Assembly: GCF_029952525.1 (NCBI RefSeq)
Contig: NZ_JASAOF010000002.1
Location: 62,001 to 126,000, forward strand
DNA length: 64,000 nucleotides
Direction: 5' to 3'
From: Saccharopolyspora ipomoeae
GTDB lineage: Bacteria > Actinomycetota > Actinomycetes > Mycobacteriales > Pseudonocardiaceae
The notes under the pieces are model-generated. The model had not been told where the DNA came from. It did no database searches and was given only the letters and a program-made list of their open reading frames with translations. Every line of letters starts with the position of its first letter. The first letter of the stretch is position 1. This document shows, piece after piece, positions 1-64,000 of the stretch. Made by a program: the position numbers and the translations under genes.

Positions 1-258
1 CACGCCGCGCAGCGTCTCGTAGGTGAGCCCGTCCTCGATCAGCACCGTCACGCGCGGGTCCCGCCCGATGTTGACGGCTTTCTGCGCCTTCGCCTTGGTC
101 TCGAACCAGACGACGCCGTCGAGCAGCGCGAACCACATCGCCACCGCGTGCGGGTGCCCGGACGGGCCCAGCGTGGACAGCGTCGCCGTGCGACGGGTGG
201 CCATGAACGCCTCGATCTCCTCCGGCGTCATCTGAACCTGCGTGCGCTGCTTGGCCAT
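1..258 (-). CDS. PPOX-class pyridoxamine 5'-phosphate oxidase-like protein, C-terminus outside window
   Basis: The minus strand reads ATG at 258 and stays open to the window edge, giving the first 86 residues. The start MAKQRTQVQMTPEEIEAFM is followed by TATLSTLGPSGHPHAVAMWF and a VWFETKAKAQKAVNI segment, which is the split-barrel flavin/F420-binding fold of the PPOX family, often F420-dependent reductases in actinomycetes. These enzymes bind FMN, F420 or haem as small cytosolic homodimers; the substrate cannot be told from this part. The gene is divergent from the adenosine deaminase homologue, with 100 bp between the starts. Only the N-terminal half is visible, so the family call is firm and the function is open. 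Confidence 0.82.
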   Translation of the reverse strand, partial: MAKQRTQVQMTPEEIEAFMATRRTATLSTLGPSGHPHAVAMWFALLDGVVWFETKAKAQKAVNIGRDPRVTVLIEDGLTYETLRGV

Positions 259-358
259 CGATGTCCCTTCTCGTCGTCGAGCGATCCCGACCGTAGAGGC
301 CGGGGTCGCGGGTTGTCACGGGTTCGACAGGAGGTGATCGAAGCAGCAGGATCGAGGT

Positions 359-1378
359 ATGCGCAGCACCTTCATCGACTCCCTGCCGAAGGTCGAGCTC
401 CACGTGCACCTGGAGGGCTCGATGCAGCCGGCGACCCTGCTGGCGCTCGCCCGCAAGCACGGCATCGCCGACCTGCCCGGCACCCTGGAGGAAGTGCGCG
501 CCTGGTACGGCTTCCGCGACTTCGCGCACTTCATCGACGTCTACCGCAACGCAGTGCGGGTGCTGTGCGACGAGGACGACTTCGCGCTGCTGGCCGCCGA
601 GACCCTCCGCTCCCTGGCCGCGCAGAACGTCCGGTACGCGGAGATGAACTTCAGCCTGTCCAACCACCTCAAGCGTGGCATCCCCGCTGAGCTGGTCTTC
701 GCGGGTCTGGAGCGCGGGCGGCTGCAGGTCGAGGCGGTGCACGACATCGCGGTCCGCTGGATCCCTGACTTCTCCGGTGACTTCGGCGTCGAGGCCGGGG
801 CCGAGACCCTGGAGGCGGCGCTGCGCCACGGTCCGGGCAGCGTGCTCGGGTTCAGCGTCGGCGGTATCGAGGTCGACCGGGCGCCGTTCGCCCGGATCTT
901 CGCTCGGGCCCGCGACGCCGGGCTGCGCAGCTTCCCGCACGCCGGGGAGACCGGTGGCCCGGACAGCGTGTGGACGGCGCTGCGCGACCTCGGCGCCGAC
1001 CGCATCGGCCACGGCATCGCCAGCGTCCGCGACCCCGAGCTGCTCGCTCACCTGCGCGAACACCGGATCCCGCTGGACGTCTCGCCCACCTCGAACCTGT
1101 GCACGCGGGTCGTGGCCGGGCTCGACGAGCACCCGCTGCCCCGGATGCTCGACGCCGGGCTGCTGGTCACCCTCAACTCCGACGACCCGCCGATGTTCGG
1201 CACCGACCTGACCGGCGAGTACCACGCAGCGCGCCGCATGGGGCTCGACGACGCCGCGCTCGCGTGCCTGGCGCGCAACGCCGTGGAAGCGAGCTTCGCC
1301 GAACCGGAGCTCAAGACGCGGCTGCTCGCCGAGATCGATGCCGCGCTGGCAGTCGATTCCCAAGCTAGCGACCGTTAA
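359..1378 (+). CDS. add: adenosine deaminase family protein
   Basis: 339 residues, typical for bacterial adenosine deaminases, which hydrolyse (deoxy)adenosine to (deoxy)inosine in purine salvage. The metal and catalytic residues are visible: HVH at residues 15-17 after a KVEL start, HAGE at 194-197, and the Asp pair of NSDDPP at 275-276. The family also includes adenine and 6-aminodeoxyfutalosine deaminases, so the substrate is inferred. The ATG at 359 has a purine-rich stretch upstream (gaggtgatcgaag). It is followed 40 bp later by an enoyl-CoA hydratase, but an operator-like palindrome over its stop codon suggests the hydratase is controlled separately. Confidence 0.88.
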   Translation: MRSTFIDSLPKVELHVHLEGSMQPATLLALARKHGIADLPGTLEEVRAWYGFRDFAHFIDVYRNAVRVLCDEDDFALLAAETLRSLAAQNVRYAEMNFSLSNHLKRGIPAELVFAGLERGRLQVEAVHDIAVRWIPDFSGDFGVEAGAETLEAALRHGPGSVLGFSVGGIEVDRAPFARIFARARDAGLRSFPHAGETGGPDSVWTALRDLGADRIGHGIASVRDPELLAHLREHRIPLDVSPTSNLCTRVVAGLDEHPLPRMLDAGLLVTLNSDDPPMFGTDLTGEYHAARRMGLDDAALACLARNAVEASFAEPELKTRLLAEIDAALAVDSQASDR

Positions 1379-1379
1379 G
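1364..1379 (+). promoter_or_regulatory. operator-like site upstream of enoyl-CoA hydratase
   Basis: GCTAGCGACCGTTAAG overlaps the deaminase stop codon, about 40 bp before the hydratase ATG. It matches the reverse complement of the site at 10170-10185 at 14 of 16 positions. TetR-family repressors commonly bind such imperfect palindromes upstream of fatty-acid catabolism genes. The binding protein is not known; the TetR gene at 11104 is the nearest candidate. Confidence 0.5.
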
Positions 1380-1417
1380 CTGAGCGGAGCCGCCGAGCCG
1401 ATCACAGGAGATCGCCG

Positions 1418-2182
1418 ATGAGTGACAGTGTTCTGACCGAGTTCGCGGATGGGATCGCGCAGATCACCATCAACCGCCCCGAGGCCCGCAACGCCGTCGA
1501 CCGCTCGGTCGCCGAGGGCATCGCGGCCGCGATCGACGAGTTCGAATCCCGCGGCGACCTGACCGCGGCCGTGCTCACCGGCGCCGGGGGCACCTTCTGC
1601 GCGGGCATGGACCTCAAGGCCTTCACCCGAGGTGAGCGGCCCTCGCTGCCCGGCCGCGGGTTCGGCGGGCTCACCGAGAAGCCCCCGACGAAGCCGCTGA
1701 TCGCCGCCGTCGAGGGCTGGGCGCTGGCGGGCGGCTGCGAACTGGCGCTGTCCGCCGACCTCATCGTGGCCTCGCGGGAGTCGAAGTTCGGGCTGCCCGA
1801 GGTCAAGCGCAGCCTCGTCGCCGCGGCCGGCGGCCTGCTTCGGCTGCCCAAGACGCTGCCGTACCAGCTGGCGATGGAGATCGCGCTGACCGGCGACCCG
1901 ATCACCGCCGAGGTCGCCCACCAGCACGGTCTGGTCAACAAGCTCACCGAGCCGGGCGACGCGCTGGCCGAGGCGCGGGCGCTGGCGGCCCGCATCGCCG
2001 CCAACGGGCCGCTGGCGGTGCGCGCCACCAAGCAGATCGTCGCCGGTGCCGTGACCTGGACCGACGAGGAGGCCTTCGCGCGGCAGTCGGAGATCGCCGC
2101 TCCGGTGTTCACCTCCGCCGACGCCCAGGAAGGCGCGATCGCCTTCGCGGAGAAGCGCAAGCCCGTCTGGCGCGGTGAGTGA
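1418..2182 (+). CDS. enoyl-CoA hydratase/isomerase (crotonase) family protein
   Basis: 254 residues with the crotonase fold. Crotonases add water to trans-2-enoyl-CoA in beta-oxidation or carry out related CoA-ester chemistry. The oxyanion-hole segments GTFCAGMDLKAF and EGWALAGGCELAL are present, and GLPEVKRSLVA carries the usual glutamate. The start ATG has an aggag ribosome-binding site 7 bp upstream. The stop codon is 13 bp before the thiolase start, so the two are probably co-transcribed. It is closely similar to the hydratase at 30287-31084: both have GERPSLPGRGF and LPEVKR followed by GGLLRLP, so they look like paralogues. The acyl chain specificity is unknown. Confidence 0.9.
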   Translation: MSDSVLTEFADGIAQITINRPEARNAVDRSVAEGIAAAIDEFESRGDLTAAVLTGAGGTFCAGMDLKAFTRGERPSLPGRGFGGLTEKPPTKPLIAAVEGWALAGGCELALSADLIVASRESKFGLPEVKRSLVAAAGGLLRLPKTLPYQLAMEIALTGDPITAEVAHQHGLVNKLTEPGDALAEARALAARIAANGPLAVRATKQIVAGAVTWTDEEAFARQSEIAAPVFTSADAQEGAIAFAEKRKPVWRGE

Positions 2183-2195
2183 GAGGAGTCCGGTC

Positions 2196-3338
2196 ATGAG
2201 GGATGCCGTCATCGTCGACGCCGTCCGCACGCCCATCGGCAAGCGCAACGGGACGCTGTCCGGGATCCACCCGCAGGACCTCTCGGCGCGCGTGCTGACC
2301 GCGCTGGTGGAGCGCACCGGAGTTGATCCCGCCACCGTCGACGACGTGGTGTGGGGTTGCGTGTCGCAGGTAGGCGACCAGTCCAGCAACATCGGCCGGT
2401 TCGCCGCCCTGGCCGCCGGGTGGCCCGAGCACGTGCCGGGCCAGACGATCAACCGGGCCTGCGGATCCAGCCAGCAGGCCGTCGACTCGGCCGCGCACGC
2501 CGTCATGGCCGGGCAGTACGACGTCGTGGTCGCGGGTGGCGTGGAGTCGATGAGCCGCGTTCCCCTCGGGTCGGCCCGCCAGACCGGTCAGCCCTACGGC
2601 CCGGCCGTGACCGACCGCTACGACGGGTTCGCCTTCAACCAGGGAATCGGCGCCGAACTCATCGCCGAGCGCTGGGGCCTGTCGCGGCAGCGGCTCGACG
2701 AGTACTCGGCGGCCTCGCACGCCCGCGCCGCCGAGGCGATCGACCGGGGGCTGTTCGACGACCACATCATCCCCATCGACGTCGAGGGCACGAAGTTCAC
2801 CGCCGACGAGGGGCTGCGGCGCGGCACCACCGCCGAGAAGCTGGGCGGGCTCAAAACCGCGTTCAAGGAGGACGGCGTCATCCACGCCGGCAACTCCTCG
2901 CAGATCTCCGACGGCGCGGCCGCGCTGCTGATCACCACCTCCGAGCGCGCCCGCGAGCTCGGACTGACGCCGGTCGCCCGCTACCACAGCGGTGCGGTCA
3001 GCGGCGCCGACCCGATCACGATGCTCACCGGCCCGATCCCGGCCACCCGCAAGGTGCTGCAGCGCTCCGGACTGTCCATCGAGGACATCGGAACCTACGA
3101 GGTCAACGAGGCGTTCGCCCCGGTCCCGCTGGCCTGGCTGGACGACCTCGGAGCCGATCCGGAGCGGCTCAACCCGCTCGGCGGCGCCATCGCCGTCGGC
3201 CACCCGCTGGGCGGTTCGGGCGCGATCCTCATGACCCGCCTGCTCGCCCGGATGCGCGAGAAGGGCCTGCGCTACGGCCTGCAGACCATGTGCGAAGGAG
3301 GCGGCACGGCCAACGCCACGATCATCGAGAGCCTCTGA
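2196..3338 (+). CDS. thiolase family protein (acetyl-CoA C-acyltransferase)
   Basis: 380 residues when started at the ATG at 2196, which has a GGAG site upstream; the open frame extends to a GTG at 2175, but homologues begin at MRDAVIVDAVRTP. Thiolases cleave 3-ketoacyl-CoA with CoA in the last step of beta-oxidation. The nucleophilic Cys is at residue 89 (NRACGSSQQA), GHPLGGSG gives His336, and the second Cys is at 366 (MCEGGGTAN). With the hydratase just upstream it forms a two-gene degradative module. It resembles the thiolases at 8957 and 31892. Confidence 0.93.
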   Translation: MRDAVIVDAVRTPIGKRNGTLSGIHPQDLSARVLTALVERTGVDPATVDDVVWGCVSQVGDQSSNIGRFAALAAGWPEHVPGQTINRACGSSQQAVDSAAHAVMAGQYDVVVAGGVESMSRVPLGSARQTGQPYGPAVTDRYDGFAFNQGIGAELIAERWGLSRQRLDEYSAASHARAAEAIDRGLFDDHIIPIDVEGTKFTADEGLRRGTTAEKLGGLKTAFKEDGVIHAGNSSQISDGAAALLITTSERARELGLTPVARYHSGAVSGADPITMLTGPIPATRKVLQRSGLSIEDIGTYEVNEAFAPVPLAWLDDLGADPERLNPLGGAIAVGHPLGGSGAILMTRLLARMREKGLRYGLQTMCEGGGTANATIIESL

Positions 3339-3351
3339 CCCGTCCCCGGAC

Positions 3352-3376
3352 GCTCCGCGGCCGTGAGGGCCGGAGC
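3352..3376 (+). terminator. hairpin terminator downstream of thiolase
   Basis: GCTCC and GGCC arms (3352-3362) pair with GGCC and GGAGC (3368-3376) across a short loop, with a 2-nt bulge. It begins 14 bp after the thiolase stop. There is no T-run, as is common in high-GC actinomycetes. Confidence 0.5.
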
Positions 3377-3493
3377 ATCGAACCGAACGAGAAACTCCGG
3401 GGGCGGGGCAGCCCCTCCATCAGCACCCGACCCCAACTCTCCACCCCAAGACCCACCACGACATCCCCGAAGAGCTCAACCGCTCACCTGAGG

Positions 3494-3756
3494 TCTGTGG
3501 GTGGGGACAGTTTTCATGAAAACTTCCCCCACCCACAGAAACGACTCGGTGATGGGGTCGATCTCGAAGTTTTCATGAAAACTGTCCCATCATCATTACG
3601 TGACCTGGGGGAACGGTGCGGTTTTCATGAAAACTGTCCCCACGATCGGGGACTCGGAGATGTGGGGAAGGGGGAAGTTTTCATGAAAACTTCGTTTTCC
3701 TCCACGTCGTGATGTGACGGGTGGTGGGGAGGTTTTCATGAGAACCTCCACACCAC
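3494..3756. repeat. array of five palindromic GTTTTCATGAAAAC repeats between convergent genes
   Basis: Cores lie at 3510-3523, 3569-3582, 3621-3634, 3677-3690 and 3732-3745. The first four are exact and the fifth has one substitution (GTTTTCATGAGAAC). Core-to-core steps are 59, 52, 56 and 55 bp. Several are the centre of larger dyads: 3494-3539 is a 46-bp inverted repeat with two mismatched pairs, 3674-3693 is a perfect 20-bp palindrome, and 3720-3757 is nearly perfect with GGTGG/CCACC flanks. The array fills most of the 472-bp gap between the thiolase and the convergent acyl-CoA dehydrogenase. Roles as tandem bidirectional terminators, mRNA-stabilising hairpins or protein-binding sites are all possible. 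No coding sequence is seen here. Confidence 0.85.
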
Positions 3757-3769
3757 CACGGGGTGACGT

Positions 3770-3805
3770 CCGGGGTGGAGGTTCCCGTGGGGCCCTCCAC
3801 CCCGG
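3770..3805 (-). terminator. hairpin terminator of acyl-CoA dehydrogenase gene
   Basis: A 12-bp perfect GC-rich stem (CCGGGGTGGAGG at 3770-3781 with its complement at 3794-3805) and a 12-nt loop, 5 bp beyond the stop codon of the minus-strand dehydrogenase. No T-tract follows. Confidence 0.65.
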
Positions 3806-3810
3806 GAGGG

Positions 3811-5964
3811 TCACTTGATCAGCGGGTCTCGGGGGAGGCCGAGGATTCGCTCTCCGATCTGGTTCCGCTTGATCTCGCTGGTGCCTCCTGCGATGGACAG
3901 GCCGCGGTGGAGGAGGGCGAGGGCGCCGCTGAAGGCGCCGGGTCCGTCCAGGTAGACCGAGTCCGGGCCGCTCAGGGCTCCCATGATCGCCGCTGCGTCG
4001 TGGCCGAGTTCGGAGAGGACGAGCTTGGTGATCGCCCCTTCCGGGCCCGGTTCGCCGCCGGCGACGGCGCGGTGGGCGGAGCGCATGTTGAGCATCTCCA
4101 TCGCGTGGTGCTCGGCCGCGTAGCGGCCGATGCGCACCGCGCCGCCGGTGAGCCGCTCCGGGTGCGCGTCGAGGTGCGGGACCATCGCCGAGGCCGGGGT
4201 GGACATCGTGCCCTGACCGCCGCCGATGCTGACGCTCTCGTTGCCGAGCGTGGCGCGCGCGACCGCCCACCCGCCGTCGATCGGGCCCACGACGTCCTCG
4301 TCCGGCACGAACACGTCCTCGAAGAACACCTCGTTGAACTCCGAGGCGCCCGAGGGCATCTTGATCGGCCGCACCTCGACGCCCTCGGCGTGCATGTCGA
4401 TGACCATCATCGTGATGCCCTGGTGCTTGGGCACGTCCGGATCGGTGCGCACGGTCGCGAACCCCATGCCCGCCTTGTGGGCGCCGCTGGTCCACACCTT
4501 CTGCCCGTTGATCCGCCAACCGCCCTCGACGCGGGTGGCGCGGGTGCGGATGCCGGCCGCGTCGGAACCGGCGGCGGGTTCGCTGAACAGCTGGCACCAG
4601 ATGACGTCCTGGCGCAGCGCGGGCCCGACCCAGCGCGCCACCTGCTGCTCGGTGCCGTGCTGGATGAGGGTGAGGATCACCCAGCCCGTGATGCCGTAGG
4701 CGGGGCGCTTCACCCCGGCCGCGGCGAATTCCTGCTCCACCACGAGCTGTTCGACGGCGCCGGCCGCCCGGCCGTAGGGCGCGGGCCAGTGCGGCATGAC
4801 GTAACCGGTCTCGATGAGCCGTTCCTTCTGCCGGTCCTCGGGCAGCGCGGCGATCTCGTCGGCGACGGCGCGGATCCGGGTGCGGAGGTCCTCGGCCTCG
4901 GGCGGCAGCTCGACGGTGCGAGCCCGGGTGACACCGCGGCGCGTGAGGTCGGTGAGCTCGGTGGCGGCGTCGTCGGCGGGCAGCAGCGCCAGCAGCGCCG
5001 TGGCCCGCCGCATGTACAGGTGGGCGTCGTGCTCCCAGGTGATGGCGATGCCGCCGTGCACCTGCGTGTTGAGGTTGGCGCACAGGTCCGCCGCCGGTGC
5101 GGCGAGCGCGGCGGCGGCCGCTGCGGCGAAGGACAGCTGGTCTCCACCGGTCTGCGCGGCGCGCGCGGCGTCCCAGGCGGCGCTGGTGGCGAGTTCGGTG
5201 GCGACGGCCATGTTGGCGCAGTGGTGCTTGACGGCCTGGTACGTGCCGATCACCCGGCCGAACTGCTCGCGTTCCTTGGCGTAGGCGGCGGCGATCTCGG
5301 TGCACTCGCGCGCGACACCGGCCGCCTCGGCCGACAGGACCACGCGCGCCAGGTCGACCAGCGCCCGGCGCGCCCCGGTCAGCACGACGGCGGGTGCCGA
5401 GGACAGCGACACGCGCGCCGAGCGGCGCGACGGATCCAGGTTCGCGGGCACCTCGACGCCGACCCCGTCGCCGACCTCGACGACCACGACGTCCTCACCG
5501 GCGGGCAGCACCAGCAGCCGCGCCAGGCCGCCACCCACCACCGCGGGCGCCGAGCCGGACGCGGTCCCGCCGGAGACCTCGACCTCGGCGTCCAGCGCGA
5601 CCCCGGCCGGGATCGAACCGTCGGCCAACCCGGGCAGGAAGCGCTTCTTCGCCGGGTCGTCGCCGGCCCGCTCGATCACCGCGGACGCGATGACCGTCGG
5701 CGCGAACGGACCGGGGGCCACCGCCCGCCCCATCTGCTCGGCGACCACCGCGGTTTCCTCCAGCCCGAACCCGGCGCCGCCGAACTCCTCGGGCAGGTGC
5801 AACCCCAACCAGCCCAGCTCGGCAGACTCCCGCCAGAACGCGGGCAGCTCCTCGGTCTCGGCCTCCAGCAACGCACGACCGGCGCCCCGCGCCTCACGCC
5901 GCACCAGCAGATCGGACACGGTTCCGCTCAAGAGCCGGTGATCTTCATTGATCGCGATCGACAT
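3811..5964 (-). CDS. two-domain acyl-CoA dehydrogenase, FadE34-like
   Basis: 717 residues, about twice the normal acyl-CoA dehydrogenase length. Two complete modules are joined: residues 1 to about 340 (N-terminal INEDHRLL, then GLHLPEEFGGAG and EREQFGRVIGTYQAVKH), and a second from about 350 to the end (WPAPYGRAAG, LFSEPAAGSDAA, SGASEFNEVFFEDVFVP, GGTSEIKRNQIGERILGLPR). In Mycobacterium, FadE34 is a single-gene version of the alpha2beta2 dehydrogenases that act on CoA-activated steroid side chains; this size and layout match it. The flavin-binding residues are mainly in the second half. It is transcribed alone on the minus strand. A bulky, steroid-like acyl-CoA substrate is inference from the family. 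Confidence 0.88.
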   Translation of the reverse strand: MSIAINEDHRLLSGTVSDLLVRREARGAGRALLEAETEELPAFWRESAELGWLGLHLPEEFGGAGFGLEETAVVAEQMGRAVAPGPFAPTVIASAVIERAGDDPAKKRFLPGLADGSIPAGVALDAEVEVSGGTASGSAPAVVGGGLARLLVLPAGEDVVVVEVGDGVGVEVPANLDPSRRSARVSLSSAPAVVLTGARRALVDLARVVLSAEAAGVARECTEIAAAYAKEREQFGRVIGTYQAVKHHCANMAVATELATSAAWDAARAAQTGGDQLSFAAAAAAALAAPAADLCANLNTQVHGGIAITWEHDAHLYMRRATALLALLPADDAATELTDLTRRGVTRARTVELPPEAEDLRTRIRAVADEIAALPEDRQKERLIETGYVMPHWPAPYGRAAGAVEQLVVEQEFAAAGVKRPAYGITGWVILTLIQHGTEQQVARWVGPALRQDVIWCQLFSEPAAGSDAAGIRTRATRVEGGWRINGQKVWTSGAHKAGMGFATVRTDPDVPKHQGITMMVIDMHAEGVEVRPIKMPSGASEFNEVFFEDVFVPDEDVVGPIDGGWAVARATLGNESVSIGGGQGTMSTPASAMVPHLDAHPERLTGGAVRIGRYAAEHHAMEMLNMRSAHRAVAGGEPGPEGAITKLVLSELGHDAAAIMGALSGPDSVYLDGPGAFSGALALLHRGLSIAGGTSEIKRNQIGERILGLPRDPLIK

Positions 5965-6102
5965 ACCCAGAGCCTAAGTTCCCGAACCGCCAGAAGATAC
6001 CCGCGAACGAATCCCGTACCACCAGTTCGCCCCCGCACAACACCGCAGCCCGCGCTCGGTGCAACGTGCCTCCTGCTGTCGGGCTCGGTGGGCGGTGCGG
6101 GG

Positions 6103-6180
6103 CAGGGGACGGTTTCTCCTCGAATTGACCGGACATAACGGACATTGATCATGGGTGATTCGGGGAAAAACCGTCCCCTG
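6103..6180 (-). terminator. long inverted repeat downstream of the DUF2236 gene
   Basis: Arms of 23 bp (6103-6125 and 6158-6180) match with two mismatches around a 32-nt middle, beginning with CAGGGGACGGTTT on the left. It lies 53 bp after the stop of the minus-strand oxygenase gene and 139 bp before the acyl-CoA dehydrogenase start. It could terminate the oxygenase transcript or act as a regulatory dyad. The rest of the 268-bp gap shows no gene. Confidence 0.55.
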
Positions 6181-6232
6181 GTGACGCGCGGTGGCAACGG
6201 GAGATGAGGGCTGGGGGTGGCGGGAGGTGGGG

Positions 6233-7123
6233 TTAGAGCGGTCGGGTGGCGAGGGTGCGGGTGAGGGCTTGGTTGGCGCGGTGGGCTTTTCGGGCTTCGC
6301 GGGCGATGGGGAAGTAGCGGAGGCGTTCGGGGAGCAGCGGGACGATCGTGGCGATGACTCGGCCGAGGCGGCGGAGCTTTCGCTCGTCGGAGTCGGTCCA
6401 GGTGAGGCCGAGCTTGGCTCGGGCGGTCTCCGGGAGGGTGCCGACGGTGACGAAGTGCTGGAGCTTGCCGGGCAGGAACGCCGCCGCTCGCCAGAGGGGG
6501 CGGAGCGGGCGGGGGAGCTTCGGGGGTGGCGGGATCGTGCGGGAGGTGGCGAGGAAGTCGTGGACCGCCGGGTGCGCGACGAGGGTGTGGTCGAGGATCT
6601 CGTCGAAGCGGGCCAGGTAGTCGTCGTAGGTCGGCGGGATCTCCTTCTCCACCACGTGCAGGTTGCGCATCAGCTGCTTGATCTCGGCGTAGACCGACTC
6701 GCGCTCGGCCGCGGAGAGCGGTCGGCGGGAGAAGTAGCGGGCGCCGGTGGTGAAGGCGTACGGCGAGGTCAGGATGATCCACGCCCACGGGCCCGAGGCC
6801 AGCGCGTGGTGGGTGACGCCGTCGGCGTCGGTGGACTTCAGCGGGGCGTGCATGGCGCGCAACCGATCGCCCTCGGCCAGGGCCTCCTCGCCGCCGTAGA
6901 CCCAGGTCTGCACCGAGGCGATGCTGCGCGAAGCCCGGCCCACCGCGTCGGTGCGGAACACCGAGTGCTCGTCGACCACCGTCCCGACCGACGGGTGCAT
7001 CAGCTGCAGCGCGAAACCCGCGCCGGTGGTCAGCGAGAACGTGATCAGCCCCGCGTGCTCCCACAGGTAGGAACCGGGGCCGAAGGGGCGGCGTCGCGGG
7101 ATCGTGTCGACCGTCTGGCTCAT
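6233..7123 (-). CDS. oxygenase MpaB family protein (DUF2236)
   Basis: 296 residues matching the DUF2236/MpaB family, haem-containing enzymes that include the rubber oxygenase Lcp and the MpaB oxygenase of mycophenolic acid synthesis, which cleaves a prenyl side chain. The N-terminal FGPGSYLWEHAGLITF, the LQLMHPSVGTVVDEHS stretch, the GPWAWIILTSPYAF region and the YDDYLARFDEIL segment are characteristic. No signal peptide is seen. It is divergent from the TetR gene at 7227 across a 103-bp gap containing a palindrome, so that TetR is its likely local repressor. Substrate unknown. Confidence 0.85.
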   Translation of the reverse strand: MSQTVDTIPRRRPFGPGSYLWEHAGLITFSLTTGAGFALQLMHPSVGTVVDEHSVFRTDAVGRASRSIASVQTWVYGGEEALAEGDRLRAMHAPLKSTDADGVTHHALASGPWAWIILTSPYAFTTGARYFSRRPLSAAERESVYAEIKQLMRNLHVVEKEIPPTYDDYLARFDEILDHTLVAHPAVHDFLATSRTIPPPPKLPRPLRPLWRAAAFLPGKLQHFVTVGTLPETARAKLGLTWTDSDERKLRRLGRVIATIVPLLPERLRYFPIAREARKAHRANQALTRTLATRPL

Positions 7124-7168
7124 GGCGCTGTTCCTCGGAGGTGATTCTGGTGGATGGCGTCACCACAA

Positions 7169-7194
7169 AATCTGGTGCGACTGTCCATCAGATT
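7169..7194. promoter_or_regulatory. palindromic operator candidate between DUF2236 and TetR genes
   Basis: AATCTGGTG and CATCAGATT form a 9-bp inverted repeat with one mismatch and an 8-bp centre. Its position between two divergent starts, 33 bp from the TetR GTG, is typical of TetR autoregulatory operators. Confidence 0.55.
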
Positions 7195-7226
7195 GCGTCG
7201 GAGGTCAATGGTGAGAGGATCGCGGC

Positions 7227-7871
7227 GTGACGACCACGCCCCGCTACTACCGCGGCGAGTCCCCGGAGCAGCGCCGGGCTCAGCGCCGCGCCGCGCTGCT
7301 CGACGCCGCTCTCGACCTGCTCACCGCCGAAGGCTGGGAGCGGGTCACGGTGCGCAGCGTGTGCGCCAGGGCCAGGCTCAACGACCGCTACTTCCACGAG
7401 AGCTTCCGCGACCGCGACGAACTCCTGCTGGCCGTCCTCGACGACGTCACCGCCCAGTGCACCCAGGTCGTGGTGGACGCGCTCGACGGCACTCCGCAGG
7501 ACCTCCGGCTGCGGGTGCGCGCGGTCGTCGAGGCCGGCATGGCGTTCCTGGAAGGAGATCCGCGCCGCGGCAGGCTCCTGGTGGAATCGCAGGCGACCGA
7601 GGCGCTGCGGGACCGGCGCGCGGCGACGATCCGGATGCTCGCCACCATCGCCGCCGATCAGACCCGCGAACTCCTCGGCGAGAAGGCGCCTCCCGAACCC
7701 GACGCCGAACTCCTCGGGCTCACGCTCGTAGGAGGAGCGTTCGAGCTGTTCACGATGTGGATTCGCGACGACCTCCCCGTCACGCGCGACCACCTGGCCG
7801 ACTTCCTGGTCGCCCTGCTGCTCACCAACACCGACCTCGCCGCCGCGCTCGACCGCGAAGCGCCGCGGTGA
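7227..7871 (+). CDS. TetR/AcrR family transcriptional regulator
   Basis: 214 residues starting at GTG 7227. The N-terminal helix-turn-helix is visible at about residues 19-63 (RAALLDAALDLL, TVRSVCARARLNDRYFHESF, RDELLLAVL). The remainder is the variable ligand-binding domain with LVGGAFELFTMWIRDD near the end. It is divergent from the MpaB-like oxygenase, which it probably controls with its own gene through the dyad at 7169-7194. The ligand is unknown. Confidence 0.9.
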   Translation: MTTTPRYYRGESPEQRRAQRRAALLDAALDLLTAEGWERVTVRSVCARARLNDRYFHESFRDRDELLLAVLDDVTAQCTQVVVDALDGTPQDLRLRVRAVVEAGMAFLEGDPRRGRLLVESQATEALRDRRAATIRMLATIAADQTRELLGEKAPPEPDAELLGLTLVGGAFELFTMWIRDDLPVTRDHLADFLVALLLTNTDLAAALDREAPR

Positions 7872-7872
7872 A

Positions 7873-8072
7873 CCTCGGGCCGGTTCGCGCTCGATGCCGC
7901 GCAGCAGTGCGTGCTGGCGGCGGACCTGCTCCAGGGAGCGGTAGGGGGTGCGCTCGCCCCCGCACTCGCTGGAGAGGTGGCCGGAATGGCCGTGGGCGGC
8001 GAGGGTTTCGAGGATCTCCCGCCACGGGATGGTGGCGTTCTCGTGGAAGGTGAGTCGGTCCGCGTGGCATGA
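7873..8072 (-). pseudogene. C-terminal remnant of a sugar phosphate isomerase/epimerase-like gene
   Basis: In one minus-strand frame the gap between the TetR gene and the next hydratase reads RLTFHENATIPWREILETL, AAHGHSGHLSSECGGERTPY and SLEQVRRQHALLRGIE. This resembles the end of the xylose-isomerase-like TIM-barrel family, where the last strand carries an (S)SE-x-GG/EG motif. There is no start codon, a TGA lies just upstream in frame (8094-8096), and the frame runs without its own stop into the antisense of the TetR gene. It therefore looks like the tail of a gene whose front was lost and replaced by the neighbouring locus. The identification is by eye. Confidence 0.45.
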
Positions 8073-8116
8073 CGATGATGGTCGACGGGCGGTTCACCCC
8101 ACCGGCCTGATCCGGC

Positions 8117-8905
8117 TCAGGCGCCGACGAAACGGGGCTTGCGCTTCTCCCGGAACGCCCGGGTTCCCTCGGCGAAGTCGTGGGACTCGAACAGGGCGAG
8201 CTGGCCCTCCTTCTCGACCTCCAGCGCCGGTTCCAGCGCGGACAGCGCCGTGGTGTCCAGGGCCTGCTTGATCCTGGCGTAGGCGGCGGTGGGTCCGGCT
8301 TCGAGCTTGGCCGTCAGGTTGGCGAGCTCGGCCGGGAAGTCCTCGTCGCTGGTCGCCTTGGTGATCAGCCCCCAGTCGAAAGCCGTTGCGGCGTCGACGC
8401 GTTCACCGAGCATCGCCAACCGGGTGGCGCGCGCCCGCCCGACCGAGGCGGGGACGAGGGCCGTCGACCCGCCGTCGGGCATGAGGCCGACGTGGGCGAA
8501 GGCCAGCAGGAAGTACGCCGAGGACGCGGCCAGCGTGATGTCGGCCGACAGCGCGATCGAGGCGCCGAAGCCGGCCGCCGGACCGTGCACGGCGGCCACC
8601 ACCGGCTTGGGCACCGCGCGGATCGCGCGGATCAGCCGGTTGGCCGCGTCCAGCGTCGCCTCCCCGATCGGCTGGTCGGGGTTGACCTCCTCCAGGTCCG
8701 CTCCGGCGCTGAAGGCCGGGCCGCGACCGGCGACGACGACCACCCGCACCGCCGGGTCGTCGGCCGCGGCCTCGATCGCCGCCGCGGTGCCGAGCACCAT
8801 CTCCCCGGTCAGCGCGTTGAGCGCGTCCGGCCGGTCCCAGCTGATGCGCAGCACACCTCCGTCGCGCTCGACGGAGAACTCGCGCGGCGTTGCACTCGTG
8901 GACAC
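8117..8905 (-). CDS. enoyl-CoA hydratase/isomerase family protein
   Basis: 262 residues, crotonase fold. SAGADLEEV is the first oxyanion-hole segment (GPAFSAGADL) and HGPAAGFGASIAL the second. At the usual first catalytic-Glu position the segment reads VGLMPDGGSTALVP, with Asp in place of Glu, as in many delta-isomerase or degradative EchA paralogues; plain hydratase activity is therefore uncertain. The start is GTG at 8905. It lies 51 bp downstream of the thiolase at 8957 on the same strand, separated by a small 18-bp tandem repeat. Expected to work on CoA esters in the cytosol. Confidence 0.87.
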   Translation of the reverse strand: MSTSATPREFSVERDGGVLRISWDRPDALNALTGEMVLGTAAAIEAAADDPAVRVVVVAGRGPAFSAGADLEEVNPDQPIGEATLDAANRLIRAIRAVPKPVVAAVHGPAAGFGASIALSADITLAASSAYFLLAFAHVGLMPDGGSTALVPASVGRARATRLAMLGERVDAATAFDWGLITKATSDEDFPAELANLTAKLEAGPTAAYARIKQALDTTALSALEPALEVEKEGQLALFESHDFAEGTRAFREKRKPRFVGA

Positions 8906-8911
8906 TCTTCG

Positions 8912-8956
8912 CCTTTCGGTGGGGCTGAACCTTTCGGTGAGGCCGGGCCTTTCGGA
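8912..8956. repeat. 18-bp tandem repeat, two and a half copies
   Basis: The unit CCTTTCGGTGGGGCTGAA recurs as CCTTTCGGTGAGGCCGGG and then as the partial CCTTTCGGA. It fills the gap between the thiolase stop (8957) and the hydratase start (8905), so it is transcribed as the intercistronic leader of the hydratase. Confidence 0.7.
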
Positions 8957-10147
8957 TCAGAGACGTTCGACGAGGGTCGCGTTGGCCATCCCGCCGCCCT
9001 CGCACATGGTCTGCAGCCCGTAACGGCCACCCGTGGCCTGGAGGTGGTTGACCAGCGTGGTCAGGATCCGGGTGCCGGAGGCGCCGAGCGGGTGGCCCAG
9101 CGCGATCGCGCCGCCGCGCGGGTTGAGCCGCGCCGGGTCGGCGTCGAACTCGCGCTGCCACAGCAGCGGCACCGGCGCGAACGCCTCGTTGACCTCGTAC
9201 GCGTCGATGTCGTCGATCGACACCCCGGAGCGCTCGATGAGCTTGCGGGTGGCCGGGACGACGCCGGTGAGCATGAGCAGCGGGTCGCTGCCGGTGACGG
9301 CGAAGCTGTGGAACCGCGCCTTCGGCCGCAACCCGAGGGCCTTCGCCTTGGCCCCGCTCATGATGAGCACCGCCGAGGCGCCGTCGGTCAGCGGTGAGGA
9401 GTTGCCGGGCGTGATCCGCCAGTCGATCTCCGGGAACCGCTGGGACAGGGCGTCGTTGGCGAACGACGGCTTCAGCCCGGCGAGGCCCTCGGCGGTGGTC
9501 GACACCCGCACGGTCTCGTCGGCGCCCGCGCTGCGCTCGGCGCCGTCCTCACCGGTGACGGTGATCGGCAGGATCTCGTCGTCGAACGCGCCACCGGAGG
9601 CGGCCAGCGCGGCGCGGGCGTGCGAGCGGGCGGAGAACTCGTCGAGCTCGTCGCGGCCGAACTTCCACCGCGCGGCGATGAGCTCCGCCGAAACCCCCTG
9701 GTTGACGAGGCCTTCCGGGTAGCGCGCGGCGACCGAGGGCCCGCCGGGGTTGGTGCCCATCGGGGTGGTGCCCATCGGCACCCGGCTCATCGACTCCACG
9801 CCGCAGGCGATGACGACGTCGTAGGTGCCCGACAGCACGCCCTGGGCGGCGAAGTGCGCGGCCTGCTGGCTCGACCCGCACTGCCGGTCGATGGTCGCCG
9901 CGGGCACGGATTCCGGGAACCCGGCGCCGAGCACGGCGTTCCGGGTGATGTTGAGGGCCTGCTCACCGGCCTGGCCGACGCAGCCGCCGATGACGTCGTC
10001 GATCTCGCCCGGGTCGATGCCGGTGCGCTCGACGAGTCCGCGCAACGTGCGGGTGAGCAGTTCGGCGGGGTGGATGCCGGAGAGCTGGCCTCCCGGCTTC
10101 CCCTTGCCCGACGGGGTTCTGATCGCGTCGACGATGACGGCGTCCAT
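8957..10147 (-). CDS. thiolase family protein (acetyl-CoA C-acyltransferase)
   Basis: 396 residues from an ATG with a clear GGAGG-type site upstream. The nucleophilic Cys is in IDRQCGSSQQAAHFAA, the catalytic His in ALGHPLGASG, and the second Cys in TMCEGGGMANATL at the C-terminus. It cleaves 3-ketoacyl-CoA in beta-oxidation. Divergent from the SDR at 10269 across a 121-bp region that has two operator-like palindromes. The matched set (thiolase, hydratase, hydroxyacyl-CoA dehydrogenase-like SDR) forms a near-complete beta-oxidation module. Confidence 0.93.
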   Translation of the reverse strand: MDAVIVDAIRTPSGKGKPGGQLSGIHPAELLTRTLRGLVERTGIDPGEIDDVIGGCVGQAGEQALNITRNAVLGAGFPESVPAATIDRQCGSSQQAAHFAAQGVLSGTYDVVIACGVESMSRVPMGTTPMGTNPGGPSVAARYPEGLVNQGVSAELIAARWKFGRDELDEFSARSHARAALAASGGAFDDEILPITVTGEDGAERSAGADETVRVSTTAEGLAGLKPSFANDALSQRFPEIDWRITPGNSSPLTDGASAVLIMSGAKAKALGLRPKARFHSFAVTGSDPLLMLTGVVPATRKLIERSGVSIDDIDAYEVNEAFAPVPLLWQREFDADPARLNPRGGAIALGHPLGASGTRILTTLVNHLQATGGRYGLQTMCEGGGMANATLVERL

Positions 10148-10169
10148 GGCGCTCCTCCTTCGATGGCTA

Positions 10170-10185
10170 CTTAACGATCGCTAGG
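10170..10185. promoter_or_regulatory. operator-like palindrome, site 1
   Basis: CTTAACGATCGCTAGG, 6 of 8 pairs symmetric about a CGATCG core, 22 bp upstream of the thiolase ATG. Nearly identical in reverse to the site at 1364-1379. Confidence 0.55.
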
Positions 10186-10213
10186 TGAGCTCGGGCTGTC
10201 AAGGACTTGGTTA

Positions 10214-10229
10214 CTTAGCGTTCGCTCAG
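10214..10229. promoter_or_regulatory. operator-like palindrome, site 2
   Basis: CTTAGCGTTCGCTCAG, again 6 of 8 pairs symmetric, 44 bp after site 1 and 39 bp before the SDR start. Two similar dyads in one divergent promoter suggest coordinated repression of both directions, probably by a TetR protein. Confidence 0.55.
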
Positions 10230-10268
10230 TATGCTGCAGGGGACGTGGTCGAGACGTGAGGAGTCGAA

Positions 10269-11030
10269 GTGAACATCGAGGGTGCTGTCGCGCTGGTGAC
10301 CGGTGGCGCGTCCGGGCTGGGCCTGGCGACGGTCAAGGAGCTGCACGACCAGGGCGCCAAGATCGTCGTCGTGGACCTGCCGTCCTCGCAGGGCGAGGCG
10401 GTGGCCAAGGAGCTCGGCGACGGCGTCGTGTTCGCCGCCGCGGACGTCACGAACGAGGAGCAGGTCACCGCGGCGCTCGACGCCGCCGCAGGGCTGGGTG
10501 ACCTGCGGATCGCGGTCAACTGCGCCGGGATCGGCAACGCCGCCAAGACGGTCGGCAAGCAGGGCGCCTTCCCGCTGGCCAACTTCACCAAGGTCATCAA
10601 CGTCAACCTCATCGGCACGTTCAACGTGCTGCGGCTGGCCGCCGAGCGGATGTCGAAGACCGAACCGGTGGGCGAGGAGCGCGGCGTCATCGTCAACACC
10701 GCCTCGGTGGCGGCCTTCGACGGACAGATCGGGCAGGCCGCCTACTCGGCGTCCAAGGGCGGCATCGTCGGCATGACGCTGCCGATCGCCCGCGACCTGG
10801 CGAACCTGAAGATCCGGGTGTCGACCATCGCCCCGGGCCTGTTCCACACGCCGCTGTTCTCGACGCTGCCGGAGGAGGCCATCGCATCGCTGGGCGCGCA
10901 GGTGCCGCACCCGTCGCGGCTCGGCGACCCCACCGAGTACGGCTCGCTGGTCCGCCACATCGTGGAGAACCCGATGCTCAACGGCGAGACGATCCGGCTC
11001 GACGGCGCGATCCGGATGGCGCCCCGGTGA
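10269..11030 (+). CDS. SDR oxidoreductase, 3-hydroxyacyl-CoA dehydrogenase type II-like
   Basis: 253 residues. The NAD-binding motif TGGASGLG, the NCAG motif, a serine in NTASVAAF and the YSASKGG catalytic pair are all present. The C-terminal [16 protein letters not shown] and the insert around [17 protein letters not shown] are typical of the HSD10/type II 3-hydroxyacyl-CoA dehydrogenase branch, which oxidises 3-hydroxyacyl-CoA with NAD+. The GTG start at 10269 has GAGGAG upstream. It supplies the step between the hydratase (8117) and thiolase (8957). The SDR at 31095 is a close paralogue with the same tail motif. Confidence 0.9.
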
Positions 11031-11040
11031 CACCGCCCGA

Positions 11041-11067
11041 ACCGGCCGGCGGTTTCCGCCGGCCGGT
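11041..11067 (+). terminator. hairpin terminator after SDR
   Basis: ACCGGCCGGCGG pairs perfectly with its complement over a 3-nt loop, 11 bp after the SDR stop, so the TetR gene downstream is probably only partly read through. Confidence 0.7.
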
Positions 11068-11103
11068 AAGGTGCCCGTGCAGCGGGGGAGAAGGAGAGAG
11101 GTC

Positions 11104-11739
11104 ATGGCGCAAGCGAGCGCGGAGCCGGGCACCGAGTCCGGGTGGCGGGAGTTCGGGCCGCTCGACCTGACGCCCATCCTCGACGCGGCGTTGGACGAGT
11201 TCCGCGAGAGCGGTTTCCACGGCGCGACGGTCCGCCAGATCGCGCGCCGGGTCGGCATGACCGTGCCCGCGCTGTACTACCACCACGAGAACAAGGAGGG
11301 GCTGCTGGTCGCCCTCCTCGAACTCGGCACCGGCGAGGTGGCCTGGCGGGTGCGCAGCGCCGCCGACGAGCACCCGGACTCGCCCCGCGAGCAGTTCGTC
11401 AGCGTCATCGAGGCGATCGTGCTGCACATGGCCTACCGCTTCCGGCTGGCCGCGCTCGACAGCGAGATGCGCTACCTGTCGCCGAGCAACCGCCGCCGCT
11501 ACGGCGCCCGCCGCAAGGACGTCGAGAACGTCCTCACCGCGGTCATCGAAAGCGGCGTCGACAAGGGCGTTTTCACCCTCGCGGACCCGGTGGAGACCTC
11601 CCGCGCACTGCTGGGCATGTGCCAGGCGGTCGGCCGCTGGTACCACCCGGACGGGCCGCTGAGCCCCGAGGATCTCGCCGAGCGCTACGTCGACATCGCC
11701 CTGATGGCGGTCGGCGCGCACCCGCGGCTGCAGCGCTGA
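11104..11739 (+). CDS. TetR/AcrR family transcriptional regulator
   Basis: 211 residues from the ATG at 11104, which has an AGGAGAG site; an upstream in-frame ATG at 11071 lacks one. The helix-turn-helix lies at about residues 22-66 (DAALDEFRESGFHGATVRQI, ARRVGMTVPALYYHHENKEG). The C-terminal domain (SDRs and lipid-catabolism regulators often have this TetR_C type) includes RRKDVENVLTAVIESGVDKG. It follows the beta-oxidation SDR in the same direction, and is the best candidate to bind the palindromes at 10170, 10214 and 1364. An acyl-CoA ligand is inference. Confidence 0.9.
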   Translation: MAQASAEPGTESGWREFGPLDLTPILDAALDEFRESGFHGATVRQIARRVGMTVPALYYHHENKEGLLVALLELGTGEVAWRVRSAADEHPDSPREQFVSVIEAIVLHMAYRFRLAALDSEMRYLSPSNRRRYGARRKDVENVLTAVIESGVDKGVFTLADPVETSRALLGMCQAVGRWYHPDGPLSPEDLAERYVDIALMAVGAHPRLQR

Positions 11740-11940
11740 TAGTTGGTGTGGCATGCGGCGGAGCCGCATTCTCTTCCACCACCCGAGCAACCTGCACCGA
11801 CGCGGGTTCTGAGCGCCTTCGTGGCGAGTACGCCGGGACGCCGCGTATTGGCATACATAAGGAGCGGCGCACGGAGTCCACGGAGGCGCTCAGGTTCCGC
11901 TACCTGCACCGCCGAGCAGGGTGACCAGAGAAACTCATTC
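11740..11940. repeat. palindromic intergenic element between convergent genes
   Basis: The 201-bp gap holds a small perfect hairpin (ATGCGGC-GGA-GCCGCAT near 11754-11770) and a larger inverted repeat with 23-bp arms at 11802-11824 and 11878-11900, 19 of 23 positions paired. The phrase ACCTGCACCG also occurs twice in the same direction just outside the arms. It has no convincing reading frame. It may be a small non-autonomous repeat or a structured bidirectional terminator. Confidence 0.55.
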
Positions 11941-12945
11941 TTAGAACTCGCGGTGAACCACCATCGCGGCCAGGTCTTCGAGCCGGTTTGCCGCGCCGGG
12001 GCGGAACTCCGTTCGGCGCAGGGATGAGAGGGACTCCGACATCAGCCTTTCGGCCTCCGAACGGCTCCAGTCCCGCCCGCCCGCCTTGTCGACCAGCAGT
12101 GCCAGGCGCTCGATCTCGGCGGCGGGGAGGTCTTCCTCGGAGGCGTAGACCTCGGCGAGCTCGCGTCCGGCGTCGGTGCCGGAGTGCAGCGCCGCCACGA
12201 CCGGCAGGCTCTTCTTGCGGGCGCGCAGATCCGCGTGCACGGGCTTGCGGGTGACCTCCGGATCGCCCCAGATGCCCAGCAGGTCGTCGACGTGCTGGAA
12301 GGCCAGGCCCAGCTTCTCGCCGAAGGACCGCAGCTCCCGGCGGTGGTCGGTGGGGGCTCTGCCGAGCAGGGCGCCGAGCTCGCAGGCGGCGCCGATGAGC
12401 GCGCCGGTCTTGCCGCTCGCCATCGTCTCGACCTCCGCCACGGAGATGTCGGTGGCGTCCTCGAAGGCGAGGTCGGCGGTCTCGCCCTCGATGAGGGCGG
12501 TGGTGGCCTCGTGCAGCACCCGCACCGCTTCGGCGCCGCAGCCCGCGATCACCCGGTAGGCCAGTGACAGCAGGGCGTCCCCGGCCATGATCGCCGGTCC
12601 GGCGCCGAAGGCGGCCCAGGCCGTGGGCCGTCCGCGTCGTGCGGCGTCGCGGTCCAGGACGTCGTCGTGCAGCAGCGAGAAGTTGTGCACCAGCTCGACC
12701 GCGACGGCCGCGGGTGCGGCCGCCGGGCCCGCGCCGCCGACGACCTCCGCCGACAGCAGCACCAACGCCGGGCGCACGGCTTTGCCGGCGGCCTCGCCGG
12801 TGGCGTTGCCGTTCTCGTCCCAGTAGCCGAGGTGGTACCCGCACACGTGCCGGGTCTCGTGCGGGAGTTCTGAAATCGCCTGTCTCATCGCGGGTTCGAA
12901 GAGGCCGCGGGACCACTGCAACGAATCCACTACCGATGTCGCCAT
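11941..12945 (-). CDS. polyprenyl diphosphate synthase family protein
   Basis: 334 residues from ATG 12945 (a GTG one codon earlier is also possible). This isoprenyl chain-elongating enzyme would condense isopentenyl diphosphate with allylic diphosphates to give GPP, FPP or GGPP. The first aspartate-rich motif is DDVLD at residue 94, preceded by ELVHNFSLLH, and the second region is FQHVDDLLGIWGD with DDLLG at 220-224 in place of the usual DDxxD. That DDxxG form is seen in some actinomycete prenyltransferases linked to terpene cyclases. The terpene synthase pair at 16573-18530 is the likely consumer. Chain length cannot be read from sequence here. Confidence 0.88.
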   Translation of the reverse strand: MATSVVDSLQWSRGLFEPAMRQAISELPHETRHVCGYHLGYWDENGNATGEAAGKAVRPALVLLSAEVVGGAGPAAAPAAVAVELVHNFSLLHDDVLDRDAARRGRPTAWAAFGAGPAIMAGDALLSLAYRVIAGCGAEAVRVLHEATTALIEGETADLAFEDATDISVAEVETMASGKTGALIGAACELGALLGRAPTDHRRELRSFGEKLGLAFQHVDDLLGIWGDPEVTRKPVHADLRARKKSLPVVAALHSGTDAGRELAEVYASEEDLPAAEIERLALLVDKAGGRDWSRSEAERLMSESLSSLRRTEFRPGAANRLEDLAAMVVHREF

Positions 12946-13795
12946 CACGAGATGATCTTGGCAGCGGCGTCACGACCACCGAAACAGGTGGCCACTCATT
13001 CGGCGCATTTTTACGCCGGACACCGATGGCGGTTGCGACATTGAGAGCACGTGCGATTTGTCCGGTGCGAAAGCAAGCAAACGCTTACGTTCGCACGGTC
13101 GCGTTATGGCGCATTTGGGATTTTCAGCGAGAGGCGCTGTTTGGTACGTCCGAGTTTCGGAATCGCGCCGTGCTGAAATAAAATCTTGACTCGCCGATCG
13201 GGAGATAGGTGCAGGTACCGGGATTGACATTGGCATATACCAGTTATTGACGGTGAAAACTAACCGCGTCAGTTCATCACGAACAGGACTCGTTCGAATC
13301 TCCGTGAAGACGCAATGTCATTCGATCTGGCGGGTGTGTAGACGCGCATTCTCGGTGAATTTGCAGACCCATTCGTTCCGCATCGTTCCCGATCAGCGCT
13401 TTTGCGATTCGTCCGCGCTCGGGTGGCATCGATCTGCCACTGTTCGGACTAATCCGCTCCCGTCGGCCGGGCGATTCATGGCCCGGAATTCACACCGGTA
13501 TGGTCCGCGCAGCAACAGGCCGGGTGGAGTTCGTGAAAACTCCCTCGCGCCTGTGAAGTTTCGGGTTTCACGGAAAGAAGTCGGCACAGGGCCTCAGCTC
13601 TACGGCGAAGTAACTCCTCCACGCGGAGCGCATCCGCGAATGTCCTCGGCACGCGCGTGCTGTGAAACGGCGTGCGGATGTTCGCGCGGTCCGTCGCGCT
13701 CCGAGAACGACATCGCATGGCCGGGTGGATCGATGCTGCCCGCGTGCAGGGTTTCCGCCGCAGGTGAGGTGTGCCGATACGAGAGGAGTCATGGG
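12946..13795. other. 850-bp noncoding region with lower GC content
   Basis: The divergent gap between the prenyl synthase and the molybdenum hydroxylase is clearly less GC-rich than its surroundings and has no frame with normal actinomycete codon use. It contains a 32-bp dyad at 13065-13096 and a TTGACA box at 13224-13229. Nothing else is recognised; it could be an enlarged control region or the relic of an insertion. Confidence 0.6.
13065..13096. promoter_or_regulatory. 14-bp inverted repeat in the terpene-locus control region
   Basis: Arms 13065-13078 (GTGCGAAAGCAAGC) and 13083-13096 pair at 12 of 14 positions around a 4-nt centre. This may be an operator or an RNA hairpin. Confidence 0.45.
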
Positions 13796-16018
13796 ATGGA
13801 AAGCCCTGCCACCGCGGCGGACAACGAGGAGAAGCCGGGCCTGCGCCGACGGCGCTTCCTCACCTACCTGGCGGCGGCCCCGACGCTGACGGTCGTCGGC
13901 AAGGTGCTGGCCGAGGGCGAGGCCGCCGCGGCCACCGCCGCGCCCGGCCAGCTGCCGGTCCCGCCGATCGCGGACCTCTTCGACATGGGTGACGCGATCA
14001 ACCTGCTGGCCACCCCCACCTTCGGTGAACTGCGCCTGGGCATCAGCGAGAACAACGAGGTCTGGTTCGAGCTGCCCAAGACCGAGGTGGGCCAAGGCAT
14101 CAACACCACGGTCGCGATGATCCTGGCCGAGGAGTTCGACGCCAAGCCGGACGACATCGCCATCACGCACTCCGACGCACGCCCGGAGCTGTCGTACTCC
14201 CAGGTCACCGCCTTCTCGACGTCGGTGCGCGTGCTGCGCAAACCGCTGGCGTCGATGGCCGCGGCGGGTCGCGCCCGGCTGGTCACCGCCGCGTCGAAGC
14301 GGTGGAACGTCCCGGCGAACCGACTGTCCACCAAGGACACCTGCGTCTACGCGCCGGACGGGCGCAAGCTCACCTTCGGCGAGCTGTCCAAGGACGCCGC
14401 GAAGGTCGCGATCCCCGCGGTGCCGGCGAAACCGAAGCCGCCGGAGCGCTACCACATCGTCGGAAAACCGCTGAACCGCTTGGACTCGCACGACATCGTC
14501 ACTGGCAAGGCCTCCTACATCTCCGACACCAAGATCCCGGGTTCGGTGGTGGCGGTGGTCGTGCGGCCACCGACGATCGGCGGCGCCGTCGCCTCCTTCG
14601 ACGACTCGGCGGCCCGGAGGATGCCCGGCGTCGTGGCGATCACCCCGATCCCCACCGGAATCGCGGTGTGCGCGGAGAACACCTGGCAGGCGATGGAGGC
14701 AGCGAAGAAGGTCGAGGTGACCTGGGAGAGCGGTGCTTCGGCGTCGCGGTCCGGCGCCGACATCGCCCAGGTGCTCAAGGAGAAGGCCGGCAGCCTCGGC
14801 GACGTCGTCAGCCCGGACGGCGGCGAGTTCGACGAGCGCTTCGACTTCGCCTTCACCAGCCACGCTCCGATGGAGACCGGCTTCGCCGTCGCCGACGTGC
14901 AGGACGGCAGGGCCGAGGTGTGGTGCTCCTCCCACGTGCCGATCGAGGTGCAGAAGGCCGTCGCCAACGAGCTCGGGCTGACCACGGCGGACGTGACCGT
15001 GCACGTCAAGCGCGCGGGCGGGTCGTTCGGCCGCAACTGCCACATGGACGCCCCGATCGAGGCCGCGCAGGTGTCGAAGGCGACCGGCAAGGTCGTCAAG
15101 CTGTTCTGGACCCGCAACGACGACACCCGCCACGGCCGGATGCGCGCCGCCACCCACCAGCGGGTGCAGGCCTCGGTGCGGGCGGGCAAGGTGCGCTCCT
15201 TCCACCACCGCGTCTCCGGTGCCTGGACCGACCTCACCCACGGTCTCGGCGACATCGTGTTCACCGCGCTGATGGAGCTGGGCAAGCCCGCCAAGGAGGC
15301 GGTGGCCGACGTCGTCATCGGCGTGACCCAGACGGTGCCCTACGAGTTCGGCCTGGCCACGGTGTCGGGAACCGAGACCGATGTGGACCTGCCCAACACC
15401 GGCGTGATGCGCGGGGTGCACTCGGTGGCGTACCGGGTCGCCGAGGAGATCACCGTCGACCAGATCGCGAAGCACCTGGGCGAGGACCCGGTGGACTTCC
15501 GGCTGGAGGCGCTCAAGGACGACCGCACCAAGGCGGTGCTGCGCAAGGTGGCCCAGGAGGGGGAGTGGGGCCGGTCGATGCCGAAGGGGCACGCGCAGGG
15601 CATCGGCATCCACCAGGAGTACAAGTCGATGACCGCGACGCTGGTGGAGATCGACGCGACGGATCCGGAGGAGCCGCGCGTCACCAAGGCATTCGTGGCC
15701 ATCGACCCGGGCCGGGCGATCAACCCGCGGGGCGTCGAAGCGCAGATGCAGGGCGGCCTGATGGACGGCATCAACACCGTCCTCTACGCGGGCCTGCACA
15801 TCGACGGCGGGGCGGTCCGCGAGGGCAGCTTCGCCGACTTCTGCGTCGCCCGCCAGGCGCAGGCGCCGCTGGAGACGAAGGTCTTCATCATGCCGCCGAC
15901 CGGCGAGCCGGGTGGTGTCGGTGAGATCTCCGTGCCCGCCTCGGCCGCCGCGGTCGCCAACGCCTACGGGCGCGCCACCGGCACCGTCCCGCGCCAGTTC
16001 CCGATCAACAACCGGTAA
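13796..16018 (+). CDS. xanthine dehydrogenase family molybdopterin-binding subunit (IorB-like)
   Basis: 740 residues from ATG 13796, preceded by GGAG; the open frame extends far upstream but without codon bias or a ribosome site. A twin-arginine-like signal, RRRRFLTYLAAAPTLTVVG, sits at about residues 16-34, pointing to export in folded form. The body matches the large subunit of isoquinoline 1-oxidoreductase/aldehyde oxidase types: GGSFGRNCHMDAP binds the molybdenum cofactor, and GEPGGVGEIS near the C-terminus carries the catalytic Glu. It hydroxylates N-heterocycles or oxidises aldehydes, passing electrons to the 2Fe-2S subunit at 16034. Its place beside terpene genes suggests a tailoring role, which is inference. 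Confidence 0.88.
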   Translation: MESPATAADNEEKPGLRRRRFLTYLAAAPTLTVVGKVLAEGEAAAATAAPGQLPVPPIADLFDMGDAINLLATPTFGELRLGISENNEVWFELPKTEVGQGINTTVAMILAEEFDAKPDDIAITHSDARPELSYSQVTAFSTSVRVLRKPLASMAAAGRARLVTAASKRWNVPANRLSTKDTCVYAPDGRKLTFGELSKDAAKVAIPAVPAKPKPPERYHIVGKPLNRLDSHDIVTGKASYISDTKIPGSVVAVVVRPPTIGGAVASFDDSAARRMPGVVAITPIPTGIAVCAENTWQAMEAAKKVEVTWESGASASRSGADIAQVLKEKAGSLGDVVSPDGGEFDERFDFAFTSHAPMETGFAVADVQDGRAEVWCSSHVPIEVQKAVANELGLTTADVTVHVKRAGGSFGRNCHMDAPIEAAQVSKATGKVVKLFWTRNDDTRHGRMRAATHQRVQASVRAGKVRSFHHRVSGAWTDLTHGLGDIVFTALMELGKPAKEAVADVVIGVTQTVPYEFGLATVSGTETDVDLPNTGVMRGVHSVAYRVAEEITVDQIAKHLGEDPVDFRLEALKDDRTKAVLRKVAQEGEWGRSMPKGHAQGIGIHQEYKSMTATLVEIDATDPEEPRVTKAFVAIDPGRAINPRGVEAQMQGGLMDGINTVLYAGLHIDGGAVREGSFADFCVARQAQAPLETKVFIMPPTGEPGGVGEISVPASAAAVANAYGRATGTVPRQFPINNR

Positions 16019-16033
16019 GAGGGGAGTACCCGC

Positions 16034-16489
16034 GTGCCCAAGTATTCGATCACCGTCAACGGGAAGGACGTCGAGGTCGACGTCCCGGCGGAGATGCCCC
16101 TGCTGTGGGTGTTGCGCGACGAGCTGCGCATCACCGGCCCCAAGTACGGCTGCGGCGTCGGTGTCTGCAGGGCCTGCACCTGCTTGATGGACGACGAGGA
16201 GATCCAGCCCTGCGTGGTCAAGGCCGAAGACGCCGACGGCGCCGAGGTCACCACCATCGAGGGCCTGGCCGACGGGGACGAGCTGCACCCGGTGCAGCAG
16301 GCGTGGATCGACCGCGACGTGCCGCAGTGCGGTTTCTGCCAGCCCGGCCAGATCATGGCCGCGGTCGCCCTCATCGACGAGAAGGGCGACGACGTCACCG
16401 ACGCCGACATCGACCGGATCGAGAACGTCTGCCGCTGCGGCACCTACGGCCGGATCCGCCAGGCCATCAAGCAGGCCGCGCGGTCCTGA
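16034..16489 (+). CDS. (2Fe-2S)-binding subunit of molybdenum hydroxylase (IorA-like)
   Basis: 151 residues from GTG 16034, 15 bp after the large subunit. The plant-type ferredoxin domain has YGCGVGVCRACTC, and the second four-helix domain has QCGFCQPGQIM and CRCGTYGRI, giving two 2Fe-2S clusters. It carries electrons from the molybdenum site to an external acceptor such as a cytochrome; no FAD subunit gene is nearby, matching the two-subunit IorAB architecture. It has no signal of its own and would be co-exported with the Tat-tagged partner. Confidence 0.92.
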   Translation: MPKYSITVNGKDVEVDVPAEMPLLWVLRDELRITGPKYGCGVGVCRACTCLMDDEEIQPCVVKAEDADGAEVTTIEGLADGDELHPVQQAWIDRDVPQCGFCQPGQIMAAVALIDEKGDDVTDADIDRIENVCRCGTYGRIRQAIKQAARS

Positions 16490-16498
16490 TCCCTCCAG

Positions 16499-16533
16499 CG
16501 GCGAAAGCCCGCCCGAAAAGCGGGCTTTCGCCG
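16499..16533 (+). terminator. strong hairpin between hydroxylase and cyclase genes
   Basis: A perfect 14-bp stem (CGGCGAAAGCCCGC and its complement) with a 7-nt loop begins 10 bp after the small-subunit stop and ends 40 bp before the next start. It probably terminates or attenuates transcription into the terpene cyclase pair. Confidence 0.75.
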
Positions 16534-16572
16534 GTTCCACCGCTTCCACGAACCTTCAGGAGCACCCCAGTC

Positions 16573-17595
16573 GTGACACTGTTCCAGCAGACCGCCGAAC
16601 GCGCTCTGGACTACGTGCGCAAGCAGATCGGGCCGGACGGCGCGCCGTCGGTCGAGATGTCGTTCGACCCCTCCTTCGGCGAGAGCTTCACCGGCCGCGA
16701 GGCGCGCGAGAAGCTGACCGAAACGCTCGGTGCGGACCCGGGTTTCACCCTCGCCGACGAGGCGTTCTCGGCGATGGTGTCGTTGATGCTGCTCGCCTCC
16801 ACCGACGCGCGACCCGATCGGGAGCTGATCGCGCCGCTGTTCGAGCAGGTGGAGCGCTGCCGCTGGAAGCGGCGCTACCGCTTCCTGCCGGAGAGCGGGC
16901 TGCCCGCCGACACCGACTGCACGGCGATGGCCACCGGCGCGCTGCACGAGCTCGGCATGCTGCGGGTCCCGGACCTGCAGGCCGCGGTCCGCGAACTCAC
17001 CGTCGCCGCCTCCCACGAGCCGGCCGATTCCGACGACCTGTGGCCCTGGGTCCACCTGGTGTACTGGGAGGACGGCGCGGAGCCGGGCACGCTCAGCCGC
17101 GGCCGCAAGCACGACCCGGTGGTGTCCGCCAACGCCCTCTACACCCTGCACCTGGCGGGAACCCCGGAGCGGATGGAGGAGCGCGCGGTCCGCGACGCCA
17201 CCACCCGCTACCTCGTCGCCCACCTCGAATCCGGCCGCTGGTCGGGGGGAACGCGCTACTACCCGTCGCCGAGGGCGTTCCTGCACGCGCTCTCGCGGGT
17301 CTGCGCCCGCCACCCCGAGGAGGCCGCCGCGCTGCTCGGCCCGGCCCGGAAGGCGCTGGCCGGGCTCGGCGAAGCCGAGAACGCCCTGGAGATCGCGCTG
17401 CACGCGCTGGCCGCAGACAACCTCGGCGTGAGCGATGGTCAGGACGAGCGGCGCACGAGGCTCGCCGAGTCCCAGGACTCCGACGGGTCCTGGCCCGCGG
17501 GCGCCTACTACCGGATGGGCCGGTTCGCCGTCCACTTCGGATCGCGCTACCTGACGACGGTCTTCGCGATGCGCGCCCTGCGGGAGGTGCGGTGA
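16573..17595 (+). CDS. single-domain class II terpene cyclase-like protein (prenyltransferase/squalene cyclase repeat)
   Basis: 340 residues from GTG 16573, with AGGAG upstream. The C-terminus has a QW-type motif, QDSDGSW at residues 301-307, followed by GSRYLTTVFAMRAL, as in squalene-hopene and class II diterpene cyclases. PADTDCTAMA at 113-116 matches the DxDDTA acid motif except that the last Asp is Cys; the central Asp that protonates the substrate is kept. Known class II cyclases pair two such alpha-barrel domains (beta-gamma, 500 or more residues), so this is a half-size, beta-domain-only version. The gene overlaps the class I synthase by 4 bp (GTGA), indicating translational coupling. 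A role in protonation-initiated cyclisation is inference; a non-catalytic partner is possible. Confidence 0.72.
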   Translation: MTLFQQTAERALDYVRKQIGPDGAPSVEMSFDPSFGESFTGREAREKLTETLGADPGFTLADEAFSAMVSLMLLASTDARPDRELIAPLFEQVERCRWKRRYRFLPESGLPADTDCTAMATGALHELGMLRVPDLQAAVRELTVAASHEPADSDDLWPWVHLVYWEDGAEPGTLSRGRKHDPVVSANALYTLHLAGTPERMEERAVRDATTRYLVAHLESGRWSGGTRYYPSPRAFLHALSRVCARHPEEAAALLGPARKALAGLGEAENALEIALHALAADNLGVSDGQDERRTRLAESQDSDGSWPAGAYYRMGRFAVHFGSRYLTTVFAMRALREVR

Positions 17596-18530
17596 ACGAC
17601 GATCTCGGACTCCTCGACCTCGGCCGCGTGCACCCGGACGCCGACGACATCGGCGCGCGGCTGTGCCAGTGGGCCGCCCGCGTCGGGCTGATCAGCACCG
17701 CCGCCGACGAGCAGCGGCTGCGCGGCGCCGGGTTCCACGAGGTCAGCGCGATGGTCATGCCGGACGACTCAGCCGACACCGTCGAGCTCTACGCCCAGTG
17801 GATCACGCTGCTGTTCCACATCGACGACGAGCAGGACGACGACGCCGAGCGCACCCCGGAGCAGGTCACGGAGCTCTACGCGGCGATCACGGCGCTCGTG
17901 CAGGGTCGGCCGGTGCTGGTGGACTCCCCGCTGATGTCGGCGCTGACGGACCTGTGGCCGCGCACGATGGCGGGCATGACGGCCCGGTGGCGCGAGCGCG
18001 TCCTCGCCCACCTGCACCGGCACCGGGACGCGTTCCTGGCCCAGATCGACCACCGCGCGGCCGGGACGCTGCCGACCCCGGAGGAGTACCCGGTGCTGCG
18101 CCGCGAGTCCAACGGCATGTTCATGTTCGACATCGTCGAATCGGCCTGCGGCACGGAGGTCCCCGACGAGATGGCCCGCTCGGAGGCGTGGAAGGAGCTC
18201 TGCGAGGCCTCCAACGACCTCACGGCCTGGTGCAACGACATCCGGTCGCTGGCCAAGGAGGCCGCCAACGAGGAACCCACCAACTACGTCGCGGTCCTGC
18301 GCCACGCCCACGGCTGCTCCGAGCAGGAGGCCGTGGCCGAGGTCGAGGACCAGATCCGGCACCGCCAGAAGGAACTGGTCGAGGCCACCAGGCAGGTCCG
18401 GGTCCAGATCACCGACCAACCCCGCCTCCTGCAACCCAGGCTGGGCCACCTCACCACCGTCATCAGCCACATCCCGGGAGGCCACGCCACCTGGCTCGAC
18501 ACCTCGACCCGCTACCGCGAAGACGGGTGA
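17592..18530 (+). CDS. class I terpene synthase family protein
   Basis: 312 residues from GTG 17592, overlapping the upstream stop; the frame is open further upstream only as antisense or shadow sequence. The metal-binding motifs of bacterial class I cyclases are clear: DDEQD at residues 78-82, NDIRSLAKE with N215, S219 and E223, and an RY pair near the C-terminus (TSTRYRED). It ionises a prenyl diphosphate and cyclises it, in the cytosol with three Mg2+. With the prenyl synthase at 11941 and the class II-like protein it makes a plausible diterpenoid or sesquiterpenoid pathway. The product cannot be predicted. Confidence 0.9.
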   Translation: MNDDLGLLDLGRVHPDADDIGARLCQWAARVGLISTAADEQRLRGAGFHEVSAMVMPDDSADTVELYAQWITLLFHIDDEQDDDAERTPEQVTELYAAITALVQGRPVLVDSPLMSALTDLWPRTMAGMTARWRERVLAHLHRHRDAFLAQIDHRAAGTLPTPEEYPVLRRESNGMFMFDIVESACGTEVPDEMARSEAWKELCEASNDLTAWCNDIRSLAKEAANEEPTNYVAVLRHAHGCSEQEAVAEVEDQIRHRQKELVEATRQVRVQITDQPRLLQPRLGHLTTVISHIPGGHATWLDTSTRYREDG

Positions 18531-18540
18531 GAGGAACCCC

Positions 18541-18572
18541 GTGCGGCCTCCTCGGCGCAGGGGAGGCCGCAC
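18541..18572 (+). terminator. hairpin terminator after terpene synthase
   Basis: An 11-bp perfect GC-rich stem starting GTGCGGCCTC with a 10-nt loop, 10 bp after the stop codon. Confidence 0.75.
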
Positions 18573-18608
18573 GGGTGGGACTCCCCGGAGCAGGGGTCTT
18601 CTGGTGAC

Positions 18609-18634
18609 GGGGAAGTTTTCATGAAAACTTCCCC
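18609..18634. repeat. 26-bp perfect palindrome containing GTTTTCATGAAAAC
   Basis: GGGG-AA-GTTTTCATGAAAAC-TT-CCCC is an uninterrupted palindrome with the same core as the array at 3494-3756. It lies 79 bp after the terpene synthase stop in a convergent gap. Confidence 0.85.
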
Positions 18635-18688
18635 CACCCCCACCACGGATCAGAAGTCACCCGATCAGAACGAGTCCTCGGTTCCGGA

Positions 18689-18760
18689 GGAATCTTCTGG
18701 CCGGGAGTCCCCGGGGATGGAGTCTTCTGACCAGGGGAATCCTTCTGATCAGGGGGGATC
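18689..18760. repeat. imperfect tandem repeats between two palindromes
   Basis: TCTTCTGGCCGGG, TCTTCTGACCAGG and CCTTCTGATCAGG recur within 70 bp. The stretch would encode only Ser/Glu-rich low-complexity peptide and is judged noncoding. Confidence 0.5.
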
Positions 18761-18800
18761 TGCCGAGGAGGAGGAGTCCTCCGATCGGGGGTCCTCGGGT

Positions 18801-18826
18801 GGGGAAGTTTTCATGAAAACTTCCCC
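18801..18826. repeat. second identical 26-bp GTTTTCATGAAAAC palindrome
   Basis: Identical over all 26 bp to 18609-18634, placed 14 bp beyond the stop of the minus-strand carboxylase. The two copies therefore bracket a convergent intergenic region, one near each gene end. Confidence 0.85.
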
Positions 18827-18839
18827 GGTCCTCGAAACA

Positions 18840-21800
18840 TCACGTACCGCCGTCCCGCCGGGGCCGCAACGTGCTGATCCAGCGTCGTGTGTCGGCCGGG
18901 TCGATCACGTCGTCGAGTTCGAAGGTGGTGGCCGCGCTCAGCGCACGGCCGCGCTCGTAGGACTCGGCGACCAGCTGGTCGTAGAGCTGCCGGCGCGCTG
19001 CCTCGTCGGGTGCGGCCGCGAGCTCCTTGCTGTAGCCCAAGCGGACCGCTCCTTCGAGCCCCATGCCGCCGATCTCTCCGGTGGGCCAGGCCACGGTGAA
19101 CTGCGGGGCCTTGAAGGACCCTCCTGTCATCGCCATCGCACCGAGGCCGTAGCCCTTGCGGAGCACCACCGCGCCGAAGGGCACGCTCAGGCGCGCGCCG
19201 ATCACGAACAGCTCGCCGAAGCGCTTGACCGTCGCGTCCTTCTCCGCTTCCGGACCGACCATGAAACCCGGTGTGTCGCACAGCGAGACGATCGACAGGC
19301 CGCCGGAGTCGCACAGCTCGAGGAACTCGCCGAGCTTTCCAGCTGCTTCGGCGTCGATCGCGCCGCCGAGGTGGTGGCTGCTGTTGGCCACCAGCCCGTA
19401 GGCGACGCCCTCCACGCGGACCAGCGCGGTCACGACGCCCACGCCGTGGTCCGCGCGCAGCTCCAGCACCGAGCCCACGTCGGCGATGGCGTCGATCGCG
19501 CTGCGGATGTCGTAGGCGCGCAACCGGTTCTCGGGCACCGCGTGCCGGGCGAGGCGCGGGTCCGGCGCTTCCCACTCGACCCCGTCGCCCGGCGTCAGCG
19601 GGCTCTGGAAGTACGACAGGTAGCGGCGCGCCAGCTGCACGGCGTGCTCCTCGTCGGCGGCGACGAGGTCGACGACACCGTTGCGGCGCTGCACCTCGAT
19701 CGGGCCGATCTCCTCGGGACGGTATTCCCCCAGACCGCCACCGGAGATCATCGCCGGTCCGCCCATGCCGATGTTCGCATCGGGCGTCGCGATCACGACG
19801 TCGCACGCACCCGCCAGGGCGGCGTTGCCCGCGAAGCAGCGCCCGGAGACGATCGCCACCGTCGGCGCACCACCGCGCAGCGAACCCAGCAGCCGGAACG
19901 TCGGAACGTCCAGTCCCGCGACGACGTCCACGTCGGTGTCGCCGGGTCGTCCACCGCCGCCCTCGGCGAACAGCACCACCGGGGTCTTCCGGTCCCGGGC
20001 CACCCCGAGGATGCGGTCGGTCTTGGCGTGGTTGCGCATCCCCTGCGTGCCGGCGAGCACCGCGTAGTCGTAGGACATCACCACGACTTCGGCCGCTCCT
20101 CGGCCGAACCGGTCGGCGCCGATGGTCGCGACGCCGCCGACGAGGCCGTCGGCCGGCGTGTTGGTGATCAGGTCCTGTTCGGACCGACGCCTGCGCTGGG
20201 CCGCGATCGCCAAGGCCCCGTACTCGACGAAGCTGCCGGGGTCCACCAGGTCGGCGATGTTCTCGCGCGCGGTGCGGCGTCCGATCCGGTGCCGCTTGGC
20301 GACTGCCTCGGGACGCGCGGAGTCCCGGGTGCGGGCCTGCCGCTCGCGCAGCTCGTCGAGATCGGGCCGGGAGGCGTCGAGGTCGAGCTCGAAGGCGGAA
20401 TCCGCCGCCACCGCGCGGGTCGGCGCGTGCACCACCAGCGGATCTCCCGGCGCCACCGTGCGGCCCGGCGAGACCAGCGCACGCACCACACGCGCCGCGT
20501 GATCGACGGCCAGGACGTGCTCCATCTTCATGGCTTCCAGCACGATCAGCTGGCCGCCCGCCGGCACCTCATCGCCCTCGGCGGCCACCGCGACGACGGT
20601 GCCCGCCATCTGGGCACGCACCACCTCTTCCCCCTGCCGCAGCTCCAGCGCGGGGGCCGACGACGACGTCGTGGGGGCGGTCGCTCCCGCCTCGGCGACC
20701 AGCCGTTGCACGCGGCCCGCCAGGAACGCGGTGCTCACCGGTCCCGCGCGCAGGTCGTCGTCGGCGAGCAGGGCGCGCAGGAACGGGATGTTCGTGGCCG
20801 CGCCCTCGATCGCGAACTCACCCAGTGACGTCTCCAGCTTGGCCAGGGCGGCGTTGCGGGTTCCCGCGCGCACGATCACCTTGGCCAGCAGGGAGTCGTA
20901 GCGCGGGCTCACCACCAGGCCCGGCAGCCCGAAGGTGTCCACGCGGACGCCCGGCCCGGTGGGCGGGGTGAAGGTGGTGAGGGTGCCCGCGGTCGGCACG
21001 GCGTCGCCGTCGGGGGTCATGGTCTCCAGGTTCACCCGGGCCTGGACCGCGGTGCTCGCGGTGCTGACCGGTTCTCCCCGGACGTCATCCGCCTCGGCGA
21101 CCACGCCGCCGGGCAGCGCGAGGTCGCGCAGCGCGGAGCCGTCGGCGAGGGCGAGCTGCGCGGCCACCAGGTCCACGCCGGTGACCTCCTCGGTGATCGT
21201 GTGCTCGACCTGGATCCGCGGGTTGACCTCGAGGAACGCGAAATCCTGCCCGCGCACGAGGAATTCCACCGTGGCCAGCCCGCGATAGCCGAGGCTCGCG
21301 CACAACCGGACCGCGGACTCGTGCAGTCCGCGACGCACGTCGGGCGCCAGCTCGGCGGGCGCGATCTCGAGCAGCTTCTGGTGCCGTCGTTGCACGCTGC
21401 AGTCCCGGTCGCCGAGCGCGAGCGCGGCCGCGCCGTCGCCGACCACCTGGACTTCGACGTGCCTGGCGTCGTCGAACAGGGCCTCCGCGAAGACCTCCCG
21501 GTTCCCGAAGCCCAGCTCGGCCTCGTCGGCGCAAGCCCGGTGGGCCTCGTCGACCGCGGCGAGGCCGCGGACCACCCGCATGCCGCGCCCGCCACCTCCG
21601 GCCAGCGCCTTGATCATGATCCCGCCGGGGTTCTCGGCGAAGAACGCGCGCACCTCGTCGGCGGTCGCGCCACCGGTGGTCGCGGGCAGCACGGGCACGC
21701 CTACCGCCACCGCGGCCGCGCGCGCAGATGCCTTGTCCCCCAGGGTTTCCAGCACCGCCGGATCGGGTCCGGCGAACCCCAGGCCCGCCGTCGCGCAGGC

Positions 21801-22073
21801 GCGGGCGAATTCCGCGTTCTCCGAGAGGAATCCGTAGCCTGGGTGCACGACGTCGGCGCCGGAGCGCGCGGCGGCGGCCAGCACCGCCGCGTGGTCGAGG
21901 TAGGCGGCCGGACCGACGCCGGCCAGCGGCAACGCCTCGTCGGCGGCGTGGACGTGCGGGGTGTCCGCGTCGTCCTCGGCGTACAGGGCGACCGTGCTCA
22001 CCCGCATCTCGCGGGCGGTGCGCACGACGCGCAGCGCGATCTCACCGCGGTTGGCGATCAGCAGCTTCTTCAT
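18840..22073 (-). CDS. single-chain multidomain acyl-CoA carboxylase (biotin carboxylase-BCCP-carboxyltransferase)
   Basis: 1077 residues. Residues 1 to about 445 are the biotin carboxylase (KKLLIANRGEIALR start, HPGYGFLSEN, AGGGGRGM ATP-grasp loop, EVNPRIQVEH). The biotin attachment site EAMKM is at about 513-517 in the BCCP domain. Carboxyltransferase beta and alpha domains follow to the end (GDTDVDV, GGAIDAEAAGK, CDTPGFMVG, GGSFKAPQ). Most actinobacteria split these functions between AccA and AccD; the fused order fits the single-chain long-chain acyl-CoA carboxylase (LCC) described from mycobacteria. It makes 2-carboxyacyl-CoA from acyl-CoA, bicarbonate and ATP. The CoA ligase gene 28 bp upstream could supply its substrate. 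Confidence 0.9.
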   Translation of the reverse strand: MKKLLIANRGEIALRVVRTAREMRVSTVALYAEDDADTPHVHAADEALPLAGVGPAAYLDHAAVLAAAARSGADVVHPGYGFLSENAEFARACATAGLGFAGPDPAVLETLGDKASARAAAVAVGVPVLPATTGGATADEVRAFFAENPGGIMIKALAGGGGRGMRVVRGLAAVDEAHRACADEAELGFGNREVFAEALFDDARHVEVQVVGDGAAALALGDRDCSVQRRHQKLLEIAPAELAPDVRRGLHESAVRLCASLGYRGLATVEFLVRGQDFAFLEVNPRIQVEHTITEEVTGVDLVAAQLALADGSALRDLALPGGVVAEADDVRGEPVSTASTAVQARVNLETMTPDGDAVPTAGTLTTFTPPTGPGVRVDTFGLPGLVVSPRYDSLLAKVIVRAGTRNAALAKLETSLGEFAIEGAATNIPFLRALLADDDLRAGPVSTAFLAGRVQRLVAEAGATAPTTSSSAPALELRQGEEVVRAQMAGTVVAVAAEGDEVPAGGQLIVLEAMKMEHVLAVDHAARVVRALVSPGRTVAPGDPLVVHAPTRAVAADSAFELDLDASRPDLDELRERQARTRDSARPEAVAKRHRIGRRTARENIADLVDPGSFVEYGALAIAAQRRRRSEQDLITNTPADGLVGGVATIGADRFGRGAAEVVVMSYDYAVLAGTQGMRNHAKTDRILGVARDRKTPVVLFAEGGGGRPGDTDVDVVAGLDVPTFRLLGSLRGGAPTVAIVSGRCFAGNAALAGACDVVIATPDANIGMGGPAMISGGGLGEYRPEEIGPIEVQRRNGVVDLVAADEEHAVQLARRYLSYFQSPLTPGDGVEWEAPDPRLARHAVPENRLRAYDIRSAIDAIADVGSVLELRADHGVGVVTALVRVEGVAYGLVANSSHHLGGAIDAEAAGKLGEFLELCDSGGLSIVSLCDTPGFMVGPEAEKDATVKRFGELFVIGARLSVPFGAVVLRKGYGLGAMAMTGGSFKAPQFTVAWPTGEIGGMGLEGAVRLGYSKELAAAPDEAARRQLYDQLVAESYERGRALSAATTFELDDVIDPADTRRWISTLRPRRDGGT

Positions 22074-22101
22074 CTGTGGGAGTTCCTCCGGCTACGCGCG
22101 G

Positions 22102-23796
22102 TCAACGGGCGGCGGGCAGGTCGGCGGCGCGGTCGAGCAGCTCACCCTTGCGCACCTTGCCCGTGGCGGTCATCGGCAGCCCGTCGACGACGACGAAATC
22201 GGGCACCTTGTAGCCGGCCATGTTCTCGTTCGACCACTTCCGCAGGTCGTCGCTCGTGGTGCTGTCCCGCACCACGACGAAGGCAACCGCCACTTGGCCT
22301 TTCGAGGGATCGGGTCGGGGCACCACCGACACCGATTCGATCGCCGGGTGCAGCCGCAGCAGGGCCTCCACCTCAGACGGGAACACGCTCATCCCGTTGG
22401 TCTTGATCATCTCCTTGGCGCGCGCCAGGTAGTGCAGCGCGCCCCACTCGTCGAGCCGGCCCACGTCGCCGGTGTGCAGCCACCCGTCGCGGATCGTCTC
22501 CGCGGTCGCCTCGGGCCGGCCGTAGTAGCCGGTCAGGATCGACGGGCTCCGCACGATGATCTCGCCGGGCGTGCCCACCGGTACGGGCTCGCCGGAGTCG
22601 TCGACGACGAGGACGTCGGTTCCCGGGACGGGTAGACCGCAGAAGACGGGGTCGGCGTGCAGATCCCGATCGTCGTCCTGGAACCCGAGCGTGAAGGTGT
22701 CGGCCGTGTGCGTTTCGGTCATGCCGTAGGAGGCCTCCCGCAGCACGGTGCCCACCGCTTCCCGCCACCGGTGGCGGACCTCCGGCGTCAGCTTCAGCAC
22801 GAACGACACCGCCAGCGCGTTGCGCAGCGAGGACAGCCGGGCGCCGTCGAACTCCGGCAGGTCCATCAGCTCCACGTAGTTGTCGACCGTGGCGACGAGG
22901 TCGGTCACGCCGTGCCGCTCGACGAGGGCGAGGACCGCGGCCGGGTCCCAGCGCGTCAACAGCACGATCTGCTGACCGTTCACCAGCGGTTTGAGCACGC
23001 CGAAGTCCTCGCCGGCGATCCAGAAGACCGGCAGGAAGTTCAGCGACACGATCTCGGGGTCGCCGATCTGCGAGCCTCCGGCGGCGCTGGCGGTTGCGGC
23101 CGTGTAGACCATGTGCCGCTGGGTGTGCTCGCAGCCCTTCGGCATCCCGGTGGTGCCGCCGGTGTAGTTCAGGGCCGCGAGCGCGTCGGGATCGCTCGGC
23201 CGTGCTCCGGCGCGCGCCGAGGCGGCGATTTCGGCCCAGTCCGAACGCTGCGCGGTGAGCTCGAACGGCACCGGCACGTCCGGCTCGTCGGAGAGCAGGT
23301 CCGCAAGCCCGGTCAGGGCCACGTGCCGCAGACCCGCGTCCTCGCGCACCGATTCCACGAGGTCGGCGAACGAGTCCTGCGCCAGCAGCACCGTCACCCC
23401 AGCGTCGGCCAGCTCGTAGCGCAGCTCGTGGCCGCGGAACATGGGGTTGATCGGCACGTGGACCGCGCCCGCCTTGAGGATGCCGACCATCGCGATGAGG
23501 AACTGCGGGCAGTTTCCCAGGAACACGCCGACCCGATCTCCGGGCGCCACACCGCGTTCGGCGAGCCAGCCGGCGAACCGGTCGCTGAGCTCGTCGTACT
23601 CGGCGTAGCTGATGTCGCGGCCGTAGAACGAGATCGCGACGGCGTCCGGTCGCGTCGCGGCCCAGTGCCGGAGGTGCTCGGGCACGGCGGGGACGTCGAC
23701 CGGGTACTCGACGGTGCGCGGCACCTGGTCCGGCCAGTTGGCCGCCTGCAGATCGCGGATCTCGGCGAGCGCGACGTCGCGGCGGGACGACGGCAT
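22102..23796 (-). CDS. acyl-CoA synthetase / AMP-dependent CoA ligase
   Basis: 564 residues from an ATG with AGGAGG upstream. The ANL signature is NYTGGTTGMPKG, with YGMTETHT, the GWLHTGDVGRLDEWG loop and the C-terminal lysine in PMTATGKVRKGEL. The enzyme activates a carboxylic acid as acyl-AMP and then acyl-CoA. It precedes the carboxylase gene by 28 bp on the same strand and follows the TetR gene by 9 bp, so regulator, ligase and carboxylase may form one operon that activates and then carboxylates an acid. Chain length is unclear. Confidence 0.9.
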   Translation of the reverse strand: MPSSRRDVALAEIRDLQAANWPDQVPRTVEYPVDVPAVPEHLRHWAATRPDAVAISFYGRDISYAEYDELSDRFAGWLAERGVAPGDRVGVFLGNCPQFLIAMVGILKAGAVHVPINPMFRGHELRYELADAGVTVLLAQDSFADLVESVREDAGLRHVALTGLADLLSDEPDVPVPFELTAQRSDWAEIAASARAGARPSDPDALAALNYTGGTTGMPKGCEHTQRHMVYTAATASAAGGSQIGDPEIVSLNFLPVFWIAGEDFGVLKPLVNGQQIVLLTRWDPAAVLALVERHGVTDLVATVDNYVELMDLPEFDGARLSSLRNALAVSFVLKLTPEVRHRWREAVGTVLREASYGMTETHTADTFTLGFQDDDRDLHADPVFCGLPVPGTDVLVVDDSGEPVPVGTPGEIIVRSPSILTGYYGRPEATAETIRDGWLHTGDVGRLDEWGALHYLARAKEMIKTNGMSVFPSEVEALLRLHPAIESVSVVPRPDPSKGQVAVAFVVVRDSTTSDDLRKWSNENMAGYKVPDFVVVDGLPMTATGKVRKGELLDRAADLPAAR

Positions 23797-23805
23797 TCGG
23801 TCCTC

Positions 23806-24444
23806 CTAGGGTTCGGGGAGCGCGTCATCGGTGACGCCGATGGCGCGCTCGGTCAGGCGGATCTGGTCGTTGATGAACTGCTCGCGGACCTCGTCGGTGG
23901 CGCGGCCGAGACGGGCGGCACCGCGGACGATCGAATCGCTGAGCATCGACACGAGCCGTTCGGGCTGCACGCAGGGGTCGATCGTCGCCGGGTCCAATCC
24001 GGACAGGTACTGGGTGAATCGCCGCTCCAGCCGACGCCGCAGGGTGGTCCACAGCTCGTCCACGTCGGGATCGACCCCGGCCCGGCTGTCGATCAGCGCC
24101 ACCAGCGATCCGTGGGCGAAGATCGTCTCGGCGAAGGCCCGAGTGGTCGACCGCAGCACCGTCACCGGTGGGAGGGACTCGATCTCCTCGAGCTGCTGGG
24201 TGGATTCGAGTTCGGCGCAGACCTGCTCGGTGACCGCGAGGAGCACCTCGTCCTTCGAGCGGAAGTAGGCGTAGAAGGTGGGTCGCGAGGTCTGCGCCCG
24301 GGCTGCGATCAGCTCGACGGTGGTGGCCGTGTACCCGAGTTCGTCGAAGCACGCGGCCGCCGCCGAGAGCAGTTCCTCGCGCCGGGGTCCGGACGTCTCC
24401 CGGCGGTTGGCCCGCGCGCGTTCCTGAGCATCACTTGTCGTCAC
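23806..24444 (-). CDS. TetR/AcrR family transcriptional regulator
   Basis: 212 residues from the GTG at 24444, which has GGAG upstream; an ATG at 24501 overlapping the transporter stop (TGATG) would add 19 residues and is the alternative. The helix-turn-helix follows RREELLSAAAACFDELGYTA with ELIAARAQTSRPTFYAYFRS. The C-terminal domain is the variable ligand pocket. A GTTGACGGTCAGC half-palindrome at 24468-24480, similar to the dyad before the transporter gene, suggests the later start and autoregulation. It is followed closely by the CoA ligase. Confidence 0.85.
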   Translation of the reverse strand: MTTSDAQERARANRRETSGPRREELLSAAAACFDELGYTATTVELIAARAQTSRPTFYAYFRSKDEVLLAVTEQVCAELESTQQLEEIESLPPVTVLRSTTRAFAETIFAHGSLVALIDSRAGVDPDVDELWTTLRRRLERRFTQYLSGLDPATIDPCVQPERLVSMLSDSIVRGAARLGRATDEVREQFINDQIRLTERAIGVTDDALPEP

Positions 24445-24467
24445 CGCTCCATTGTCTGGACCTCGGT

Positions 24468-24480
24468 GTTGACGGTCAGC
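24468..24480. promoter_or_regulatory. possible TetR operator upstream of the regulator
   Basis: GTTGACGGTCAGC is nearly palindromic and shares GTTGACG with the dyad at 25949-25966. Confidence 0.35.
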
Positions 24481-24500
24481 CCGGACCCGGGTGGAGGCCA

Positions 24501-25895
24501 TCAGCGCGTCGCCGCGAGGCGTCCGGGCACCGCGTCCGGGTCCTCGCGCACCTCTCGGGGGTTGGTCTCCCTGAGGAAGAACGCGCTGGCCAGCGTGATC
24601 GCGGCCATGACGATCAGGAAGAGCGAAACGCCGGAGGTCGACCGGGTGTCGGCGATGATCGCCGTCATGATCAGCGGGGTGAAGCCGCTGACGACGACCG
24701 CCGCCAGCTGGTAGGCCAGCGAGGCCGCCGAGTACCGGACCCGCGGCTCGAACAGCTCGCCCATGAAGGCGGCCAGCGGTCCGTAGGTGAGGGCCTGGCC
24801 CACGCTGCTCACCATCATCGCCACGCACAGCAGCGGACCGTTGGTCGTCTCGGCCAGCCAGAAGAACGGGAACGCCCAGACCATCAGCGCCCCGGCTCCG
24901 ACCAGGATCAGCGGGCGGCGGCCCACCCGGTCGGACATCTTGCCCGCCCACATGATCACCAGCGGCATGACGACCGAGGTGACCATGATGCAGGTCAGGA
25001 TCACGTCGCGGTCCATCCCCAGGCCGCCCTTGGCCGCGGGTTGGCTGCCGTAGCTGACGAAGCCGGCGATGGCCACGTAGAACGCCGAGTTCGTGGCGGC
25101 CAGCAGACCGGCGCCCAGCAGGATGCGGCGCCAGTGGCCGCGGACGGCCTCGGCCAGCGGGGCTTGCGCGACGGTCCCGGAGTCCTCGCGCTTGGCCTCG
25201 ACCTCGTTCTGCAGCTGCTTGAACTCGGGGGAGTCCTCGACCTTGGTGTGGATGTAGAGCACGACGGGGAACAGGACGATGGAGAACCAGAACGGGACGC
25301 GCCAGCCCCAGCTCTCGAAGGCGTCGTCGGGCATGCCGGTGCTCGCGGCGATCATCATCAGGTTTCCCAGCACCAGACCCAGGGGCACGCCCATCTGCCC
25401 GAAGGTGCCCGCGAAGCCGCGCTTCTTCGGTCCTGCGGATTCGGTGAGCAGCAGGACGATGCCGCCCCACTGGCCGCCGCAGGAGAGCCCTTGGAGGAAG
25501 CGCAGGGACACCAGCAGGATCGGGGCGGCCGCGCCGATGGTGTGCGCGGAGGGCAGGCAGCCGATCGCGAAGGTCGCGACGCCCATCAGCAGCAGGCAGA
25601 TCACCACCATCGGCTTGCGCCCGATCTTGTCGCCGTAGTGCCCGGCGAGGATGCCGCCCAGCGGGCGGGCGATGAAGCCGACGGCGAAGGTGCTGAACGC
25701 GAGCAGCGTCGCGGCGAAGGCGCTCGACTGCGGGAAGAAGACGGTGGGGAAGACGAGAGCGGCGGCGGTGCCGTAGACGAAGAAGTCGTACCACTCGATC
25801 GAACTGCCGATCAGCCCGGCGGTGAGCAGCTTCCGGTGCGCCTTCCGGCGCGCCGAGGCATCGGCGACGGCCGGGCCTGAGGTGGAGGCGGTCAT
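24501..25895 (-). CDS. MFS transporter, metabolite:H+ symporter (MHS) family
   Basis: 464 residues with about 12 membrane segments. The N-terminal IEWYDFFVYGTAAALVFP and the loop GGILAGHYGDKIGRKPMVV are signatures of the MHS branch (ProP, shikimate, alpha-ketoglutarate and aromatic acid symporters). It probably imports a carboxylate or other small substrate with protons across the cytoplasmic membrane. The gene is upstream of the TetR, CoA ligase and carboxylase genes on the same strand, which suggests the imported acid is then CoA-activated. The substrate is not readable from sequence. Confidence 0.88.
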   Translation of the reverse strand: MTASTSGPAVADASARRKAHRKLLTAGLIGSSIEWYDFFVYGTAAALVFPTVFFPQSSAFAATLLAFSTFAVGFIARPLGGILAGHYGDKIGRKPMVVICLLLMGVATFAIGCLPSAHTIGAAAPILLVSLRFLQGLSCGGQWGGIVLLLTESAGPKKRGFAGTFGQMGVPLGLVLGNLMMIAASTGMPDDAFESWGWRVPFWFSIVLFPVVLYIHTKVEDSPEFKQLQNEVEAKREDSGTVAQAPLAEAVRGHWRRILLGAGLLAATNSAFYVAIAGFVSYGSQPAAKGGLGMDRDVILTCIMVTSVVMPLVIMWAGKMSDRVGRRPLILVGAGALMVWAFPFFWLAETTNGPLLCVAMMVSSVGQALTYGPLAAFMGELFEPRVRYSAASLAYQLAAVVVSGFTPLIMTAIIADTRSTSGVSLFLIVMAAITLASAFFLRETNPREVREDPDAVPGRLAATR

Positions 25896-26248
25896 GGCGG
25901 TCCCTTCGGAATGACGTGCGCCACGTGATGGGGACCACAGTGATTGACGTTGACGTCGGCGTCAACAGTTCGACCCCGGAAATTCCGCCAGGGACGAATG
26001 CCAGGTTTTATTTGCCCGATGGGTTCAGTTGTAATTGAAATTCATGCCGAGGAAATCAGTGATGATGAATATCAGAGATGCCTTGACTCCTGCCTCGGCC
26101 CGGGTGATCCTGGTTGCAGGTAGCGCCCAGCGGTTCTCCAGGCGGGCGCCGCATCCAGTTCACTGTGGACTGATTCTCTCGGCGCTGGTTCTCGAGCTGC
26201 CGCGAGATTGTCGCGGGTGCGATTTTCCCCGAGTGGAAGGGCGAATGG
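25896..26248. other. 353-bp divergent gap with a perfect operator-like palindrome
   Basis: The gap separates the transporter and the EthD gene and holds no gene. GTTGACG-TCGG-CGTCAAC at 25949-25966 is a perfect 7-bp inverted repeat, 54 bp from the transporter start, likely bound by the nearby TetR. Further right the sequence is AT-richer, including GATGATGAATATC at about 26060, weakly resembling the boxes of the later GntR regulon. Confidence 0.5.
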
Positions 26249-26560
26249 ATGTATCGGGTCACAGCGATCTACGATCACCCGACCGACCCCGAGAAGTTCT
26301 TGAAGCACTATCGTGAAGTGCATGCGGTTCTGGCGACCAAGCTGCCGAAGCTGAGGAATTACGAATGGGGTTTGGCCGAGCTTCCGGACGGATCGAAGCC
26401 GGCGCACTTCCTGGTCGCGGTCCTCGACTTCGACAGCAAGGAAGACGCCCTGGCGGCCCTGCAGTCGCCGGAGGGTGAAGCCGCCTCGGCCGACATCGCG
26501 AACTTCACCACGCCGGACGACTTCCAGATGTCCTTCTCCCAGGTCATCAAGGCGGCCTAG
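26249..26560 (+). CDS. EthD domain-containing protein
   Basis: 103 residues with the ferredoxin-like dimeric alpha/beta barrel fold. YRVTAIYDHPTDPEKFLKHY and REVHAVLATKLPKLRNYEWG match the EthD family (YDxPxDxxxFxxHYxxxH). EthD is needed for ethyl tert-butyl ether degradation through a P450, but most family members have no known reaction. It is transcribed alone and ends in a hairpin that overlaps its stop codon (26551-26571). Confidence 0.85.
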   Translation: MYRVTAIYDHPTDPEKFLKHYREVHAVLATKLPKLRNYEWGLAELPDGSKPAHFLVAVLDFDSKEDALAALQSPEGEAASADIANFTTPDDFQMSFSQVIKAA

Positions 26561-26571
26561 GTACGGCCGCC
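26551..26571 (+). terminator. hairpin terminator overlapping EthD stop
   Basis: GGCGGCC at 26551-26557 pairs with GGCCGCC at 26565-26571 around a 7-nt loop that includes the TAG stop. Confidence 0.6.
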
Positions 26572-26725
26572 ACCCAGGCGTCGCGCCGATGACGTGGAGC
26601 ATGCGTCCGCGTGATGGGAAATGATCCAGGCGGGATCAGTACGAGGCTCTCGAACGATGTCCGGAGGCGCCGCACCTGACTGGGCGCGAGCGCCTCCGCC
26701 CACTCGCTAGGCTCACGAGGAGTCC

Positions 26726-27481
26726 ATGGTGGATAGATTGCAAGGCAGGGTCGCTCTCGTCACCGGTGCCGCGAGCGGCATCGGCAAGGCGACCGCGGAG
26801 CGTTTCGCCGAGGAAGGCGCGGCGGTGCTCGTCACCGACATCCAGGACGCCGCTGGCGAGGAAGTCGCGAACGGGCTCAGGGATTCCGGATCCCGGGCCG
26901 CTTTCCTGCACCACGACGTGGCATCCGAGGCGTCGTGGCAGGCGGCGATCGACCACGTCGTCGCCGAGTTCGGAGGGCTCGACATCCTGGTGAACAACGC
27001 CGGGGTCGGGGACGTCGCCCCGCTCGAGGAGACGACGAAGGAGCAGTACGAGCGGACGATCGCCGTCACGCAGACCAGCGTGTTCCTGGGCATGAAGGCG
27101 GCTGCGGGGCAGTTGAAGGCGTCCCGGTGCGGCTCCGTGGTCAACGTCAGTTCGATCTACGGCGTGGGCGGCGGGTTCGGCACCTCACCCGGTTATCACG
27201 CGGCCAAGGGGGCTGTTCGGTTGCTCACCAAGAACACCGCCATGCGTTGGGTGGGCGACGGTGTGAGGGTGAACTCGGTGCATCCGGGATTCGTGGACAC
27301 CCCCATCCTGGAGAACGTGAAGGGCACCGAGATCGAGGCGGGCATGGTCTCGGTGATGCCGATGGGCCGGCTGGCTCGACCGTCCGAGATCGCCGCGGCC
27401 ATCGCATTCCTCGCCAGTGACGACGCCTCGTTCATGACCGGTTCGGAATTGCACGTCGACGGCGGGTACCTGGCTCGCTAG
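26726..27481 (+). CDS. SDR family oxidoreductase
   Basis: 251 residues of the classical SDR type: TGAASGIGKA cofactor motif, NNAG, a serine in NVSSIYG and YHAAK as the catalytic pair, ending in GSELHVDGGYLAR. A GAGGAG site precedes the ATG. Substrate unknown. It stands alone, convergent with the ferredoxin reductase gene, and shares no AT-rich regulon box, so its link to the catabolic cluster is only positional. Confidence 0.9.
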   Translation: MVDRLQGRVALVTGAASGIGKATAERFAEEGAAVLVTDIQDAAGEEVANGLRDSGSRAAFLHHDVASEASWQAAIDHVVAEFGGLDILVNNAGVGDVAPLEETTKEQYERTIAVTQTSVFLGMKAAAGQLKASRCGSVVNVSSIYGVGGGFGTSPGYHAAKGAVRLLTKNTAMRWVGDGVRVNSVHPGFVDTPILENVKGTEIEAGMVSVMPMGRLARPSEIAAAIAFLASDDASFMTGSELHVDGGYLAR

Positions 27482-27499
27482 GTTGCCGCCATCGATTTC

Positions 27500-27539
27500 C
27501 ACGTGGGGTCGTCGAGAGCGCTTTCGAGGACCCCACGTG
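27500..27539. terminator. bidirectional hairpin terminator between convergent genes
   Basis: CACGTGGGGTC pairs with its complement at 27529-27539 (11 bp), with a further short internal stem. It sits midway between the SDR and ferredoxin reductase stops. Confidence 0.7.
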
Positions 27540-27563
27540 CAAGGCCGGTTCGCGGGTGCGTTC

Positions 27564-28733
27564 TCAGAGCGCGGTGCCCGGGTCGGCCAGCGATCCCGGG
27601 TCCGGTTTCGCACCGGCATCGATCGCCGCTCTGGCGTGGATCATCTGCTTGGGCTGATCGACGCTGAGGTGAGCGTTGAGCGTGCCGTCGGGTGCGAGCC
27701 AGGCCGCTCCCCACTTCGCCGAACCCCTGCCTCGGACGACGACCGAGTCCTCGGCGCCGTGCTGACCGACGTACTGGATCTTGTGCCCGAACTGGTCGCT
27801 CCAGAAGTAGGGGACCGGGTCGTGCACCGGTAGCGGGTCCGGGCCGGCGTCGCCGCCCAGGATCACCGCTGCGGCAACGTCCGGGCCGGTTCGCGCGTCG
27901 TCCCAGTGCTCCACGCGCAGGCGCTTGTTCCACCGAACCGACCACCGGGCGGCGACGTCCCCCACCGCGTACACGCCCGGCCTGGTGGTGCGCAGGTGCT
28001 CGTCGACCACCACCCCGCGGTCGACCTCTACCCCGGAGCCGCTCAGCCAGTCGGTCTGCGGGCGCACTCCGACACCTGCCACCACGACATCCGCGGGGAG
28101 GTGCGAGCCGTCGCCGAGCCTCACGCCGGTGGCGGTCACCTCGGTGACGCCCACCCCGAGGCGCAGGTCCACGTCGGACCACCAGGGCAGGAACAGCGCG
28201 CCGACCTCGGCGCCGAGCGCGGCGGCCAGCGGTGCCGGACCCGGTTCCACGCAGGTCACGCGGCACCCCAGGTGGAGTGCTGCTGTCGCGACCTCTCCGC
28301 CGATCCAGCCGGCTCCGGCGAGCACGACGTGGGCTCCCGGGCGCAGTCCGGCGCGGAGGCGTGCCGCGTCCTGGGCGGTGCGGACGACGTGCTGCGGGCC
28401 CGTTCCGGGTAGCGGGACGGGTGCCGACCCCGTCGCGATGACCAGGGTGCTGAACGGGATCTCGCCCTCCGCCGTCCGGACCACGTCCCGATCAGGGGCG
28501 AGGCCGGTCGCAGCGACGCCCAGCCGGAGATCGGCCTCGAGCAGCTCGAAATCGGTGCGCAGGGTCGTGTCGCGCTCCTCCAGGAGCGCGGCCTTGGTCA
28601 GCGGTGGCCGGTCGTAGGGCGGGTGGGGTTCCGCGCAGAGCACCAGCAGCTCGCCGTCGTGCCCCTTCGCGCGGAGCCGTTCGCACACCCGGGCCGCTGC
28701 CAGGCCGCCGCCGGCGACGACGATCCGGTTCAT
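27564..28733 (-). CDS. FAD-dependent ferredoxin reductase (phenylpropionate/CamA type)
   Basis: 389 residues from ATG 28733. It has two Rossmann motifs (VVAGGGLAAARVCERL at the start, VVLAGAGWIGGEVA at about 150), the PYDRPPLTK segment, and VYAVGDVA for FAD. The C-terminal domain (HWDDARTGPDVAA, PYFWSDQFGHKIQYVG) is that of reductases serving P450 or ring-hydroxylating oxygenases. It passes electrons from NAD(P)H to a ferredoxin, most simply the 3Fe-4S protein encoded divergently at 28960. A 20-codon ORF overlaps its start (ATGA). No P450 gene is in the window. Confidence 0.9.
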   Translation of the reverse strand: MNRIVVAGGGLAAARVCERLRAKGHDGELLVLCAEPHPPYDRPPLTKAALLEERDTTLRTDFELLEADLRLGVAATGLAPDRDVVRTAEGEIPFSTLVIATGSAPVPLPGTGPQHVVRTAQDAARLRAGLRPGAHVVLAGAGWIGGEVATAALHLGCRVTCVEPGPAPLAAALGAEVGALFLPWWSDVDLRLGVGVTEVTATGVRLGDGSHLPADVVVAGVGVRPQTDWLSGSGVEVDRGVVVDEHLRTTRPGVYAVGDVAARWSVRWNKRLRVEHWDDARTGPDVAAAVILGGDAGPDPLPVHDPVPYFWSDQFGHKIQYVGQHGAEDSVVVRGRGSAKWGAAWLAPDGTLNAHLSVDQPKQMIHARAAIDAGAKPDPGSLADPGTAL

Positions 28734-28792
28734 GAACCGCTCTCCGTCGCCAGCGCGCGCTGTTGAGCAGGGGTGAGGTTCTGCAAGCCCAT
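28730..28792 (-). CDS. small ORF (20 aa) translationally coupled to ferredoxin reductase
   Basis: MGLQNLTPAQQRALATESGS starts at an ATG with a strong AAGGAG site 6 bp upstream, and its TGA overlaps the reductase ATG. No family is recognised. It may be a leader peptide that sets reductase translation, or the trimmed remainder of a longer gene. The ribosome site is better than any directly in front of the reductase. Confidence 0.45.
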   Translation of the reverse strand: MGLQNLTPAQQRALATESGS

Positions 28793-28896
28793 CTCGACTC
28801 CTTCTGCGGGTGTCGCCGCGGTCCCATTCGGTGATGGCTTTCGGAGAAGCCGTCGACCTGCCATGCTTTCGCGTCGCAGACCTTCGCTTTGGCCTG

Positions 28897-28907
28897 ATAA
28901 TGGTTAT
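28897..28907. promoter_or_regulatory. AT-rich regulon box A with TATACT -10
   Basis: ATAATGGTTAT, overlapped by a TATACT hexamer at 28905-28910, in the divergent promoter of the ferredoxin (28960) and its reductase. It is one of nine ATRATGRTTA-like boxes in the cluster. Confidence 0.55.
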
Positions 28908-28959
28908 ACTAGATGTGTCGGCTGTCAACGATGCAGGCCGTGTTCGTCGAGGAGGATCC

Positions 28960-29151
28960 ATGCGAGTTCAGGTCGACGCCAACCAATGCCAGGGGCACGG
29001 GCTGTGCCAGATGACCTCGCCCGATGTGTTCGCGCTGCGCGACGAGGACGGGCACGCCTACCCGATCGCGGAGGACGTCGACGGCGCCCTTGCTGATGCG
29101 GCTCGCGATGGCGCGGACGCGTGCCCGGAGCGGGCGATCAGCCTGAAGTGA
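28960..29151 (+). CDS. [3Fe-4S]-type ferredoxin
   Basis: 63 residues from ATG 28960 with GAGGAGG upstream. The motif CQGHGLC followed by ACPERAI near the end leaves three cluster cysteines, as in the 3Fe-4S ferredoxins that serve actinomycete P450s. The partner reductase gene is divergent, 226 bp away. The KorAB oxidoreductase at 44107-47024 also needs a ferredoxin, though usually of another type. Its box A promoter ties it to the catabolic cluster. Confidence 0.9.
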   Translation: MRVQVDANQCQGHGLCQMTSPDVFALRDEDGHAYPIAEDVDGALADAARDGADACPERAISLK

Positions 29152-29349
29152 CGCCGAGCGGGCTGCGCGTCCCGCGGGGTCGTTCCCCCGGTGGCTCGGG
29201 GCGCGCTCGCTCGGCCCGTGGTGGAGGGGGCTGCTCCGGCCGCTCCCGCTGCCCGCCGAATGTTCGGCCGCGCGGCGGAAATCCCGCCGCTCGTCGCCCG
29301 CTCTCACCGGAGTCCTCGCCGGCGGCCCTTGGAGGCCGACGAGACAAGG

Positions 29350-29360
29350 ACTATCATTAT
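29350..29360 (-). promoter_or_regulatory. AT-rich regulon box B with TATAAT -10
   Basis: Reads ATAATGATAGT on the minus strand. A consensus TATAAT lies at 29358-29363 on the plus strand, 32 bp before the hydrolase-like gene. The 240-bp gap upstream of it is very GC-rich and empty of genes. Confidence 0.55.
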
Positions 29361-29394
29361 AATAGAAATTCCCGGTGAGGAGTGGAGGAGACCG

Positions 29395-30162
29395 ATGACC
29401 GACGTCCTCGTGGAGCGCGGCGCTGGTGAGACCGTGTGGATCCGGTTGAACCGGCCCGAGCGGCGCAACGCGTTCGACCCCGCGATGTCCGCAGCGGTCG
29501 TGGAGGCGCTGGAGGACGCCGCGTCCGCGCGCGCGGTGGTCATCACGGGGTCGGGCGGGAGCTTCTGCGCAGGCGGCTCGCTGCAGCAGCTGAGCACACC
29601 GACGGTGGGGGAGATGCGGCAGCTCTACAAATCGACCCTGCGGATGCTGGACGCCGTGCGCCAATGCCCCAGACCGGTCATCGCCGCGGTCAACGGAGCC
29701 GCGGCCGGCGGGGGCAACGAGCTGGTCGTCGCGTGCGACGTGGCCATCGCCGCCCGTTCGGCGACCTTCGGGCAGACCGGGCCGCGAGTCGGCAGTTCGC
29801 CGGTGACCGGCGCGACCAACGTGATGGGCCTGCAGATCGGCGAGAAGCGCGCCAAGGAGCTGGCCCTGTTCTGCCGCCGCTACACCGCTGAGCAGGCCGA
29901 GCGGATGGGCCTGGTCAACGCCGTGGTCGAGGACGACCTGCTCGAGCAGACGGTCACCGAGTGGTGCGGTGAGCTGGCCGCGCTGAGCCCCCGCTACCTG
30001 GAGATCACCAAGGTCAGCTCGAACGTCTGGTGGAACGCCGCCCGCGATTCCTTCAGCGCCGGTCTGGGCATGCTCGTCCAAGCGGTGGGCAGTCCCGACA
30101 TGACCGAAGGCGCGGCGGCCTTCCTGGAGAAGCGCAAGCCGAACTTCCCCCCGCCGGAGTGA
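29395..30162 (+). CDS. crotonase family protein, BadI/MenB-like
   Basis: 255 residues from ATG 29395 with GGAGGAG upstream. Features of the MenB/BadI branch are visible: GPRVGS after FGQT, GEKRAKELALFCRRYTAEQA, ERMGLVNAVV, and a C-terminal EGAAAFLEKRKPNF. BadI opens the ring of 2-ketocyclohexanecarboxyl-CoA by hydrolysis, MenB closes a ring in menaquinone synthesis, and EchA20 acts on steroid ring D. A ring-cleaving hydrolase role would fit this catabolic cluster but is inference; plain hydratase function is possible. It is monocistronic under box B. Confidence 0.82.
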   Translation: MTDVLVERGAGETVWIRLNRPERRNAFDPAMSAAVVEALEDAASARAVVITGSGGSFCAGGSLQQLSTPTVGEMRQLYKSTLRMLDAVRQCPRPVIAAVNGAAAGGGNELVVACDVAIAARSATFGQTGPRVGSSPVTGATNVMGLQIGEKRAKELALFCRRYTAEQAERMGLVNAVVEDDLLEQTVTEWCGELAALSPRYLEITKVSSNVWWNAARDSFSAGLGMLVQAVGSPDMTEGAAAFLEKRKPNFPPPE

Positions 30163-30225
30163 GGCGGGGCCCGTCTTCGCGAGGTCGTTCCTGCTCGGTG
30201 GCGCAGGATGTGCGGGCCGCCGGGA

Positions 30226-30268
30226 CGGGCGCGGGAACCGGCGCGGCGCGCGCCCGGTTTCCCGCGCC
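30226..30268. terminator. bidirectional hairpin terminator
   Basis: GGGCGCGGGAACCGG pairs with 30253-30268 with one bulged base, in the 124-bp gap between the convergent hydrolase-like and hydratase genes. Confidence 0.65.
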
Positions 30269-30286
30269 CCGCCGATCCTCCGCCGG

Positions 30287-31084
30287 TCAGCGCCCCTTCC
30301 AGACCGGCTCCCGCCTCTCCTTGAACGCCAGGGCGCCTTCGCGGGCGTCCTCGGAGCTGCGCACCGGTTCGCTGATCGCCTGCTGGCGCTCGAACGCCTC
30401 GTCCGACGGCCAGTCGCGGGCGGCGTTGATGATCTCCTTGGTGGCCCGGACCGCGAGCGGGCCGTTGGCCGCGATCGTCCGCGCCAGCTCCAACGCCTCG
30501 GAGCGGGCCTGGCCGGGCGGGGTGAGCCGGTTGACCAGGGACACCTCGTGCGCGGCACGCGCGGAGACGAGTTCGCCGGTGAGCGCCCACTCGACCGCCA
30601 CGTGGTAGGGCACGCGTTCGGGCAGTCTGAGCAGTCCGCCTCCCGCCGCCACGAGCCCGCGCTTGACCTCGGGCAGCCCGAACTTCGCCTCCTCCGAGGC
30701 CACGATGAGATCGCAGGCCAGGACGATTTCGAAGCCGCCCGCGATGGCGTGGCCCTCGACCGCCGCCACCAGCGGCTTCGAGGGCGGCTGCCGCACGATC
30801 CCGGCGAAGCCGCGGCCGGGCAGGGACGGCCGCTCCCCGGCGAGGAACGCCTTGAGGTCCATGCCCGCGCAGAAGCTCCGCCCCGCGCCGGTGATCACGC
30901 CTGCGACGAGGTCGTCCCTGCTGTCCAACTCGTCCATCGCGGCCGCGATCGCCGTGGCGGTCGCGGTGTTGATGGCGTTGCGGGCGTCGGGCCGGTTGAT
31001 CGTGACGACCTGAACGCCGTCGACGTGCTCGGTCAGGACGACGGGCTCGGCCGGGTCCGGCTGGGCGCCACTGGATTCGGTCAC
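30287..31084 (-). CDS. enoyl-CoA hydratase/isomerase family protein
   Basis: 265 residues from GTG 31084 with GAGGAG upstream. Crotonase motifs: RSFCAGMDLKAF, EGHAIAGGFEIVL and GLPEVKRGLVAAGG. It is the close counterpart of the hydratase at 1418. It is the last gene of a three-gene minus-strand operon with an SDR dehydrogenase and a thiolase, so hydration, oxidation and thiolysis of a beta-oxidation round are encoded together. Confidence 0.9.
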   Translation of the reverse strand: MTESSGAQPDPAEPVVLTEHVDGVQVVTINRPDARNAINTATATAIAAAMDELDSRDDLVAGVITGAGRSFCAGMDLKAFLAGERPSLPGRGFAGIVRQPPSKPLVAAVEGHAIAGGFEIVLACDLIVASEEAKFGLPEVKRGLVAAGGGLLRLPERVPYHVAVEWALTGELVSARAAHEVSLVNRLTPPGQARSEALELARTIAANGPLAVRATKEIINAARDWPSDEAFERQQAISEPVRSSEDAREGALAFKERREPVWKGR

Positions 31085-31094
31085 GCTGCACTCC

Positions 31095-31853
31095 TCATTT
31101 CGGTGGCATCCGGATCGCGCCGTCGAGGCGGACCGTCTCGCCGTTGAGCATCGGGTTGTCGATGATGTGGTGGGCGAGCGCGGCGAACTCGTCCGGATCT
31201 CCCAGGCGTTGCGGGTGCGGCGTCTGCTTCGCCAACCCGTCGCGGATCTCGTCGGAGAACCGGGACAGGATGGGCGTGTCGAAGGTGCCGGGGGCGATGG
31301 AGCACACGCGGACCAGCTTGCGCGCGAGGTCGCGGGCCGCGACGAGCGTCATGCCCACCACCCCGGATTTCGCCGAGGCGTAGGGGATCTGGCCGATCTG
31401 GCCCTCCCACGCCGCGACCGAGGCGGTGAGCACGCAGGCTCCGCGCTCGCCGTCGACCGGCTCGTTGGCCACCATCCGGGCCGCGGTCAGCCGGAGCACG
31501 TTGAACGAGCCGACGAGGTTCGTGCGCACGATCGACTCGTAGGACTCCAGAGATCCGGGTTGGCCGTCCCGTTCGACCACGCGCACCGTTCCACCGCGGC
31601 CGGCGCAGTGCACCAGCGCGCGGATCGGGCCCTCGGCCAGGTCGAGCGCCCGGTTCACGGCGTCGGCGTCAGCGACGTCGGCAGGACCGAAGCGGGCCGA
31701 GTCGCCCAGTTCCTTCGCGACCCGTTCGCCGTCGGAGGTGGGCAGGTCGATGATCACCGTGGGCACGCCTCGTTCGACGAACCGGCGCGCGGTGGCCAGG
31801 CCGAGACCGGAGGCGCCCCCGGTGACGACGGCCGTCGCGTTGTCCAGCTTCAT
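31095..31853 (-). CDS. SDR oxidoreductase, 3-hydroxyacyl-CoA dehydrogenase type II-like
   Basis: 252 residues from ATG 31853 (the longer open frame runs back into antisense of the thiolase). [26 protein letters not shown] and the tail [16 protein letters not shown] match the HSD10-type 3-hydroxyacyl-CoA dehydrogenases and the paralogue at 10269. It would oxidise 3-hydroxyacyl-CoA with NAD+. It lies 10 bp before the hydratase and 38 bp after the thiolase. Confidence 0.9.
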   Translation of the reverse strand: MKLDNATAVVTGGASGLGLATARRFVERGVPTVIIDLPTSDGERVAKELGDSARFGPADVADADAVNRALDLAEGPIRALVHCAGRGGTVRVVERDGQPGSLESYESIVRTNLVGSFNVLRLTAARMVANEPVDGERGACVLTASVAAWEGQIGQIPYASAKSGVVGMTLVAARDLARKLVRVCSIAPGTFDTPILSRFSDEIRDGLAKQTPHPQRLGDPDEFAALAHHIIDNPMLNGETVRLDGAIRMPPK

Positions 31854-31891
31854 TTCTCTCCCGCTCTCACTCGTTGTTCCGGCTTCCAGCG

Positions 31892-33064
31892 CTACGCGGA
31901 CAGGTTCTCGACGATCGCGGCGTTGGCCATGCCACCGGCTTCGCACATGGTCTGGAGGCCGTACCGGCCGCCGGTGCGTTCCAGGTGGTTGATCAGCGTG
32001 GTCATCAGTCGGCAGCCGGACGCGCCGAGCGGGTGCCCCAGCGCGATCGCGCCGCCGCAGGGGTTGAGCCGGTCGTCGGGCACCCCGATCTCCCGCTGCC
32101 AGGCGAGCGGGACCGACGCGAAGGCTTCGTTGACCTCGAAGGCGGCGATGTCGTCGGGCGACAGCCCGGATCGAGCGTGCACGGCGTGCGTGGCGGGGAT
32201 CGGGCCCGTGAGCATGAGCGTCGGGTCGTCGCCGACCACGGCCGAGGCCACCAGCGCCGCGCGGGGCCGCAGGCCCAGCGAGGTGGCGCGCTCCTCGGAC
32301 ATCACGAGAAGCGCGCTGGCACCGTCGGTGATCTGCGACGAGTTGCCCGCCGTGATCATCCAGTCCAGGTCGGGGAAGTCGTCCAGGTGGGGCTCCCGCG
32401 CGAAGGCGGGGGCCAGCCGGCCGAGCCGTTCCGGTGTGGTGCCCTCGCGGATGGTCTCGTCGGCCACGACCTCGGCGCCGTCCGGAGTCGTGACCGGCAC
32501 GATCTCGTCGCCGAAGGGCGCGGCGGCGGCGCGCTCGTGCGAGCGGGCCGCGTACTCGTCGAGCTCGGAGCGGCTGAGCTTCCACTTCGCGGCCACGAGC
32601 TCGGCGGAGATGCCCTGGGGCACGAGCCCGGGGAACCGAGCGCGCACCTCCGGGCCGTGCGGATCGGCGTCGCCGCGCGCGGACCCCATCGGCACCCGGC
32701 TCATCGACTCCACGCCCGCGGCGATGGCGATGTCGTACGCGCCCGCTCGCACTCCCTGAACAGCGAAGTCGATCGCCTGCTGCCCGGAACCGCACTTGCG
32801 CTCGATCGTCGCGGAAGGCACGTGCGTGGGGAAGCCCGCCGCGAGCACCGCCTGGCGACCGGGGGTGGCGGACTGCTCGCCGACCTGGCCGACGCAGCCG
32901 ACGAGCACGTCGTCGATCAGCCCGGGGTCGAGGTCGTTGCGGGCCACGAGCCGGCTGAGGACCTGCGCGAGCAGGTCCACCGGATGCAACCCGGCCAGCG
33001 CGCCGGTGGCCTTGCCGCGCCCCATCGGGGAGCGGACCGCGTCGACGATCACCGCACGGCCCAT
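31892..33064 (-). CDS. thiolase family protein (acetyl-CoA C-acyltransferase)
   Basis: 390 residues. The Cys nucleophile is in IERKCGSGQQAIDFA, His in ALGHPLGASGCR, and the second Cys in TMCEAGGMANAAI. First gene of the thiolase-SDR-hydratase operon. Its promoter has box C and faces the acyl-CoA dehydrogenase operon across a 136-bp divergent region, which completes a beta-oxidation set under one control region. Confidence 0.93.
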   Translation of the reverse strand: MGRAVIVDAVRSPMGRGKATGALAGLHPVDLLAQVLSRLVARNDLDPGLIDDVLVGCVGQVGEQSATPGRQAVLAAGFPTHVPSATIERKCGSGQQAIDFAVQGVRAGAYDIAIAAGVESMSRVPMGSARGDADPHGPEVRARFPGLVPQGISAELVAAKWKLSRSELDEYAARSHERAAAAPFGDEIVPVTTPDGAEVVADETIREGTTPERLGRLAPAFAREPHLDDFPDLDWMITAGNSSQITDGASALLVMSEERATSLGLRPRAALVASAVVGDDPTLMLTGPIPATHAVHARSGLSPDDIAAFEVNEAFASVPLAWQREIGVPDDRLNPCGGAIALGHPLGASGCRLMTTLINHLERTGGRYGLQTMCEAGGMANAAIVENLSA

Positions 33065-33084
33065 TGCCGCCTCCCTAAACTATG

Positions 33085-33095
33085 ATGATGATAAT
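33085..33095. promoter_or_regulatory. AT-rich regulon box C
   Basis: ATGATGATAAT within CTATGATGATGATAATTAG, 21 bp upstream of the thiolase ATG on the minus strand. Confidence 0.6.
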
Positions 33096-33140
33096 TAGAG
33101 ACAACTGCATCTTGCACGCTGGCCGACCGGAGGAGCAAGC

Positions 33141-33177
33141 TTGACCGCGCTACCGGTAAGACTATTATGATGATTAC
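33141..33177 (+). promoter_or_regulatory. promoter with AT-rich regulon box D
   Basis: TTGACC (33141-33146) and TATTAT (33163-33168) are 16 bp apart, forming a recognisable sigma-70-type promoter for the large plus-strand operon. Box D, ATGATGATTAC (33167-33177), overlaps the -10 end and the expected start of transcription, a position suited to repression. Confidence 0.62.
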
Positions 33178-33200
33178 GATAAAATGAGGGTGGTGGGCCA

Positions 33201-34364
33201 GTGGGATCCGCAATCGATGCCGACGAACAGCGCGCGCTGAAGGAGGTCGCGGCCAAACTCGCCGCGGAGCGCTACGCCCCGCGCGCGGAGGAATGGGACC
33301 GCGAGCGGACCGCCTTTCCCCACGAGGAGCGGCGCTACCTGGGAGAACTGGGACTCCTCGGCATCGCGCTCCCGGAACGGCACGGTGGTGGCGGCGCACC
33401 GCTGCAGCACGCGCTGACCGTCATCGAGGAGCTGGCCAAGGAATGCCGTCCCGCGGCGTTCCAGGTCTTCGAGTCCAACACCGGACCGGCGCAGGTCGTC
33501 GCGAGGCTCGGCAGCGAGGAACAGCGCGAGCGCTTCCTGCCGCCGATCATCAGCGGCGAGGCGACGCTGGCCGTCGCGATCTCGGAACCGGACGCGGGCT
33601 CGGCCGCCACCGACATGAAGACCAAGGCCGTCGTCGAGGGCGACAAGGTGGTGGTCAGCGGTTCGAAGCGGTGGATCTCCAACGGCGGCGAAGCCGATCA
33701 CTACCTCGTCTACGCGCGCATGAACGACGAACCCGGGTCGAAGGCCATCGGCGCGGTGATCGTCGAAGCCGACCGGCCGGGCGTGAGCTTCGGCGAGCGC
33801 GAACGGCTGATGGGCTTCCGCGGCATCCCGTCGGCCGACATCCGCTTCGACGACGTCGAGGTCCCCGCGGAGAACCTGGTGCTCGGTCCGGGGCGCTTCC
33901 GCGAGCTCTTCGGCGCGTTCTCCATCGAACGCCTGGGAAACGCCACGATGAGCCTCGCGCTGGGGCAGGCGGCGCTCGATCGGACCAAGCGCTACGTGCA
34001 GGAGCGCGACCAGTTCGGCAAGCCGCTCGTGGAGTTCCAGAACGTCCAGATGACGCTGGCGGACATGCTGCTGCAGGTCGAGGCGGCCCGCTTGCTCATC
34101 CAGCGCGCGGCGGCCGGCGTCGGCGAGAACCTGCCGAACTCGCTCGACGTGTCGCTGGCCAAGTGCACCGCGAACGAAATGGCCAAGCGGGTCACCGATC
34201 TCGCCATGCAGCTGCACGGCGGGAACGGCTACACCGAGGAGTTCGGCCTGGAGCGGCTGCACCGCGACTCGCACGGGTGGGCGCTGGCCGGAGGCACTCC
34301 GGCGATGCAGCGCATCCGCATCGTCTCCGAAATGCTCGGCCGCTCCTTCGACCAGCGCCGCTGA
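33201..34364 (+). CDS. acyl-CoA dehydrogenase
   Basis: 387 residues from GTG 33201. Family motifs: ISEPDAGSAATDMKT, FGKPLVEFQNVQ and LHGGNGYTEEFGLER. Near the C-terminus the usual YEGT catalytic position reads AGGTPAMQR, without Glu. A Glu is present in FSIERLGNA, the site used by isovaleryl- and long-chain acyl-CoA dehydrogenases, so a branched or bulky acyl-CoA is plausible. It is the first gene of a plus-strand operon running to 42064 and would introduce the alpha-beta double bond, passing electrons to ETF. Confidence 0.9.
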   Translation: MGSAIDADEQRALKEVAAKLAAERYAPRAEEWDRERTAFPHEERRYLGELGLLGIALPERHGGGGAPLQHALTVIEELAKECRPAAFQVFESNTGPAQVVARLGSEEQRERFLPPIISGEATLAVAISEPDAGSAATDMKTKAVVEGDKVVVSGSKRWISNGGEADHYLVYARMNDEPGSKAIGAVIVEADRPGVSFGERERLMGFRGIPSADIRFDDVEVPAENLVLGPGRFRELFGAFSIERLGNATMSLALGQAALDRTKRYVQERDQFGKPLVEFQNVQMTLADMLLQVEAARLLIQRAAAGVGENLPNSLDVSLAKCTANEMAKRVTDLAMQLHGGNGYTEEFGLERLHRDSHGWALAGGTPAMQRIRIVSEMLGRSFDQRR

Positions 34365-34389
34365 CCGGTTCAACGGAAGGGAAACACTC

Positions 34390-35163
34390 ATGACACGCCG
34401 CTTCGACAACCGCACCGCCGCCGTCGTCGGTGGTGGATCCGGCATGGGCCGGTCCATCTCGCTGCGCCTGGCCGAGGAAGGCGCACACGTGTACGTCGCC
34501 GACCTCGGTGCCGACGCCGCCGAGGCGGTGGCGAAGGAGATCGTGGCGGCCGGGGGCAGCGCCGTCGCGCAGCAGGTCGACGCGACCGACAACGACAGCC
34601 TGCGCGCCCTGTTCGACCGCGTTCGCGACGAGCGCGGTGTGCTGCACGCGCTGCACGCGCAGGTCGGCATGCCCGGCCCCGCCGGGCTCGAGGTGTCCGA
34701 CGAGCAGTGGGCGACCAACGTCGACGTGAACGTCAAGAGCGCCTACTACACCTGCACTCTCGGCTTCGACCTGCTCAAAGCCGCGGGCGGCACCGGCTCC
34801 ATCACGATGACCTCGTCGACCTCGGCGCTGGTGGGCTCGCCGTTCAGCCCGATCTACTCGCTGACCAAGGGAGCGCTCGTGCCCTTCGCGCGGTCGTTGG
34901 CGCTCAACGGCGCGCCGGACGGGGTGCGCGTCAACGTGGTGTGCCCGGGCACCGTGCACACCCCGATGCTGGCCCAGTTCTTCGGCCGGGAGCCCGGAGC
35001 CGACGTCTCCGAGCTGACCAAGGACTTCGTCGGCGGGATCCCGCTCGGCCGGGGCGCGGAACCCGAGGAGGTCGCGGCGGTGATCGCCTTCCTGCTCAGC
35101 GACGACGCGAGCTACGTCACCGGCGTCACCATCCCGGTCGACGGCGGGTTGACCGCGAAGTAG
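34390..35163 (+). CDS. SDR family protein with atypical NNAG motif
   Basis: 257 residues. The cofactor motif is VGGGSGMGRS, the catalytic pair is YSLTKG with TSSTSAL before it, and the end is GVTIPVDGGLTAK. Where most SDRs have NNAG, this one has HAQVGMPG, an unusual change in the strand that stabilises the central sheet. The enzyme could still be active. It lies 25 bp after the dehydrogenase and 22 bp before a CoA ligase. Substrate unknown. Confidence 0.85.
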   Translation: MTRRFDNRTAAVVGGGSGMGRSISLRLAEEGAHVYVADLGADAAEAVAKEIVAAGGSAVAQQVDATDNDSLRALFDRVRDERGVLHALHAQVGMPGPAGLEVSDEQWATNVDVNVKSAYYTCTLGFDLLKAAGGTGSITMTSSTSALVGSPFSPIYSLTKGALVPFARSLALNGAPDGVRVNVVCPGTVHTPMLAQFFGREPGADVSELTKDFVGGIPLGRGAEPEEVAAVIAFLLSDDASYVTGVTIPVDGGLTAK

Positions 35164-35185
35164 CGACTCACTGTGGAGGCCGAGC

Positions 35186-36838
35186 ATGACCCGGGTTTAC
35201 CGCGATCTCGTTCCCACGTTCGCCGACCCGGCGGACTGGACGCTCAGCACCGTCCTGCGGCACCACGCCCAGGAGCGGCCGGACGCGACGTTCCTGATGA
35301 CGCCGGAGGAAGGGCTGAGCTGGACCTACGCCGAGACGCTGTCCTCGGCGCAACGGATCTCCGGCTCGCTGATCAAGACCGGCGCGGAGCCCGGAGATCG
35401 GCTGATCATCATGGCCGCGAACTCCTCCCGGCTGGTGCGCAGCTGGTTCGCCGCCGCGGTGGGTGGACTGGTCGAAGTACCGATCAACACCAACTACGAA
35501 GGTGAGTTCCTGCGGCACCAGGTGGTGACCGTGGGGGCGCGGTGGGCGGTCGTCGACGACACCTTCGCCGAGAGGTTCGTCGCGATCGCCGAGCACGCGC
35601 GGGGCATCGAGCACTTCTGGGTGATCGACACCGGGCGCGGGCAGGAAGCCGTGGAGGTGCTGCGGCGCGGGGGCTGGGAAGCCGACCTGTGGGACGAGCT
35701 CGAAGAGGGGCCGGTGCTGGACCTGCCGGCGCCCCGGCCGCAGGACCTCGGCGCGATCTTCTTCACCTCCGGCACCACGGGCCCGTCCAAGGGCGTGGCG
35801 ATGCCGCACTCGCAGTTGTACTTCTTCGCGCAGATCGTCGTGTCCCTGACCCGGCTCACCCCGGAGGACACCTACCTCACCACCACGCCGCTGTTCCACG
35901 GGAACGCCCAGTTCATGGCGGTGTACCCGGCGCTGGTCGCCGGTGCCGGCGCCGTGGTGCGGCCGAAGTTCAGCGCCAGCCGGTGGATCGACCAGGTCCG
36001 CGAGTCCGGCGTGACGGTGACCAACTTCGTCGGTGTCATGATGGACTTCGCGTGGAAGCAGCCGCCCCGGCCGGACGACCGGGACAACGAGCTCCGGTGC
36101 GTCTACGCCGCGCCCACGGCGAGTTCGATCGCGGCGGAGTTCCGGGAGCGCTACGGCATCGAGGCGTTCGTCGACGCGTTCGGGCTCACCGAGACCTGCG
36201 CCCCGATCATGTCGCCGTACGGCGTCGAGCGCCCGCCCGGAGCGGCGGGTCTGCAGGCGGCGGACTGGTTCGACATCCGGCTGGTCGACCCGGAGACCGA
36301 TCACGAGGTGCCGGTCGGCGAGATCGGTGAGCTCGTGGTGCGCCCGAAGCACCCGTGGACGTGCAGCATGGGCTACTACGGGATGCCCGAGAAGACCGTC
36401 GAGGCGTGGCGAAACCTGTGGTTCCACACGGGAGACGCGTTGCGCAAGGACGCCGACGGGTGGTTCTACTTCGTCGACCGCTACAAGGACGCGCTGCGCC
36501 GGCGCGGGGAGAACATCAGCTCCTACGAGGTGGAGCAGGCGATCCTCGGGCACCCGGCGGTCGCCGAGTGCGCGGTGATCGGCGTCCCGGCCGAGGTCGA
36601 AGCGGGCGAGGACGAGGTCCTCGCCGCCATCGTCACCACCGAACCCGTCGAGCCCGGCGAGGTCATCGACTGGTGCAAGGGCCGCATTCCCGAGTTCGCC
36701 ACGCCCCGCTTCGTCCGGTTCGTCGATGCGCTGCCGAAAACGCCTTCGGAGAAGGTGCGCAAGGCGGTGCTGCGCGAGGAGGGGATCGCGCCGGACACCT
36801 TCGATCGCCAGGAGAACGCACATGGACTTCAGCGTTGA
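35186..36838 (+). CDS. acyl-CoA synthetase / AMP-dependent CoA ligase
   Basis: 550 residues. ANL motifs: FFTSGTTGPSKG, FGLTETCAPI, WFHTGDALRKDADGW, and KDALRRRGENISSYEVEQ. The motif set resembles the CaiC/FadD17-like ligases that activate carnitine-type or steroid side-chain acids. The usual C-terminal lysine is in TPSEKVRKAVL. It would convert the free acid from the upstream pathway into its CoA ester before the neighbouring dehydrogenases. Its end overlaps the next start by 17 bp. Confidence 0.9.
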   Translation: MTRVYRDLVPTFADPADWTLSTVLRHHAQERPDATFLMTPEEGLSWTYAETLSSAQRISGSLIKTGAEPGDRLIIMAANSSRLVRSWFAAAVGGLVEVPINTNYEGEFLRHQVVTVGARWAVVDDTFAERFVAIAEHARGIEHFWVIDTGRGQEAVEVLRRGGWEADLWDELEEGPVLDLPAPRPQDLGAIFFTSGTTGPSKGVAMPHSQLYFFAQIVVSLTRLTPEDTYLTTTPLFHGNAQFMAVYPALVAGAGAVVRPKFSASRWIDQVRESGVTVTNFVGVMMDFAWKQPPRPDDRDNELRCVYAAPTASSIAAEFRERYGIEAFVDAFGLTETCAPIMSPYGVERPPGAAGLQAADWFDIRLVDPETDHEVPVGEIGELVVRPKHPWTCSMGYYGMPEKTVEAWRNLWFHTGDALRKDADGWFYFVDRYKDALRRRGENISSYEVEQAILGHPAVAECAVIGVPAEVEAGEDEVLAAIVTTEPVEPGEVIDWCKGRIPEFATPRFVRFVDALPKTPSEKVRKAVLREEGIAPDTFDRQENAHGLQR

Positions 36839-37988
36839 CACGACGCATTCGGACATCCGGGAGGCGGTGCGCGCGCTGTGCGCGCGATTCCCCGACGAGT
36901 ACTGGGCCCAGCACGACCGGGACGAGGAGTTCCCCTGGGACTTCTACAAGGCCGTGGTCGACGGTGGCTGGCTCGGTCTGACCGTGCCCGCGGAGTACGG
37001 GGGTGGTGGCCTGGGCGTCACCGAGGCCGCGATCGTCGAGCAGGAGATCGCGGCCTCGGGCGCGGGGATGAACGGGTGCAGCGCCGTCCACATCGGAATC
37101 TTCGGGTTCGAGTCGATCATCAAGCACGGCAGCGAGGACCTGAAGAAGCGGTTCCTCCCGCGGCTCGTCGAGGGGGATCTGCACGTCTCGTTCGCCGTCA
37201 CCGAACCGGATGCCGGCACCGACACCACCACCATCTCGACCTTCGCGACGAAGGTCGAAGGAGGCTGGTCGATCTCCGGGAAGAAGGTCTGGATCACCAA
37301 GGCCCAGGAGGCCGAGCGGCTGATCATCCTGTGCCGGACGGCCCCGCGGGAGGACGGCCGGAAGCGGACGGACGGGATGACGCTGTTCTTCGCGCCGATG
37401 GACCGCGAACGCGTGACGGTGCGCAAGATCCCGAAGCTGGGGCGCAACGCCGTCGACACCAACGAGCTGTTCATCGACGACCTGTTCGTCCCCGAATCGG
37501 ACGTGATCGGCGAGGTCGGCAAGGGCTTCCGCGCCATCCTCGCCGGGCTCAACGCCGAACGCGTCATCTCGGCCAACGCCTCGATCGGGATCGGGCGGGC
37601 GGCGCTGCGCCGGGCGACGACCTACGCCAAGGACCGCACGGTGTTCGGCCGTCCCATCGGGCAGAACCAGGCCATCTCGCATCCGCTCGCGCGTGCGCTG
37701 GTCCAGCTGGACGCTGCGGACCTGGTGTGCCAGCGCGCGGCGTGGCTGATCGACAACGACGAGCCCAGCGGCAAGGACGCGAACGAGGCGAAGTTCCTCG
37801 CCGCGGAGGCCGGTTTCTTCGCCGCCGACGCGGCCCTGAGCGCGCACGGTGGGTACGGCTACTCGAAGGAGTACCACATCGAGCGGTACTTCCGGGAAGC
37901 GCGGCTGATGCGCATCGCGCCGATCAGCCAGGAGATGGTGCTCAACTACGTGGCCGAGCACGTGCTCGGCCTGCCGAGGAGCTACTGA
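36822..37988 (+). CDS. acyl-CoA dehydrogenase
   Basis: 388 residues from ATG 36822. VPAEYGGGGLGVTE, FAVTEPDAGTDTT, GRNAVDTNELFIDDLFVP and HGGYGYSKEYHIERY are typical. The C-terminal segment is IAPISQEMVLNY rather than YEGTSEI, so the usual catalytic Glu is missing there; LNAERVISA offers one at the alternative isovaleryl-type site. It differs from the enzyme at 33201, so the operon has two dehydrogenases for different intermediates. Confidence 0.9.
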   Translation: MDFSVDTTHSDIREAVRALCARFPDEYWAQHDRDEEFPWDFYKAVVDGGWLGLTVPAEYGGGGLGVTEAAIVEQEIAASGAGMNGCSAVHIGIFGFESIIKHGSEDLKKRFLPRLVEGDLHVSFAVTEPDAGTDTTTISTFATKVEGGWSISGKKVWITKAQEAERLIILCRTAPREDGRKRTDGMTLFFAPMDRERVTVRKIPKLGRNAVDTNELFIDDLFVPESDVIGEVGKGFRAILAGLNAERVISANASIGIGRAALRRATTYAKDRTVFGRPIGQNQAISHPLARALVQLDAADLVCQRAAWLIDNDEPSGKDANEAKFLAAEAGFFAADAALSAHGGYGYSKEYHIERYFREARLMRIAPISQEMVLNYVAEHVLGLPRSY

Positions 37989-38875
37989 TGCGCCCTTACC
38001 GTTCCGTGCTGTTCCTCCCCGGCCACCGCACGACGTGGGTCGACAAGGCGTTGCAGGCCAACGCGGACGCGATCGTGCTCGACCTGGAGGATTCCGTGCC
38101 CTCCGGGGAGAAGGTCGCCGCGCGGGACGCGGTCGCCGGATCCATCCGGCGGGTCCGGGAATCCGGCAGCGAGGTCGGCCTGTTCGTGCGGGTCAACCCG
38201 CTGGACACCCGGCTCACCGGTGGTGACCTGGAGAAGGTCGTCGTGCCCGGCCTGACCGGCGTCTTCGCGCCGAAGATCGAGCGGAGCACCGACGTGCTGC
38301 GCTACGACGCGCTGCTGGACCACTTCGAGGAGCGCAACGGGGTTTCCGGCCTGGAGTACATCGTGCCGGTCGAAACGGTCCGCGCGATCCACGGCTGCCT
38401 GGAGATCGCGACGGCGTCGCCGAGAGTGGGAGCGATGATCGGCCCGACCGCCGAGCACGCCGACATCGCCAAGGCCGTCGGCTACGAGTGGACCCCCGAG
38501 GGGACCGAAACGCTGTACCACCGCAGCCGGATCCTCCTGGCGTGCCGGGAAGCCGGGATCCACGCGCTGACCGGGTTGTGGGAGGACCTCGCGAACCTGG
38601 ACGGCCTGCGCGAGTTCGCCGCGCGCGGCAGGCAGCTCGGCTTCCGAGGCATGATCGCGATCCACCCGAGCCACGTCGCCGCGATCAACGAGGTGTTCTC
38701 CCCGTCCACTGAGGACGTGGCGTTCCACCGGGGGCTCGTCGAGGCGTACGAGAAGGCCCAGGCCGAGGGCACGGGGGCGCTGCGCTACCGCGGCCTGCAC
38801 ATCGACAAAGCACACTACGACAAGGCGGTGGAATGGCTCGCGCGGGCCGAAGCCATCGCGGGAATCGGGGACTGA
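37988..38875 (+). CDS. HpcH/HpaI aldolase/citrate lyase family protein (CitE-like)
   Basis: 295 residues; the ATG shares its A with the preceding TGA (TGATG). RSVLFLPGHRTTW, LDLEDSVPSGEK and FVRVNP carry the Mg-binding acid residues, and GMIAIHPSHV ends the barrel. Relatives split or form malyl-, beta-methylmalyl- or citramalyl-CoA. A MaoC hydratase follows directly, a pairing known for mesaconyl/methylmalyl-CoA chemistry, so the two may hydrate an unsaturated acyl-CoA and then cleave the product. Substrate is inference. Confidence 0.87.
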   Translation: MRPYRSVLFLPGHRTTWVDKALQANADAIVLDLEDSVPSGEKVAARDAVAGSIRRVRESGSEVGLFVRVNPLDTRLTGGDLEKVVVPGLTGVFAPKIERSTDVLRYDALLDHFEERNGVSGLEYIVPVETVRAIHGCLEIATASPRVGAMIGPTAEHADIAKAVGYEWTPEGTETLYHRSRILLACREAGIHALTGLWEDLANLDGLREFAARGRQLGFRGMIAIHPSHVAAINEVFSPSTEDVAFHRGLVEAYEKAQAEGTGALRYRGLHIDKAHYDKAVEWLARAEAIAGIGD

Positions 38876-38876
38876 C

Positions 38877-39344
38877 ATGCGCGGTCTGTACTTCGAGGAG
38901 TTCGAGATCGGTGCGGAGTACCAACATCCGTTCACCCGCACGGTCACCGAGATGGACAACGTCATGTTCACCTCGCTGACCATGAACCTGCAGCCGCTGC
39001 ACCTCGACGAGGAGTTCGCCAAGAAGAGCGTGCACGGGGCGAGGGTGGTCAACAGCCTGTTCACGGTCGCGCTGATCGGGGCGTTCCACGTGCCGGAGCT
39101 GACGATGGGGACCACCCTCGGCAACCTCGGTTACGACAAGATCGAGTTCCCGCACCCGGTGTTCCACGGCGACACCCTGCGCGCCGAGACGACGATCCTG
39201 AACAAGCGGGAGTCCAGCAGCCGCGACGACTCCGGGATCGTGTGGTTCGAGCACCGCGGCTTCAACCAGCACGACACGCTCGTCTGCCTGCTGCACCGAG
39301 TCGGCTTGATGGCGAAGAAACAGGAAGAGGAGGGTGCTCGATGA
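38877..39344 (+). CDS. MaoC family (R)-specific enoyl-CoA hydratase
   Basis: 155 residues of the hot-dog fold. TVTEMDNVMFTSLTMNLQPLHLDEEFA matches mesaconyl-CoA hydratase-type MaoC proteins (the segment with N, H and D at the usual hydratase positions), followed by FGARVVNSLF-like VHGARVVNSL. It starts 1 bp after the lyase stop and its own stop overlaps the next ATG. Likely partner of the CitE-like lyase. Confidence 0.87.
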   Translation: MRGLYFEEFEIGAEYQHPFTRTVTEMDNVMFTSLTMNLQPLHLDEEFAKKSVHGARVVNSLFTVALIGAFHVPELTMGTTLGNLGYDKIEFPHPVFHGDTLRAETTILNKRESSSRDDSGIVWFEHRGFNQHDTLVCLLHRVGLMAKKQEEEGAR

Positions 39345-40810
39345 CCAGGACACCTGAGTCGCTGCGCAACTACGTGCCCGACGTGCGCACGCTGACCATC
39401 GCCAACAAGCCGGTGCAGCCGGCCGGGCAGCGCTGGGACGTCGTCAACCCGGCCACCGAGGAGGTCCTGGCCGAGGTCGGCGGCGCCTCCGCGGAGCAGG
39501 TCGACCAGGCGGTCCGCGCCGCGCGGGACGCCTTCGGGGGCTGGGCGGCGCTCAAGCCGGAGCAGCGCTCGGCGGCCATCCACCGGCTGGTCGACGTGCT
39601 GGAGAGCCGCGTCGACGACCTGCTCGGGTCGATCGTCAACGAGGTCGGCACGCCGGTGTCGCTGGCCGAGGGGCTCCAGGTCAAGATGGGGCTGGGGCAC
39701 CTGCGCTGGCAGGCCGAGGCGGCCAAGAAGGACCGCACCGTGGACCTCGGCGGCTACGACCAGCCGGTGCCGACCATCAGCGAGGTCTCCCACTACCCGG
39801 TGGGCGTCGTCGCGGCGATCACCGGCTACAACTACCCGCTCAACCTGGCCATCTTCAAGTTCGGCGCGGCGCTGGCCGCGGGCTGCACGGTGGTGCTGCT
39901 GCCCTCGCCGCGCACGCCGCTGACCACCCTGCTGCTCGGTGAGCTCAGCCGCGAGGCGGACCTGCCGGACGGCGTGTTCAACGTGATCGTCGGCGACGCC
40001 GAGGTGGGGCGGCGGCTGTCCTCGCACCCGGGGGTGGACAAGGTCTCCTTCACCGGGTCCGACGCGGTCGGCGCGAAGATCATGGAGCAGGCGGCCGCGA
40101 ACCTCAGCGGCGTGACCCTCGAACTCGGCGGGAAGTCGGCCAGCATCGTGCTGCCCGGCTGCGAGGTCGAGTCGTTCGCCGAGGAGATGCACCTGCGCTG
40201 GTCGCGCAACGGCGGCCAGGGGTGCGCCGCGCTGGCCCGGCTGCTGGTGCACGACGACCTGTACGACCGGTTCCTGGCCGCGAGCGCGGGGGCGTTCGAC
40301 CAGATGCACGTCGGCGACCCGTGGGACCCGAAGACCAACATCGGGCCGATGATCCGGCCGGAGCACCGCGACCGGGTGCAGAGCTTCGTCGACGGCTCGC
40401 TCGACGAGGGCGGCCGGGTCCTGCTGTCCGTCGACCGGCCGGTGCCGGACAAGGGCTACTTCATCAACCCCGTGCTGCTGGGCGACCTGCCGCACGCCGC
40501 GCGGGCCGTGCAGCAGGAGATCTTCGGCCCGGTGGCCGTCGTGCTCCCGTTCCGGGACGCCGAGGAGGCCATCGACCTGGCCAACGACACCGCCTTCGGG
40601 CTGGCGGCCAACGTCTGGACGCCGGACCTCGACGAGGGCAAGCGCGTCGCCGAGCGGTTGCGCGCCGGAACCGTGTGGATCAACGGCGGTGGCGCGATGC
40701 GGCCGGACGCGCCGTTCGGCGGCTCCGGGAGATCCGGCGTCGGCCGGGAGATCGGCGAGTGGGGCATCCACGAGTACCTGGAGCCCAGGCACGTCCAGTG
40801 GCGCGTGTAG
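39341..40810 (+). CDS. aldehyde dehydrogenase
   Basis: 489 residues from ATG 39341 (ATGA overlap). Key residues: GYNYPLNLAIFK, FTGSDAVGAKI, LELGGKSAS with the general-base Glu, and NGGQGCAALAR with the nucleophilic Cys. It oxidises an aldehyde to an acid with NAD(P)+, or to acyl-CoA in some branches. It sits in the operon with CoA ligase and CoA transferase genes, so it may feed carboxylates to them. A second, distinct aldehyde dehydrogenase is at 49766. Confidence 0.9.
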   Translation: MTRTPESLRNYVPDVRTLTIANKPVQPAGQRWDVVNPATEEVLAEVGGASAEQVDQAVRAARDAFGGWAALKPEQRSAAIHRLVDVLESRVDDLLGSIVNEVGTPVSLAEGLQVKMGLGHLRWQAEAAKKDRTVDLGGYDQPVPTISEVSHYPVGVVAAITGYNYPLNLAIFKFGAALAAGCTVVLLPSPRTPLTTLLLGELSREADLPDGVFNVIVGDAEVGRRLSSHPGVDKVSFTGSDAVGAKIMEQAAANLSGVTLELGGKSASIVLPGCEVESFAEEMHLRWSRNGGQGCAALARLLVHDDLYDRFLAASAGAFDQMHVGDPWDPKTNIGPMIRPEHRDRVQSFVDGSLDEGGRVLLSVDRPVPDKGYFINPVLLGDLPHAARAVQQEIFGPVAVVLPFRDAEEAIDLANDTAFGLAANVWTPDLDEGKRVAERLRAGTVWINGGGAMRPDAPFGGSGRSGVGREIGEWGIHEYLEPRHVQWRV

Positions 40811-40837
40811 TGCGCGGGCGATCGAAGGGGAGGGGTC

Positions 40838-42064
40838 ATGTCAGGAACCGGTGACGCGCCGCTGGCCGGTGTGCGCGTGCTCGAACTCGGCGCCGGCTAC
40901 GCCGCGCCGACCGCGGGGCGGATGCTGCGCGATTTCGGCGCCGAGGTCATCAAGGCGGAAGACCCGGTGAACGGTGACTACGCCCGCCAGTGGGTGCCGC
41001 AGAAGGACGGCCTCTCGCTCGGGTTCGGCCGCCTCAACAGCGGCAAGCGCTCCGTGGGCATCGACCTCCGCCAGTCGGGCGGCCGTGACCTGGTGCGGCG
41101 CTTGGCCGCCGAGGTGGACGTGGTCGTCGAGTCGTTCCGGCCGGGGCGGCTGGAGGGCTGGGGGCTCGGCTACGACGTGCTCAGCGAGCAGAACCCGAGC
41201 CTGGTGCTCACCAGGATCTCGGGCTTCGGTCAGACCGGGCCGTACCGGAACCGGCCCGGTTTCGGCACCGTGGCGGAGACGGCCAGCGGGTTCGCCCACA
41301 TCAACGGCTGGCCCGAGCACCCCCCGACCTCGCCTCCGTTCGGGTTCGCGGATTCCATCGCGGGCATCTCGGCGGCGATGGGCACGGCGATGTCGTTGTT
41401 CCGCAGGGAGCGCACGGGACAGGGCGAGGTCGTCGACGTCGCGCTGTACGAGCCGCTGCTGTTCATCGTCGGCGACATGGTGCTGAAGTACACCGGGCTC
41501 GGCGAGGTGCAGGGCCGCATCGGCAACTCGACCGGCGCCGCGTCCCCGCGCGGCATCTACCGGTCGGCCGACGGCAAGTTCCTGTCGATCGCGGCGTCGA
41601 ACCAGGTGATCGCGACGCGGCTGTTCACCGCGATGGGGCAGCCGGGCATGATCGAGGACCCGAGGTTCGCCACCGGGCCCGCCCGGCTGGAGCACGACGA
41701 ACTGCTGCAGAAGCACGTCAGCGACTGGGTCGAATCGCTGCCCAGGGACGAGGCTCTCGCCGTCCTGGAGGAGCACGAAGTGGTGTGCGCGCCCGTCAAC
41801 GACGCCTCCGACATCGTCGTGGACCCGCACTTCCTGGAGCGCTCCCTGATGAGCATCACCGGCCCCGGCGGTTGGGATTCGGTGATGACGCCCGGCCCGG
41901 TGCTGCACCTCTCCGGCTATCGGGGACCGGCCTACGACGGCGTGCCCCTCGTCGGCGAGCACACCCACGAGGTGCTGGGGGAGGGGCTGGGGCTCTCCGG
42001 GGACGAGCTGGGGGAACTCGTCGCCGGGGGTGTGATCACCGGACGCGGCGACGTTCCGGGGTGA
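40838..42064 (+). CDS. CaiB/BaiF family CoA-transferase
   Basis: 408 residues, class III CoA-transferase. LAGVRVLELGAGYAAPTAGR, LRDFGAEVIKAEDP and NSGKRSVGIDLR are typical; the FGFADSIAGISAAMGT stretch is around the catalytic Asp. It moves CoA between two carboxylates with no ATP cost, as CaiB does for carnitine and BaiF for bile acids, or acts as a racemase (Mcr/Amacr branch). Last gene of the box D operon; a strong hairpin follows 5 bp after the stop. Confidence 0.9.
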   Translation: MSGTGDAPLAGVRVLELGAGYAAPTAGRMLRDFGAEVIKAEDPVNGDYARQWVPQKDGLSLGFGRLNSGKRSVGIDLRQSGGRDLVRRLAAEVDVVVESFRPGRLEGWGLGYDVLSEQNPSLVLTRISGFGQTGPYRNRPGFGTVAETASGFAHINGWPEHPPTSPPFGFADSIAGISAAMGTAMSLFRRERTGQGEVVDVALYEPLLFIVGDMVLKYTGLGEVQGRIGNSTGAASPRGIYRSADGKFLSIAASNQVIATRLFTAMGQPGMIEDPRFATGPARLEHDELLQKHVSDWVESLPRDEALAVLEEHEVVCAPVNDASDIVVDPHFLERSLMSITGPGGWDSVMTPGPVLHLSGYRGPAYDGVPLVGEHTHEVLGEGLGLSGDELGELVAGGVITGRGDVPG

Positions 42065-42069
42065 CCGGT

Positions 42070-42105
42070 CCCGGCCGGGCCCGCCCTGCGGTGGGCCCGG
42101 CCGGG
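42070..42105. terminator. bidirectional hairpin terminator
   Basis: A 16-bp stem (13 perfect pairs from CCCGGCCGGGCCC, one G-T wobble) with a 4-nt loop fills the 45-bp gap between convergent stops. Confidence 0.8.
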
Positions 42106-42109
42106 GCTG

Positions 42110-42874
42110 CTACGGCTGCCCGCCGTCGACGGCGAGCACCGCGCCGGTGGTGTAGCTGGAGGCGTCGGACGCCAGGTACACGGCCATGCCCACGATCTCG
42201 TCCGGCCGGCCGCCGCGTTGCAGCGCGAAGCGCTGGGCTCGGGCGGCGAACTCGGCGGGATCCCAGGACGCGCTGACGTCGGTGTGGAAGGTCCCGGCCA
42301 TGATGGCGTTGCAGCGCACCGACGGGCCGAAGGTGTGCGCGAAGCCGGTGGTGATCGCGTTCAGACCGGCCTTGGCGGCGGCGTAGGGCAGCACCGACGG
42401 CCGCGGGCGGGTGGCGGCCGCGCTGCTGATGTTGATGATCGACCCTCCGGCACCGTCGGCCATCTTGCTGCCCACCAGGGCCGAAAGCCGGAACGGTCCC
42501 TTGAGGTTGACCGCGATGACCTTGTCGAACAACTCCTCGGTGATGCCTTCGACGCTCTCGTAGAGCGGCGACATCCCCGCGTTGTTGACCAGCACGTCGA
42601 CCTTCCCGACCCGCTGGTAGACGTCGTCGACGAGCTCGTCCAGCCGGTCCCACCGGCCGACGTGCGCGCTGATCGGGTACGCCTTGCGGCCTGTCTCGCG
42701 CTCCACTTCGGAGGCGGCTTGCTCGCAGGCTTCCTGCTTGCGGCTGGAGATGATCACGTCGGCGCCCGACCTGGCCAGCCCCAGGGCGATGGCCTTGCCC
42801 AGCCCCCGGCTGCCGCCGGTCACCATCGCCACGCGGCCGCTGAGGTCGAACGCACTGGTCGGATCGAAGGTCAT
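42110..42874 (-). CDS. SDR family oxidoreductase
   Basis: 254 residues from ATG 42874. TGGSRGLGKA, NNAG, SSAAATR and YAAAKAG are the SDR cofactor and catalytic motifs; the end is TTGAVLAVDGGQP. Monocistronic, and divergent from the acyl-CoA dehydrogenase/KorAB operon under box E. It probably oxidises or reduces a secondary alcohol/ketone intermediate. Confidence 0.9.
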   Translation of the reverse strand: MTFDPTSAFDLSGRVAMVTGGSRGLGKAIALGLARSGADVIISSRKQEACEQAASEVERETGRKAYPISAHVGRWDRLDELVDDVYQRVGKVDVLVNNAGMSPLYESVEGITEELFDKVIAVNLKGPFRLSALVGSKMADGAGGSIINISSAAATRPRPSVLPYAAAKAGLNAITTGFAHTFGPSVRCNAIMAGTFHTDVSASWDPAEFAARAQRFALQRGGRPDEIVGMAVYLASDASSYTTGAVLAVDGGQP

Positions 42875-42893
42875 GAGGTCACCTCGGCGTAAG

Positions 42894-42930
42894 TTGACGC
42901 GGGAAAATTCCTTGTTATGGTAATCATAAA
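42894..42930 (+). promoter_or_regulatory. promoter with AT-rich regulon box E
   Basis: TTGACG (42894-42899) and TATGGT (42916-42921) with a 16-bp spacer form a likely promoter for the plus-strand operon. Box E, GTAATCATAAA at 42920-42930 (TTTATGATTAC on the other strand), overlaps its -10 and lies in TTATGGTAATCATAA, an almost perfect palindrome. Confidence 0.6.
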
Positions 42931-42955
42931 TATGCCGGAAGTCGAAGGAGCTGCG

Positions 42956-44110
42956 GTGGCTGACGCGGAGGATGGACGGCTGTTCGAGCTGTCGGAGAAG
43001 TACCGTGCGCTGCAACGGGAAGCCCGTGAGTTCGCGGTGTCCGTGCGCGACATCGCCGAGCGGGCCGACGAAGCCGGCGACATCGATCCGGAGATGCGCA
43101 AGCGCCTCGCCGCCAGCGGCATCGGTTCGATCATGGTCCCGGCGGAGTTCGGGGGCCGCTACGAGCGGGTCGACTCGCTCGCCGTCACCCTGGCGCGGGA
43201 GGCGTTCGCAGCCGAGAGCGCGCACCTCGACTCGCTGCTGGGCATGCAGGGGATCGGCAGCTACGCGATCAGCGCCGGGGGCGGCGACGCGGTTCGCCGC
43301 GAGTGGCTGCCCGCGGTCGGCCGGCTGGAAGCGATCGCCGCGCTGGCCCTCACCGAACCCGACGTGGGGTCGGACCTGAAGGCGTTGTCGACGACGCTGG
43401 AGCAGCGCGACGGCGAACTCGTCCTCAACGGGCGGAAGTCGTTCATCACCAACGCCGGTGACGCGGACTTCTACTGCGTGCTGGCGCGCGAGGGCGAGAG
43501 CTACTCGCTGGCGCTGGTGCCCGCCGCCACCGACGGGGTGTCGGTGGCCAAGCCCCACCAGATCATCGCACCGCACGTGCTCGGTGACGTGGTGCTCGAC
43601 GAGGTCCGGGTTCCGGCGAGCCACCGGCTCGGGGCGCCGGGGGAGGGGTTCACCCTGGTGCTCTCGACCCTGGCGACCTTCCGGGTGTCGGTCGCGGGCG
43701 CGGCGGTCGGGCTCGCCACCGCCGCGCTGGAGGAAGCCGTCCGGCACGCCGCGGGACGCGAGCAGTTCGGCGTGAACCTGGCCCGGCTGGGCTCCGTGCC
43801 GGGCAGCTTGGCGACGTCGTGGACCGAGATCGAGATGGCCCGCTCGCTGACCTACCGCGCCGCGGAGGCCGCGGCGCGCGACCCGCTGGCGAACCTGCAC
43901 CTGTCGTCCATGGCGAAGGTCGGGGCGACCGAGATCGCCGGGCGCGTGGTCGACCGGTCGGTCCAGACGATGGGCCGGTTCGGCCTCGTCCAGGGCAGCA
44001 AGATCGAGCGGTTGTACCGGGAAGCGCGTCCGATGCGGATCTACGAGGGCTCCACCGAGGTCATCCTCGACTCGCTGGCCAAGCAGCTCGTGAAGGGCCT
44101 GACCCGGTGA
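42956..44110 (+). CDS. acyl-CoA dehydrogenase
   Basis: 384 residues from GTG 42956, chosen because GAAGGAG lies just upstream and because ATG 42917 and ATG 42932 would fall in the promoter/operator. ALALTEPDVGSDLKAL, GREQFGVNLARLGS and RIYEGSTEVILDSLAKQ are family motifs; here the usual catalytic Glu is present in YEGS. It heads an operon with KorA and KorB (4-bp GTGA overlap). It introduces an alpha-beta double bond into an unknown acyl-CoA. Confidence 0.88.
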   Translation: MADAEDGRLFELSEKYRALQREAREFAVSVRDIAERADEAGDIDPEMRKRLAASGIGSIMVPAEFGGRYERVDSLAVTLAREAFAAESAHLDSLLGMQGIGSYAISAGGGDAVRREWLPAVGRLEAIAALALTEPDVGSDLKALSTTLEQRDGELVLNGRKSFITNAGDADFYCVLAREGESYSLALVPAATDGVSVAKPHQIIAPHVLGDVVLDEVRVPASHRLGAPGEGFTLVLSTLATFRVSVAGAAVGLATAALEEAVRHAAGREQFGVNLARLGSVPGSLATSWTEIEMARSLTYRAAEAAARDPLANLHLSSMAKVGATEIAGRVVDRSVQTMGRFGLVQGSKIERLYREARPMRIYEGSTEVILDSLAKQLVKGLTR

Positions 44111-45993
44111 CCGCACCGAAACGCGCCGTCGTCCGGTTCGCCGGTGACTCCGGGGACGGGATGCAACTGGCCGGTGACCGCTTCACCGCCGAGGCCGCGG
44201 CCTTCGGCAACGATCTGGCGACCCAGCCGAACTTCCCCGCCGAGATCCGCGCCCCGCAGGGCACGCTGCCCGGGGTGTCGAGCTTCCAGATCCACTTCGC
44301 GGACTACGACATCCTCACGCCGGGAGACCGGCCCGACGTGCTGGTGGTGATGAACCCGGCGGCGCTGAAGGCGAACGTCGGCGACCTCCGCGCCGGGGGC
44401 GTGCTGCTGGTCAACACCGACGAGTTCACCAAGCGGAACCTGGCCAAGGCCGGTTACGAGGGCGATCCGCTGGCCGAGCTCAGCGGGTTCGCGGTGCACG
44501 AGGTGCCCATGTCGACGCTCACCCGGGGTGCGGTCGAACCGGCCGGAGTGGGCAAGCGCGACGCCGCGCGGGCGAAGAACATGTTCGCGCTGGGGCTGCT
44601 GTGCTGGATGTACCAGCGCCCGACCGAGGGCACCGAGCGGTTCCTGCGCGAGAAGTTCGGGCGCAAGCCGGAGATCGGCGAGGCGAACGTGCTGGCCTTC
44701 CGCGCGGGCTGGAACTACGGCGAGACCACGGAGGCCTTCGCCTCCACCATCGAGATCCCGCCCGCGCGGCTGCCCGCGGGGACCTACCGGCAGGTGACCG
44801 GGAACGTGGCCCTGTCGCAGGGCCTGGTGGCGGCGGGCAGGCGGGCCGGGCTGCCGGTGTTCCTCGGCAGCTACCCGATCACACCGGCCAGCGACATCCT
44901 GCACGAGCTGAGCCGGCTCGCGCGGTTCGGGGTGACGACGTTCCAGGCCGAGGACGAGATCGCCGGGATCGGCGCGGCCCTGGGCGCGGCGTTCGGCGGG
45001 GCGCTGGGCGTGACGACCACCTCCGGGCCGGGACTGGCGCTCAAGGGCGAGACGATCGGGCTGGCGGTGATGACCGAACTGCCGCTGCTCGTCGTCGACG
45101 TGCAGCGGGGCGGGCCGTCGACCGGGCTGCCGACCAAGACCGAGCAGGCCGACCTGTTCCAGGCGCTGCACGGCCGCAACGGCGAATCGCCGGTTCCGGT
45201 GGTCGCGCCGAGATCGCCCGCGGACTGCTTCGCCACGGCCGTCGAGGCCGCGCGGATCGCCGTGACCTACCGGACGCCGGTGCTGCTGCTGTCCGACGGC
45301 GCGATCGCCAACGGCTCGGAGCCCTGGCGGATCCCGGAGCTCGACGACCTCCCGCAGATCGAACCCTCCTTCGCCGAAGCCGGTGCGGAGTCGTTCGCTC
45401 CGTACCGGCGGGACCCGGACACCCTCGCGCGACCGTGGGCGGTGCCGGGCACCCCGGGGCTGGAGCACCGCATCGGCGGGCTGGAGAAGTCGCACCAGGA
45501 CGGTGCGATCTCCTACGACCCGGACAACCACGAGCTGATGGTTCGGTTGCGGCAGGCCAAGATCGACCACGTGGACGTGCCGGAGGCGGTCGTCGACGAC
45601 CCGTCCGGACGTGCTCAAACGCTCGTCGTGGGCTGGGGGAGCTCGTACGGGCCGATCGGCGCGGCGTGCCGCCGGGTGCGGGACCGGGGCGTGCCGATCG
45701 CCCAGGTCCATCTGCGCCACCTGAACCCGCTGCCCGCGAATCTCGGCGCGGTGTTGCGGAACTACGAGCGCGTGGTCGTGCCGGAGATGAACCTCGGGCA
45801 GTTGTCGATGCTCTTGCGCGCTCGCTACCTCGTCGACGCGCAGCCGGTGACGAAGGTCGCCGGGCAGGCGTTCCTCGCCGAGGAGCTGGAGGAGATCCTG
45901 CTCGAGGTCGAGGCCGGCACGGTGGCCGCCACCGAGCGGAACAAGACGGCCGCGGCGCTCGCCGTGGCGCGAGGGAAGGAAACCGCGACGTGA
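44107..45993 (+). CDS. korA: 2-oxoacid:ferredoxin oxidoreductase, fused gamma-alpha subunit (KorA-like)
   Basis: 628 residues from GTG 44107. Residues 1 to about 190 are the gamma domain (RFAGDSGDGMQLAGDRF, PNFPAEIRAPQGT). From about 230 the alpha domain follows (GSYPITPASDILHELSR, FQAEDEIAGIGAALGA, TTSGPGLALKGE, PTKTEQADL). The family oxidatively decarboxylates 2-oxoglutarate or other 2-oxoacids to acyl-CoA, reducing ferredoxin. Actinobacteria use KorAB in the TCA cycle, but this pair is inside a catabolic operon under box E, so a branched or cyclic 2-oxoacid from the pathway is possible. Confidence 0.87.
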   Translation: MTAPKRAVVRFAGDSGDGMQLAGDRFTAEAAAFGNDLATQPNFPAEIRAPQGTLPGVSSFQIHFADYDILTPGDRPDVLVVMNPAALKANVGDLRAGGVLLVNTDEFTKRNLAKAGYEGDPLAELSGFAVHEVPMSTLTRGAVEPAGVGKRDAARAKNMFALGLLCWMYQRPTEGTERFLREKFGRKPEIGEANVLAFRAGWNYGETTEAFASTIEIPPARLPAGTYRQVTGNVALSQGLVAAGRRAGLPVFLGSYPITPASDILHELSRLARFGVTTFQAEDEIAGIGAALGAAFGGALGVTTTSGPGLALKGETIGLAVMTELPLLVVDVQRGGPSTGLPTKTEQADLFQALHGRNGESPVPVVAPRSPADCFATAVEAARIAVTYRTPVLLLSDGAIANGSEPWRIPELDDLPQIEPSFAEAGAESFAPYRRDPDTLARPWAVPGTPGLEHRIGGLEKSHQDGAISYDPDNHELMVRLRQAKIDHVDVPEAVVDDPSGRAQTLVVGWGSSYGPIGAACRRVRDRGVPIAQVHLRHLNPLPANLGAVLRNYERVVVPEMNLGQLSMLLRARYLVDAQPVTKVAGQAFLAEELEEILLEVEAGTVAATERNKTAAALAVARGKETAT

Positions 45994-47024
45994 CCACCAC
46001 TGCGGCCGGTGCCGACCTCGGACTCACCGCGAAGGACTTCACCTCCTCGTCGGAGGTGCGGTGGTGCCCGGGCTGCGGCGACTACCCGATCCTCGCCACG
46101 GTCCGCGGACTGCTGCCGGAACTCGGATTGCGGCGCGAGAACATCGTTTTCGTGTCCGGGATCGGTTGTTCCTCCCGGTTCCCGTACTACCTCGAGACGT
46201 ACGGGATGCACTCGATCCACGGCCGTGCTCCGGCGATCGCGACCGGGTTGTCGGTCTCGCGGCCCGATCTGTCCGTCTGGGTGGTGACCGGTGACGGCGA
46301 CGCGTTGTCGATCGGCGGGAACCACCTGATCCACGCGCTGCGCCGCAACGTGAACCTGAAGATCCTGCTGTTCAACAACCGGATCTACGGTCTGACCAAG
46401 GGCCAGTACTCGCCGACCTCCGAAACCGGCAAGATCACCAAGAGCACTCCGGAGGGCTCCCTCGACTCCCCGCTGAGCCCGCTGTCGCTGGCGCTGGGCG
46501 CCGAGGCGACCTTCGTCGCGCGGGCCTTGGACTCGGACCGCAAGGGACTGGGCGACGTGCTGCGCCAGGCGGCCGCGCACCGGGGCACGGCGCTGGTGGA
46601 GGTGCTGCAGGACTGCCCCATCTTCAACGACGGTTCGTTCGACCTGCTCCGCGCGAAGGACGAGGCGCCGAACCGGCTGATCCCGCTCGTCCACGGCCGG
46701 CCGATCGTCTTCGGCGCCGAGGGGGAGCGCTGCGTCGTTCGCCACGGCTTCGGGCTGCGGGTGCTGCCCACGGCGGAGGTCGACCCGCACGAGATCGTCG
46801 TGCACGATGCGGTCAGCGACGACCCGGAATACGCTTATGCGCTCAGCCGCGTGTCGAGCCAGGACCTCGAACACGCGGTGACCGGTGTGCTGCGCAGCGT
46901 GTCCCGCCCGGTCTACGACGACCTCGTGCGCGAACACCTGCGGAACGCCCGGAGCGGAGAGGCCGGCAGCGATGCCGAGTTCCTGGCCCACCTGAGCGGA
47001 GCGGACACGTGGACGGTGATGTGA
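45990..47024 (+). CDS. korB: 2-oxoacid:ferredoxin oxidoreductase beta subunit (KorB-like)
   Basis: 344 residues, GTGA overlap with korA. WCPGCGDYPIL and GIGCSSRFPYY hold cluster cysteines, GDGDALSIGGNH is the thiamine diphosphate/Mg motif, and FNNRIYGLTKGQYSPTS is typical of KorB. With KorA it forms the 2-oxoacid oxidoreductase. No separate 4Fe-4S delta subunit is nearby, as in other actinobacterial KorAB. It needs a ferredoxin acceptor; the ferredoxin at 28960 is in the same regulon by its box. Confidence 0.9.
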   Translation: MTTTAAGADLGLTAKDFTSSSEVRWCPGCGDYPILATVRGLLPELGLRRENIVFVSGIGCSSRFPYYLETYGMHSIHGRAPAIATGLSVSRPDLSVWVVTGDGDALSIGGNHLIHALRRNVNLKILLFNNRIYGLTKGQYSPTSETGKITKSTPEGSLDSPLSPLSLALGAEATFVARALDSDRKGLGDVLRQAAAHRGTALVEVLQDCPIFNDGSFDLLRAKDEAPNRLIPLVHGRPIVFGAEGERCVVRHGFGLRVLPTAEVDPHEIVVHDAVSDDPEYAYALSRVSSQDLEHAVTGVLRSVSRPVYDDLVREHLRNARSGEAGSDAEFLAHLSGADTWTVM

Positions 47025-47051
47025 AGTCCCCGCCCTCCGGCCGGTATGCTG

Positions 47052-47062
47052 CCAACCATTAT
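47052..47062 (-). promoter_or_regulatory. AT-rich regulon box F at the gntR start
   Basis: Reads ATAATGGTTGG on the minus strand and overlaps the ATG at 47061. A TATGCT -10-like hexamer lies at 47045-47050, so the transcript may be leaderless and the box would sit on the transcription start, as expected for autorepression. Confidence 0.5.
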
Positions 47063-47801
47063 GAGTGAATCGGTCAGCGTAGCGTGGGAGCGCCGTGGCG
47101 AGAAGGTGTCTTCCATCATCGCGCGTGAAATCGTGCGGGACATCGCGCAGCGCAAGCTCTCGCCGGGCGACATGCTGGAGTCCGAGAGCGTGATGCTCCA
47201 GCGCTTCCAGGTGGCGCGGGCGTCCCTGCGGGAGGCGCTGCGGGTCCTGGAGGTGCACGGGCTGATCCGCATGAAGCCGGGACCCGGTGGCGGCCCCGTC
47301 GTGTCGGAAGTGGACAGCCGCGAGTTCGGCCGGATGGCCACGCTCTTCTTCCAGGTGCAGGGCATCGAGTTCAGCGAGCTGGTCGAGGCCCGGCTGATCC
47401 TCGAACCGCTCGTCGCCCGGCTCGCCGCGGAACGGCACGATCCCTCCGACGACGAGGAGCTGCGCGAGATCGTCGAGCGCGGGTTCGCCGCGAAGACCGA
47501 TGAGGACTGGCTCACGGCGAGCAACGCCTTTCACGCGAAGGTGTTGTCGATGGCGGGCAACGGCCTGCTGAGCCTGTTCGCCCGGGCGTTGAAGGACCTC
47601 TTCACCGAGCGCGCGTCCGGTGTGTACGTCGCCCGCCGACGCGACCGGGTGCGCCGGGTCCACGCCGACATCGCCGACGCGATCATCTCCGGCGAGCCCG
47701 AGGTGGCCGAACAGCTCATGCGCGAGCACATGAGCGAGTACGCCAAGACCATCGCCAAGCGCGAGCCGCAGCTCATGAACGAAGTCGTGGACTGGCGCTA
47801 G
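47061..47801 (+). CDS. GntR family regulator, FadR (FCD) subfamily
   Basis: 246 residues from ATG 47061 (ATG 47046, five codons earlier, is the alternative and would overlap the -10). The winged helix-turn-helix covers about residues 12-75 (SPGDMLESESVMLQRFQVAR, ASLREALRVLEVHGLI). The FCD domain follows with LVEARLILEPLVARLAAER, SNAFHAKVLSMAGN and RVRRVHADIADAI, holding the metal/ligand-binding residues. FadR-type proteins bind AT-rich palindromes and respond to carboxylates or acyl-CoAs. It is the only GntR gene in the catabolic region and has its own box, so it is the probable regulator of the nine boxes. Confidence 0.9.
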   Translation: MSESVSVAWERRGEKVSSIIAREIVRDIAQRKLSPGDMLESESVMLQRFQVARASLREALRVLEVHGLIRMKPGPGGGPVVSEVDSREFGRMATLFFQVQGIEFSELVEARLILEPLVARLAAERHDPSDDEELREIVERGFAAKTDEDWLTASNAFHAKVLSMAGNGLLSLFARALKDLFTERASGVYVARRRDRVRRVHADIADAIISGEPEVAEQLMREHMSEYAKTIAKREPQLMNEVVDWR

Positions 47802-47849
47802 GGGAGCTGCTGGGGGACCGCTCCTGCCCCGGGAACGGTCCTGGGCGCA

Positions 47850-48641
47850 TCAGACGTCGAGTTGGAGGACGCGGGTGAGGTTTCCGCCGAGCACGGCGGA
47901 CTCCGCGTCGTCGCCGAGGTTGAGCGCGCGGATGGCCGCGATCTCCTTCGCGGGGTCGGTCATGGGCCAGTCCGAGCCGAACACGATCCGCTCGGTCCCG
48001 TGCCGGGTGATCAGCCGTCGCACCGTCGTGGGGTCGACCTCGCTGAGCGCGGGTGGCCAGGAGGTCTCCAGCACGACGTCCAGCCCGCGCAGCTCCTGCT
48101 CGGCCTCCGCCAGCATGTGATAACCGCCGAAGTGGCACGCCACCAGCCGCAGCTTCGGGAAGGTGCGCACGATCTCGCGGAGCATGCGCGGCGTGCTCAG
48201 ATCGTTCACCGCCCCGCTGCCGCCCGCGCCGACGTGCACGATCACGCCGATCTCGTCGCCGAAGGCCTCGAACAGCTCCCAGAGCCGCTCGTGCATGAGC
48301 CCGTAGTTCTGGAACAGGGGGTGCACCTTCACACCGCGCAGGCCGTGGCGCCGCAGGCTCGCGAGGTTCTCCTCGACGGGGAGATCGACGTGCACGGTGC
48401 CGAACGGGGTGAAGGTCTCGCTGTTCAGCGAGGTGATGAACTCGTTGGTGCGGTCGACGTTCTTGGCCGCTCCGGCCACCCCGAGAGCGATGCTGTGACC
48501 GACGCCCTTGGTCGCCATCTCGGCCGCCAGCGAGCTCGCCTTGCCGTTGCCGACCGCCTGCAGCCCGGGCAGGCGGTTGGCGGTCAGCGCCCGCTCGGCG
48601 ATGGCGTCCGGCCAGACGTGGGTGTGCGCGTCGATGATCAT
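47850..48641 (-). CDS. amidohydrolase family 2 (TIM-barrel metal-dependent hydrolase)
   Basis: 263 residues from ATG 48641. Metal-binding residues: DAHTHVW at the start, a lysine/His in GVKVHPLF, ACHFGGYH, and GSDWPMTDP. The family includes ACMSD-type decarboxylases, gamma-resorcylate decarboxylase and lactonases such as the 2-pyrone-4,6-dicarboxylate hydrolase. A lactone hydrolysis or decarboxylation step in the pathway is possible. It is 11 bp behind the SDR at 48653 in a two-gene operon under box G. Confidence 0.86.
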   Translation of the reverse strand: MIIDAHTHVWPDAIAERALTANRLPGLQAVGNGKASSLAAEMATKGVGHSIALGVAGAAKNVDRTNEFITSLNSETFTPFGTVHVDLPVEENLASLRRHGLRGVKVHPLFQNYGLMHERLWELFEAFGDEIGVIVHVGAGGSGAVNDLSTPRMLREIVRTFPKLRLVACHFGGYHMLAEAEQELRGLDVVLETSWPPALSEVDPTTVRRLITRHGTERIVFGSDWPMTDPAKEIAAIRALNLGDDAESAVLGGNLTRVLQLDV

Positions 48642-48652
48642 GTCTCTCCCCT

Positions 48653-49408
48653 TCATCGGATGAGGTAACCGCCATCGGCCACCAGTGCTTGGCCTGTGAC
48701 CAGGGATGATGCGGAGGAGCACAGCCACAGGCTCGCATGCGCGACCTCCTCGGGGGTCCCGAGCTCGCCCTGGCGTGCCGTCGTCGCGGCCTCGGTGTCG
48801 CCGCGGGCGGACCGGGACCCGCGCAGCATCGGGGTGTCGATCGCCCCTGGGCAGACCGCGTTGACCCGCACCCCGGTGCCGGCGCACTCCAGAGCGGCGG
48901 TGCGGGTCAGCCCGATGATCGCGTGCTTCGCGGCCGTGTAGGCCGGGGATCCGGCCCGCGCCCGGAAGGAGCGGATCGACCCGATGTTGACGATCGCTCC
49001 CGGCCCGCCCTGGTCGACCATCTGCGCGAGCTCGTGCTTCAGGCACGCCAGCACCGAGGTCAGGTTGACCTCCACGACCTGTCGGAAGACCTCGACGTCG
49101 GCGTCGACGATCCGGTCGCTGTCCGGCGGGCACGCCGCGTTGTTCACCGCGCAGTCGAGCCGCCCGAAGCGGTCGGCCGTGGCGGCGACCATGTTCGCCA
49201 CCTCGTCCGGCTTGGTGACGTCGGCGCGCACGAAGTGCGCCTCGCCCCCTCGGGAGGTGATCTCGTCCGCTGCTTCCCGACCTGCGTCGGCGTTGATGTC
49301 GGCGAGCACGACCCGGAAACCCGCGGCGGCGAACACCCGCGCCGTGGCGCGGCCCATCCCGGAGGCGGCTCCGGTCACCAGGGTCGCCGGTGCAGACGCT
49401 GTCTTCAT
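48653..49408 (-). CDS. SDR family oxidoreductase
   Basis: 251 residues from ATG 49408 with GGGGAG upstream. TGAASGMGRA, a NNAA variant of NNAG, GSIRSFR and YTAAKHA are the motif set; it ends in GQALVADGGYLIR. First gene of the minus-strand pair with the amidohydrolase, divergent from the long operon starting at 49766. It likely interconverts an alcohol and ketone intermediate. Confidence 0.9.
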   Translation of the reverse strand: MKTASAPATLVTGAASGMGRATARVFAAAGFRVVLADINADAGREAADEITSRGGEAHFVRADVTKPDEVANMVAATADRFGRLDCAVNNAACPPDSDRIVDADVEVFRQVVEVNLTSVLACLKHELAQMVDQGGPGAIVNIGSIRSFRARAGSPAYTAAKHAIIGLTRTAALECAGTGVRVNAVCPGAIDTPMLRGSRSARGDTEAATTARQGELGTPEEVAHASLWLCSSASSLVTGQALVADGGYLIR

Positions 49409-49427
49409 CCACGCTCCCCAAATCTTG

Positions 49428-49438
49428 CAGATCATTAT
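49428..49438 (-). promoter_or_regulatory. AT-rich regulon box G
   Basis: Reads ATAATGATCTG on the minus strand, 20 bp before the SDR ATG, overlapping the TATAAT at 49434-49439. Confidence 0.6.
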
Positions 49439-49617
49439 ATTCAATTCTGGACGTGTCAAGGGCTCCGGATCGGGGGTGGAAATCCTTCCTCGGTGGTGCG
49501 CGCCTTTCTCGGAGGAGCCCCGCTCGCCTGATGCGCCTGGTCGCGCCTCCTGCTGGAGGGCGGCGCGGTGGTGTGCGAGCGGAACTCGCACGTCCCGCAA
49601 AAACGATTACTATGAAT

Positions 49618-49628
49618 ATAATGAACGG
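49618..49628 (+). promoter_or_regulatory. AT-rich regulon box H
   Basis: ATAATGAACGG overlapping TATAAT at 49617-49622; candidate promoter/operator of the 14-kb plus-strand operon. Confidence 0.6.
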
Positions 49629-49765
49629 TATTGACTTCGGATGCCTCGCGAGCCAAGGTGTCTGTGTTGGCCGTCACGTCGAGGTGAATCGCACCGTCGA
49701 CCTGCGGATCCGGTCATCGCCGCGTGTTTCAGCTGTTTTCAGCGTGGAGAACAGGAGGAAGGCGG

Positions 49766-51226
49766 ATGTCCACAACCGTGGCCGCCCCCACCCCGCTCAA
49801 GAGCTACTCGAAGCTGTTCATCGGCGGGCGCTGGGTGAGCCCGTCCAGCGACCGCCTCATCGAAGTCGTCTCGCCCAGCACCGAAGAGGTCGTCGCGACC
49901 GTTCCCGAAGCGCGCGAAGCCGACGTGGACGCGGCGGTCGCCGCCGCGCGCAAGGCGTTCGACGAGGGGCCCTGGCCGCGCATGACCCCGGCGGAGCGCG
50001 GCGCGGTTCTCGCCCGCGTCGGCGCGGAGGTCGAGAAGCGGTTCGGCGACATGGCGACGGCGTTCACGGCGGAGATCGGAGCACCGGCCGCGGTGAGCGA
50101 AGCGTTCCACCAGAACGCTCTGAAGATGTGGGGCGACGTGTCCACCCTGCACGAGCGGGCCGTGTTCGAGGAGGACCGCGAGTGGGCCGAGGGACGCGGC
50201 AAGCTGGTCCGCGAACCCGTCGGCGTCGTCGCCACGATCATCCCGTGGAACGGGCCGGTGGCCACCGCGTCGTTGAAGATCGGCCCGGCGCTCGCCGCCG
50301 GATGCGCGGTCGTGCTCAAGCCCGCGCCCGAGGGACCGGTCAGCGTCATGATGCTCGCCGAGGCCTTGGAAGCCGCAGGACTTCCCGAAGGCGTCGTCAG
50401 CGTCCTGCCCGCAGGTCGCGAGGTCGGCGAGCACCTGGTGACCCACCCCGGCGTGGACAAGGTCGCCTTCACCGGCAGCACCGCCGCGGGCAAGCGGATC
50501 ATGAGCCTGTGCGGCGAGCGGATCGCCCGGGTCACCTTGGAACTGGGCGGCAAGTCGGCGGGCATCATCGCCGACGACATCCCGCTGGGCGAGGTGCTGC
50601 CCACGCTCGTGCCGGCCGGGATCGGGCACTCCGGTCAGGTCTGCGCGGCGCTGACCCGGATCCTCGTGCCGCGGGAACGGCAGCAGGAGCTGCTCGACGC
50701 GATGGTGCCGATGCTGGAAGGACTTCCGGTGGGCGACCCCGCGGCTGAGGGGACCGTGCTGGGTCCGCTCGCCGCCGAGCGCCAGCGGGACCGCGTCGAG
50801 GACTACATCCGCATCGGTCTCGAAGAAGGGGCGCGGCTGGTCACCGGCGGCGGCCGTCCCGCCGGACTCGATCGCGGGTACTACGTCCAACCGACCGTCT
50901 TCGCCGATGTCCGCAACGACATGCGCATCGCCCGCGAGGAAATCTTCGGACCGGTGATCTGCGTGATCCCGTTCGACGGCGTCGACGAGGCGGTCGCCCT
51001 CGCCAACGACTCCGACTACGGGCTCTCCGGCGCCGTGTACGCGTCGGACGCGGCCCTGGCCGAGCAGGTCGCGCGCCGCGTGCGGACGGGGCAGATCTCG
51101 GTCAACACGTGGGGCATGTGCGTGGTGCAGCCGTTCGGCGGCTACAAGCAGTCCGGCCTCGGCCGCGAAGGCAACGTCGAAGGCCTTTCCGCGTACCTCG
51201 AAACGAAGTTGATCCAGTACAGCTGA
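49766..51226 (+). CDS. aldehyde dehydrogenase
   Basis: 486 residues from ATG 49766 with AGGAGGA upstream. IIPWNGPVATASLKI, FTGSTAAGKRI, LELGGKSAG and GHSGQVCAALTR give the fold, the general-base Glu and the Cys nucleophile. It probably converts an aldehyde from the alcohol dehydrogenase at 54068 to the carboxylate activated by the CoA ligase at 56574. First gene of a plus-strand run to about 63.5 kb with mostly short gaps. Confidence 0.92.
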   Translation: MSTTVAAPTPLKSYSKLFIGGRWVSPSSDRLIEVVSPSTEEVVATVPEAREADVDAAVAAARKAFDEGPWPRMTPAERGAVLARVGAEVEKRFGDMATAFTAEIGAPAAVSEAFHQNALKMWGDVSTLHERAVFEEDREWAEGRGKLVREPVGVVATIIPWNGPVATASLKIGPALAAGCAVVLKPAPEGPVSVMMLAEALEAAGLPEGVVSVLPAGREVGEHLVTHPGVDKVAFTGSTAAGKRIMSLCGERIARVTLELGGKSAGIIADDIPLGEVLPTLVPAGIGHSGQVCAALTRILVPRERQQELLDAMVPMLEGLPVGDPAAEGTVLGPLAAERQRDRVEDYIRIGLEEGARLVTGGGRPAGLDRGYYVQPTVFADVRNDMRIAREEIFGPVICVIPFDGVDEAVALANDSDYGLSGAVYASDAALAEQVARRVRTGQISVNTWGMCVVQPFGGYKQSGLGREGNVEGLSAYLETKLIQYS

Positions 51227-51289
51227 GTTCGTCGGCGCGACGACACCGCAGCGACTCGCAGAATTCTCTCCCCCGCAAAGAGGTCCGCC

Positions 51290-52219
51290 ATGGCTCTTGA
51301 TGACGCAACATCCGGATTCCTCGCCCAGATGGCCGAGACGGGACAGCCCCCGCTGCACGAGATGGAACCGGAGCAGGCGCGCGGTATGACGGCGATGCTC
51401 AAGGACATGTACGGCGACGGCCCCGAGGTCGCGCGAAGCGAGTTGATCCAGGTTCCCGCCCAGGGCCGCACCATCCCGGTGCGGGTGCTGGTGCCCCACG
51501 ACGAGGCTCGTGGTGTGGTCGTGTACTACCACGGCGGCGGTTGGGTGATCGGCGCGATCGACGAGTTCGAAGCGCTGGGCAGGCAGCTCGCCGACCGCAC
51601 GGGCTGCGCCGTGGCGCTGGTCGACTACCGGCTGGCACCGGAACATCCCTACCCGGCGGCCGTCGACGACGCCTGGGACGCGCTGGTCTGGGTCGACCGC
51701 AACGTCGAGAAGATCTGCGGCAAGCGGGTTCCGCTGATCGTGGCGGGCGACAGCGCGGGCGGGAACCTGGCCGCCGTCGTGAGCCGGAAGGCGCGCGACA
51801 GCGACATCGCGCTCGCTCAGCAGGTTCTGGTGTACCCGGTGACGGACTGCGACTTCGACACCGCGTCCTACACCGACCCGGAGAACCAGCTCATGCTCAG
51901 CCGGGACAGCATGATCTGGTTCTGGAACCACTACGCCCCGGCGGGAACGCGGGAGAACCCGGACGCCTCCCCGGCGCGCGCCCTCGACCTCACCGGACTG
52001 CCACCCGCCGTGGTCCTGACCGCCGAGCACGACGTGCTCCGCGACGAAGGCCAGGCCTACGCCGAAGCGCTGGAGAAAGCAGGCGTCCCGGTGTCCCACC
52101 GGCGGTTCGCGGGCCAGATGCACGGCTTCTTCACCATGGTGAACCTGCTGCCCGGCAGCGAACAGGGGATCAGCTACGTGGTGGACGAGATCGACGAACG
52201 GCTCCGCGCGATCAGCTGA
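51290..52219 (+). CDS. alpha/beta hydrolase, HSL family (lactone hydrolase or esterase)
   Basis: 309 residues. HGGGW is the oxyanion-hole motif, GDSAGGN the nucleophile elbow with Ser, AEHDVLRDEG supplies Asp and QMHGF the His. Family members hydrolyse short esters and lactones; epsilon-lactone hydrolases of monoterpene pathways belong here. It lies directly before the Baeyer-Villiger-type monooxygenase gene, the classic pairing for oxidising a cyclic ketone to a lactone and opening it. Specificity is inferred from context. Confidence 0.9.
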   Translation: MALDDATSGFLAQMAETGQPPLHEMEPEQARGMTAMLKDMYGDGPEVARSELIQVPAQGRTIPVRVLVPHDEARGVVVYYHGGGWVIGAIDEFEALGRQLADRTGCAVALVDYRLAPEHPYPAAVDDAWDALVWVDRNVEKICGKRVPLIVAGDSAGGNLAAVVSRKARDSDIALAQQVLVYPVTDCDFDTASYTDPENQLMLSRDSMIWFWNHYAPAGTRENPDASPARALDLTGLPPAVVLTAEHDVLRDEGQAYAEALEKAGVPVSHRRFAGQMHGFFTMVNLLPGSEQGISYVVDEIDERLRAIS

Positions 52220-52360
52220 CCGCCCAGACGAACCGCGGTAAATGCAGAGGAATCGAAGCGACCATCCGAGCGGATGGGCCGCTCACCCCGCGCCGCCCAG
52301 ATGACGCCCCCCCGAGAAATCCCAACGGAATCTCCGAAGACTTCGCGAGGACGGGATCTT

Positions 52361-53980
52361 ATGAACGACACGAGGAACATTCCCGCGCAACTCGACGCGG
52401 TGGTGGTCGGTGCCGGTTTCTCCGGTCTGTACATGCTCCACCAACTCCGCCGGCTCGGGATGAGCGCGAAGGTCGTCGAGGCCGGTGGCGACGTGGGCGG
52501 GACCTGGTACTGGAACAAGTACCCGGGAGCCCGCTGCGACGTGGAGAGCATGCACTACTCCTACTCCTTCGACCAGGAGCTGGAGCAGGAGTGGGAGTGG
52601 ACCGAGAAGTACCCGGGTCAGCCCGAGATCCACGCCTACATCCGCCACGTCGCCGAACGGCACGACCTGCGCAGGGACATCGTGCTGAACACCAAGGTCA
52701 CCGAAGCCCGATTCGATGAAGGCTCGTCCCGCTGGACGGTCCGGACCGATCAGGGCGACGAGGTGAGCGCGCGGTACTGCATCATGGCGGTCGGGTGCCT
52801 GTCGAAGCCGAAGATGCCGGAGATCCCCGGGATCGAGAACTACACCGGGAACTGGTACCACACCTCGCACTGGCCCGATGAGCGCGTGGACTTCAGCGGC
52901 CAGCGGGTCGCGGTGATCGGCACCGGATCGTCGGGGATCCAGGCGATCCCGATCCTGGCCGAGCGGGCCGAGGCGCTCACCGTCTTCCAGCGGACCGCCA
53001 ACTTCAGCCTCCCCACCTTCAACGGCCCGATCGACCAGGACCTGGTCTCCCGGATCAAGGCCGACTACCAGCAGATCCGGGAAGAGGGGCGGATGTCGGG
53101 CTTCGGCATCGCCGTGGAAGCGCCCACCGAGTCCGCACTCGAAGTGGACGACGACGAACGCCACGCCAAGTACACGGAGCGGTGGAACCGGGGCAATCTC
53201 ACGGGTGTCCTGCAGGCCTACACCGACCTGCTGACCGACGAGCGCGCGAACGACACCGCGGCCGAATTCGTGCGCGGCAAGATCCGGGAAATGGTGCACG
53301 ACCCCGAGAAGGCGGAGATCCTCTGCCCCGAGGGCTACGCCTTCGGGACCAAGCGGCCCTGCTTGGACACGGGCTACTACGACACGTTCAACCGCGAGCA
53401 CGTCGAACTGGTCGACCTGCGGGCGACCCCTCTCGTGGAGATCACCGAGAAAGGGGTGCGCACCACCGAGCGGGAGCACGAGTTCGACAGCATCGTCTTC
53501 GCAACCGGTTTCGACGCGATGACCGGCGCGCTGCTGTCCATCGACGTCGTGGGCCGGGACGGGGTCTCCCTGCGGGACAAGTGGGCCGAAGGTCCGAGCA
53601 CCTACCTCGGACTGACCACGACCGGTTTCCCCAACCTGTTCACCATCACCGGCCCGGGCAGCCCGTCGGTGCTGAGCAACATGATCGTGTCGATCGAGCA
53701 GCACGTGGAGTGGATCAGCGACCTGCTGTCGCACATGTCCGAGCAGCGGCTCACCGTGGTGGAACCGACCGAATCCGCCGAGAAGCAGTGGACGGACCAC
53801 GTGCAGGAGTGCGGTGAGGCGACGCTGTTCACCAAGACCGACTCCTGGTACCTGGGCGCGAACGTGCCCGGGAAGCCGCGCGTGTTCATGCCCTACATCG
53901 GAGGCGTGGGGGCCTACCGCGAGAAGTGCGACGAGGTCGCAGCCAACGGGTACGAGGGCTTCGCGCTGCAGGGTTCCTGA
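52361..53980 (+). CDS. flavin-dependent Baeyer-Villiger-type monooxygenase
   Basis: 539 residues from ATG 52361. GAGFSGLYMLHQL binds FAD and GTGSSGIQAIPIL binds NADPH. Between them YTGNWYHTSHW fits the type I BVMO fingerprint [FY]xGxxxHxxxW. WYWNKYPGARCDVES is the conserved GGTWYW-type block of cyclohexanone and steroid monooxygenases. It inserts one oxygen next to a ketone using NADPH and O2, giving an ester or lactone. The hydrolase before it and alcohol dehydrogenase after it form a ketone-to-hydroxyacid set. Confidence 0.92.
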   Translation: MNDTRNIPAQLDAVVVGAGFSGLYMLHQLRRLGMSAKVVEAGGDVGGTWYWNKYPGARCDVESMHYSYSFDQELEQEWEWTEKYPGQPEIHAYIRHVAERHDLRRDIVLNTKVTEARFDEGSSRWTVRTDQGDEVSARYCIMAVGCLSKPKMPEIPGIENYTGNWYHTSHWPDERVDFSGQRVAVIGTGSSGIQAIPILAERAEALTVFQRTANFSLPTFNGPIDQDLVSRIKADYQQIREEGRMSGFGIAVEAPTESALEVDDDERHAKYTERWNRGNLTGVLQAYTDLLTDERANDTAAEFVRGKIREMVHDPEKAEILCPEGYAFGTKRPCLDTGYYDTFNREHVELVDLRATPLVEITEKGVRTTEREHEFDSIVFATGFDAMTGALLSIDVVGRDGVSLRDKWAEGPSTYLGLTTTGFPNLFTITGPGSPSVLSNMIVSIEQHVEWISDLLSHMSEQRLTVVEPTESAEKQWTDHVQECGEATLFTKTDSWYLGANVPGKPRVFMPYIGGVGAYREKCDEVAANGYEGFALQGS

Positions 53981-54067
53981 CGCGGATCGACTGAAACACC
54001 CCCACTCCCGGCCGCCGTCCGCGCGGACGCCGGCGTCGTTCATCCCTTCTGCACGAGGAGACAAGAC

Positions 54068-55186
54068 ATGAAGACCCAAGGCGCGCTCTTGTGGGAGCCG
54101 GGAACCGGCTCGGGCTGGTCGGTGGAGGAGATCGAGCTCGATCCGCCGAAGAATCGGGAGGCGACGGTCAAGCTGGCCGCCTCCGGGATCTGCCACAGCG
54201 ATGACCACCTGGACACCGGCGACATCCCGCTGCCGTGGGCGCCGATCCTCGGCGGCCACGAGGGCGCCGGTGTGGTGACCGAGATCGGGCCGGGTGCCGA
54301 AGGGCTCGAAGTGGGTGACCACGTGGTGTGCTCGTTCCTGCCCTCGTGCGGCCGGTGCACCATGTGCGTGAGCGGACGCTCGAACATGTGCGCCCTCGGC
54401 GCGGGCGTGCTGGGCGGCACCTCACCCGACGGCACCCACCGCATCCACGCCCGGGGCAAGGGCGTCGGGGCGATGTCGTACCTGGGGACCTTCGCGCCGT
54501 ACGTGACCGTGCCGGTGGACGCCCTCGTCAAGATCGACGAGGACATCCCGCTGGAGAAGGCGGCGCTCATCGGATGCGGCGTGCCCACCGGTTGGGGCTC
54601 GTCGGTGTACGCCGCCGACATGCAGCTCGGCGACACCGTCGTGATCTTCGGCGTCGGCGGCGTGGGCATGAACGCGGTTCAGGGCGCTCGGCACCGGGGC
54701 GCGAAGAACATCATCGCGGTGGACCCGGTGGCCTACAAGCGCGAACGGGCGCCCGAGTTCGGAGCGACGCACACGGCGGAGAACGCCGAGCAGGCGGCGG
54801 AGCTGGTCTCGGAGATGACCAACGGCCAGGGCGCCGACCGGGTGCTCATCACGGTGGGCGTCGCGCACGGTTCGCTGCTCGAACCCGCGCAGGCGATGAC
54901 CCGGCGCGGCGGCACGGTCGTGCTGACGGCCGCGGCACCGGTGACCCAGCGGGACGTGCAGATCGACCTGTTCACGTTCGCGATGTCGGGCAAGCGGCTG
55001 CAGGGAACGCTCTACGGGAGCACCAACTCGCGCAACGACATCCCGCTCATCACCGACCTCTACCGGCGGGGCGAGCTCAAGCTGGACGAGCTCGTGACGC
55101 GCACCTACTCCCTGGACGACATCAACACCGCGTTCCAGGACCTCCGCGAGGGGAAGAACATCCGCGGCGTGATCCTCTACGACTGA
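54068..55186 (+). CDS. NDMA/mycofactocin-dependent zinc alcohol dehydrogenase
   Basis: 372 residues of the Zn medium-chain dehydrogenase family. GICHSDDH and GGHEGAG hold the catalytic zinc, CGRCTMCVSGRSNMC the structural zinc, and GVGGVGMNAVQGA the Rossmann motif. MKTQGALLWEPG and the length match the branch named NDMA-dependent (Rxyl_3153 type), whose tightly bound NAD is re-oxidised through mycofactocin. It would oxidise a primary or secondary alcohol of the pathway. Mycofactocin synthesis genes are not in the window. Confidence 0.9.
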   Translation: MKTQGALLWEPGTGSGWSVEEIELDPPKNREATVKLAASGICHSDDHLDTGDIPLPWAPILGGHEGAGVVTEIGPGAEGLEVGDHVVCSFLPSCGRCTMCVSGRSNMCALGAGVLGGTSPDGTHRIHARGKGVGAMSYLGTFAPYVTVPVDALVKIDEDIPLEKAALIGCGVPTGWGSSVYAADMQLGDTVVIFGVGGVGMNAVQGARHRGAKNIIAVDPVAYKRERAPEFGATHTAENAEQAAELVSEMTNGQGADRVLITVGVAHGSLLEPAQAMTRRGGTVVLTAAAPVTQRDVQIDLFTFAMSGKRLQGTLYGSTNSRNDIPLITDLYRRGELKLDELVTRTYSLDDINTAFQDLREGKNIRGVILYD

Positions 55187-55253
55187 GGACCACCGCGCGG
55201 ATCACCGAAGACGGCCATTCCCCGAGAAGTTCGAGTTCGGGAAGCGAGATCCC

Positions 55254-55697
55254 ATGACCAGCACAGAGATTTCCGAGAAGACAGCAGCCGAGCTGGAGAT
55301 CATCCAGGCGACGCACCGATACGCGCGGGGACTGGACAGGTTCGACCCGGAGGAGGCCCTGTCCGCGTTCGCCGAGGACGCGGTCTGGGACGCCACCCCG
55401 GTCGGCCTGGAGCGCTTCGCGGGGCGCGAGCAGATCAGGGCGTTCTTCGAGCGGGACGCGGACGCGATCGCGTGCCAGTTCCACATCATCACCAACCACG
55501 TGATCGAGTTCGACGCCGGTGATCGGGCGCACGGGACGAACTACGTGTTCTCCGAGGGCCAGACGAAGAGCGGGGCCAAGTTCAAGGCGGTGGCCCTCAA
55601 CGAGGACACCTACGTCGCGACGCCGGACGGCTGGCTCATCGCCTCACGCGTGATCTCGGCCCTGACGCCGCCCGAACTGGACGGATTCGACGCATGA
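55254..55697 (+). CDS. SnoaL-like (NTF2-fold) protein
   Basis: 147 residues. EIIQATHRYARGLDRFDPEEALSAF-type start, with an acid-aromatic pocket (FAGREQIRAFFE) and HIITNHVIEF, places it in the SnoaL_4/nuclear transport factor 2 fold. This fold includes ketosteroid isomerase, the bile acid dehydratase BaiE and limonene epoxide hydrolase. Its stop overlaps the next start by 4 bp. A dehydratase, isomerase or epoxide hydrolase role is plausible but not shown by specific catalytic residues. Confidence 0.82.
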   Translation: MTSTEISEKTAAELEIIQATHRYARGLDRFDPEEALSAFAEDAVWDATPVGLERFAGREQIRAFFERDADAIACQFHIITNHVIEFDAGDRAHGTNYVFSEGQTKSGAKFKAVALNEDTYVATPDGWLIASRVISALTPPELDGFDA

Positions 55698-56542
55698 GCG
55701 GGGACCGGGGAAAGGACCTGATCAAGGCCTATCTGGACGCCGTGGGTTCGCTCAGCGTCGACGACATCGCGCCGCTGTTCCACGTGGACGGCCGGCTGGA
55801 CATCCCGTACGCGCCGGAGGGCATCCCCCGCACGCTCGAGGGCCGGGCGGCGATCGATGAGTTCTACCAGGCGCTGCCCCGGATGGTGACGCCGATGAAC
55901 TTCTCCGACTACCGGATCTGGGCCCTGGACGAGGAGGGGGAGTACGTCGCCGAGTACCGGTCGGACTCCTCGTTCAAGGCAACCGGTGCCGCCTACCGCA
56001 ACGACTACGTCGCGCGGGTGACCGTCCGGTACGACGGGATCGTCCGGTTCGCCGAGTACTTCGACCCGATCCCGCTGGTCCAGGCGCTGGGCGGGACGGT
56101 GACGCCGGCGTCCGAGGCGGTGGCGGACGCCGGTCCCGCGGACCGCGGGGCGATCGAGGACGTGCTCAACCGGTACGCGATCGCCTACGACGAGAACGAC
56201 ATGAGCACGATGGCGGACTGCTTCACGCAGGACGCCGTGATGAGCCTCCGGGTCCAGGACGGCGATCTCATCGGGCCCTTCGAAGGCCGGGACGCCATCG
56301 TGCAGCTCATGCGGGATTCGCTGGCCACGCAGACCGACCAGCGACGGCACATCGTCACCAACGCGGTGATCCGCGCGGCCGGCGGGTCCGCGGCGTCCGT
56401 CGAGTCCTACCTGACGCTGATCTCCGTGGAGGGCAAGACGCTGACGGTGTTGTCGACCGCGCGCTACGAGGACCAGCTCGTGCGCGACGGCGGTGCGTGG
56501 CGGTTCAGCAAGCGCCACGTCCAGCTCGATCTCCCGTACTGA
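55694..56542 (+). CDS. tandem SnoaL-like double-domain protein
   Basis: 282 residues made of two NTF2-fold modules, about 1-130 (IKAYLDAVGSLSVDDIAPLF, FYQALPRMV) and about 150-282 (VLNRYAIAYDENDMSTMADC, HIVTNAVIRAAG). Most family members have a single module of about 140, so this looks like a fusion that makes an internal pseudo-dimer. ATGA overlap with the upstream SnoaL gene suggests they act together or form a complex. Function is inferred only as for the neighbour. Confidence 0.82.
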   Translation: MSGDRGKDLIKAYLDAVGSLSVDDIAPLFHVDGRLDIPYAPEGIPRTLEGRAAIDEFYQALPRMVTPMNFSDYRIWALDEEGEYVAEYRSDSSFKATGAAYRNDYVARVTVRYDGIVRFAEYFDPIPLVQALGGTVTPASEAVADAGPADRGAIEDVLNRYAIAYDENDMSTMADCFTQDAVMSLRVQDGDLIGPFEGRDAIVQLMRDSLATQTDQRRHIVTNAVIRAAGGSAASVESYLTLISVEGKTLTVLSTARYEDQLVRDGGAWRFSKRHVQLDLPY

Positions 56543-56573
56543 GACGGGTACCGATGCTGCGAGGAGCGGAAGC

Positions 56574-58127
56574 GTGAACCAGGGACTCATACCCGCCAAG
56601 TGGGCCGCGTTGTGCCCCGGTCAGCACGCCGTGTTCGACGTCCCGAACGACCGCCGGCTCACCTGGCGGGAGCTGGACTCGATGGTGCGGCGGCTGGCAA
56701 ACGGCCTCGTCGATCTCGGGCTGAAACCGGGTGACCGGGTCGCGGTGCTCTCGCGCAACTGCGCCGAGTACCAGGCCCTGTACTTCGCCGCCGGTCGGGC
56801 AGGGCTGGTGCTGCAGCCGCTGAACTGGCGGCTGGCGGCCCCGGAGCTGGTGGCCATCGTCGGGGACGCGCGTCCCAGCGCGGTCATCAGCTCGCGCGAG
56901 TGGGCGGGCGCGGTCGCCGAGCTGCAGCGGCACGTCGACGTCCCGCACTGGCTGGAGTTCGGCGCGGACGGGGATGGCGGCCTGGAACGGCTGATGGACG
57001 CCGCCTCGGACGACGAACCCGAGTGGTCGTCGCAGGCGGGCGACGACGATCCGTTCTTCATCCTCTACACCGGTGGGACCACCGGGCGGTCCAAGGGCGC
57101 CCTGCACTCCCATCGCAGCGCGGCGGCCGGGATGCTCAACCAGACCGTGGCCGAGCGCATCGTACCCACCGACGTGTACATGCTGACCGGGCAGATGTAC
57201 CACATCCCGGTGGTGCTCGCGATGAACTACCTCAAGCACGGGTGCCCGCTGGTGCTGGTGAACTTCGAACCGAAGCAGGCGCTGGAGGTCATCGAGGCCG
57301 AACGGGTGTCGGCGTTCCTGGGCATCACCACGATGCTGAACTGGATGATGGCCGTCGAGGGCTTCGGCGGGTACGACCTGTCCAGCCTGCGCAACATCCA
57401 GTACGGCGGCGGTCCGATGCCGTCGAGCATCGTCCGCCAGTCCCTGGAGTCGTTCCCCTGCACGCTGATCCAGGGCTACGGGCAGACCGAGGGGTCGACG
57501 ATGTGCTTCCTGTCCCAGGAGGACCACGTGAACGCCCTCGCGGGATCCCGTCCCGAGCGGCTGCGGTCCTGCGGCCGCGAGGGGTTCGGCACCTCCGTGC
57601 GGGTCGTCGACGACGACGGCCGCGACGTCCCGCAGGACGGCCGGACGCCGGGCGAGATCATCGTGCGGTCCGAGGCGAACATGCTCGGCTACTGGAACCG
57701 GCCGGATCTCACCGCGCAGACGCTGCGCAACGGGTGGATGTGGACCGGGGACGTCGCCACCTGGGACGAGGACCGCTACGTCTTCATCGTCGACCGCGCC
57801 AAGGACATGATCATCTCGGGCGGCGAGAACATCTTCAGCGTCCAGGTGGAGGAGGCCGTCGCCCAGCACCCGGCCGTGCTCGAATGCGCCGTCATCGGCG
57901 TGCCGGACGACGAATGGGGCGAGTCGGTCAAGGCGGTCGTGGTGGTCAAGCCGGACAGCGAGGTGACCGAGCAGGACATCATCGAACAGGCGCGCCGACA
58001 CCTGGCCGGTTATCAGAAGCCGCGTTCCGTGGACTTCGTCCACGAGCTGCCGAAGGCGCCGACCGGGAAGATCCTCAAGCGCGCGCTGCGGGAGCCCTAC
58101 TGGGCCGCTCGGGGGCGCCATGTCTGA
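56574..58127 (+). CDS. acyl-CoA synthetase / AMP-dependent CoA ligase
   Basis: 517 residues from GTG 56574 with GAGGAG upstream. ANL motifs: LYTGGTTGRSKG, GYGQTEGS, GWMWTGDVATWDED, DMIISGGENIFS and the C-terminal lysine in KAPTGKILKRAL. It activates a carboxylate of the pathway as its CoA ester. Overlaps the following MaoC-like gene by 8 bp. It differs from the ligase at 35186, so acids at two stages may be activated. Confidence 0.91.
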   Translation: MNQGLIPAKWAALCPGQHAVFDVPNDRRLTWRELDSMVRRLANGLVDLGLKPGDRVAVLSRNCAEYQALYFAAGRAGLVLQPLNWRLAAPELVAIVGDARPSAVISSREWAGAVAELQRHVDVPHWLEFGADGDGGLERLMDAASDDEPEWSSQAGDDDPFFILYTGGTTGRSKGALHSHRSAAAGMLNQTVAERIVPTDVYMLTGQMYHIPVVLAMNYLKHGCPLVLVNFEPKQALEVIEAERVSAFLGITTMLNWMMAVEGFGGYDLSSLRNIQYGGGPMPSSIVRQSLESFPCTLIQGYGQTEGSTMCFLSQEDHVNALAGSRPERLRSCGREGFGTSVRVVDDDGRDVPQDGRTPGEIIVRSEANMLGYWNRPDLTAQTLRNGWMWTGDVATWDEDRYVFIVDRAKDMIISGGENIFSVQVEEAVAQHPAVLECAVIGVPDDEWGESVKAVVVVKPDSEVTEQDIIEQARRHLAGYQKPRSVDFVHELPKAPTGKILKRALREPYWAARGRHV

Positions 58128-58575
58128 CGGGGCGACCGCGCCGTCGGCGGCGGACGTGAGCAGGCAGGTGGGACGCCGCTTCCCGGGCGGGGAGTTCGTC
58201 GTCGAGCCGTGGCGCGCGTGGCTGGTCGCGGATGTCGTGCTGGACGAGCCCGGCGGGACGGTGGCCCACCCCCTGTTCGTCTGGATGGCCGCGACCGGTG
58301 CGATGGGGTTGAGCTGGGACGAGCTGTTCGCGTGGTTCGGCTCGACGGCGGCGGACGGCCCGATGTTCGGCGAGCACGAGACCTCGATCCACCGGCCGCT
58401 GGTGGTCGGCGGGACCTACGCGGTCAGCGGCGGGATCACCTCCGCGGACAGGAAGTCCGGTCGCACCGCCGGTGCGTTCGACCTCGTCGGCTACGAGCTC
58501 GAACTGCGCGACAAGGCCGACGGGGTGCACGTCGCGACCTGCTGGAACTCGCTCGTCTTCCCGCGGAGGCACTGA
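58120..58575 (+). CDS. MaoC/FAS1-type dehydratase-like subunit without the hydratase motif
   Basis: 151 residues of the hot-dog fold resembling the N-terminal, non-catalytic half of two-hot-dog hydratases (WAATGAMGLSWDELFAWF, HETSIHRPLVVGGTYAVSG). It lacks the DxNPxH motif found in its neighbour. The next gene begins at its stop (TGATG), so the two probably form a heteromer like HadAB or the steroid ChsH1/ChsH2 enzymes, one chain supplying the substrate tunnel and the other the catalysis. Confidence 0.75.
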   Translation: MSDGATAPSAADVSRQVGRRFPGGEFVVEPWRAWLVADVVLDEPGGTVAHPLFVWMAATGAMGLSWDELFAWFGSTAADGPMFGEHETSIHRPLVVGGTYAVSGGITSADRKSGRTAGAFDLVGYELELRDKADGVHVATCWNSLVFPRRH

Positions 58576-59003
58576 TGGAGGTCGCGGTCGGTGCGCGGTT
58601 GCCGGAGTGGCGAGTGCCCGCGGTCAGCGCCGAGAAGATGAAGACCACGGCGGCCCTGCTGGCCGATCCCAACCCGATCCACTGGGACGTCGAGGTCGTC
58701 CGCGCGCTCGGCATGGGTGAGCGTCCGATCAACCAGGGCCCGCTGAACATGGGCTACGTGCTCAACATGCTCGCGGCCTGGAGCGGTGGGCACGACCGCC
58801 TGCGCCGATTTCGGGTGCGCTTCCGGGGCAACGTCTTCGCCGGCGACGAGCTCCGCGCCGGCGGTTCGGTCACCGGGGTGCGCGAAGAGGCCGGGATGAC
58901 CGTGGCCGACTGCGACGTCTCGCTCGACGTGGTGGGCGGCACGACGGTCCTGAGCGGAACGGCCGCCGTCATCGTCGGGCCGGTGAACGAGGAGAACGCA
59001 TGA
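58575..59003 (+). CDS. MaoC-like enoyl-CoA hydratase, catalytic subunit
   Basis: 142 residues from ATG 58575. LLADPNPIHWDVEVVRALG matches the R-hydratase motif with the catalytic Asp and His (DxNPxHxD), followed by INQGPLNMGYV. Would hydrate a 2-enoyl-CoA together with the subunit at 58120. TGATG upstream, and a 4-bp overlap with the thioesterase after it, indicate tight coupling. Confidence 0.85.
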   Translation: MEVAVGARLPEWRVPAVSAEKMKTTAALLADPNPIHWDVEVVRALGMGERPINQGPLNMGYVLNMLAAWSGGHDRLRRFRVRFRGNVFAGDELRAGGSVTGVREEAGMTVADCDVSLDVVGGTTVLSGTAAVIVGPVNEENA

Positions 59004-59434
59004 CACAGCACGACAAGCTGGAGTTCCAGCTGACCTACGGCGACTGCGACACGGTGGGGATCGCGTTCTTCGCGATCTACTACCGGTGGATGGAGCGGGC
59101 CTACACCTCGTGGATGTCCTCGCACGGCCTGCGCAGCGGGGAGCTGCCCGACCAGCTGGGCATCATCACCGTCGGCGCCAGTTCCGGTGCGGCCTACCTG
59201 CGGCCGGCGAGGGTGCTGGACCGGCTCACCTGCCAGGTGGTCCTCGATCACATCGGTTCCACGTCGTACTCGGTGGGCTACGAGTTCACCAGGGACGGGG
59301 AGCTGATCACCCGGGGACGCATGACCTACGTGTGCCGCGGGCTCGACTGGTCCAAGACCCCGGTTCCCGACGCGCTGCGGCGCGTCCTGGAATCCCTTCC
59401 CAGTCCGCACTTCTCCGTCCCCGCAGGAGTCTGA
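59000..59434 (+). CDS. acyl-CoA thioesterase, 4HBT hot-dog family
   Basis: 144 residues. YGDCDTVGIAFFAIYYRWMER is the 4-hydroxybenzoyl-CoA thioesterase signature with the catalytic Asp in GDCD. It hydrolyses an acyl- or aroyl-CoA thioester, possibly to release a dead-end intermediate or recycle CoA. The ATG overlaps the hydratase stop and the next gene starts 1 bp after this stop. Confidence 0.87.
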   Translation: MTQHDKLEFQLTYGDCDTVGIAFFAIYYRWMERAYTSWMSSHGLRSGELPDQLGIITVGASSGAAYLRPARVLDRLTCQVVLDHIGSTSYSVGYEFTRDGELITRGRMTYVCRGLDWSKTPVPDALRRVLESLPSPHFSVPAGV

Positions 59435-59435
59435 C

Positions 59436-60056
59436 ATGGCGCAGCGACCTCCCACGAGCGAGTCCAGCGCCCTCGCCGCGATGGTGCGGGCGCAGACGAC
59501 GGTGGACCACCCGGCGCCCGACGACCTCGCGGCCCACCTCGCGATGGTGCGCGACATGCGGGATCGGGAGGCGATCCGGGATCTCGCGCTGCTCTACACC
59601 CGCGCGGTCGACGACTACGACCTGGAAGCGCTCCTCGACCTGTTCACCGACGACGGCGTCTTCGAGCGGCGGGGCAAGGCCGCCGCCGGTCGCGAAGGAC
59701 TTCGCCAGGCCTACACCGAGGCGATGCGGGCCAACCGGACCATGGTGCACATCCCCGATTCCCACGTGGTTCAGCTGCTTCCCGGACGGCGGGCGACCGG
59801 ATGGGCGGCCGGCCACGCCGAGCTGGTGATCGAGTCCAGCACGGTGCTCGCCGCGTTCCGGTACGAGGACGACTACCGCTGCGTCGACGACCGCTGGCGC
59901 TTCGAGCGCCGCTCGCTGACCTTCAAGTACGCCGTCCCGGCCGACCAGCTCGCCGACGGCCTCGCCGGCTCGGAGCGGATGCGCTGGCCGGGTGGCCGGG
60001 CCACCGCCGCCGACTACCCGGAGAGCCTGCCCACCTGGGCCGAGTTCCACAGCTGA
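59436..60056 (+). CDS. SnoaL-like (NTF2-fold) protein
   Basis: 206 residues. The region REAIRDLALLYTRAVDDYDL begins the SnoaL_4 domain at about residue 43; FERRGKAAAGREGLRQAY and HIPDSHVVQL follow. About 40 extra residues precede the domain and a basic tail follows. It is the third NTF2-fold gene of the operon. Ketosteroid-isomerase-, dehydratase- or epoxide-hydrolase-like activity is possible; no reaction can be fixed. Confidence 0.82.
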   Translation: MAQRPPTSESSALAAMVRAQTTVDHPAPDDLAAHLAMVRDMRDREAIRDLALLYTRAVDDYDLEALLDLFTDDGVFERRGKAAAGREGLRQAYTEAMRANRTMVHIPDSHVVQLLPGRRATGWAAGHAELVIESSTVLAAFRYEDDYRCVDDRWRFERRSLTFKYAVPADQLADGLAGSERMRWPGGRATAADYPESLPTWAEFHS

Positions 60057-60115
60057 GGCGGTCCTCCCGGCGAATCCGGGTGCGCTGGACCGCGATCCAC
60101 AGAGAGGAGCATCTC

Positions 60116-60958
60116 GTGCAAGGACGGATGACGGGCAAGGTCGCGTTCATCACCGGTGCGGCACGGGGGCAGGGGCGCAGCCACGCGGTCCGCCTGGCCT
60201 CGGAGGGCGCCGACATCATCGCCGTCGACATCTGCGAAGACATCCGCACCGTGACGCCCTTCTACTCGCTGGCCACCGAGGACGACCTCGCTGAAACGGC
60301 GAAGGAGGTCAAGGCCCTCGGCCGCCGGGTGGTCGCCACGAAGGCCGACGTCCGAGACTTCGGCGCGCTCCAGAAGGCCTTCGACCACGGCGTCGCCGAG
60401 CTCGGACCGGTGCACACCGTCGTGGCCAACGCCGGGATCGCGACGGCGTTCCGCCAGACCTGGGAGCTCACCGCCGAGGAGTGGCGGGACATGATCGACG
60501 TGAACCTGACCGGTGTCCACCACACGGCCGCCGCGGCGATCCCCAGCATGATCGAAGCCGGCAACGGCGGTTCGATCGTGTTCACCAGCTCGATCGGCGG
60601 GTTCAAGGGCGTCCCGAACGTGGGGCACTACGTGGCGGCCAAGCACGGCATCGTGGGCCTGATGCGCACGCTCGCCAACGAGCTGGCACCGCACCACATC
60701 CGGGTGAACACCGTGCACCCGACCAACGTCAACACGACGATGATCCAGAACCCCGGGGTTTACGGGCTGTTCGCGCCGGATGATCCCGAACCCGGCCAGG
60801 ACAAGGCGATTCCCGGTTTCCTGTCGATGAACTCGATGCCGGTGCCGTGGGTGGAACCGGAGGACATCAGCAACGCGGTGCTGTACCTGGCCTCCGACGA
60901 GGCGCGCTACGTCACCGGCGCCACCCTGCCCGTGGACGCGGGGGCCTACGTCAAGTGA
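60116..60958 (+). CDS. mycofactocin-coupled SDR oxidoreductase
   Basis: 280 residues from GTG 60116 with GAGGAG upstream. TGAARGQGRSHAVRLASEGA, the insert EDDLAETAKEVKALGRRVV, VANAGIATAF, YVAAKHG and a long TNVNTTMIQN segment define the mycofactocin-coupled (carveol dehydrogenase-type) SDR subfamily, which keeps its nicotinamide bound. It would oxidise a secondary alcohol, for example on a ring. A second family member is at 62675. Confidence 0.91.
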   Translation: MQGRMTGKVAFITGAARGQGRSHAVRLASEGADIIAVDICEDIRTVTPFYSLATEDDLAETAKEVKALGRRVVATKADVRDFGALQKAFDHGVAELGPVHTVVANAGIATAFRQTWELTAEEWRDMIDVNLTGVHHTAAAAIPSMIEAGNGGSIVFTSSIGGFKGVPNVGHYVAAKHGIVGLMRTLANELAPHHIRVNTVHPTNVNTTMIQNPGVYGLFAPDDPEPGQDKAIPGFLSMNSMPVPWVEPEDISNAVLYLASDEARYVTGATLPVDAGAYVK

Positions 60959-61013
60959 GCGACCCGAGGTCGGGCGGTGCGCCGCGACCAGAGACGATCG
61001 GGGAGTCCGGCTC

Positions 61014-62699
61014 ATGACCGAACAGCAGGCAGGTTCCTACGACGTGGTCGTGCTCGGCACCGGGGCGGCCGGATTGGTCGCCGCCCTGGTGGCCGCGCAG
61101 TCCGGTGCTCGGGTGGGCCTGTTCGAGAAGGGCGACCGCGTGGGCGGCACGACCGCGCTGTCCAGCGGTGTGGCATGGCTTCCGGCCAATCCGCGCGCGG
61201 CGGAGGCCGGTATCGCGGACTCGGAGGAACAGGGACTCGGATACCTGGGTTCCCTGTCCCACGGCAAGATCCTCCCCGAGCTCGCCGAAGCTTTCGTGCG
61301 CACCGGACCGGAACTGGTGGAGTGGCTGGACTCGTCGACCCCGCTGAAGCTCCGGCTCGTACCCGGATTCCCGGACTACCACCCGGAGAACCCGGGCGGG
61401 AAGCCCGGAGGGGGCCGGTCGCTGGAGCCCGAGCTGTTCTCCTTCGACCGCCTTCCTGGCTGGGACGACCGCATCGTCGGCGTCACGCGCCCGATGCTGG
61501 TGGCGGAGACACCGATCGGCGGCGGCACCGGCGTTCTGGATCCGGAGGTAGAGCGGCGTCGGCACGAGCGGAAGCTCGAAGGTCTCGGCCGCGCGATGGT
61601 CGGGGCGTTGCTCCGGGGGTGTCTCGACCACGGGGTCTCTCCGGTGGTCGGGGCGCGGGCGCGGGAGCTGGTCTTCGAGCGCGGGCGGGCCAGCGGCGTG
61701 CGGTTCGAGGGGCCGGCCGGCCCCGCTGAGGTGCGCGCTGGATCGGTGGTCGTCGCCACCGGTGGCTTCGAGTCCGATCCGGCGCTGGTGCGGGACTTCC
61801 TGCGCGGGCCGATGAGCATGCCGCCAGGGGTGCCGACCAACAGCGGCGACGGCTTGCGGATGGCGATGCAGGCCGGCGCGATGCTGGGCAACATGAGCGA
61901 GGCATGGTGGGTCCCGGTCGTCGAGTTGCCCGACCGGCATCCCGACGGGCGTCCGGTCGTGAGCCTCGTGCTGCGCGAGCGCACGCTTCCCCGGTCCATC
62001 ATGGTGAATTCGAGGGGCCTGCGCTTCACCAACGAGGCCGCCAACTACAACGCGCTCGGCGGTGCGTTCCACCAGTTCGATCCCACGCGGTTCGACTACG
62101 TCAACCAGCCGTGCTGGCTGGTGTTCGACCACGAGCACGTGCGCCGCTACGGGGGATTCGGCGCGCCACCGGGCGGCCCCGCCGCCGACTGGATCGTCCG
62201 AGCCCCGAGCCTGGCCGAACTGGCCGAGCGAGTGGGCATCGATGGGGAGGCGCTCGCGGTCACGGTTCGGCGCTGGAACCGCCTGGCCGCCTCGGGGCAC
62301 GACGCCGACTTCGGCCGGGGCGACAGCGCGTACGACGGGTGGTGCGGCGACCGCGCCGCGTACCCGGGGCGTGCGGCGACGCTGGGCCCGCTGGACGCGG
62401 CGCCGTACTACGCCGTGCCGATCGTGGCCAGCGCGCTGGGCACCAAGGGAGGTCCGCGCACCACTGCGGATGGTGAGGTGCTCGACGTGCGCGGTTCGGT
62501 GATCCCCGGCCTGTTCGCGGCGGGCAACGCGATGGCCGGGCCGACGGGGATGGTGTACGGCGGCGCGGGCGGAACGCTCGGGCCCGCGCTGGTGTTCGGC
62601 TATCGCGCGGGCGGGAGGGCCGCCGAGGAGGCCGGTCGACGATCTGTGCGCAGGCACGAATCCGTGGAGGGAACATGGGAAAGTTCGACGGCAGAGTAG
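61014..62699 (+). CDS. FAD-binding dehydrogenase, 3-ketosteroid delta1-dehydrogenase (KstD)-like
   Basis: 561 residues. DVVVLGTGAAGLVAALVAA binds FAD, GDRVGGTTALSSGVAW is the typical KstD block, and VVVATGGFESDPALVRDFL, MVNSRGLRFTNEAANYN and LGTKGGPRTTADGEVLD complete the family set, ending in GMVYGGAGGTLGPALVFG. Such enzymes desaturate or reduce next to a ring ketone. It lies between two mycofactocin-type SDRs. Steroid is only one option; other cyclic enones fit. It overlaps the following gene by 25 bp. Confidence 0.88.
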   Translation: MTEQQAGSYDVVVLGTGAAGLVAALVAAQSGARVGLFEKGDRVGGTTALSSGVAWLPANPRAAEAGIADSEEQGLGYLGSLSHGKILPELAEAFVRTGPELVEWLDSSTPLKLRLVPGFPDYHPENPGGKPGGGRSLEPELFSFDRLPGWDDRIVGVTRPMLVAETPIGGGTGVLDPEVERRRHERKLEGLGRAMVGALLRGCLDHGVSPVVGARARELVFERGRASGVRFEGPAGPAEVRAGSVVVATGGFESDPALVRDFLRGPMSMPPGVPTNSGDGLRMAMQAGAMLGNMSEAWWVPVVELPDRHPDGRPVVSLVLRERTLPRSIMVNSRGLRFTNEAANYNALGGAFHQFDPTRFDYVNQPCWLVFDHEHVRRYGGFGAPPGGPAADWIVRAPSLAELAERVGIDGEALAVTVRRWNRLAASGHDADFGRGDSAYDGWCGDRAAYPGRAATLGPLDAAPYYAVPIVASALGTKGGPRTTADGEVLDVRGSVIPGLFAAGNAMAGPTGMVYGGAGGTLGPALVFGYRAGGRAAEEAGRRSVRRHESVEGTWESSTAE

Positions 62700-63511
62700 C
62701 GGTGATCACCGGTGCGGCCAGGGGGCAGGGGCGTTCGCACGCGCTGGCCTTCGCTCGCGAGGGTGCCGACGTCGCGATCTGCGACATCGCGGCGCAACTG
62801 GACAGCGTGCCGTACCCGATGTCGGCGCGAAGCGACCTGGACGAGACCGCGCGGCTGGTCACCGGCCTGGGCAGGCGTTGCCGGACCGCGACCGTCGACG
62901 TCCGCGATGCCGGGCAGGTCGCGTCGTTCGTCGAGCAGGCCCACGCGGAACTGGGCCGGATCGACTACTGCCTGGCCAACGCGGGGATCTTCACCTTCTC
63001 CACGATCGCGGACATGGACGATCGGATGTGGTCGGAGATGGTGGACACGAACCTCACCGGAGCCTTCCACACGATGCGCGCCGTCCTGCCGGTGATGACC
63101 GAGCAGGGCGCCGGGCGCATCGTGGCCACCTCGTCGATGGCGGGGAAGATGGGCTACCCGAACGTCGCGCACTACTCCGCGACCAAGTGGGGCCTGATCG
63201 GCCTGGTGAAGTCGCTCGCCCAGGAGGTCGCTTCGCTGGGGATCACGGTCAACGCGGTCTGCCCCACGGGGGTCGACACCACGATGATCCAGAACGAGGC
63301 GGCGTACAAGCTGTTCATGCCCGATGCCGAGCACCCCACGCGGGAAGAGGTCGCGCCCTTGTTCCAGGGCGTCAACGTGATGCCGGTGCCGTGGGTCGAA
63401 CCGGCCGACGTGTCGGCCGCGATGGTCTTCCTGTGCTCTGACGAGGCGCGCTACATCACCGGCGAGACGATCGCGGTCGCCGCGGGCGCGAACGCCGCGA
63501 ACGCGGGCTGA
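62675..63511 (+). CDS. mycofactocin-coupled SDR oxidoreductase
   Basis: 278 residues. TGAARGQGRSHALAFAREGA, the insert RSDLDETARLVTGLGRRC, LANAGIFTF, YSATKWG and TGVDTTMIQNEAAYK mark the same subfamily as the gene at 60116, and MPVPWVEPADVS is shared. Two such SDRs plus the NDMA-type dehydrogenase at 54068 give the operon three mycofactocin-type enzymes. Probably acts on alcohol/ketone pairs at different stages. Confidence 0.91.
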   Translation: MGKFDGRVAVITGAARGQGRSHALAFAREGADVAICDIAAQLDSVPYPMSARSDLDETARLVTGLGRRCRTATVDVRDAGQVASFVEQAHAELGRIDYCLANAGIFTFSTIADMDDRMWSEMVDTNLTGAFHTMRAVLPVMTEQGAGRIVATSSMAGKMGYPNVAHYSATKWGLIGLVKSLAQEVASLGITVNAVCPTGVDTTMIQNEAAYKLFMPDAEHPTREEVAPLFQGVNVMPVPWVEPADVSAAMVFLCSDEARYITGETIAVAAGANAANAG

Positions 63512-63558
63512 ACGGTGCGGGATCGTCGGCGGAGCGGTTCCACGACCACAAAACAATG

Positions 63559-63569
63559 ATGATGATTAC
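63559..63569. promoter_or_regulatory. AT-rich regulon box I
   Basis: ATGATGATTAC, identical over 11 bp to box D, 28 bp before the last flavoprotein gene. It suggests an internal promoter or a new unit continuing beyond the window. Confidence 0.6.
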
Positions 63570-63597
63570 TTCGAAATGGGCAGTGGAGCGTGCGGTT

Positions 63598-64000
63598 ATG
63601 GCAGACAGACCCGGAGCACGTCCGGCGGAGCCGGTGATCGTCGTGGGCGCGGGCCTGTCGGGGATCGCGACGGCGCTCGGCGCCGCCCTGCACGGGCGGC
63701 GCGTGGTGATCTTCGAATCGGCCGACGTCGTCGGCGGTGCCGCTGCGTTCTCCGGCGGTCAGGTCTGGTGCGGGGCGAACCACGTCGCTGAGCGGGAGGG
63801 CGTCGAGGACTCGCTGGAGCTCACCGAGCGCTACGTGCGCGCGATCGCGCACGCCGCGCCCGAGGTGCTGGACGAGCGGGCGATGCTGCGCTGGATCACC
63901 GCGGCGCCGAAGGCGATCCGGCACTGGGAGGACGTCGGGGCGATCCGCTGGAAGGTGATTCCCGAGCTCGCCGACTACCACAACGAAGCCGATGGCGCGT
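63598..64000 (+). CDS. FAD-dependent oxidoreductase (KstD/fumarate reductase family), C-terminus outside window
   Basis: ATG 63598 with GGAG upstream opens a frame that stays open to the window edge (134 codons). VIVVGAGLSGIATALGAA is the FAD-binding dinucleotide fold and ADVVGGAAAFSGGQVWCG the KstD/flavocytochrome c-type block, in the same place as in the gene at 61014. It is a second ring-desaturase-like flavoprotein of the cluster. The catalytic half is not visible. Confidence 0.83.
   Translation, partial: MADRPGARPAEPVIVVGAGLSGIATALGAALHGRRVVIFESADVVGGAAAFSGGQVWCGANHVAEREGVEDSLELTERYVRAIAHAAPEVLDERAMLRWITAAPKAIRHWEDVGAIRWKVIPELADYHNEADGA

Follow-up and report, generated by a model that had tools for sequence, protein, structure and literature searches.

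An AT-ladder box precedes most gene groups of a catabolic cluster in Saccharopolyspora ipomoeae and may mark the regulon of an FCD-type GntR protein

The window, a stretch of 64,000 nucleotides from the very GC-rich bacterium Saccharopolyspora ipomoeae, carries much of a gene cluster of about 43 kb in which short AT-rich boxes precede most gene groups. The genes are as follows.

27564..28733, minus strand: ferredoxin reductase (Pyr_redox_2, Reductase_C)
28960..29151, plus strand: 63-aa ferredoxin, so named on its sequence and on its position next to a P450 in relatives
29395..30162, plus strand: enoyl-CoA hydratase/isomerase family protein (family scan)
30287..33064, minus strand: operon for thiolase, SDR and an enoyl-CoA hydratase-like protein, the last named from its sequence
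33201..42064, plus strand: operon for acyl-CoA dehydrogenases (the first, 33201-34364, plus strand, named from sequence), SDR, acyl-CoA synthetase, HpcH/HpaI lyase, MaoC, aldehyde dehydrogenase and CoA-transferase III
42110..42874, minus strand: SDR
42956..47024, plus strand: acyl-CoA dehydrogenase and two-subunit 2-oxoacid:acceptor oxidoreductase
47061..47801, plus strand: gntR, FCD-type GntR/FadR regulator (PF00392, PF07729; scanned as 47046-47798), candidate binder of all boxes
47850..49408, minus strand: amidohydrolase 2 and SDR
49724..63511, plus strand: long gene run, with aldehyde dehydrogenase, an esterase, a Baeyer-Villiger-type monooxygenase, NDMA-dependent alcohol dehydrogenase, SnoaL-like proteins, acyl-CoA ligase, MaoC-like and thioesterase proteins, a KstD-like FAD enzyme and SDRs
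63598..64000, plus strand: 5' part of an FAD-dependent dehydrogenase gene that runs on into L007

The cluster is likely devoted to the degradation of a ring-shaped compound, and the pathway looks like an aerobic, CoA-dependent degradation of an alicyclic or steroid-like ketone, a substrate at which the KstD/4-oxocyclohexanecarboxylate dehydrogenase-like match only hints. Subfamily models scored above cut-off for the NDMA-dependent alcohol dehydrogenase, the thiolase and the 2-oxoacid oxidoreductase; among the NCBIfam equivalogs shown for cluster proteins, none did. A candidate sigma factor at 55694 was rejected, the sigma-70-like match being confined to the SnoaL-like tail.

The product of gntR combines an N-terminal winged-helix GntR domain (PF00392, 40.6 bits vs. 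a cut-off of 27) with a C-terminal, all-helical FCD domain (PF07729, 81.1 bits vs. 24.3). Its AlphaFold model (mean pLDDT 84.5) has seven long helices after residue 90. The first-ranked Foldseek match was the GntR protein 6az6 (E = 3e-10; TM 0.64 on the query and 0.77 on the target), and NanR, VanR, CGL2915 and FadR were also among the matches. The PDB matches include 8pqm, a FadR-family DNA-binding domain that we take to be LutR.

Nine boxes had been proposed by a sequence-only reading of this DNA, and all nine are present within 1–2 bases of the places given there.

Box 1, 28896..28911, no strand assigned: GATAATGGTTATACTA, between ferredoxin reductase (minus) and ferredoxin (plus); holds canonical TGGTTATACTA
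Box 2, 29352..29364, no strand assigned: TATCATTATAATA, exact ladder, 31 bp upstream of the enoyl-CoA hydratase gene
Box 3, 33081..33093, no strand assigned: TATGATGATGATA, exact ladder, 17 bp upstream of the thiolase operon (minus)
Box 4, 33163..33175, no strand assigned: TATTATGATGATT, covers the likely -10 of the acyl-CoA dehydrogenase operon (plus), TTGACC-16-TATTAT
Box 5, 42916..42928, no strand assigned: TATGGTAATCATA, between SDR (minus) and the acyl-CoA dehydrogenase/oxidoreductase operon (plus), TTGACG-16-TATGGT
Box 6, partial, 47054..47066, minus strand: AACCATTATGAGT on the plus strand, over the gntR start codon, 2 mismatches to the ladder
Box 7, weak, 49429..49441, minus strand: before the SDR/amidohydrolase operon (minus), TTGACA-17-AATGAT
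Box 8, weak, 49602..49623, plus strand: AACGATTACTATGAATATAATG, before the aldehyde dehydrogenase gene run (plus)
Box 9, 63555..63567, no strand assigned: AATGATGATGATT, exact ladder, before the FAD dehydrogenase/acyl-CoA synthetase/enoyl-CoA hydratase operon (plus)

The boxes are better described as a 3-bp ‘ladder’, AT-N-AT-N-AT-N-AT (WATNRTNAYNATW), a sequence that is itself a dyad. They had been summarized by an 11-bp consensus, ATRATGRTTA; the boxes are real, but the consensus has 10 letters and is poorly specific, and the ladder separates them better. At up to two mismatches the consensus matched the window 46 times (13.4 expected), and since half of these loose matches (23/46) lie before 28 kb, it was dropped as a working motif. 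An expectation-maximization search also gave, by eye, AT-n-AT-n-AT-n-AT as its core; the likelihood at width 15 was 295, compared with 44–50 for three shuffled sets, a value inflated by homologous sequences in the input of 87 gaps from nine regions. The symmetry correlation of these models was taken about the model middle and not about the motif's own centre, so that low values are uninformative.

On the ladder, six of the nine boxes are strong, five with exact matches (29352, 33081, 33163, 42916 and 63555; these are all the exact matches in the window) and one with a single mismatch (28899), and three are weak (47054, at gntR; 49429; 49602-49623). The 11-bp ATGATGATTAC is exactly identical at 33167 and 63559, as had been claimed. 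The sequence-only reading had drawn the regulon over about 35 kb (28894..63570); boxes do occur throughout this extent, but the set continues past the window end (L007:3746, L007:5146 and L007:6829). In the resulting 42.8-kb span (28.7–71.5 kb) there are eight distinct boxes with at most one mismatch, none of them (0/8) within a called gene, and there are no such matches in the 61.2 kb flanking the span (104 kb read in total). The boxes lie 17–110 bp from the nearest called start, and one divergent gap holds two of them. Genome-wide, equal frequency of the motif before unrelated genes had been named as the outcome that would speak against a regulon, and it was not observed: the exact ladder occurs at six places in 6.63 Mb, five of them in the cluster. 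The sixth (C37:3416) has no clear pathway gene adjoining it.

The ladder is also found between genes of homologous clusters in eight relatives: A. acididurans, P. endophytica, P. flavalba, G208, G371 and G266, and, from another order, G565 and G504. Across the nine cluster spans all 55 distinct boxes lie outside called genes, though 78–96% of each span is called coding; the clusters are homologous, and hence these are not independent samples. Some boxes are kept to the letter. All 13 bp of box 3 are shared by A. acididurans, P. endophytica and P. flavalba, and box 5 is unchanged in P. endophytica, P. flavalba and G208. Boxes also stand at unlinked genes, among them homologs of the box 9 operon genes: an FAD dehydrogenase in G371, an acyl-CoA synthetase, an enoyl-CoA hydratase and a transporter in P. 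flavalba, and an enoyl-CoA hydratase-like ORF in P. endophytica. Among the other exact matches inspected outside the clusters, a subset that excludes, for instance, a G208 C2 match, three G504 matches and a G565 match, several lie beside no clear pathway gene (A. acididurans, three; P. endophytica, one; G208 and G504, some), and one in G208 falls inside a gene. Taken together, the boxes have the features of a single regulon: one box type before most units, rare elsewhere, kept in relatives and present at unlinked pathway genes.

Against 1000 column permutations of the exact pattern, none reached the observed count in the window, none in the five family relatives pooled and 18 in the other order. 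With one mismatch allowed, 12 (window), 8 (family relatives) and 39 (other order) permuted patterns reached it, a weaker result because AT-rich promoters in a GC-rich genome look alike. It is here that a chance similarity, picked post hoc from AT-rich promoter gaps, finds its footing, in that the consensus derives from the very sequence it describes and a few per cent of permuted one-mismatch patterns equal the observed counts; yet the pattern, once settled on the window, turned up in relatives outside the derivation set, including another order, and with no mismatches it beats nearly all permuted patterns, so that the relatives already make this explanation very unlikely, and we consider it the least probable of those discussed here.

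Presence of the GntR protein goes with ladder enrichment. Orthologs of at least 74% identity were found in 8 of 390 family genomes, and at least three strict-ladder matches were present in 7 of these 8 genomes, compared with 5 of the 382 others (Fisher P = 2.4e-11); counted on overlap-merged sites the figure is 5/8 and not 7/8, G371 and G372 each having one double match. The association has irregular members. G266 carries the GntR protein and has no exact ladder genome-wide, with three one-mismatch boxes in its cluster; G574 has a GntR protein of 74% identity, and the 27 kb read there contain no homologous cluster. No ladder with at most one mismatch was found in G045 or in two Geodermatophilus regions. 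A clean motif switch between GntR clades was rejected, given that G263 has two one-mismatch ladders and that the four g28 genomes printed have a ATCATCATCGGTATCGT stretch before gntR.

From these observations we infer, with a probability of about 0.73, that the boxes serve as operators for the FCD/GntR protein encoded in the cluster itself (47061-47801), which is predicted to repress all boxed groups at once. Within the set of genes having a homolog in the window, which the scan of relatives covered, this protein is the sole regulator found in all nine clusters. Its assignment as the binder is an argument from co-occurrence, and is supported by that distribution and by the absence of a second GntR protein, described below, from three box-bearing genomes.

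Repression is the likely mode, because several boxes appear to overlap the -10 of a TTGAC-type promoter. At 33163, 42916, 49429 (minus strand) and L007:6829, a hexamer that touches the box or falls within it has a TTGAC-type -35 at 16–18 bp, and L007:5146 shows the same arrangement by eye. A GntR dimer would sit on the box, and in several promoters it would cover the -10-like hexamer and keep RNA polymerase off; GntR would be released once its FCD domain binds a pathway intermediate, probably a carboxylic acid or acyl-CoA. One regulator could thus switch the whole pathway on and off together. A box had been placed at the start of gntR itself. It is present, but partial. The gntR start is most likely 47061 and not 47046, as judged from ortholog conservation, and with this start the box straddles the start codon, where it may let GntR limit its own synthesis. 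GGTATGCTGCCRAMCATTATGAGTG is retained there in two genomes of another order, with two changes in the 25 bp around the box.

The strongest competing explanation keeps the boxes as cluster operators and assigns them to another binder, be it the second GntR protein of the relatives or a protein of TetR, MarR or other type whose gene lies elsewhere. Six clusters of the nine, those of A. acididurans, both Prauserella, G208, G565 and G504, contain a second GntR gene; the products, 34–35% identical to the first GntR and 60–85% identical to one another, could bind some boxes there. However, neither the window's genome nor G371 or G266, all of which bear boxes, has an ortholog of it, the best matches (34–36%) being the first GntR itself, and its helix, where fully printed, keeps the canonical Arg (PPERTM...VGRGT). 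For the TetR gene in the window (23806-24444), a comparison with 80-kb regions of three relatives showed no homolog, whereas the first GntR is present in 9/9 clusters and its presence tracks the ladders. We therefore regard another binder as unlikely, if worth keeping in mind.

Much less probable is that the boxes are mainly -10 elements, read by the main sigma factor or by an alternative one, and look alike because their surroundings are GC-rich. The sequence-only reading had allowed that part of the similarity reflects -10 elements, which is fair: TATNAT within the ladder makes a fair -10, in several promoters the ladder overlaps a -10-like hexamer, and several boxes lie 16–18 bp from a TTGAC hexamer. 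But the -10 alone does not explain the rarity of the ladder elsewhere, for many promoters depend on the main sigma factor, and outside the cluster there is a single exact ladder. Two boxes in one divergent gap, the spread of distances to the nearest start and the dyad also speak against it, and among the cluster genes none for a sigma factor was seen.

Lsr2 prefers AT, and AT-rich boxes within a region of 70% GC could in principle be loading sites of an Lsr2-type nucleoid silencer over an acquired gene island. The cluster, however, is 66–72% GC, the same as its surroundings, and the boxes are single 13–20-bp sites of fixed phase with similar letters at homologous genes of several genera. Although actinobacteria are known to silence acquired regions by Lsr2-like proteins (PMC7002338), we think it highly improbable here.

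The preferred reading, operators of the first GntR, sets this protein beside the FCD-containing FadR subfamily (FadR, LldR (CGL2915), PdhR, NanR and VanR), which it resembles in its two domains, its fold and dyad operators at divergent catabolic promoters. It may also resemble B. subtilis LutR, from another phylum, which acts on lactate genes through the operator TCATC-N-GATGA; the likeness would lie in GATGA-like half-sites. HTH position 28, which we take to correspond to Arg35 of E. coli FadR, is not Arg in this clade but Ser in 8/8 family orthologs, all of which have S/A/R/A/S/R at the FadR contact positions. The three out-of-family orthologs also read LESE at that stretch, G574 departing from the others with LESEN. 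The helix varies in sequence, these three having VARGS or IARGS and not VARAS, and with VARGS in G565 and G504 a strict VARAS signature for ladder readers was dropped.

The usual operator of the subfamily is TKGT-N3-ACMA, with Arg at HTH position 28 preferring G/C, as described in PMC4494728. In contrast, the protein here has Ser at this position, and the T.GT-N3-AC.A core occurs in only one box per family cluster: in one of the eight ladder boxes of the window span (at the ferredoxin gene), at one ladder box in each of the 7/7 family clusters scanned (window included), and in 0/7 boxes in G565 and 0/7 in G504. The FadR-type palindrome that had been invoked thus holds for the ferredoxin-gene box, but most boxes depart from the usual GT-N3-AC operator. 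A FadR-subfamily GntR protein with an AT-only palindromic operator is BioR (TTATMKATAA), which has several target operons and a site before its own gene (PMC4494728, PMC4554459). BioR differs in its even-spaced 10-bp palindrome, its biotin genes and its alphaproteobacterial hosts, with no 3-bp AT ladder.

Neither the regulon nor the ladder was found described among the top-ranked literature results. For the organism, a run of unlabelled catabolic genes can now be treated as one candidate regulon under a specific candidate regulator, and the ladder provides a search pattern for detached pathway members in other genomes. For the FadR/GntR subfamily, this may be a case of operator change, in which the specificity Arg gives way to Ser alongside a shift from GT-N3-AC towards an AT ladder. 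More tentatively, and at somewhat less than even odds, an FCD/GntR clade with LE[SP]ES...VAR[AG]SLREAL may have largely lost the family's GT/AC core and come to read a 3-bp-periodic AT ladder, which, being nearly unique at 70% GC and doubling as a -10, would let one regulator unite some dozen promoters, together with whatever gene gains a ladder, in a portable pathway regulon across actinomycete orders.

All nine AT-rich boxes described in the sequence-only reading are present, within 1–2 bases of the positions it gave, and the 11-bp identity between those at 33167 and 63559 is exact. Its consensus, ATRATGRTTA, was not specific: with up to two mismatches it gave 46 matches in the window, half of which (23) fall before 28 kb. 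Alignment of the boxes reveals a common 3-bp period, AT-N-AT-N-AT-N-AT, which is a dyad centred on the middle N. We fixed this ladder as the working pattern WATNRTNAYNATW; a stricter form, WATNATNATNATW, was used for the strict-ladder count in family genomes, and the core ATNRYNRYNAT for the survey of promoter-capable gaps.

The exact ladder occurred at only six places in the organism's own genome (assembly 6.63 Mb, 47 contigs), five in the window (29352, 33081, 33163, 42916 and 63555) and the sixth at C37:3416, and the pattern read backward had no exact match there. The one-mismatch ladder has a chance background, because it occurred at 54 places vs. 24 for the backward control. Exact-match counts exceeded all 1000 column permutations in the window and in five family relatives pooled, and were reached by 18 of 1000 in two genomes from outside the order; one-mismatch counts were reached by 12, 8 and 39 of 1000, respectively. 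At up to one mismatch, the 104 kb read around the window holds eight distinct boxes, all in the 28.7–71.5 kb interval and all outside called genes, and no box was found in the remaining 61.2 kb. The boxes extend past the window end into the adjoining sequence, L007:

L007:3746, box upstream of a luciferase-like gene
L007:5146, box GATAACTATTATC upstream of a P450 gene
L007:6829, box upstream of a SnoaL-like gene, then a transporter

The catabolic cluster with ladder boxes therefore spans about 43 kb, not the 35 kb first proposed. Among 20 promoter-capable gaps (≥30 bp, 28.6–71.5 kb), seven contain the full core and four only one-mismatch cores; two of the latter, 55208 and 71477, appear fortuitous. 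The nine core-free gaps are all same-strand and 31–141 bp long; eight are consistent with operon interiors, and the ninth precedes gntR. At four boxes (33163, 42916, 49429 on the minus strand, and L007:6829), a -10-like hexamer within or adjoining the box is spaced 16–18 bp from a TTGAC-type hexamer, and visual inspection adds L007:5146; no strong -35 was found for several boxes, 33081, 29352 and 63555 among them.

A GTDB contig scan found five loci encoding a relative of the window's GntR (47061–47801). Amycolatopsis acididurans, Prauserella endophytica and P. flavalba (GntR at 80–85%) have a homologous core cluster with gene order kept, most genes at 77–92%, and extra genes; their clusters hold 4 of 7, 4 of 6 and 4 of 6 of the exact ladders in each genome. 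Two Geodermatophilus genomes (GntR 49–51%) had no exact ladder. GntR orthologs at ≥74% were present in 8 of 390 Pseudonocardiaceae genomes, the next best match being only 52%; G208, G371 and G266 have the cluster with boxes between genes, and G372 was covered by pattern search only. A 394-genome sample of the class contained three more genomes with the GntR at 71–74% (E up to 1e-75); these belong to a single family of another order. Two of these genomes, G565 and G504, carry the cluster with seven boxes each, none inside called genes. The third, G574, has the GntR, but the homologous cluster is absent from the 27 kb examined, and its single exact ladder is on a different contig with no cluster homolog adjoining.

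A two-subunit 2-oxoacid:acceptor oxidoreductase (44107–47024) lies between an acyl-CoA dehydrogenase gene and gntR in the window and likewise in G208, but not at the equivalent place in A. acididurans, both Prauserella, G371 or G266. In G263 (L073–L074, 2464–14985), 59–87% homologs of the cluster's downstream half (monooxygenase, esterase, alcohol dehydrogenase and acyl-CoA ligase) adjoin a 50% GntR with the alternative recognition-helix type.

Boxes also precede pathway genes unlinked to the cluster, which points to a trans-acting factor rather than to some local feature of the cluster. In G371, about 235 kb separate the cluster from a FAD dehydrogenase gene (82% to that at 63634), which is preceded by one site matching in two registers. 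On separate contigs, AATGATTACCATA lies upstream of an acyl-CoA synthetase (75%) and enoyl-CoA hydratase (78%) in P. flavalba, and, in P. endophytica, of a 153-aa ORF 81% identical to the hydratase; a P. flavalba transporter homolog (60%) more than 630 kb away follows TATTATCATGATT. Not every exact match fits: among those examined, no clear pathway gene accompanies C37:3416, three A. acididurans sites, one P. endophytica site (C22) or some of those in G208 and G504, and one G208 match falls within a gene. In G504, a long ladder with several overlapping registers (L104 on C4, 9556–9580) precedes an aldehyde dehydrogenase gene (51% identity to the one at 49766) that may be a regulon member detached from the cluster.

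We consider the GntR at 47061–47801 the leading candidate for the box binder, with a probability of about three in four. It has GntR and FCD domains, its predicted structure is of good confidence with GntR-family chains as best PDB matches, and it is the regulator common to all nine clusters. At least three strict ladders were found in 7 of 8 ortholog-bearing vs. 5 of 382 other family genomes (Fisher P = 2.4e-11), although merging overlapping registers would turn 7/8 into 5/8, G371 and G372 each having one site counted twice. Of the five ortholog-free genomes that reach this count, four have their strict ladders scattered (two in G363 are 53 kb apart), and the fifth, G201, has four on four contigs. 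Six of the nine clusters, those of A. acididurans, both Prauserella, G208, G565 and G504, additionally encode a second GntR (34–35% to the first), which forms a single ortholog group at 60–85% to the A. acididurans copy. Its ortholog is absent from the whole genomes of the window, G371 and G266, where the best match is the first GntR (34–36%), and since all three bear boxes it is not the general binder. The second GntR (L016:2275–3009 in A. acididurans) has the canonical Arg where its full helix was seen. The 80-kb regions compared in A. acididurans, P. endophytica and P. flavalba lack a homolog of the TetR gene at 23806. This gene belongs to a separate upstream group (18840–24444) with a biotin-dependent carboxylase fusion and an acyl-CoA ligase, without ladder boxes.

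At what we take to be the FadR DNA-contact positions, by numbering, the residues are S, A, R, A, S, R in all eight family orthologs and mostly A, G, R, G, S/T, R in the group at ≤52%. G565 and G504, which have boxes, read LESES...VARGS; the second Ala is therefore not general among ladder-bearing genomes, whereas the Ser and the first Ala are. A survey of the FadR subfamily reports that Arg at HTH position 28 confers a strong G/C preference in the TKGT/ACMA operator, A/T being avoided (PMC4494728). The window GntR has Ser at this position and a putative operator rich in A/T. In each of the seven family clusters scanned, one box contains a canonical T.GT-N3-AC.A core, TGGTTATACTA; it lies by the ferredoxin gene or the gene next to it in six clusters and by another gene in G266, which would tie the ladder to a FadR-type operator. 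The gntR start itself is spanned by GGTATGCTGCCAACCATTATGAGTG, nearly identical in G565 and G504 (GGTATGCTGCCGAACATTATGAGTG) and similar within the family; TATGCT would be the -10 and the ATG at 47061 the start, the mRNA having almost no leader and the start codon being overlain by a partial box.

The regulon proposed in the sequence-only reading is supported and extended, with this GntR as its probable regulator. Catabolic clusters under FadR-type control are a known kind of system; the candidate regulon and its proposed ladder operator are new. The cluster encodes acyl-CoA dehydrogenases, acyl-CoA ligases, enoyl-CoA hydratases, MaoC-type proteins, a thiolase and a class III CoA-transferase, together with an HpcH/HpaI lyase, aldehyde and alcohol dehydrogenases, a Baeyer-Villiger-type monooxygenase, a P450 and a KstD/4-oxocyclohexanecarboxylate-dehydrogenase-like enzyme. 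These families suggest aerobic degradation via CoA esters, the candidate substrate being an alicyclic, terpenoid or steroid-like ketone.
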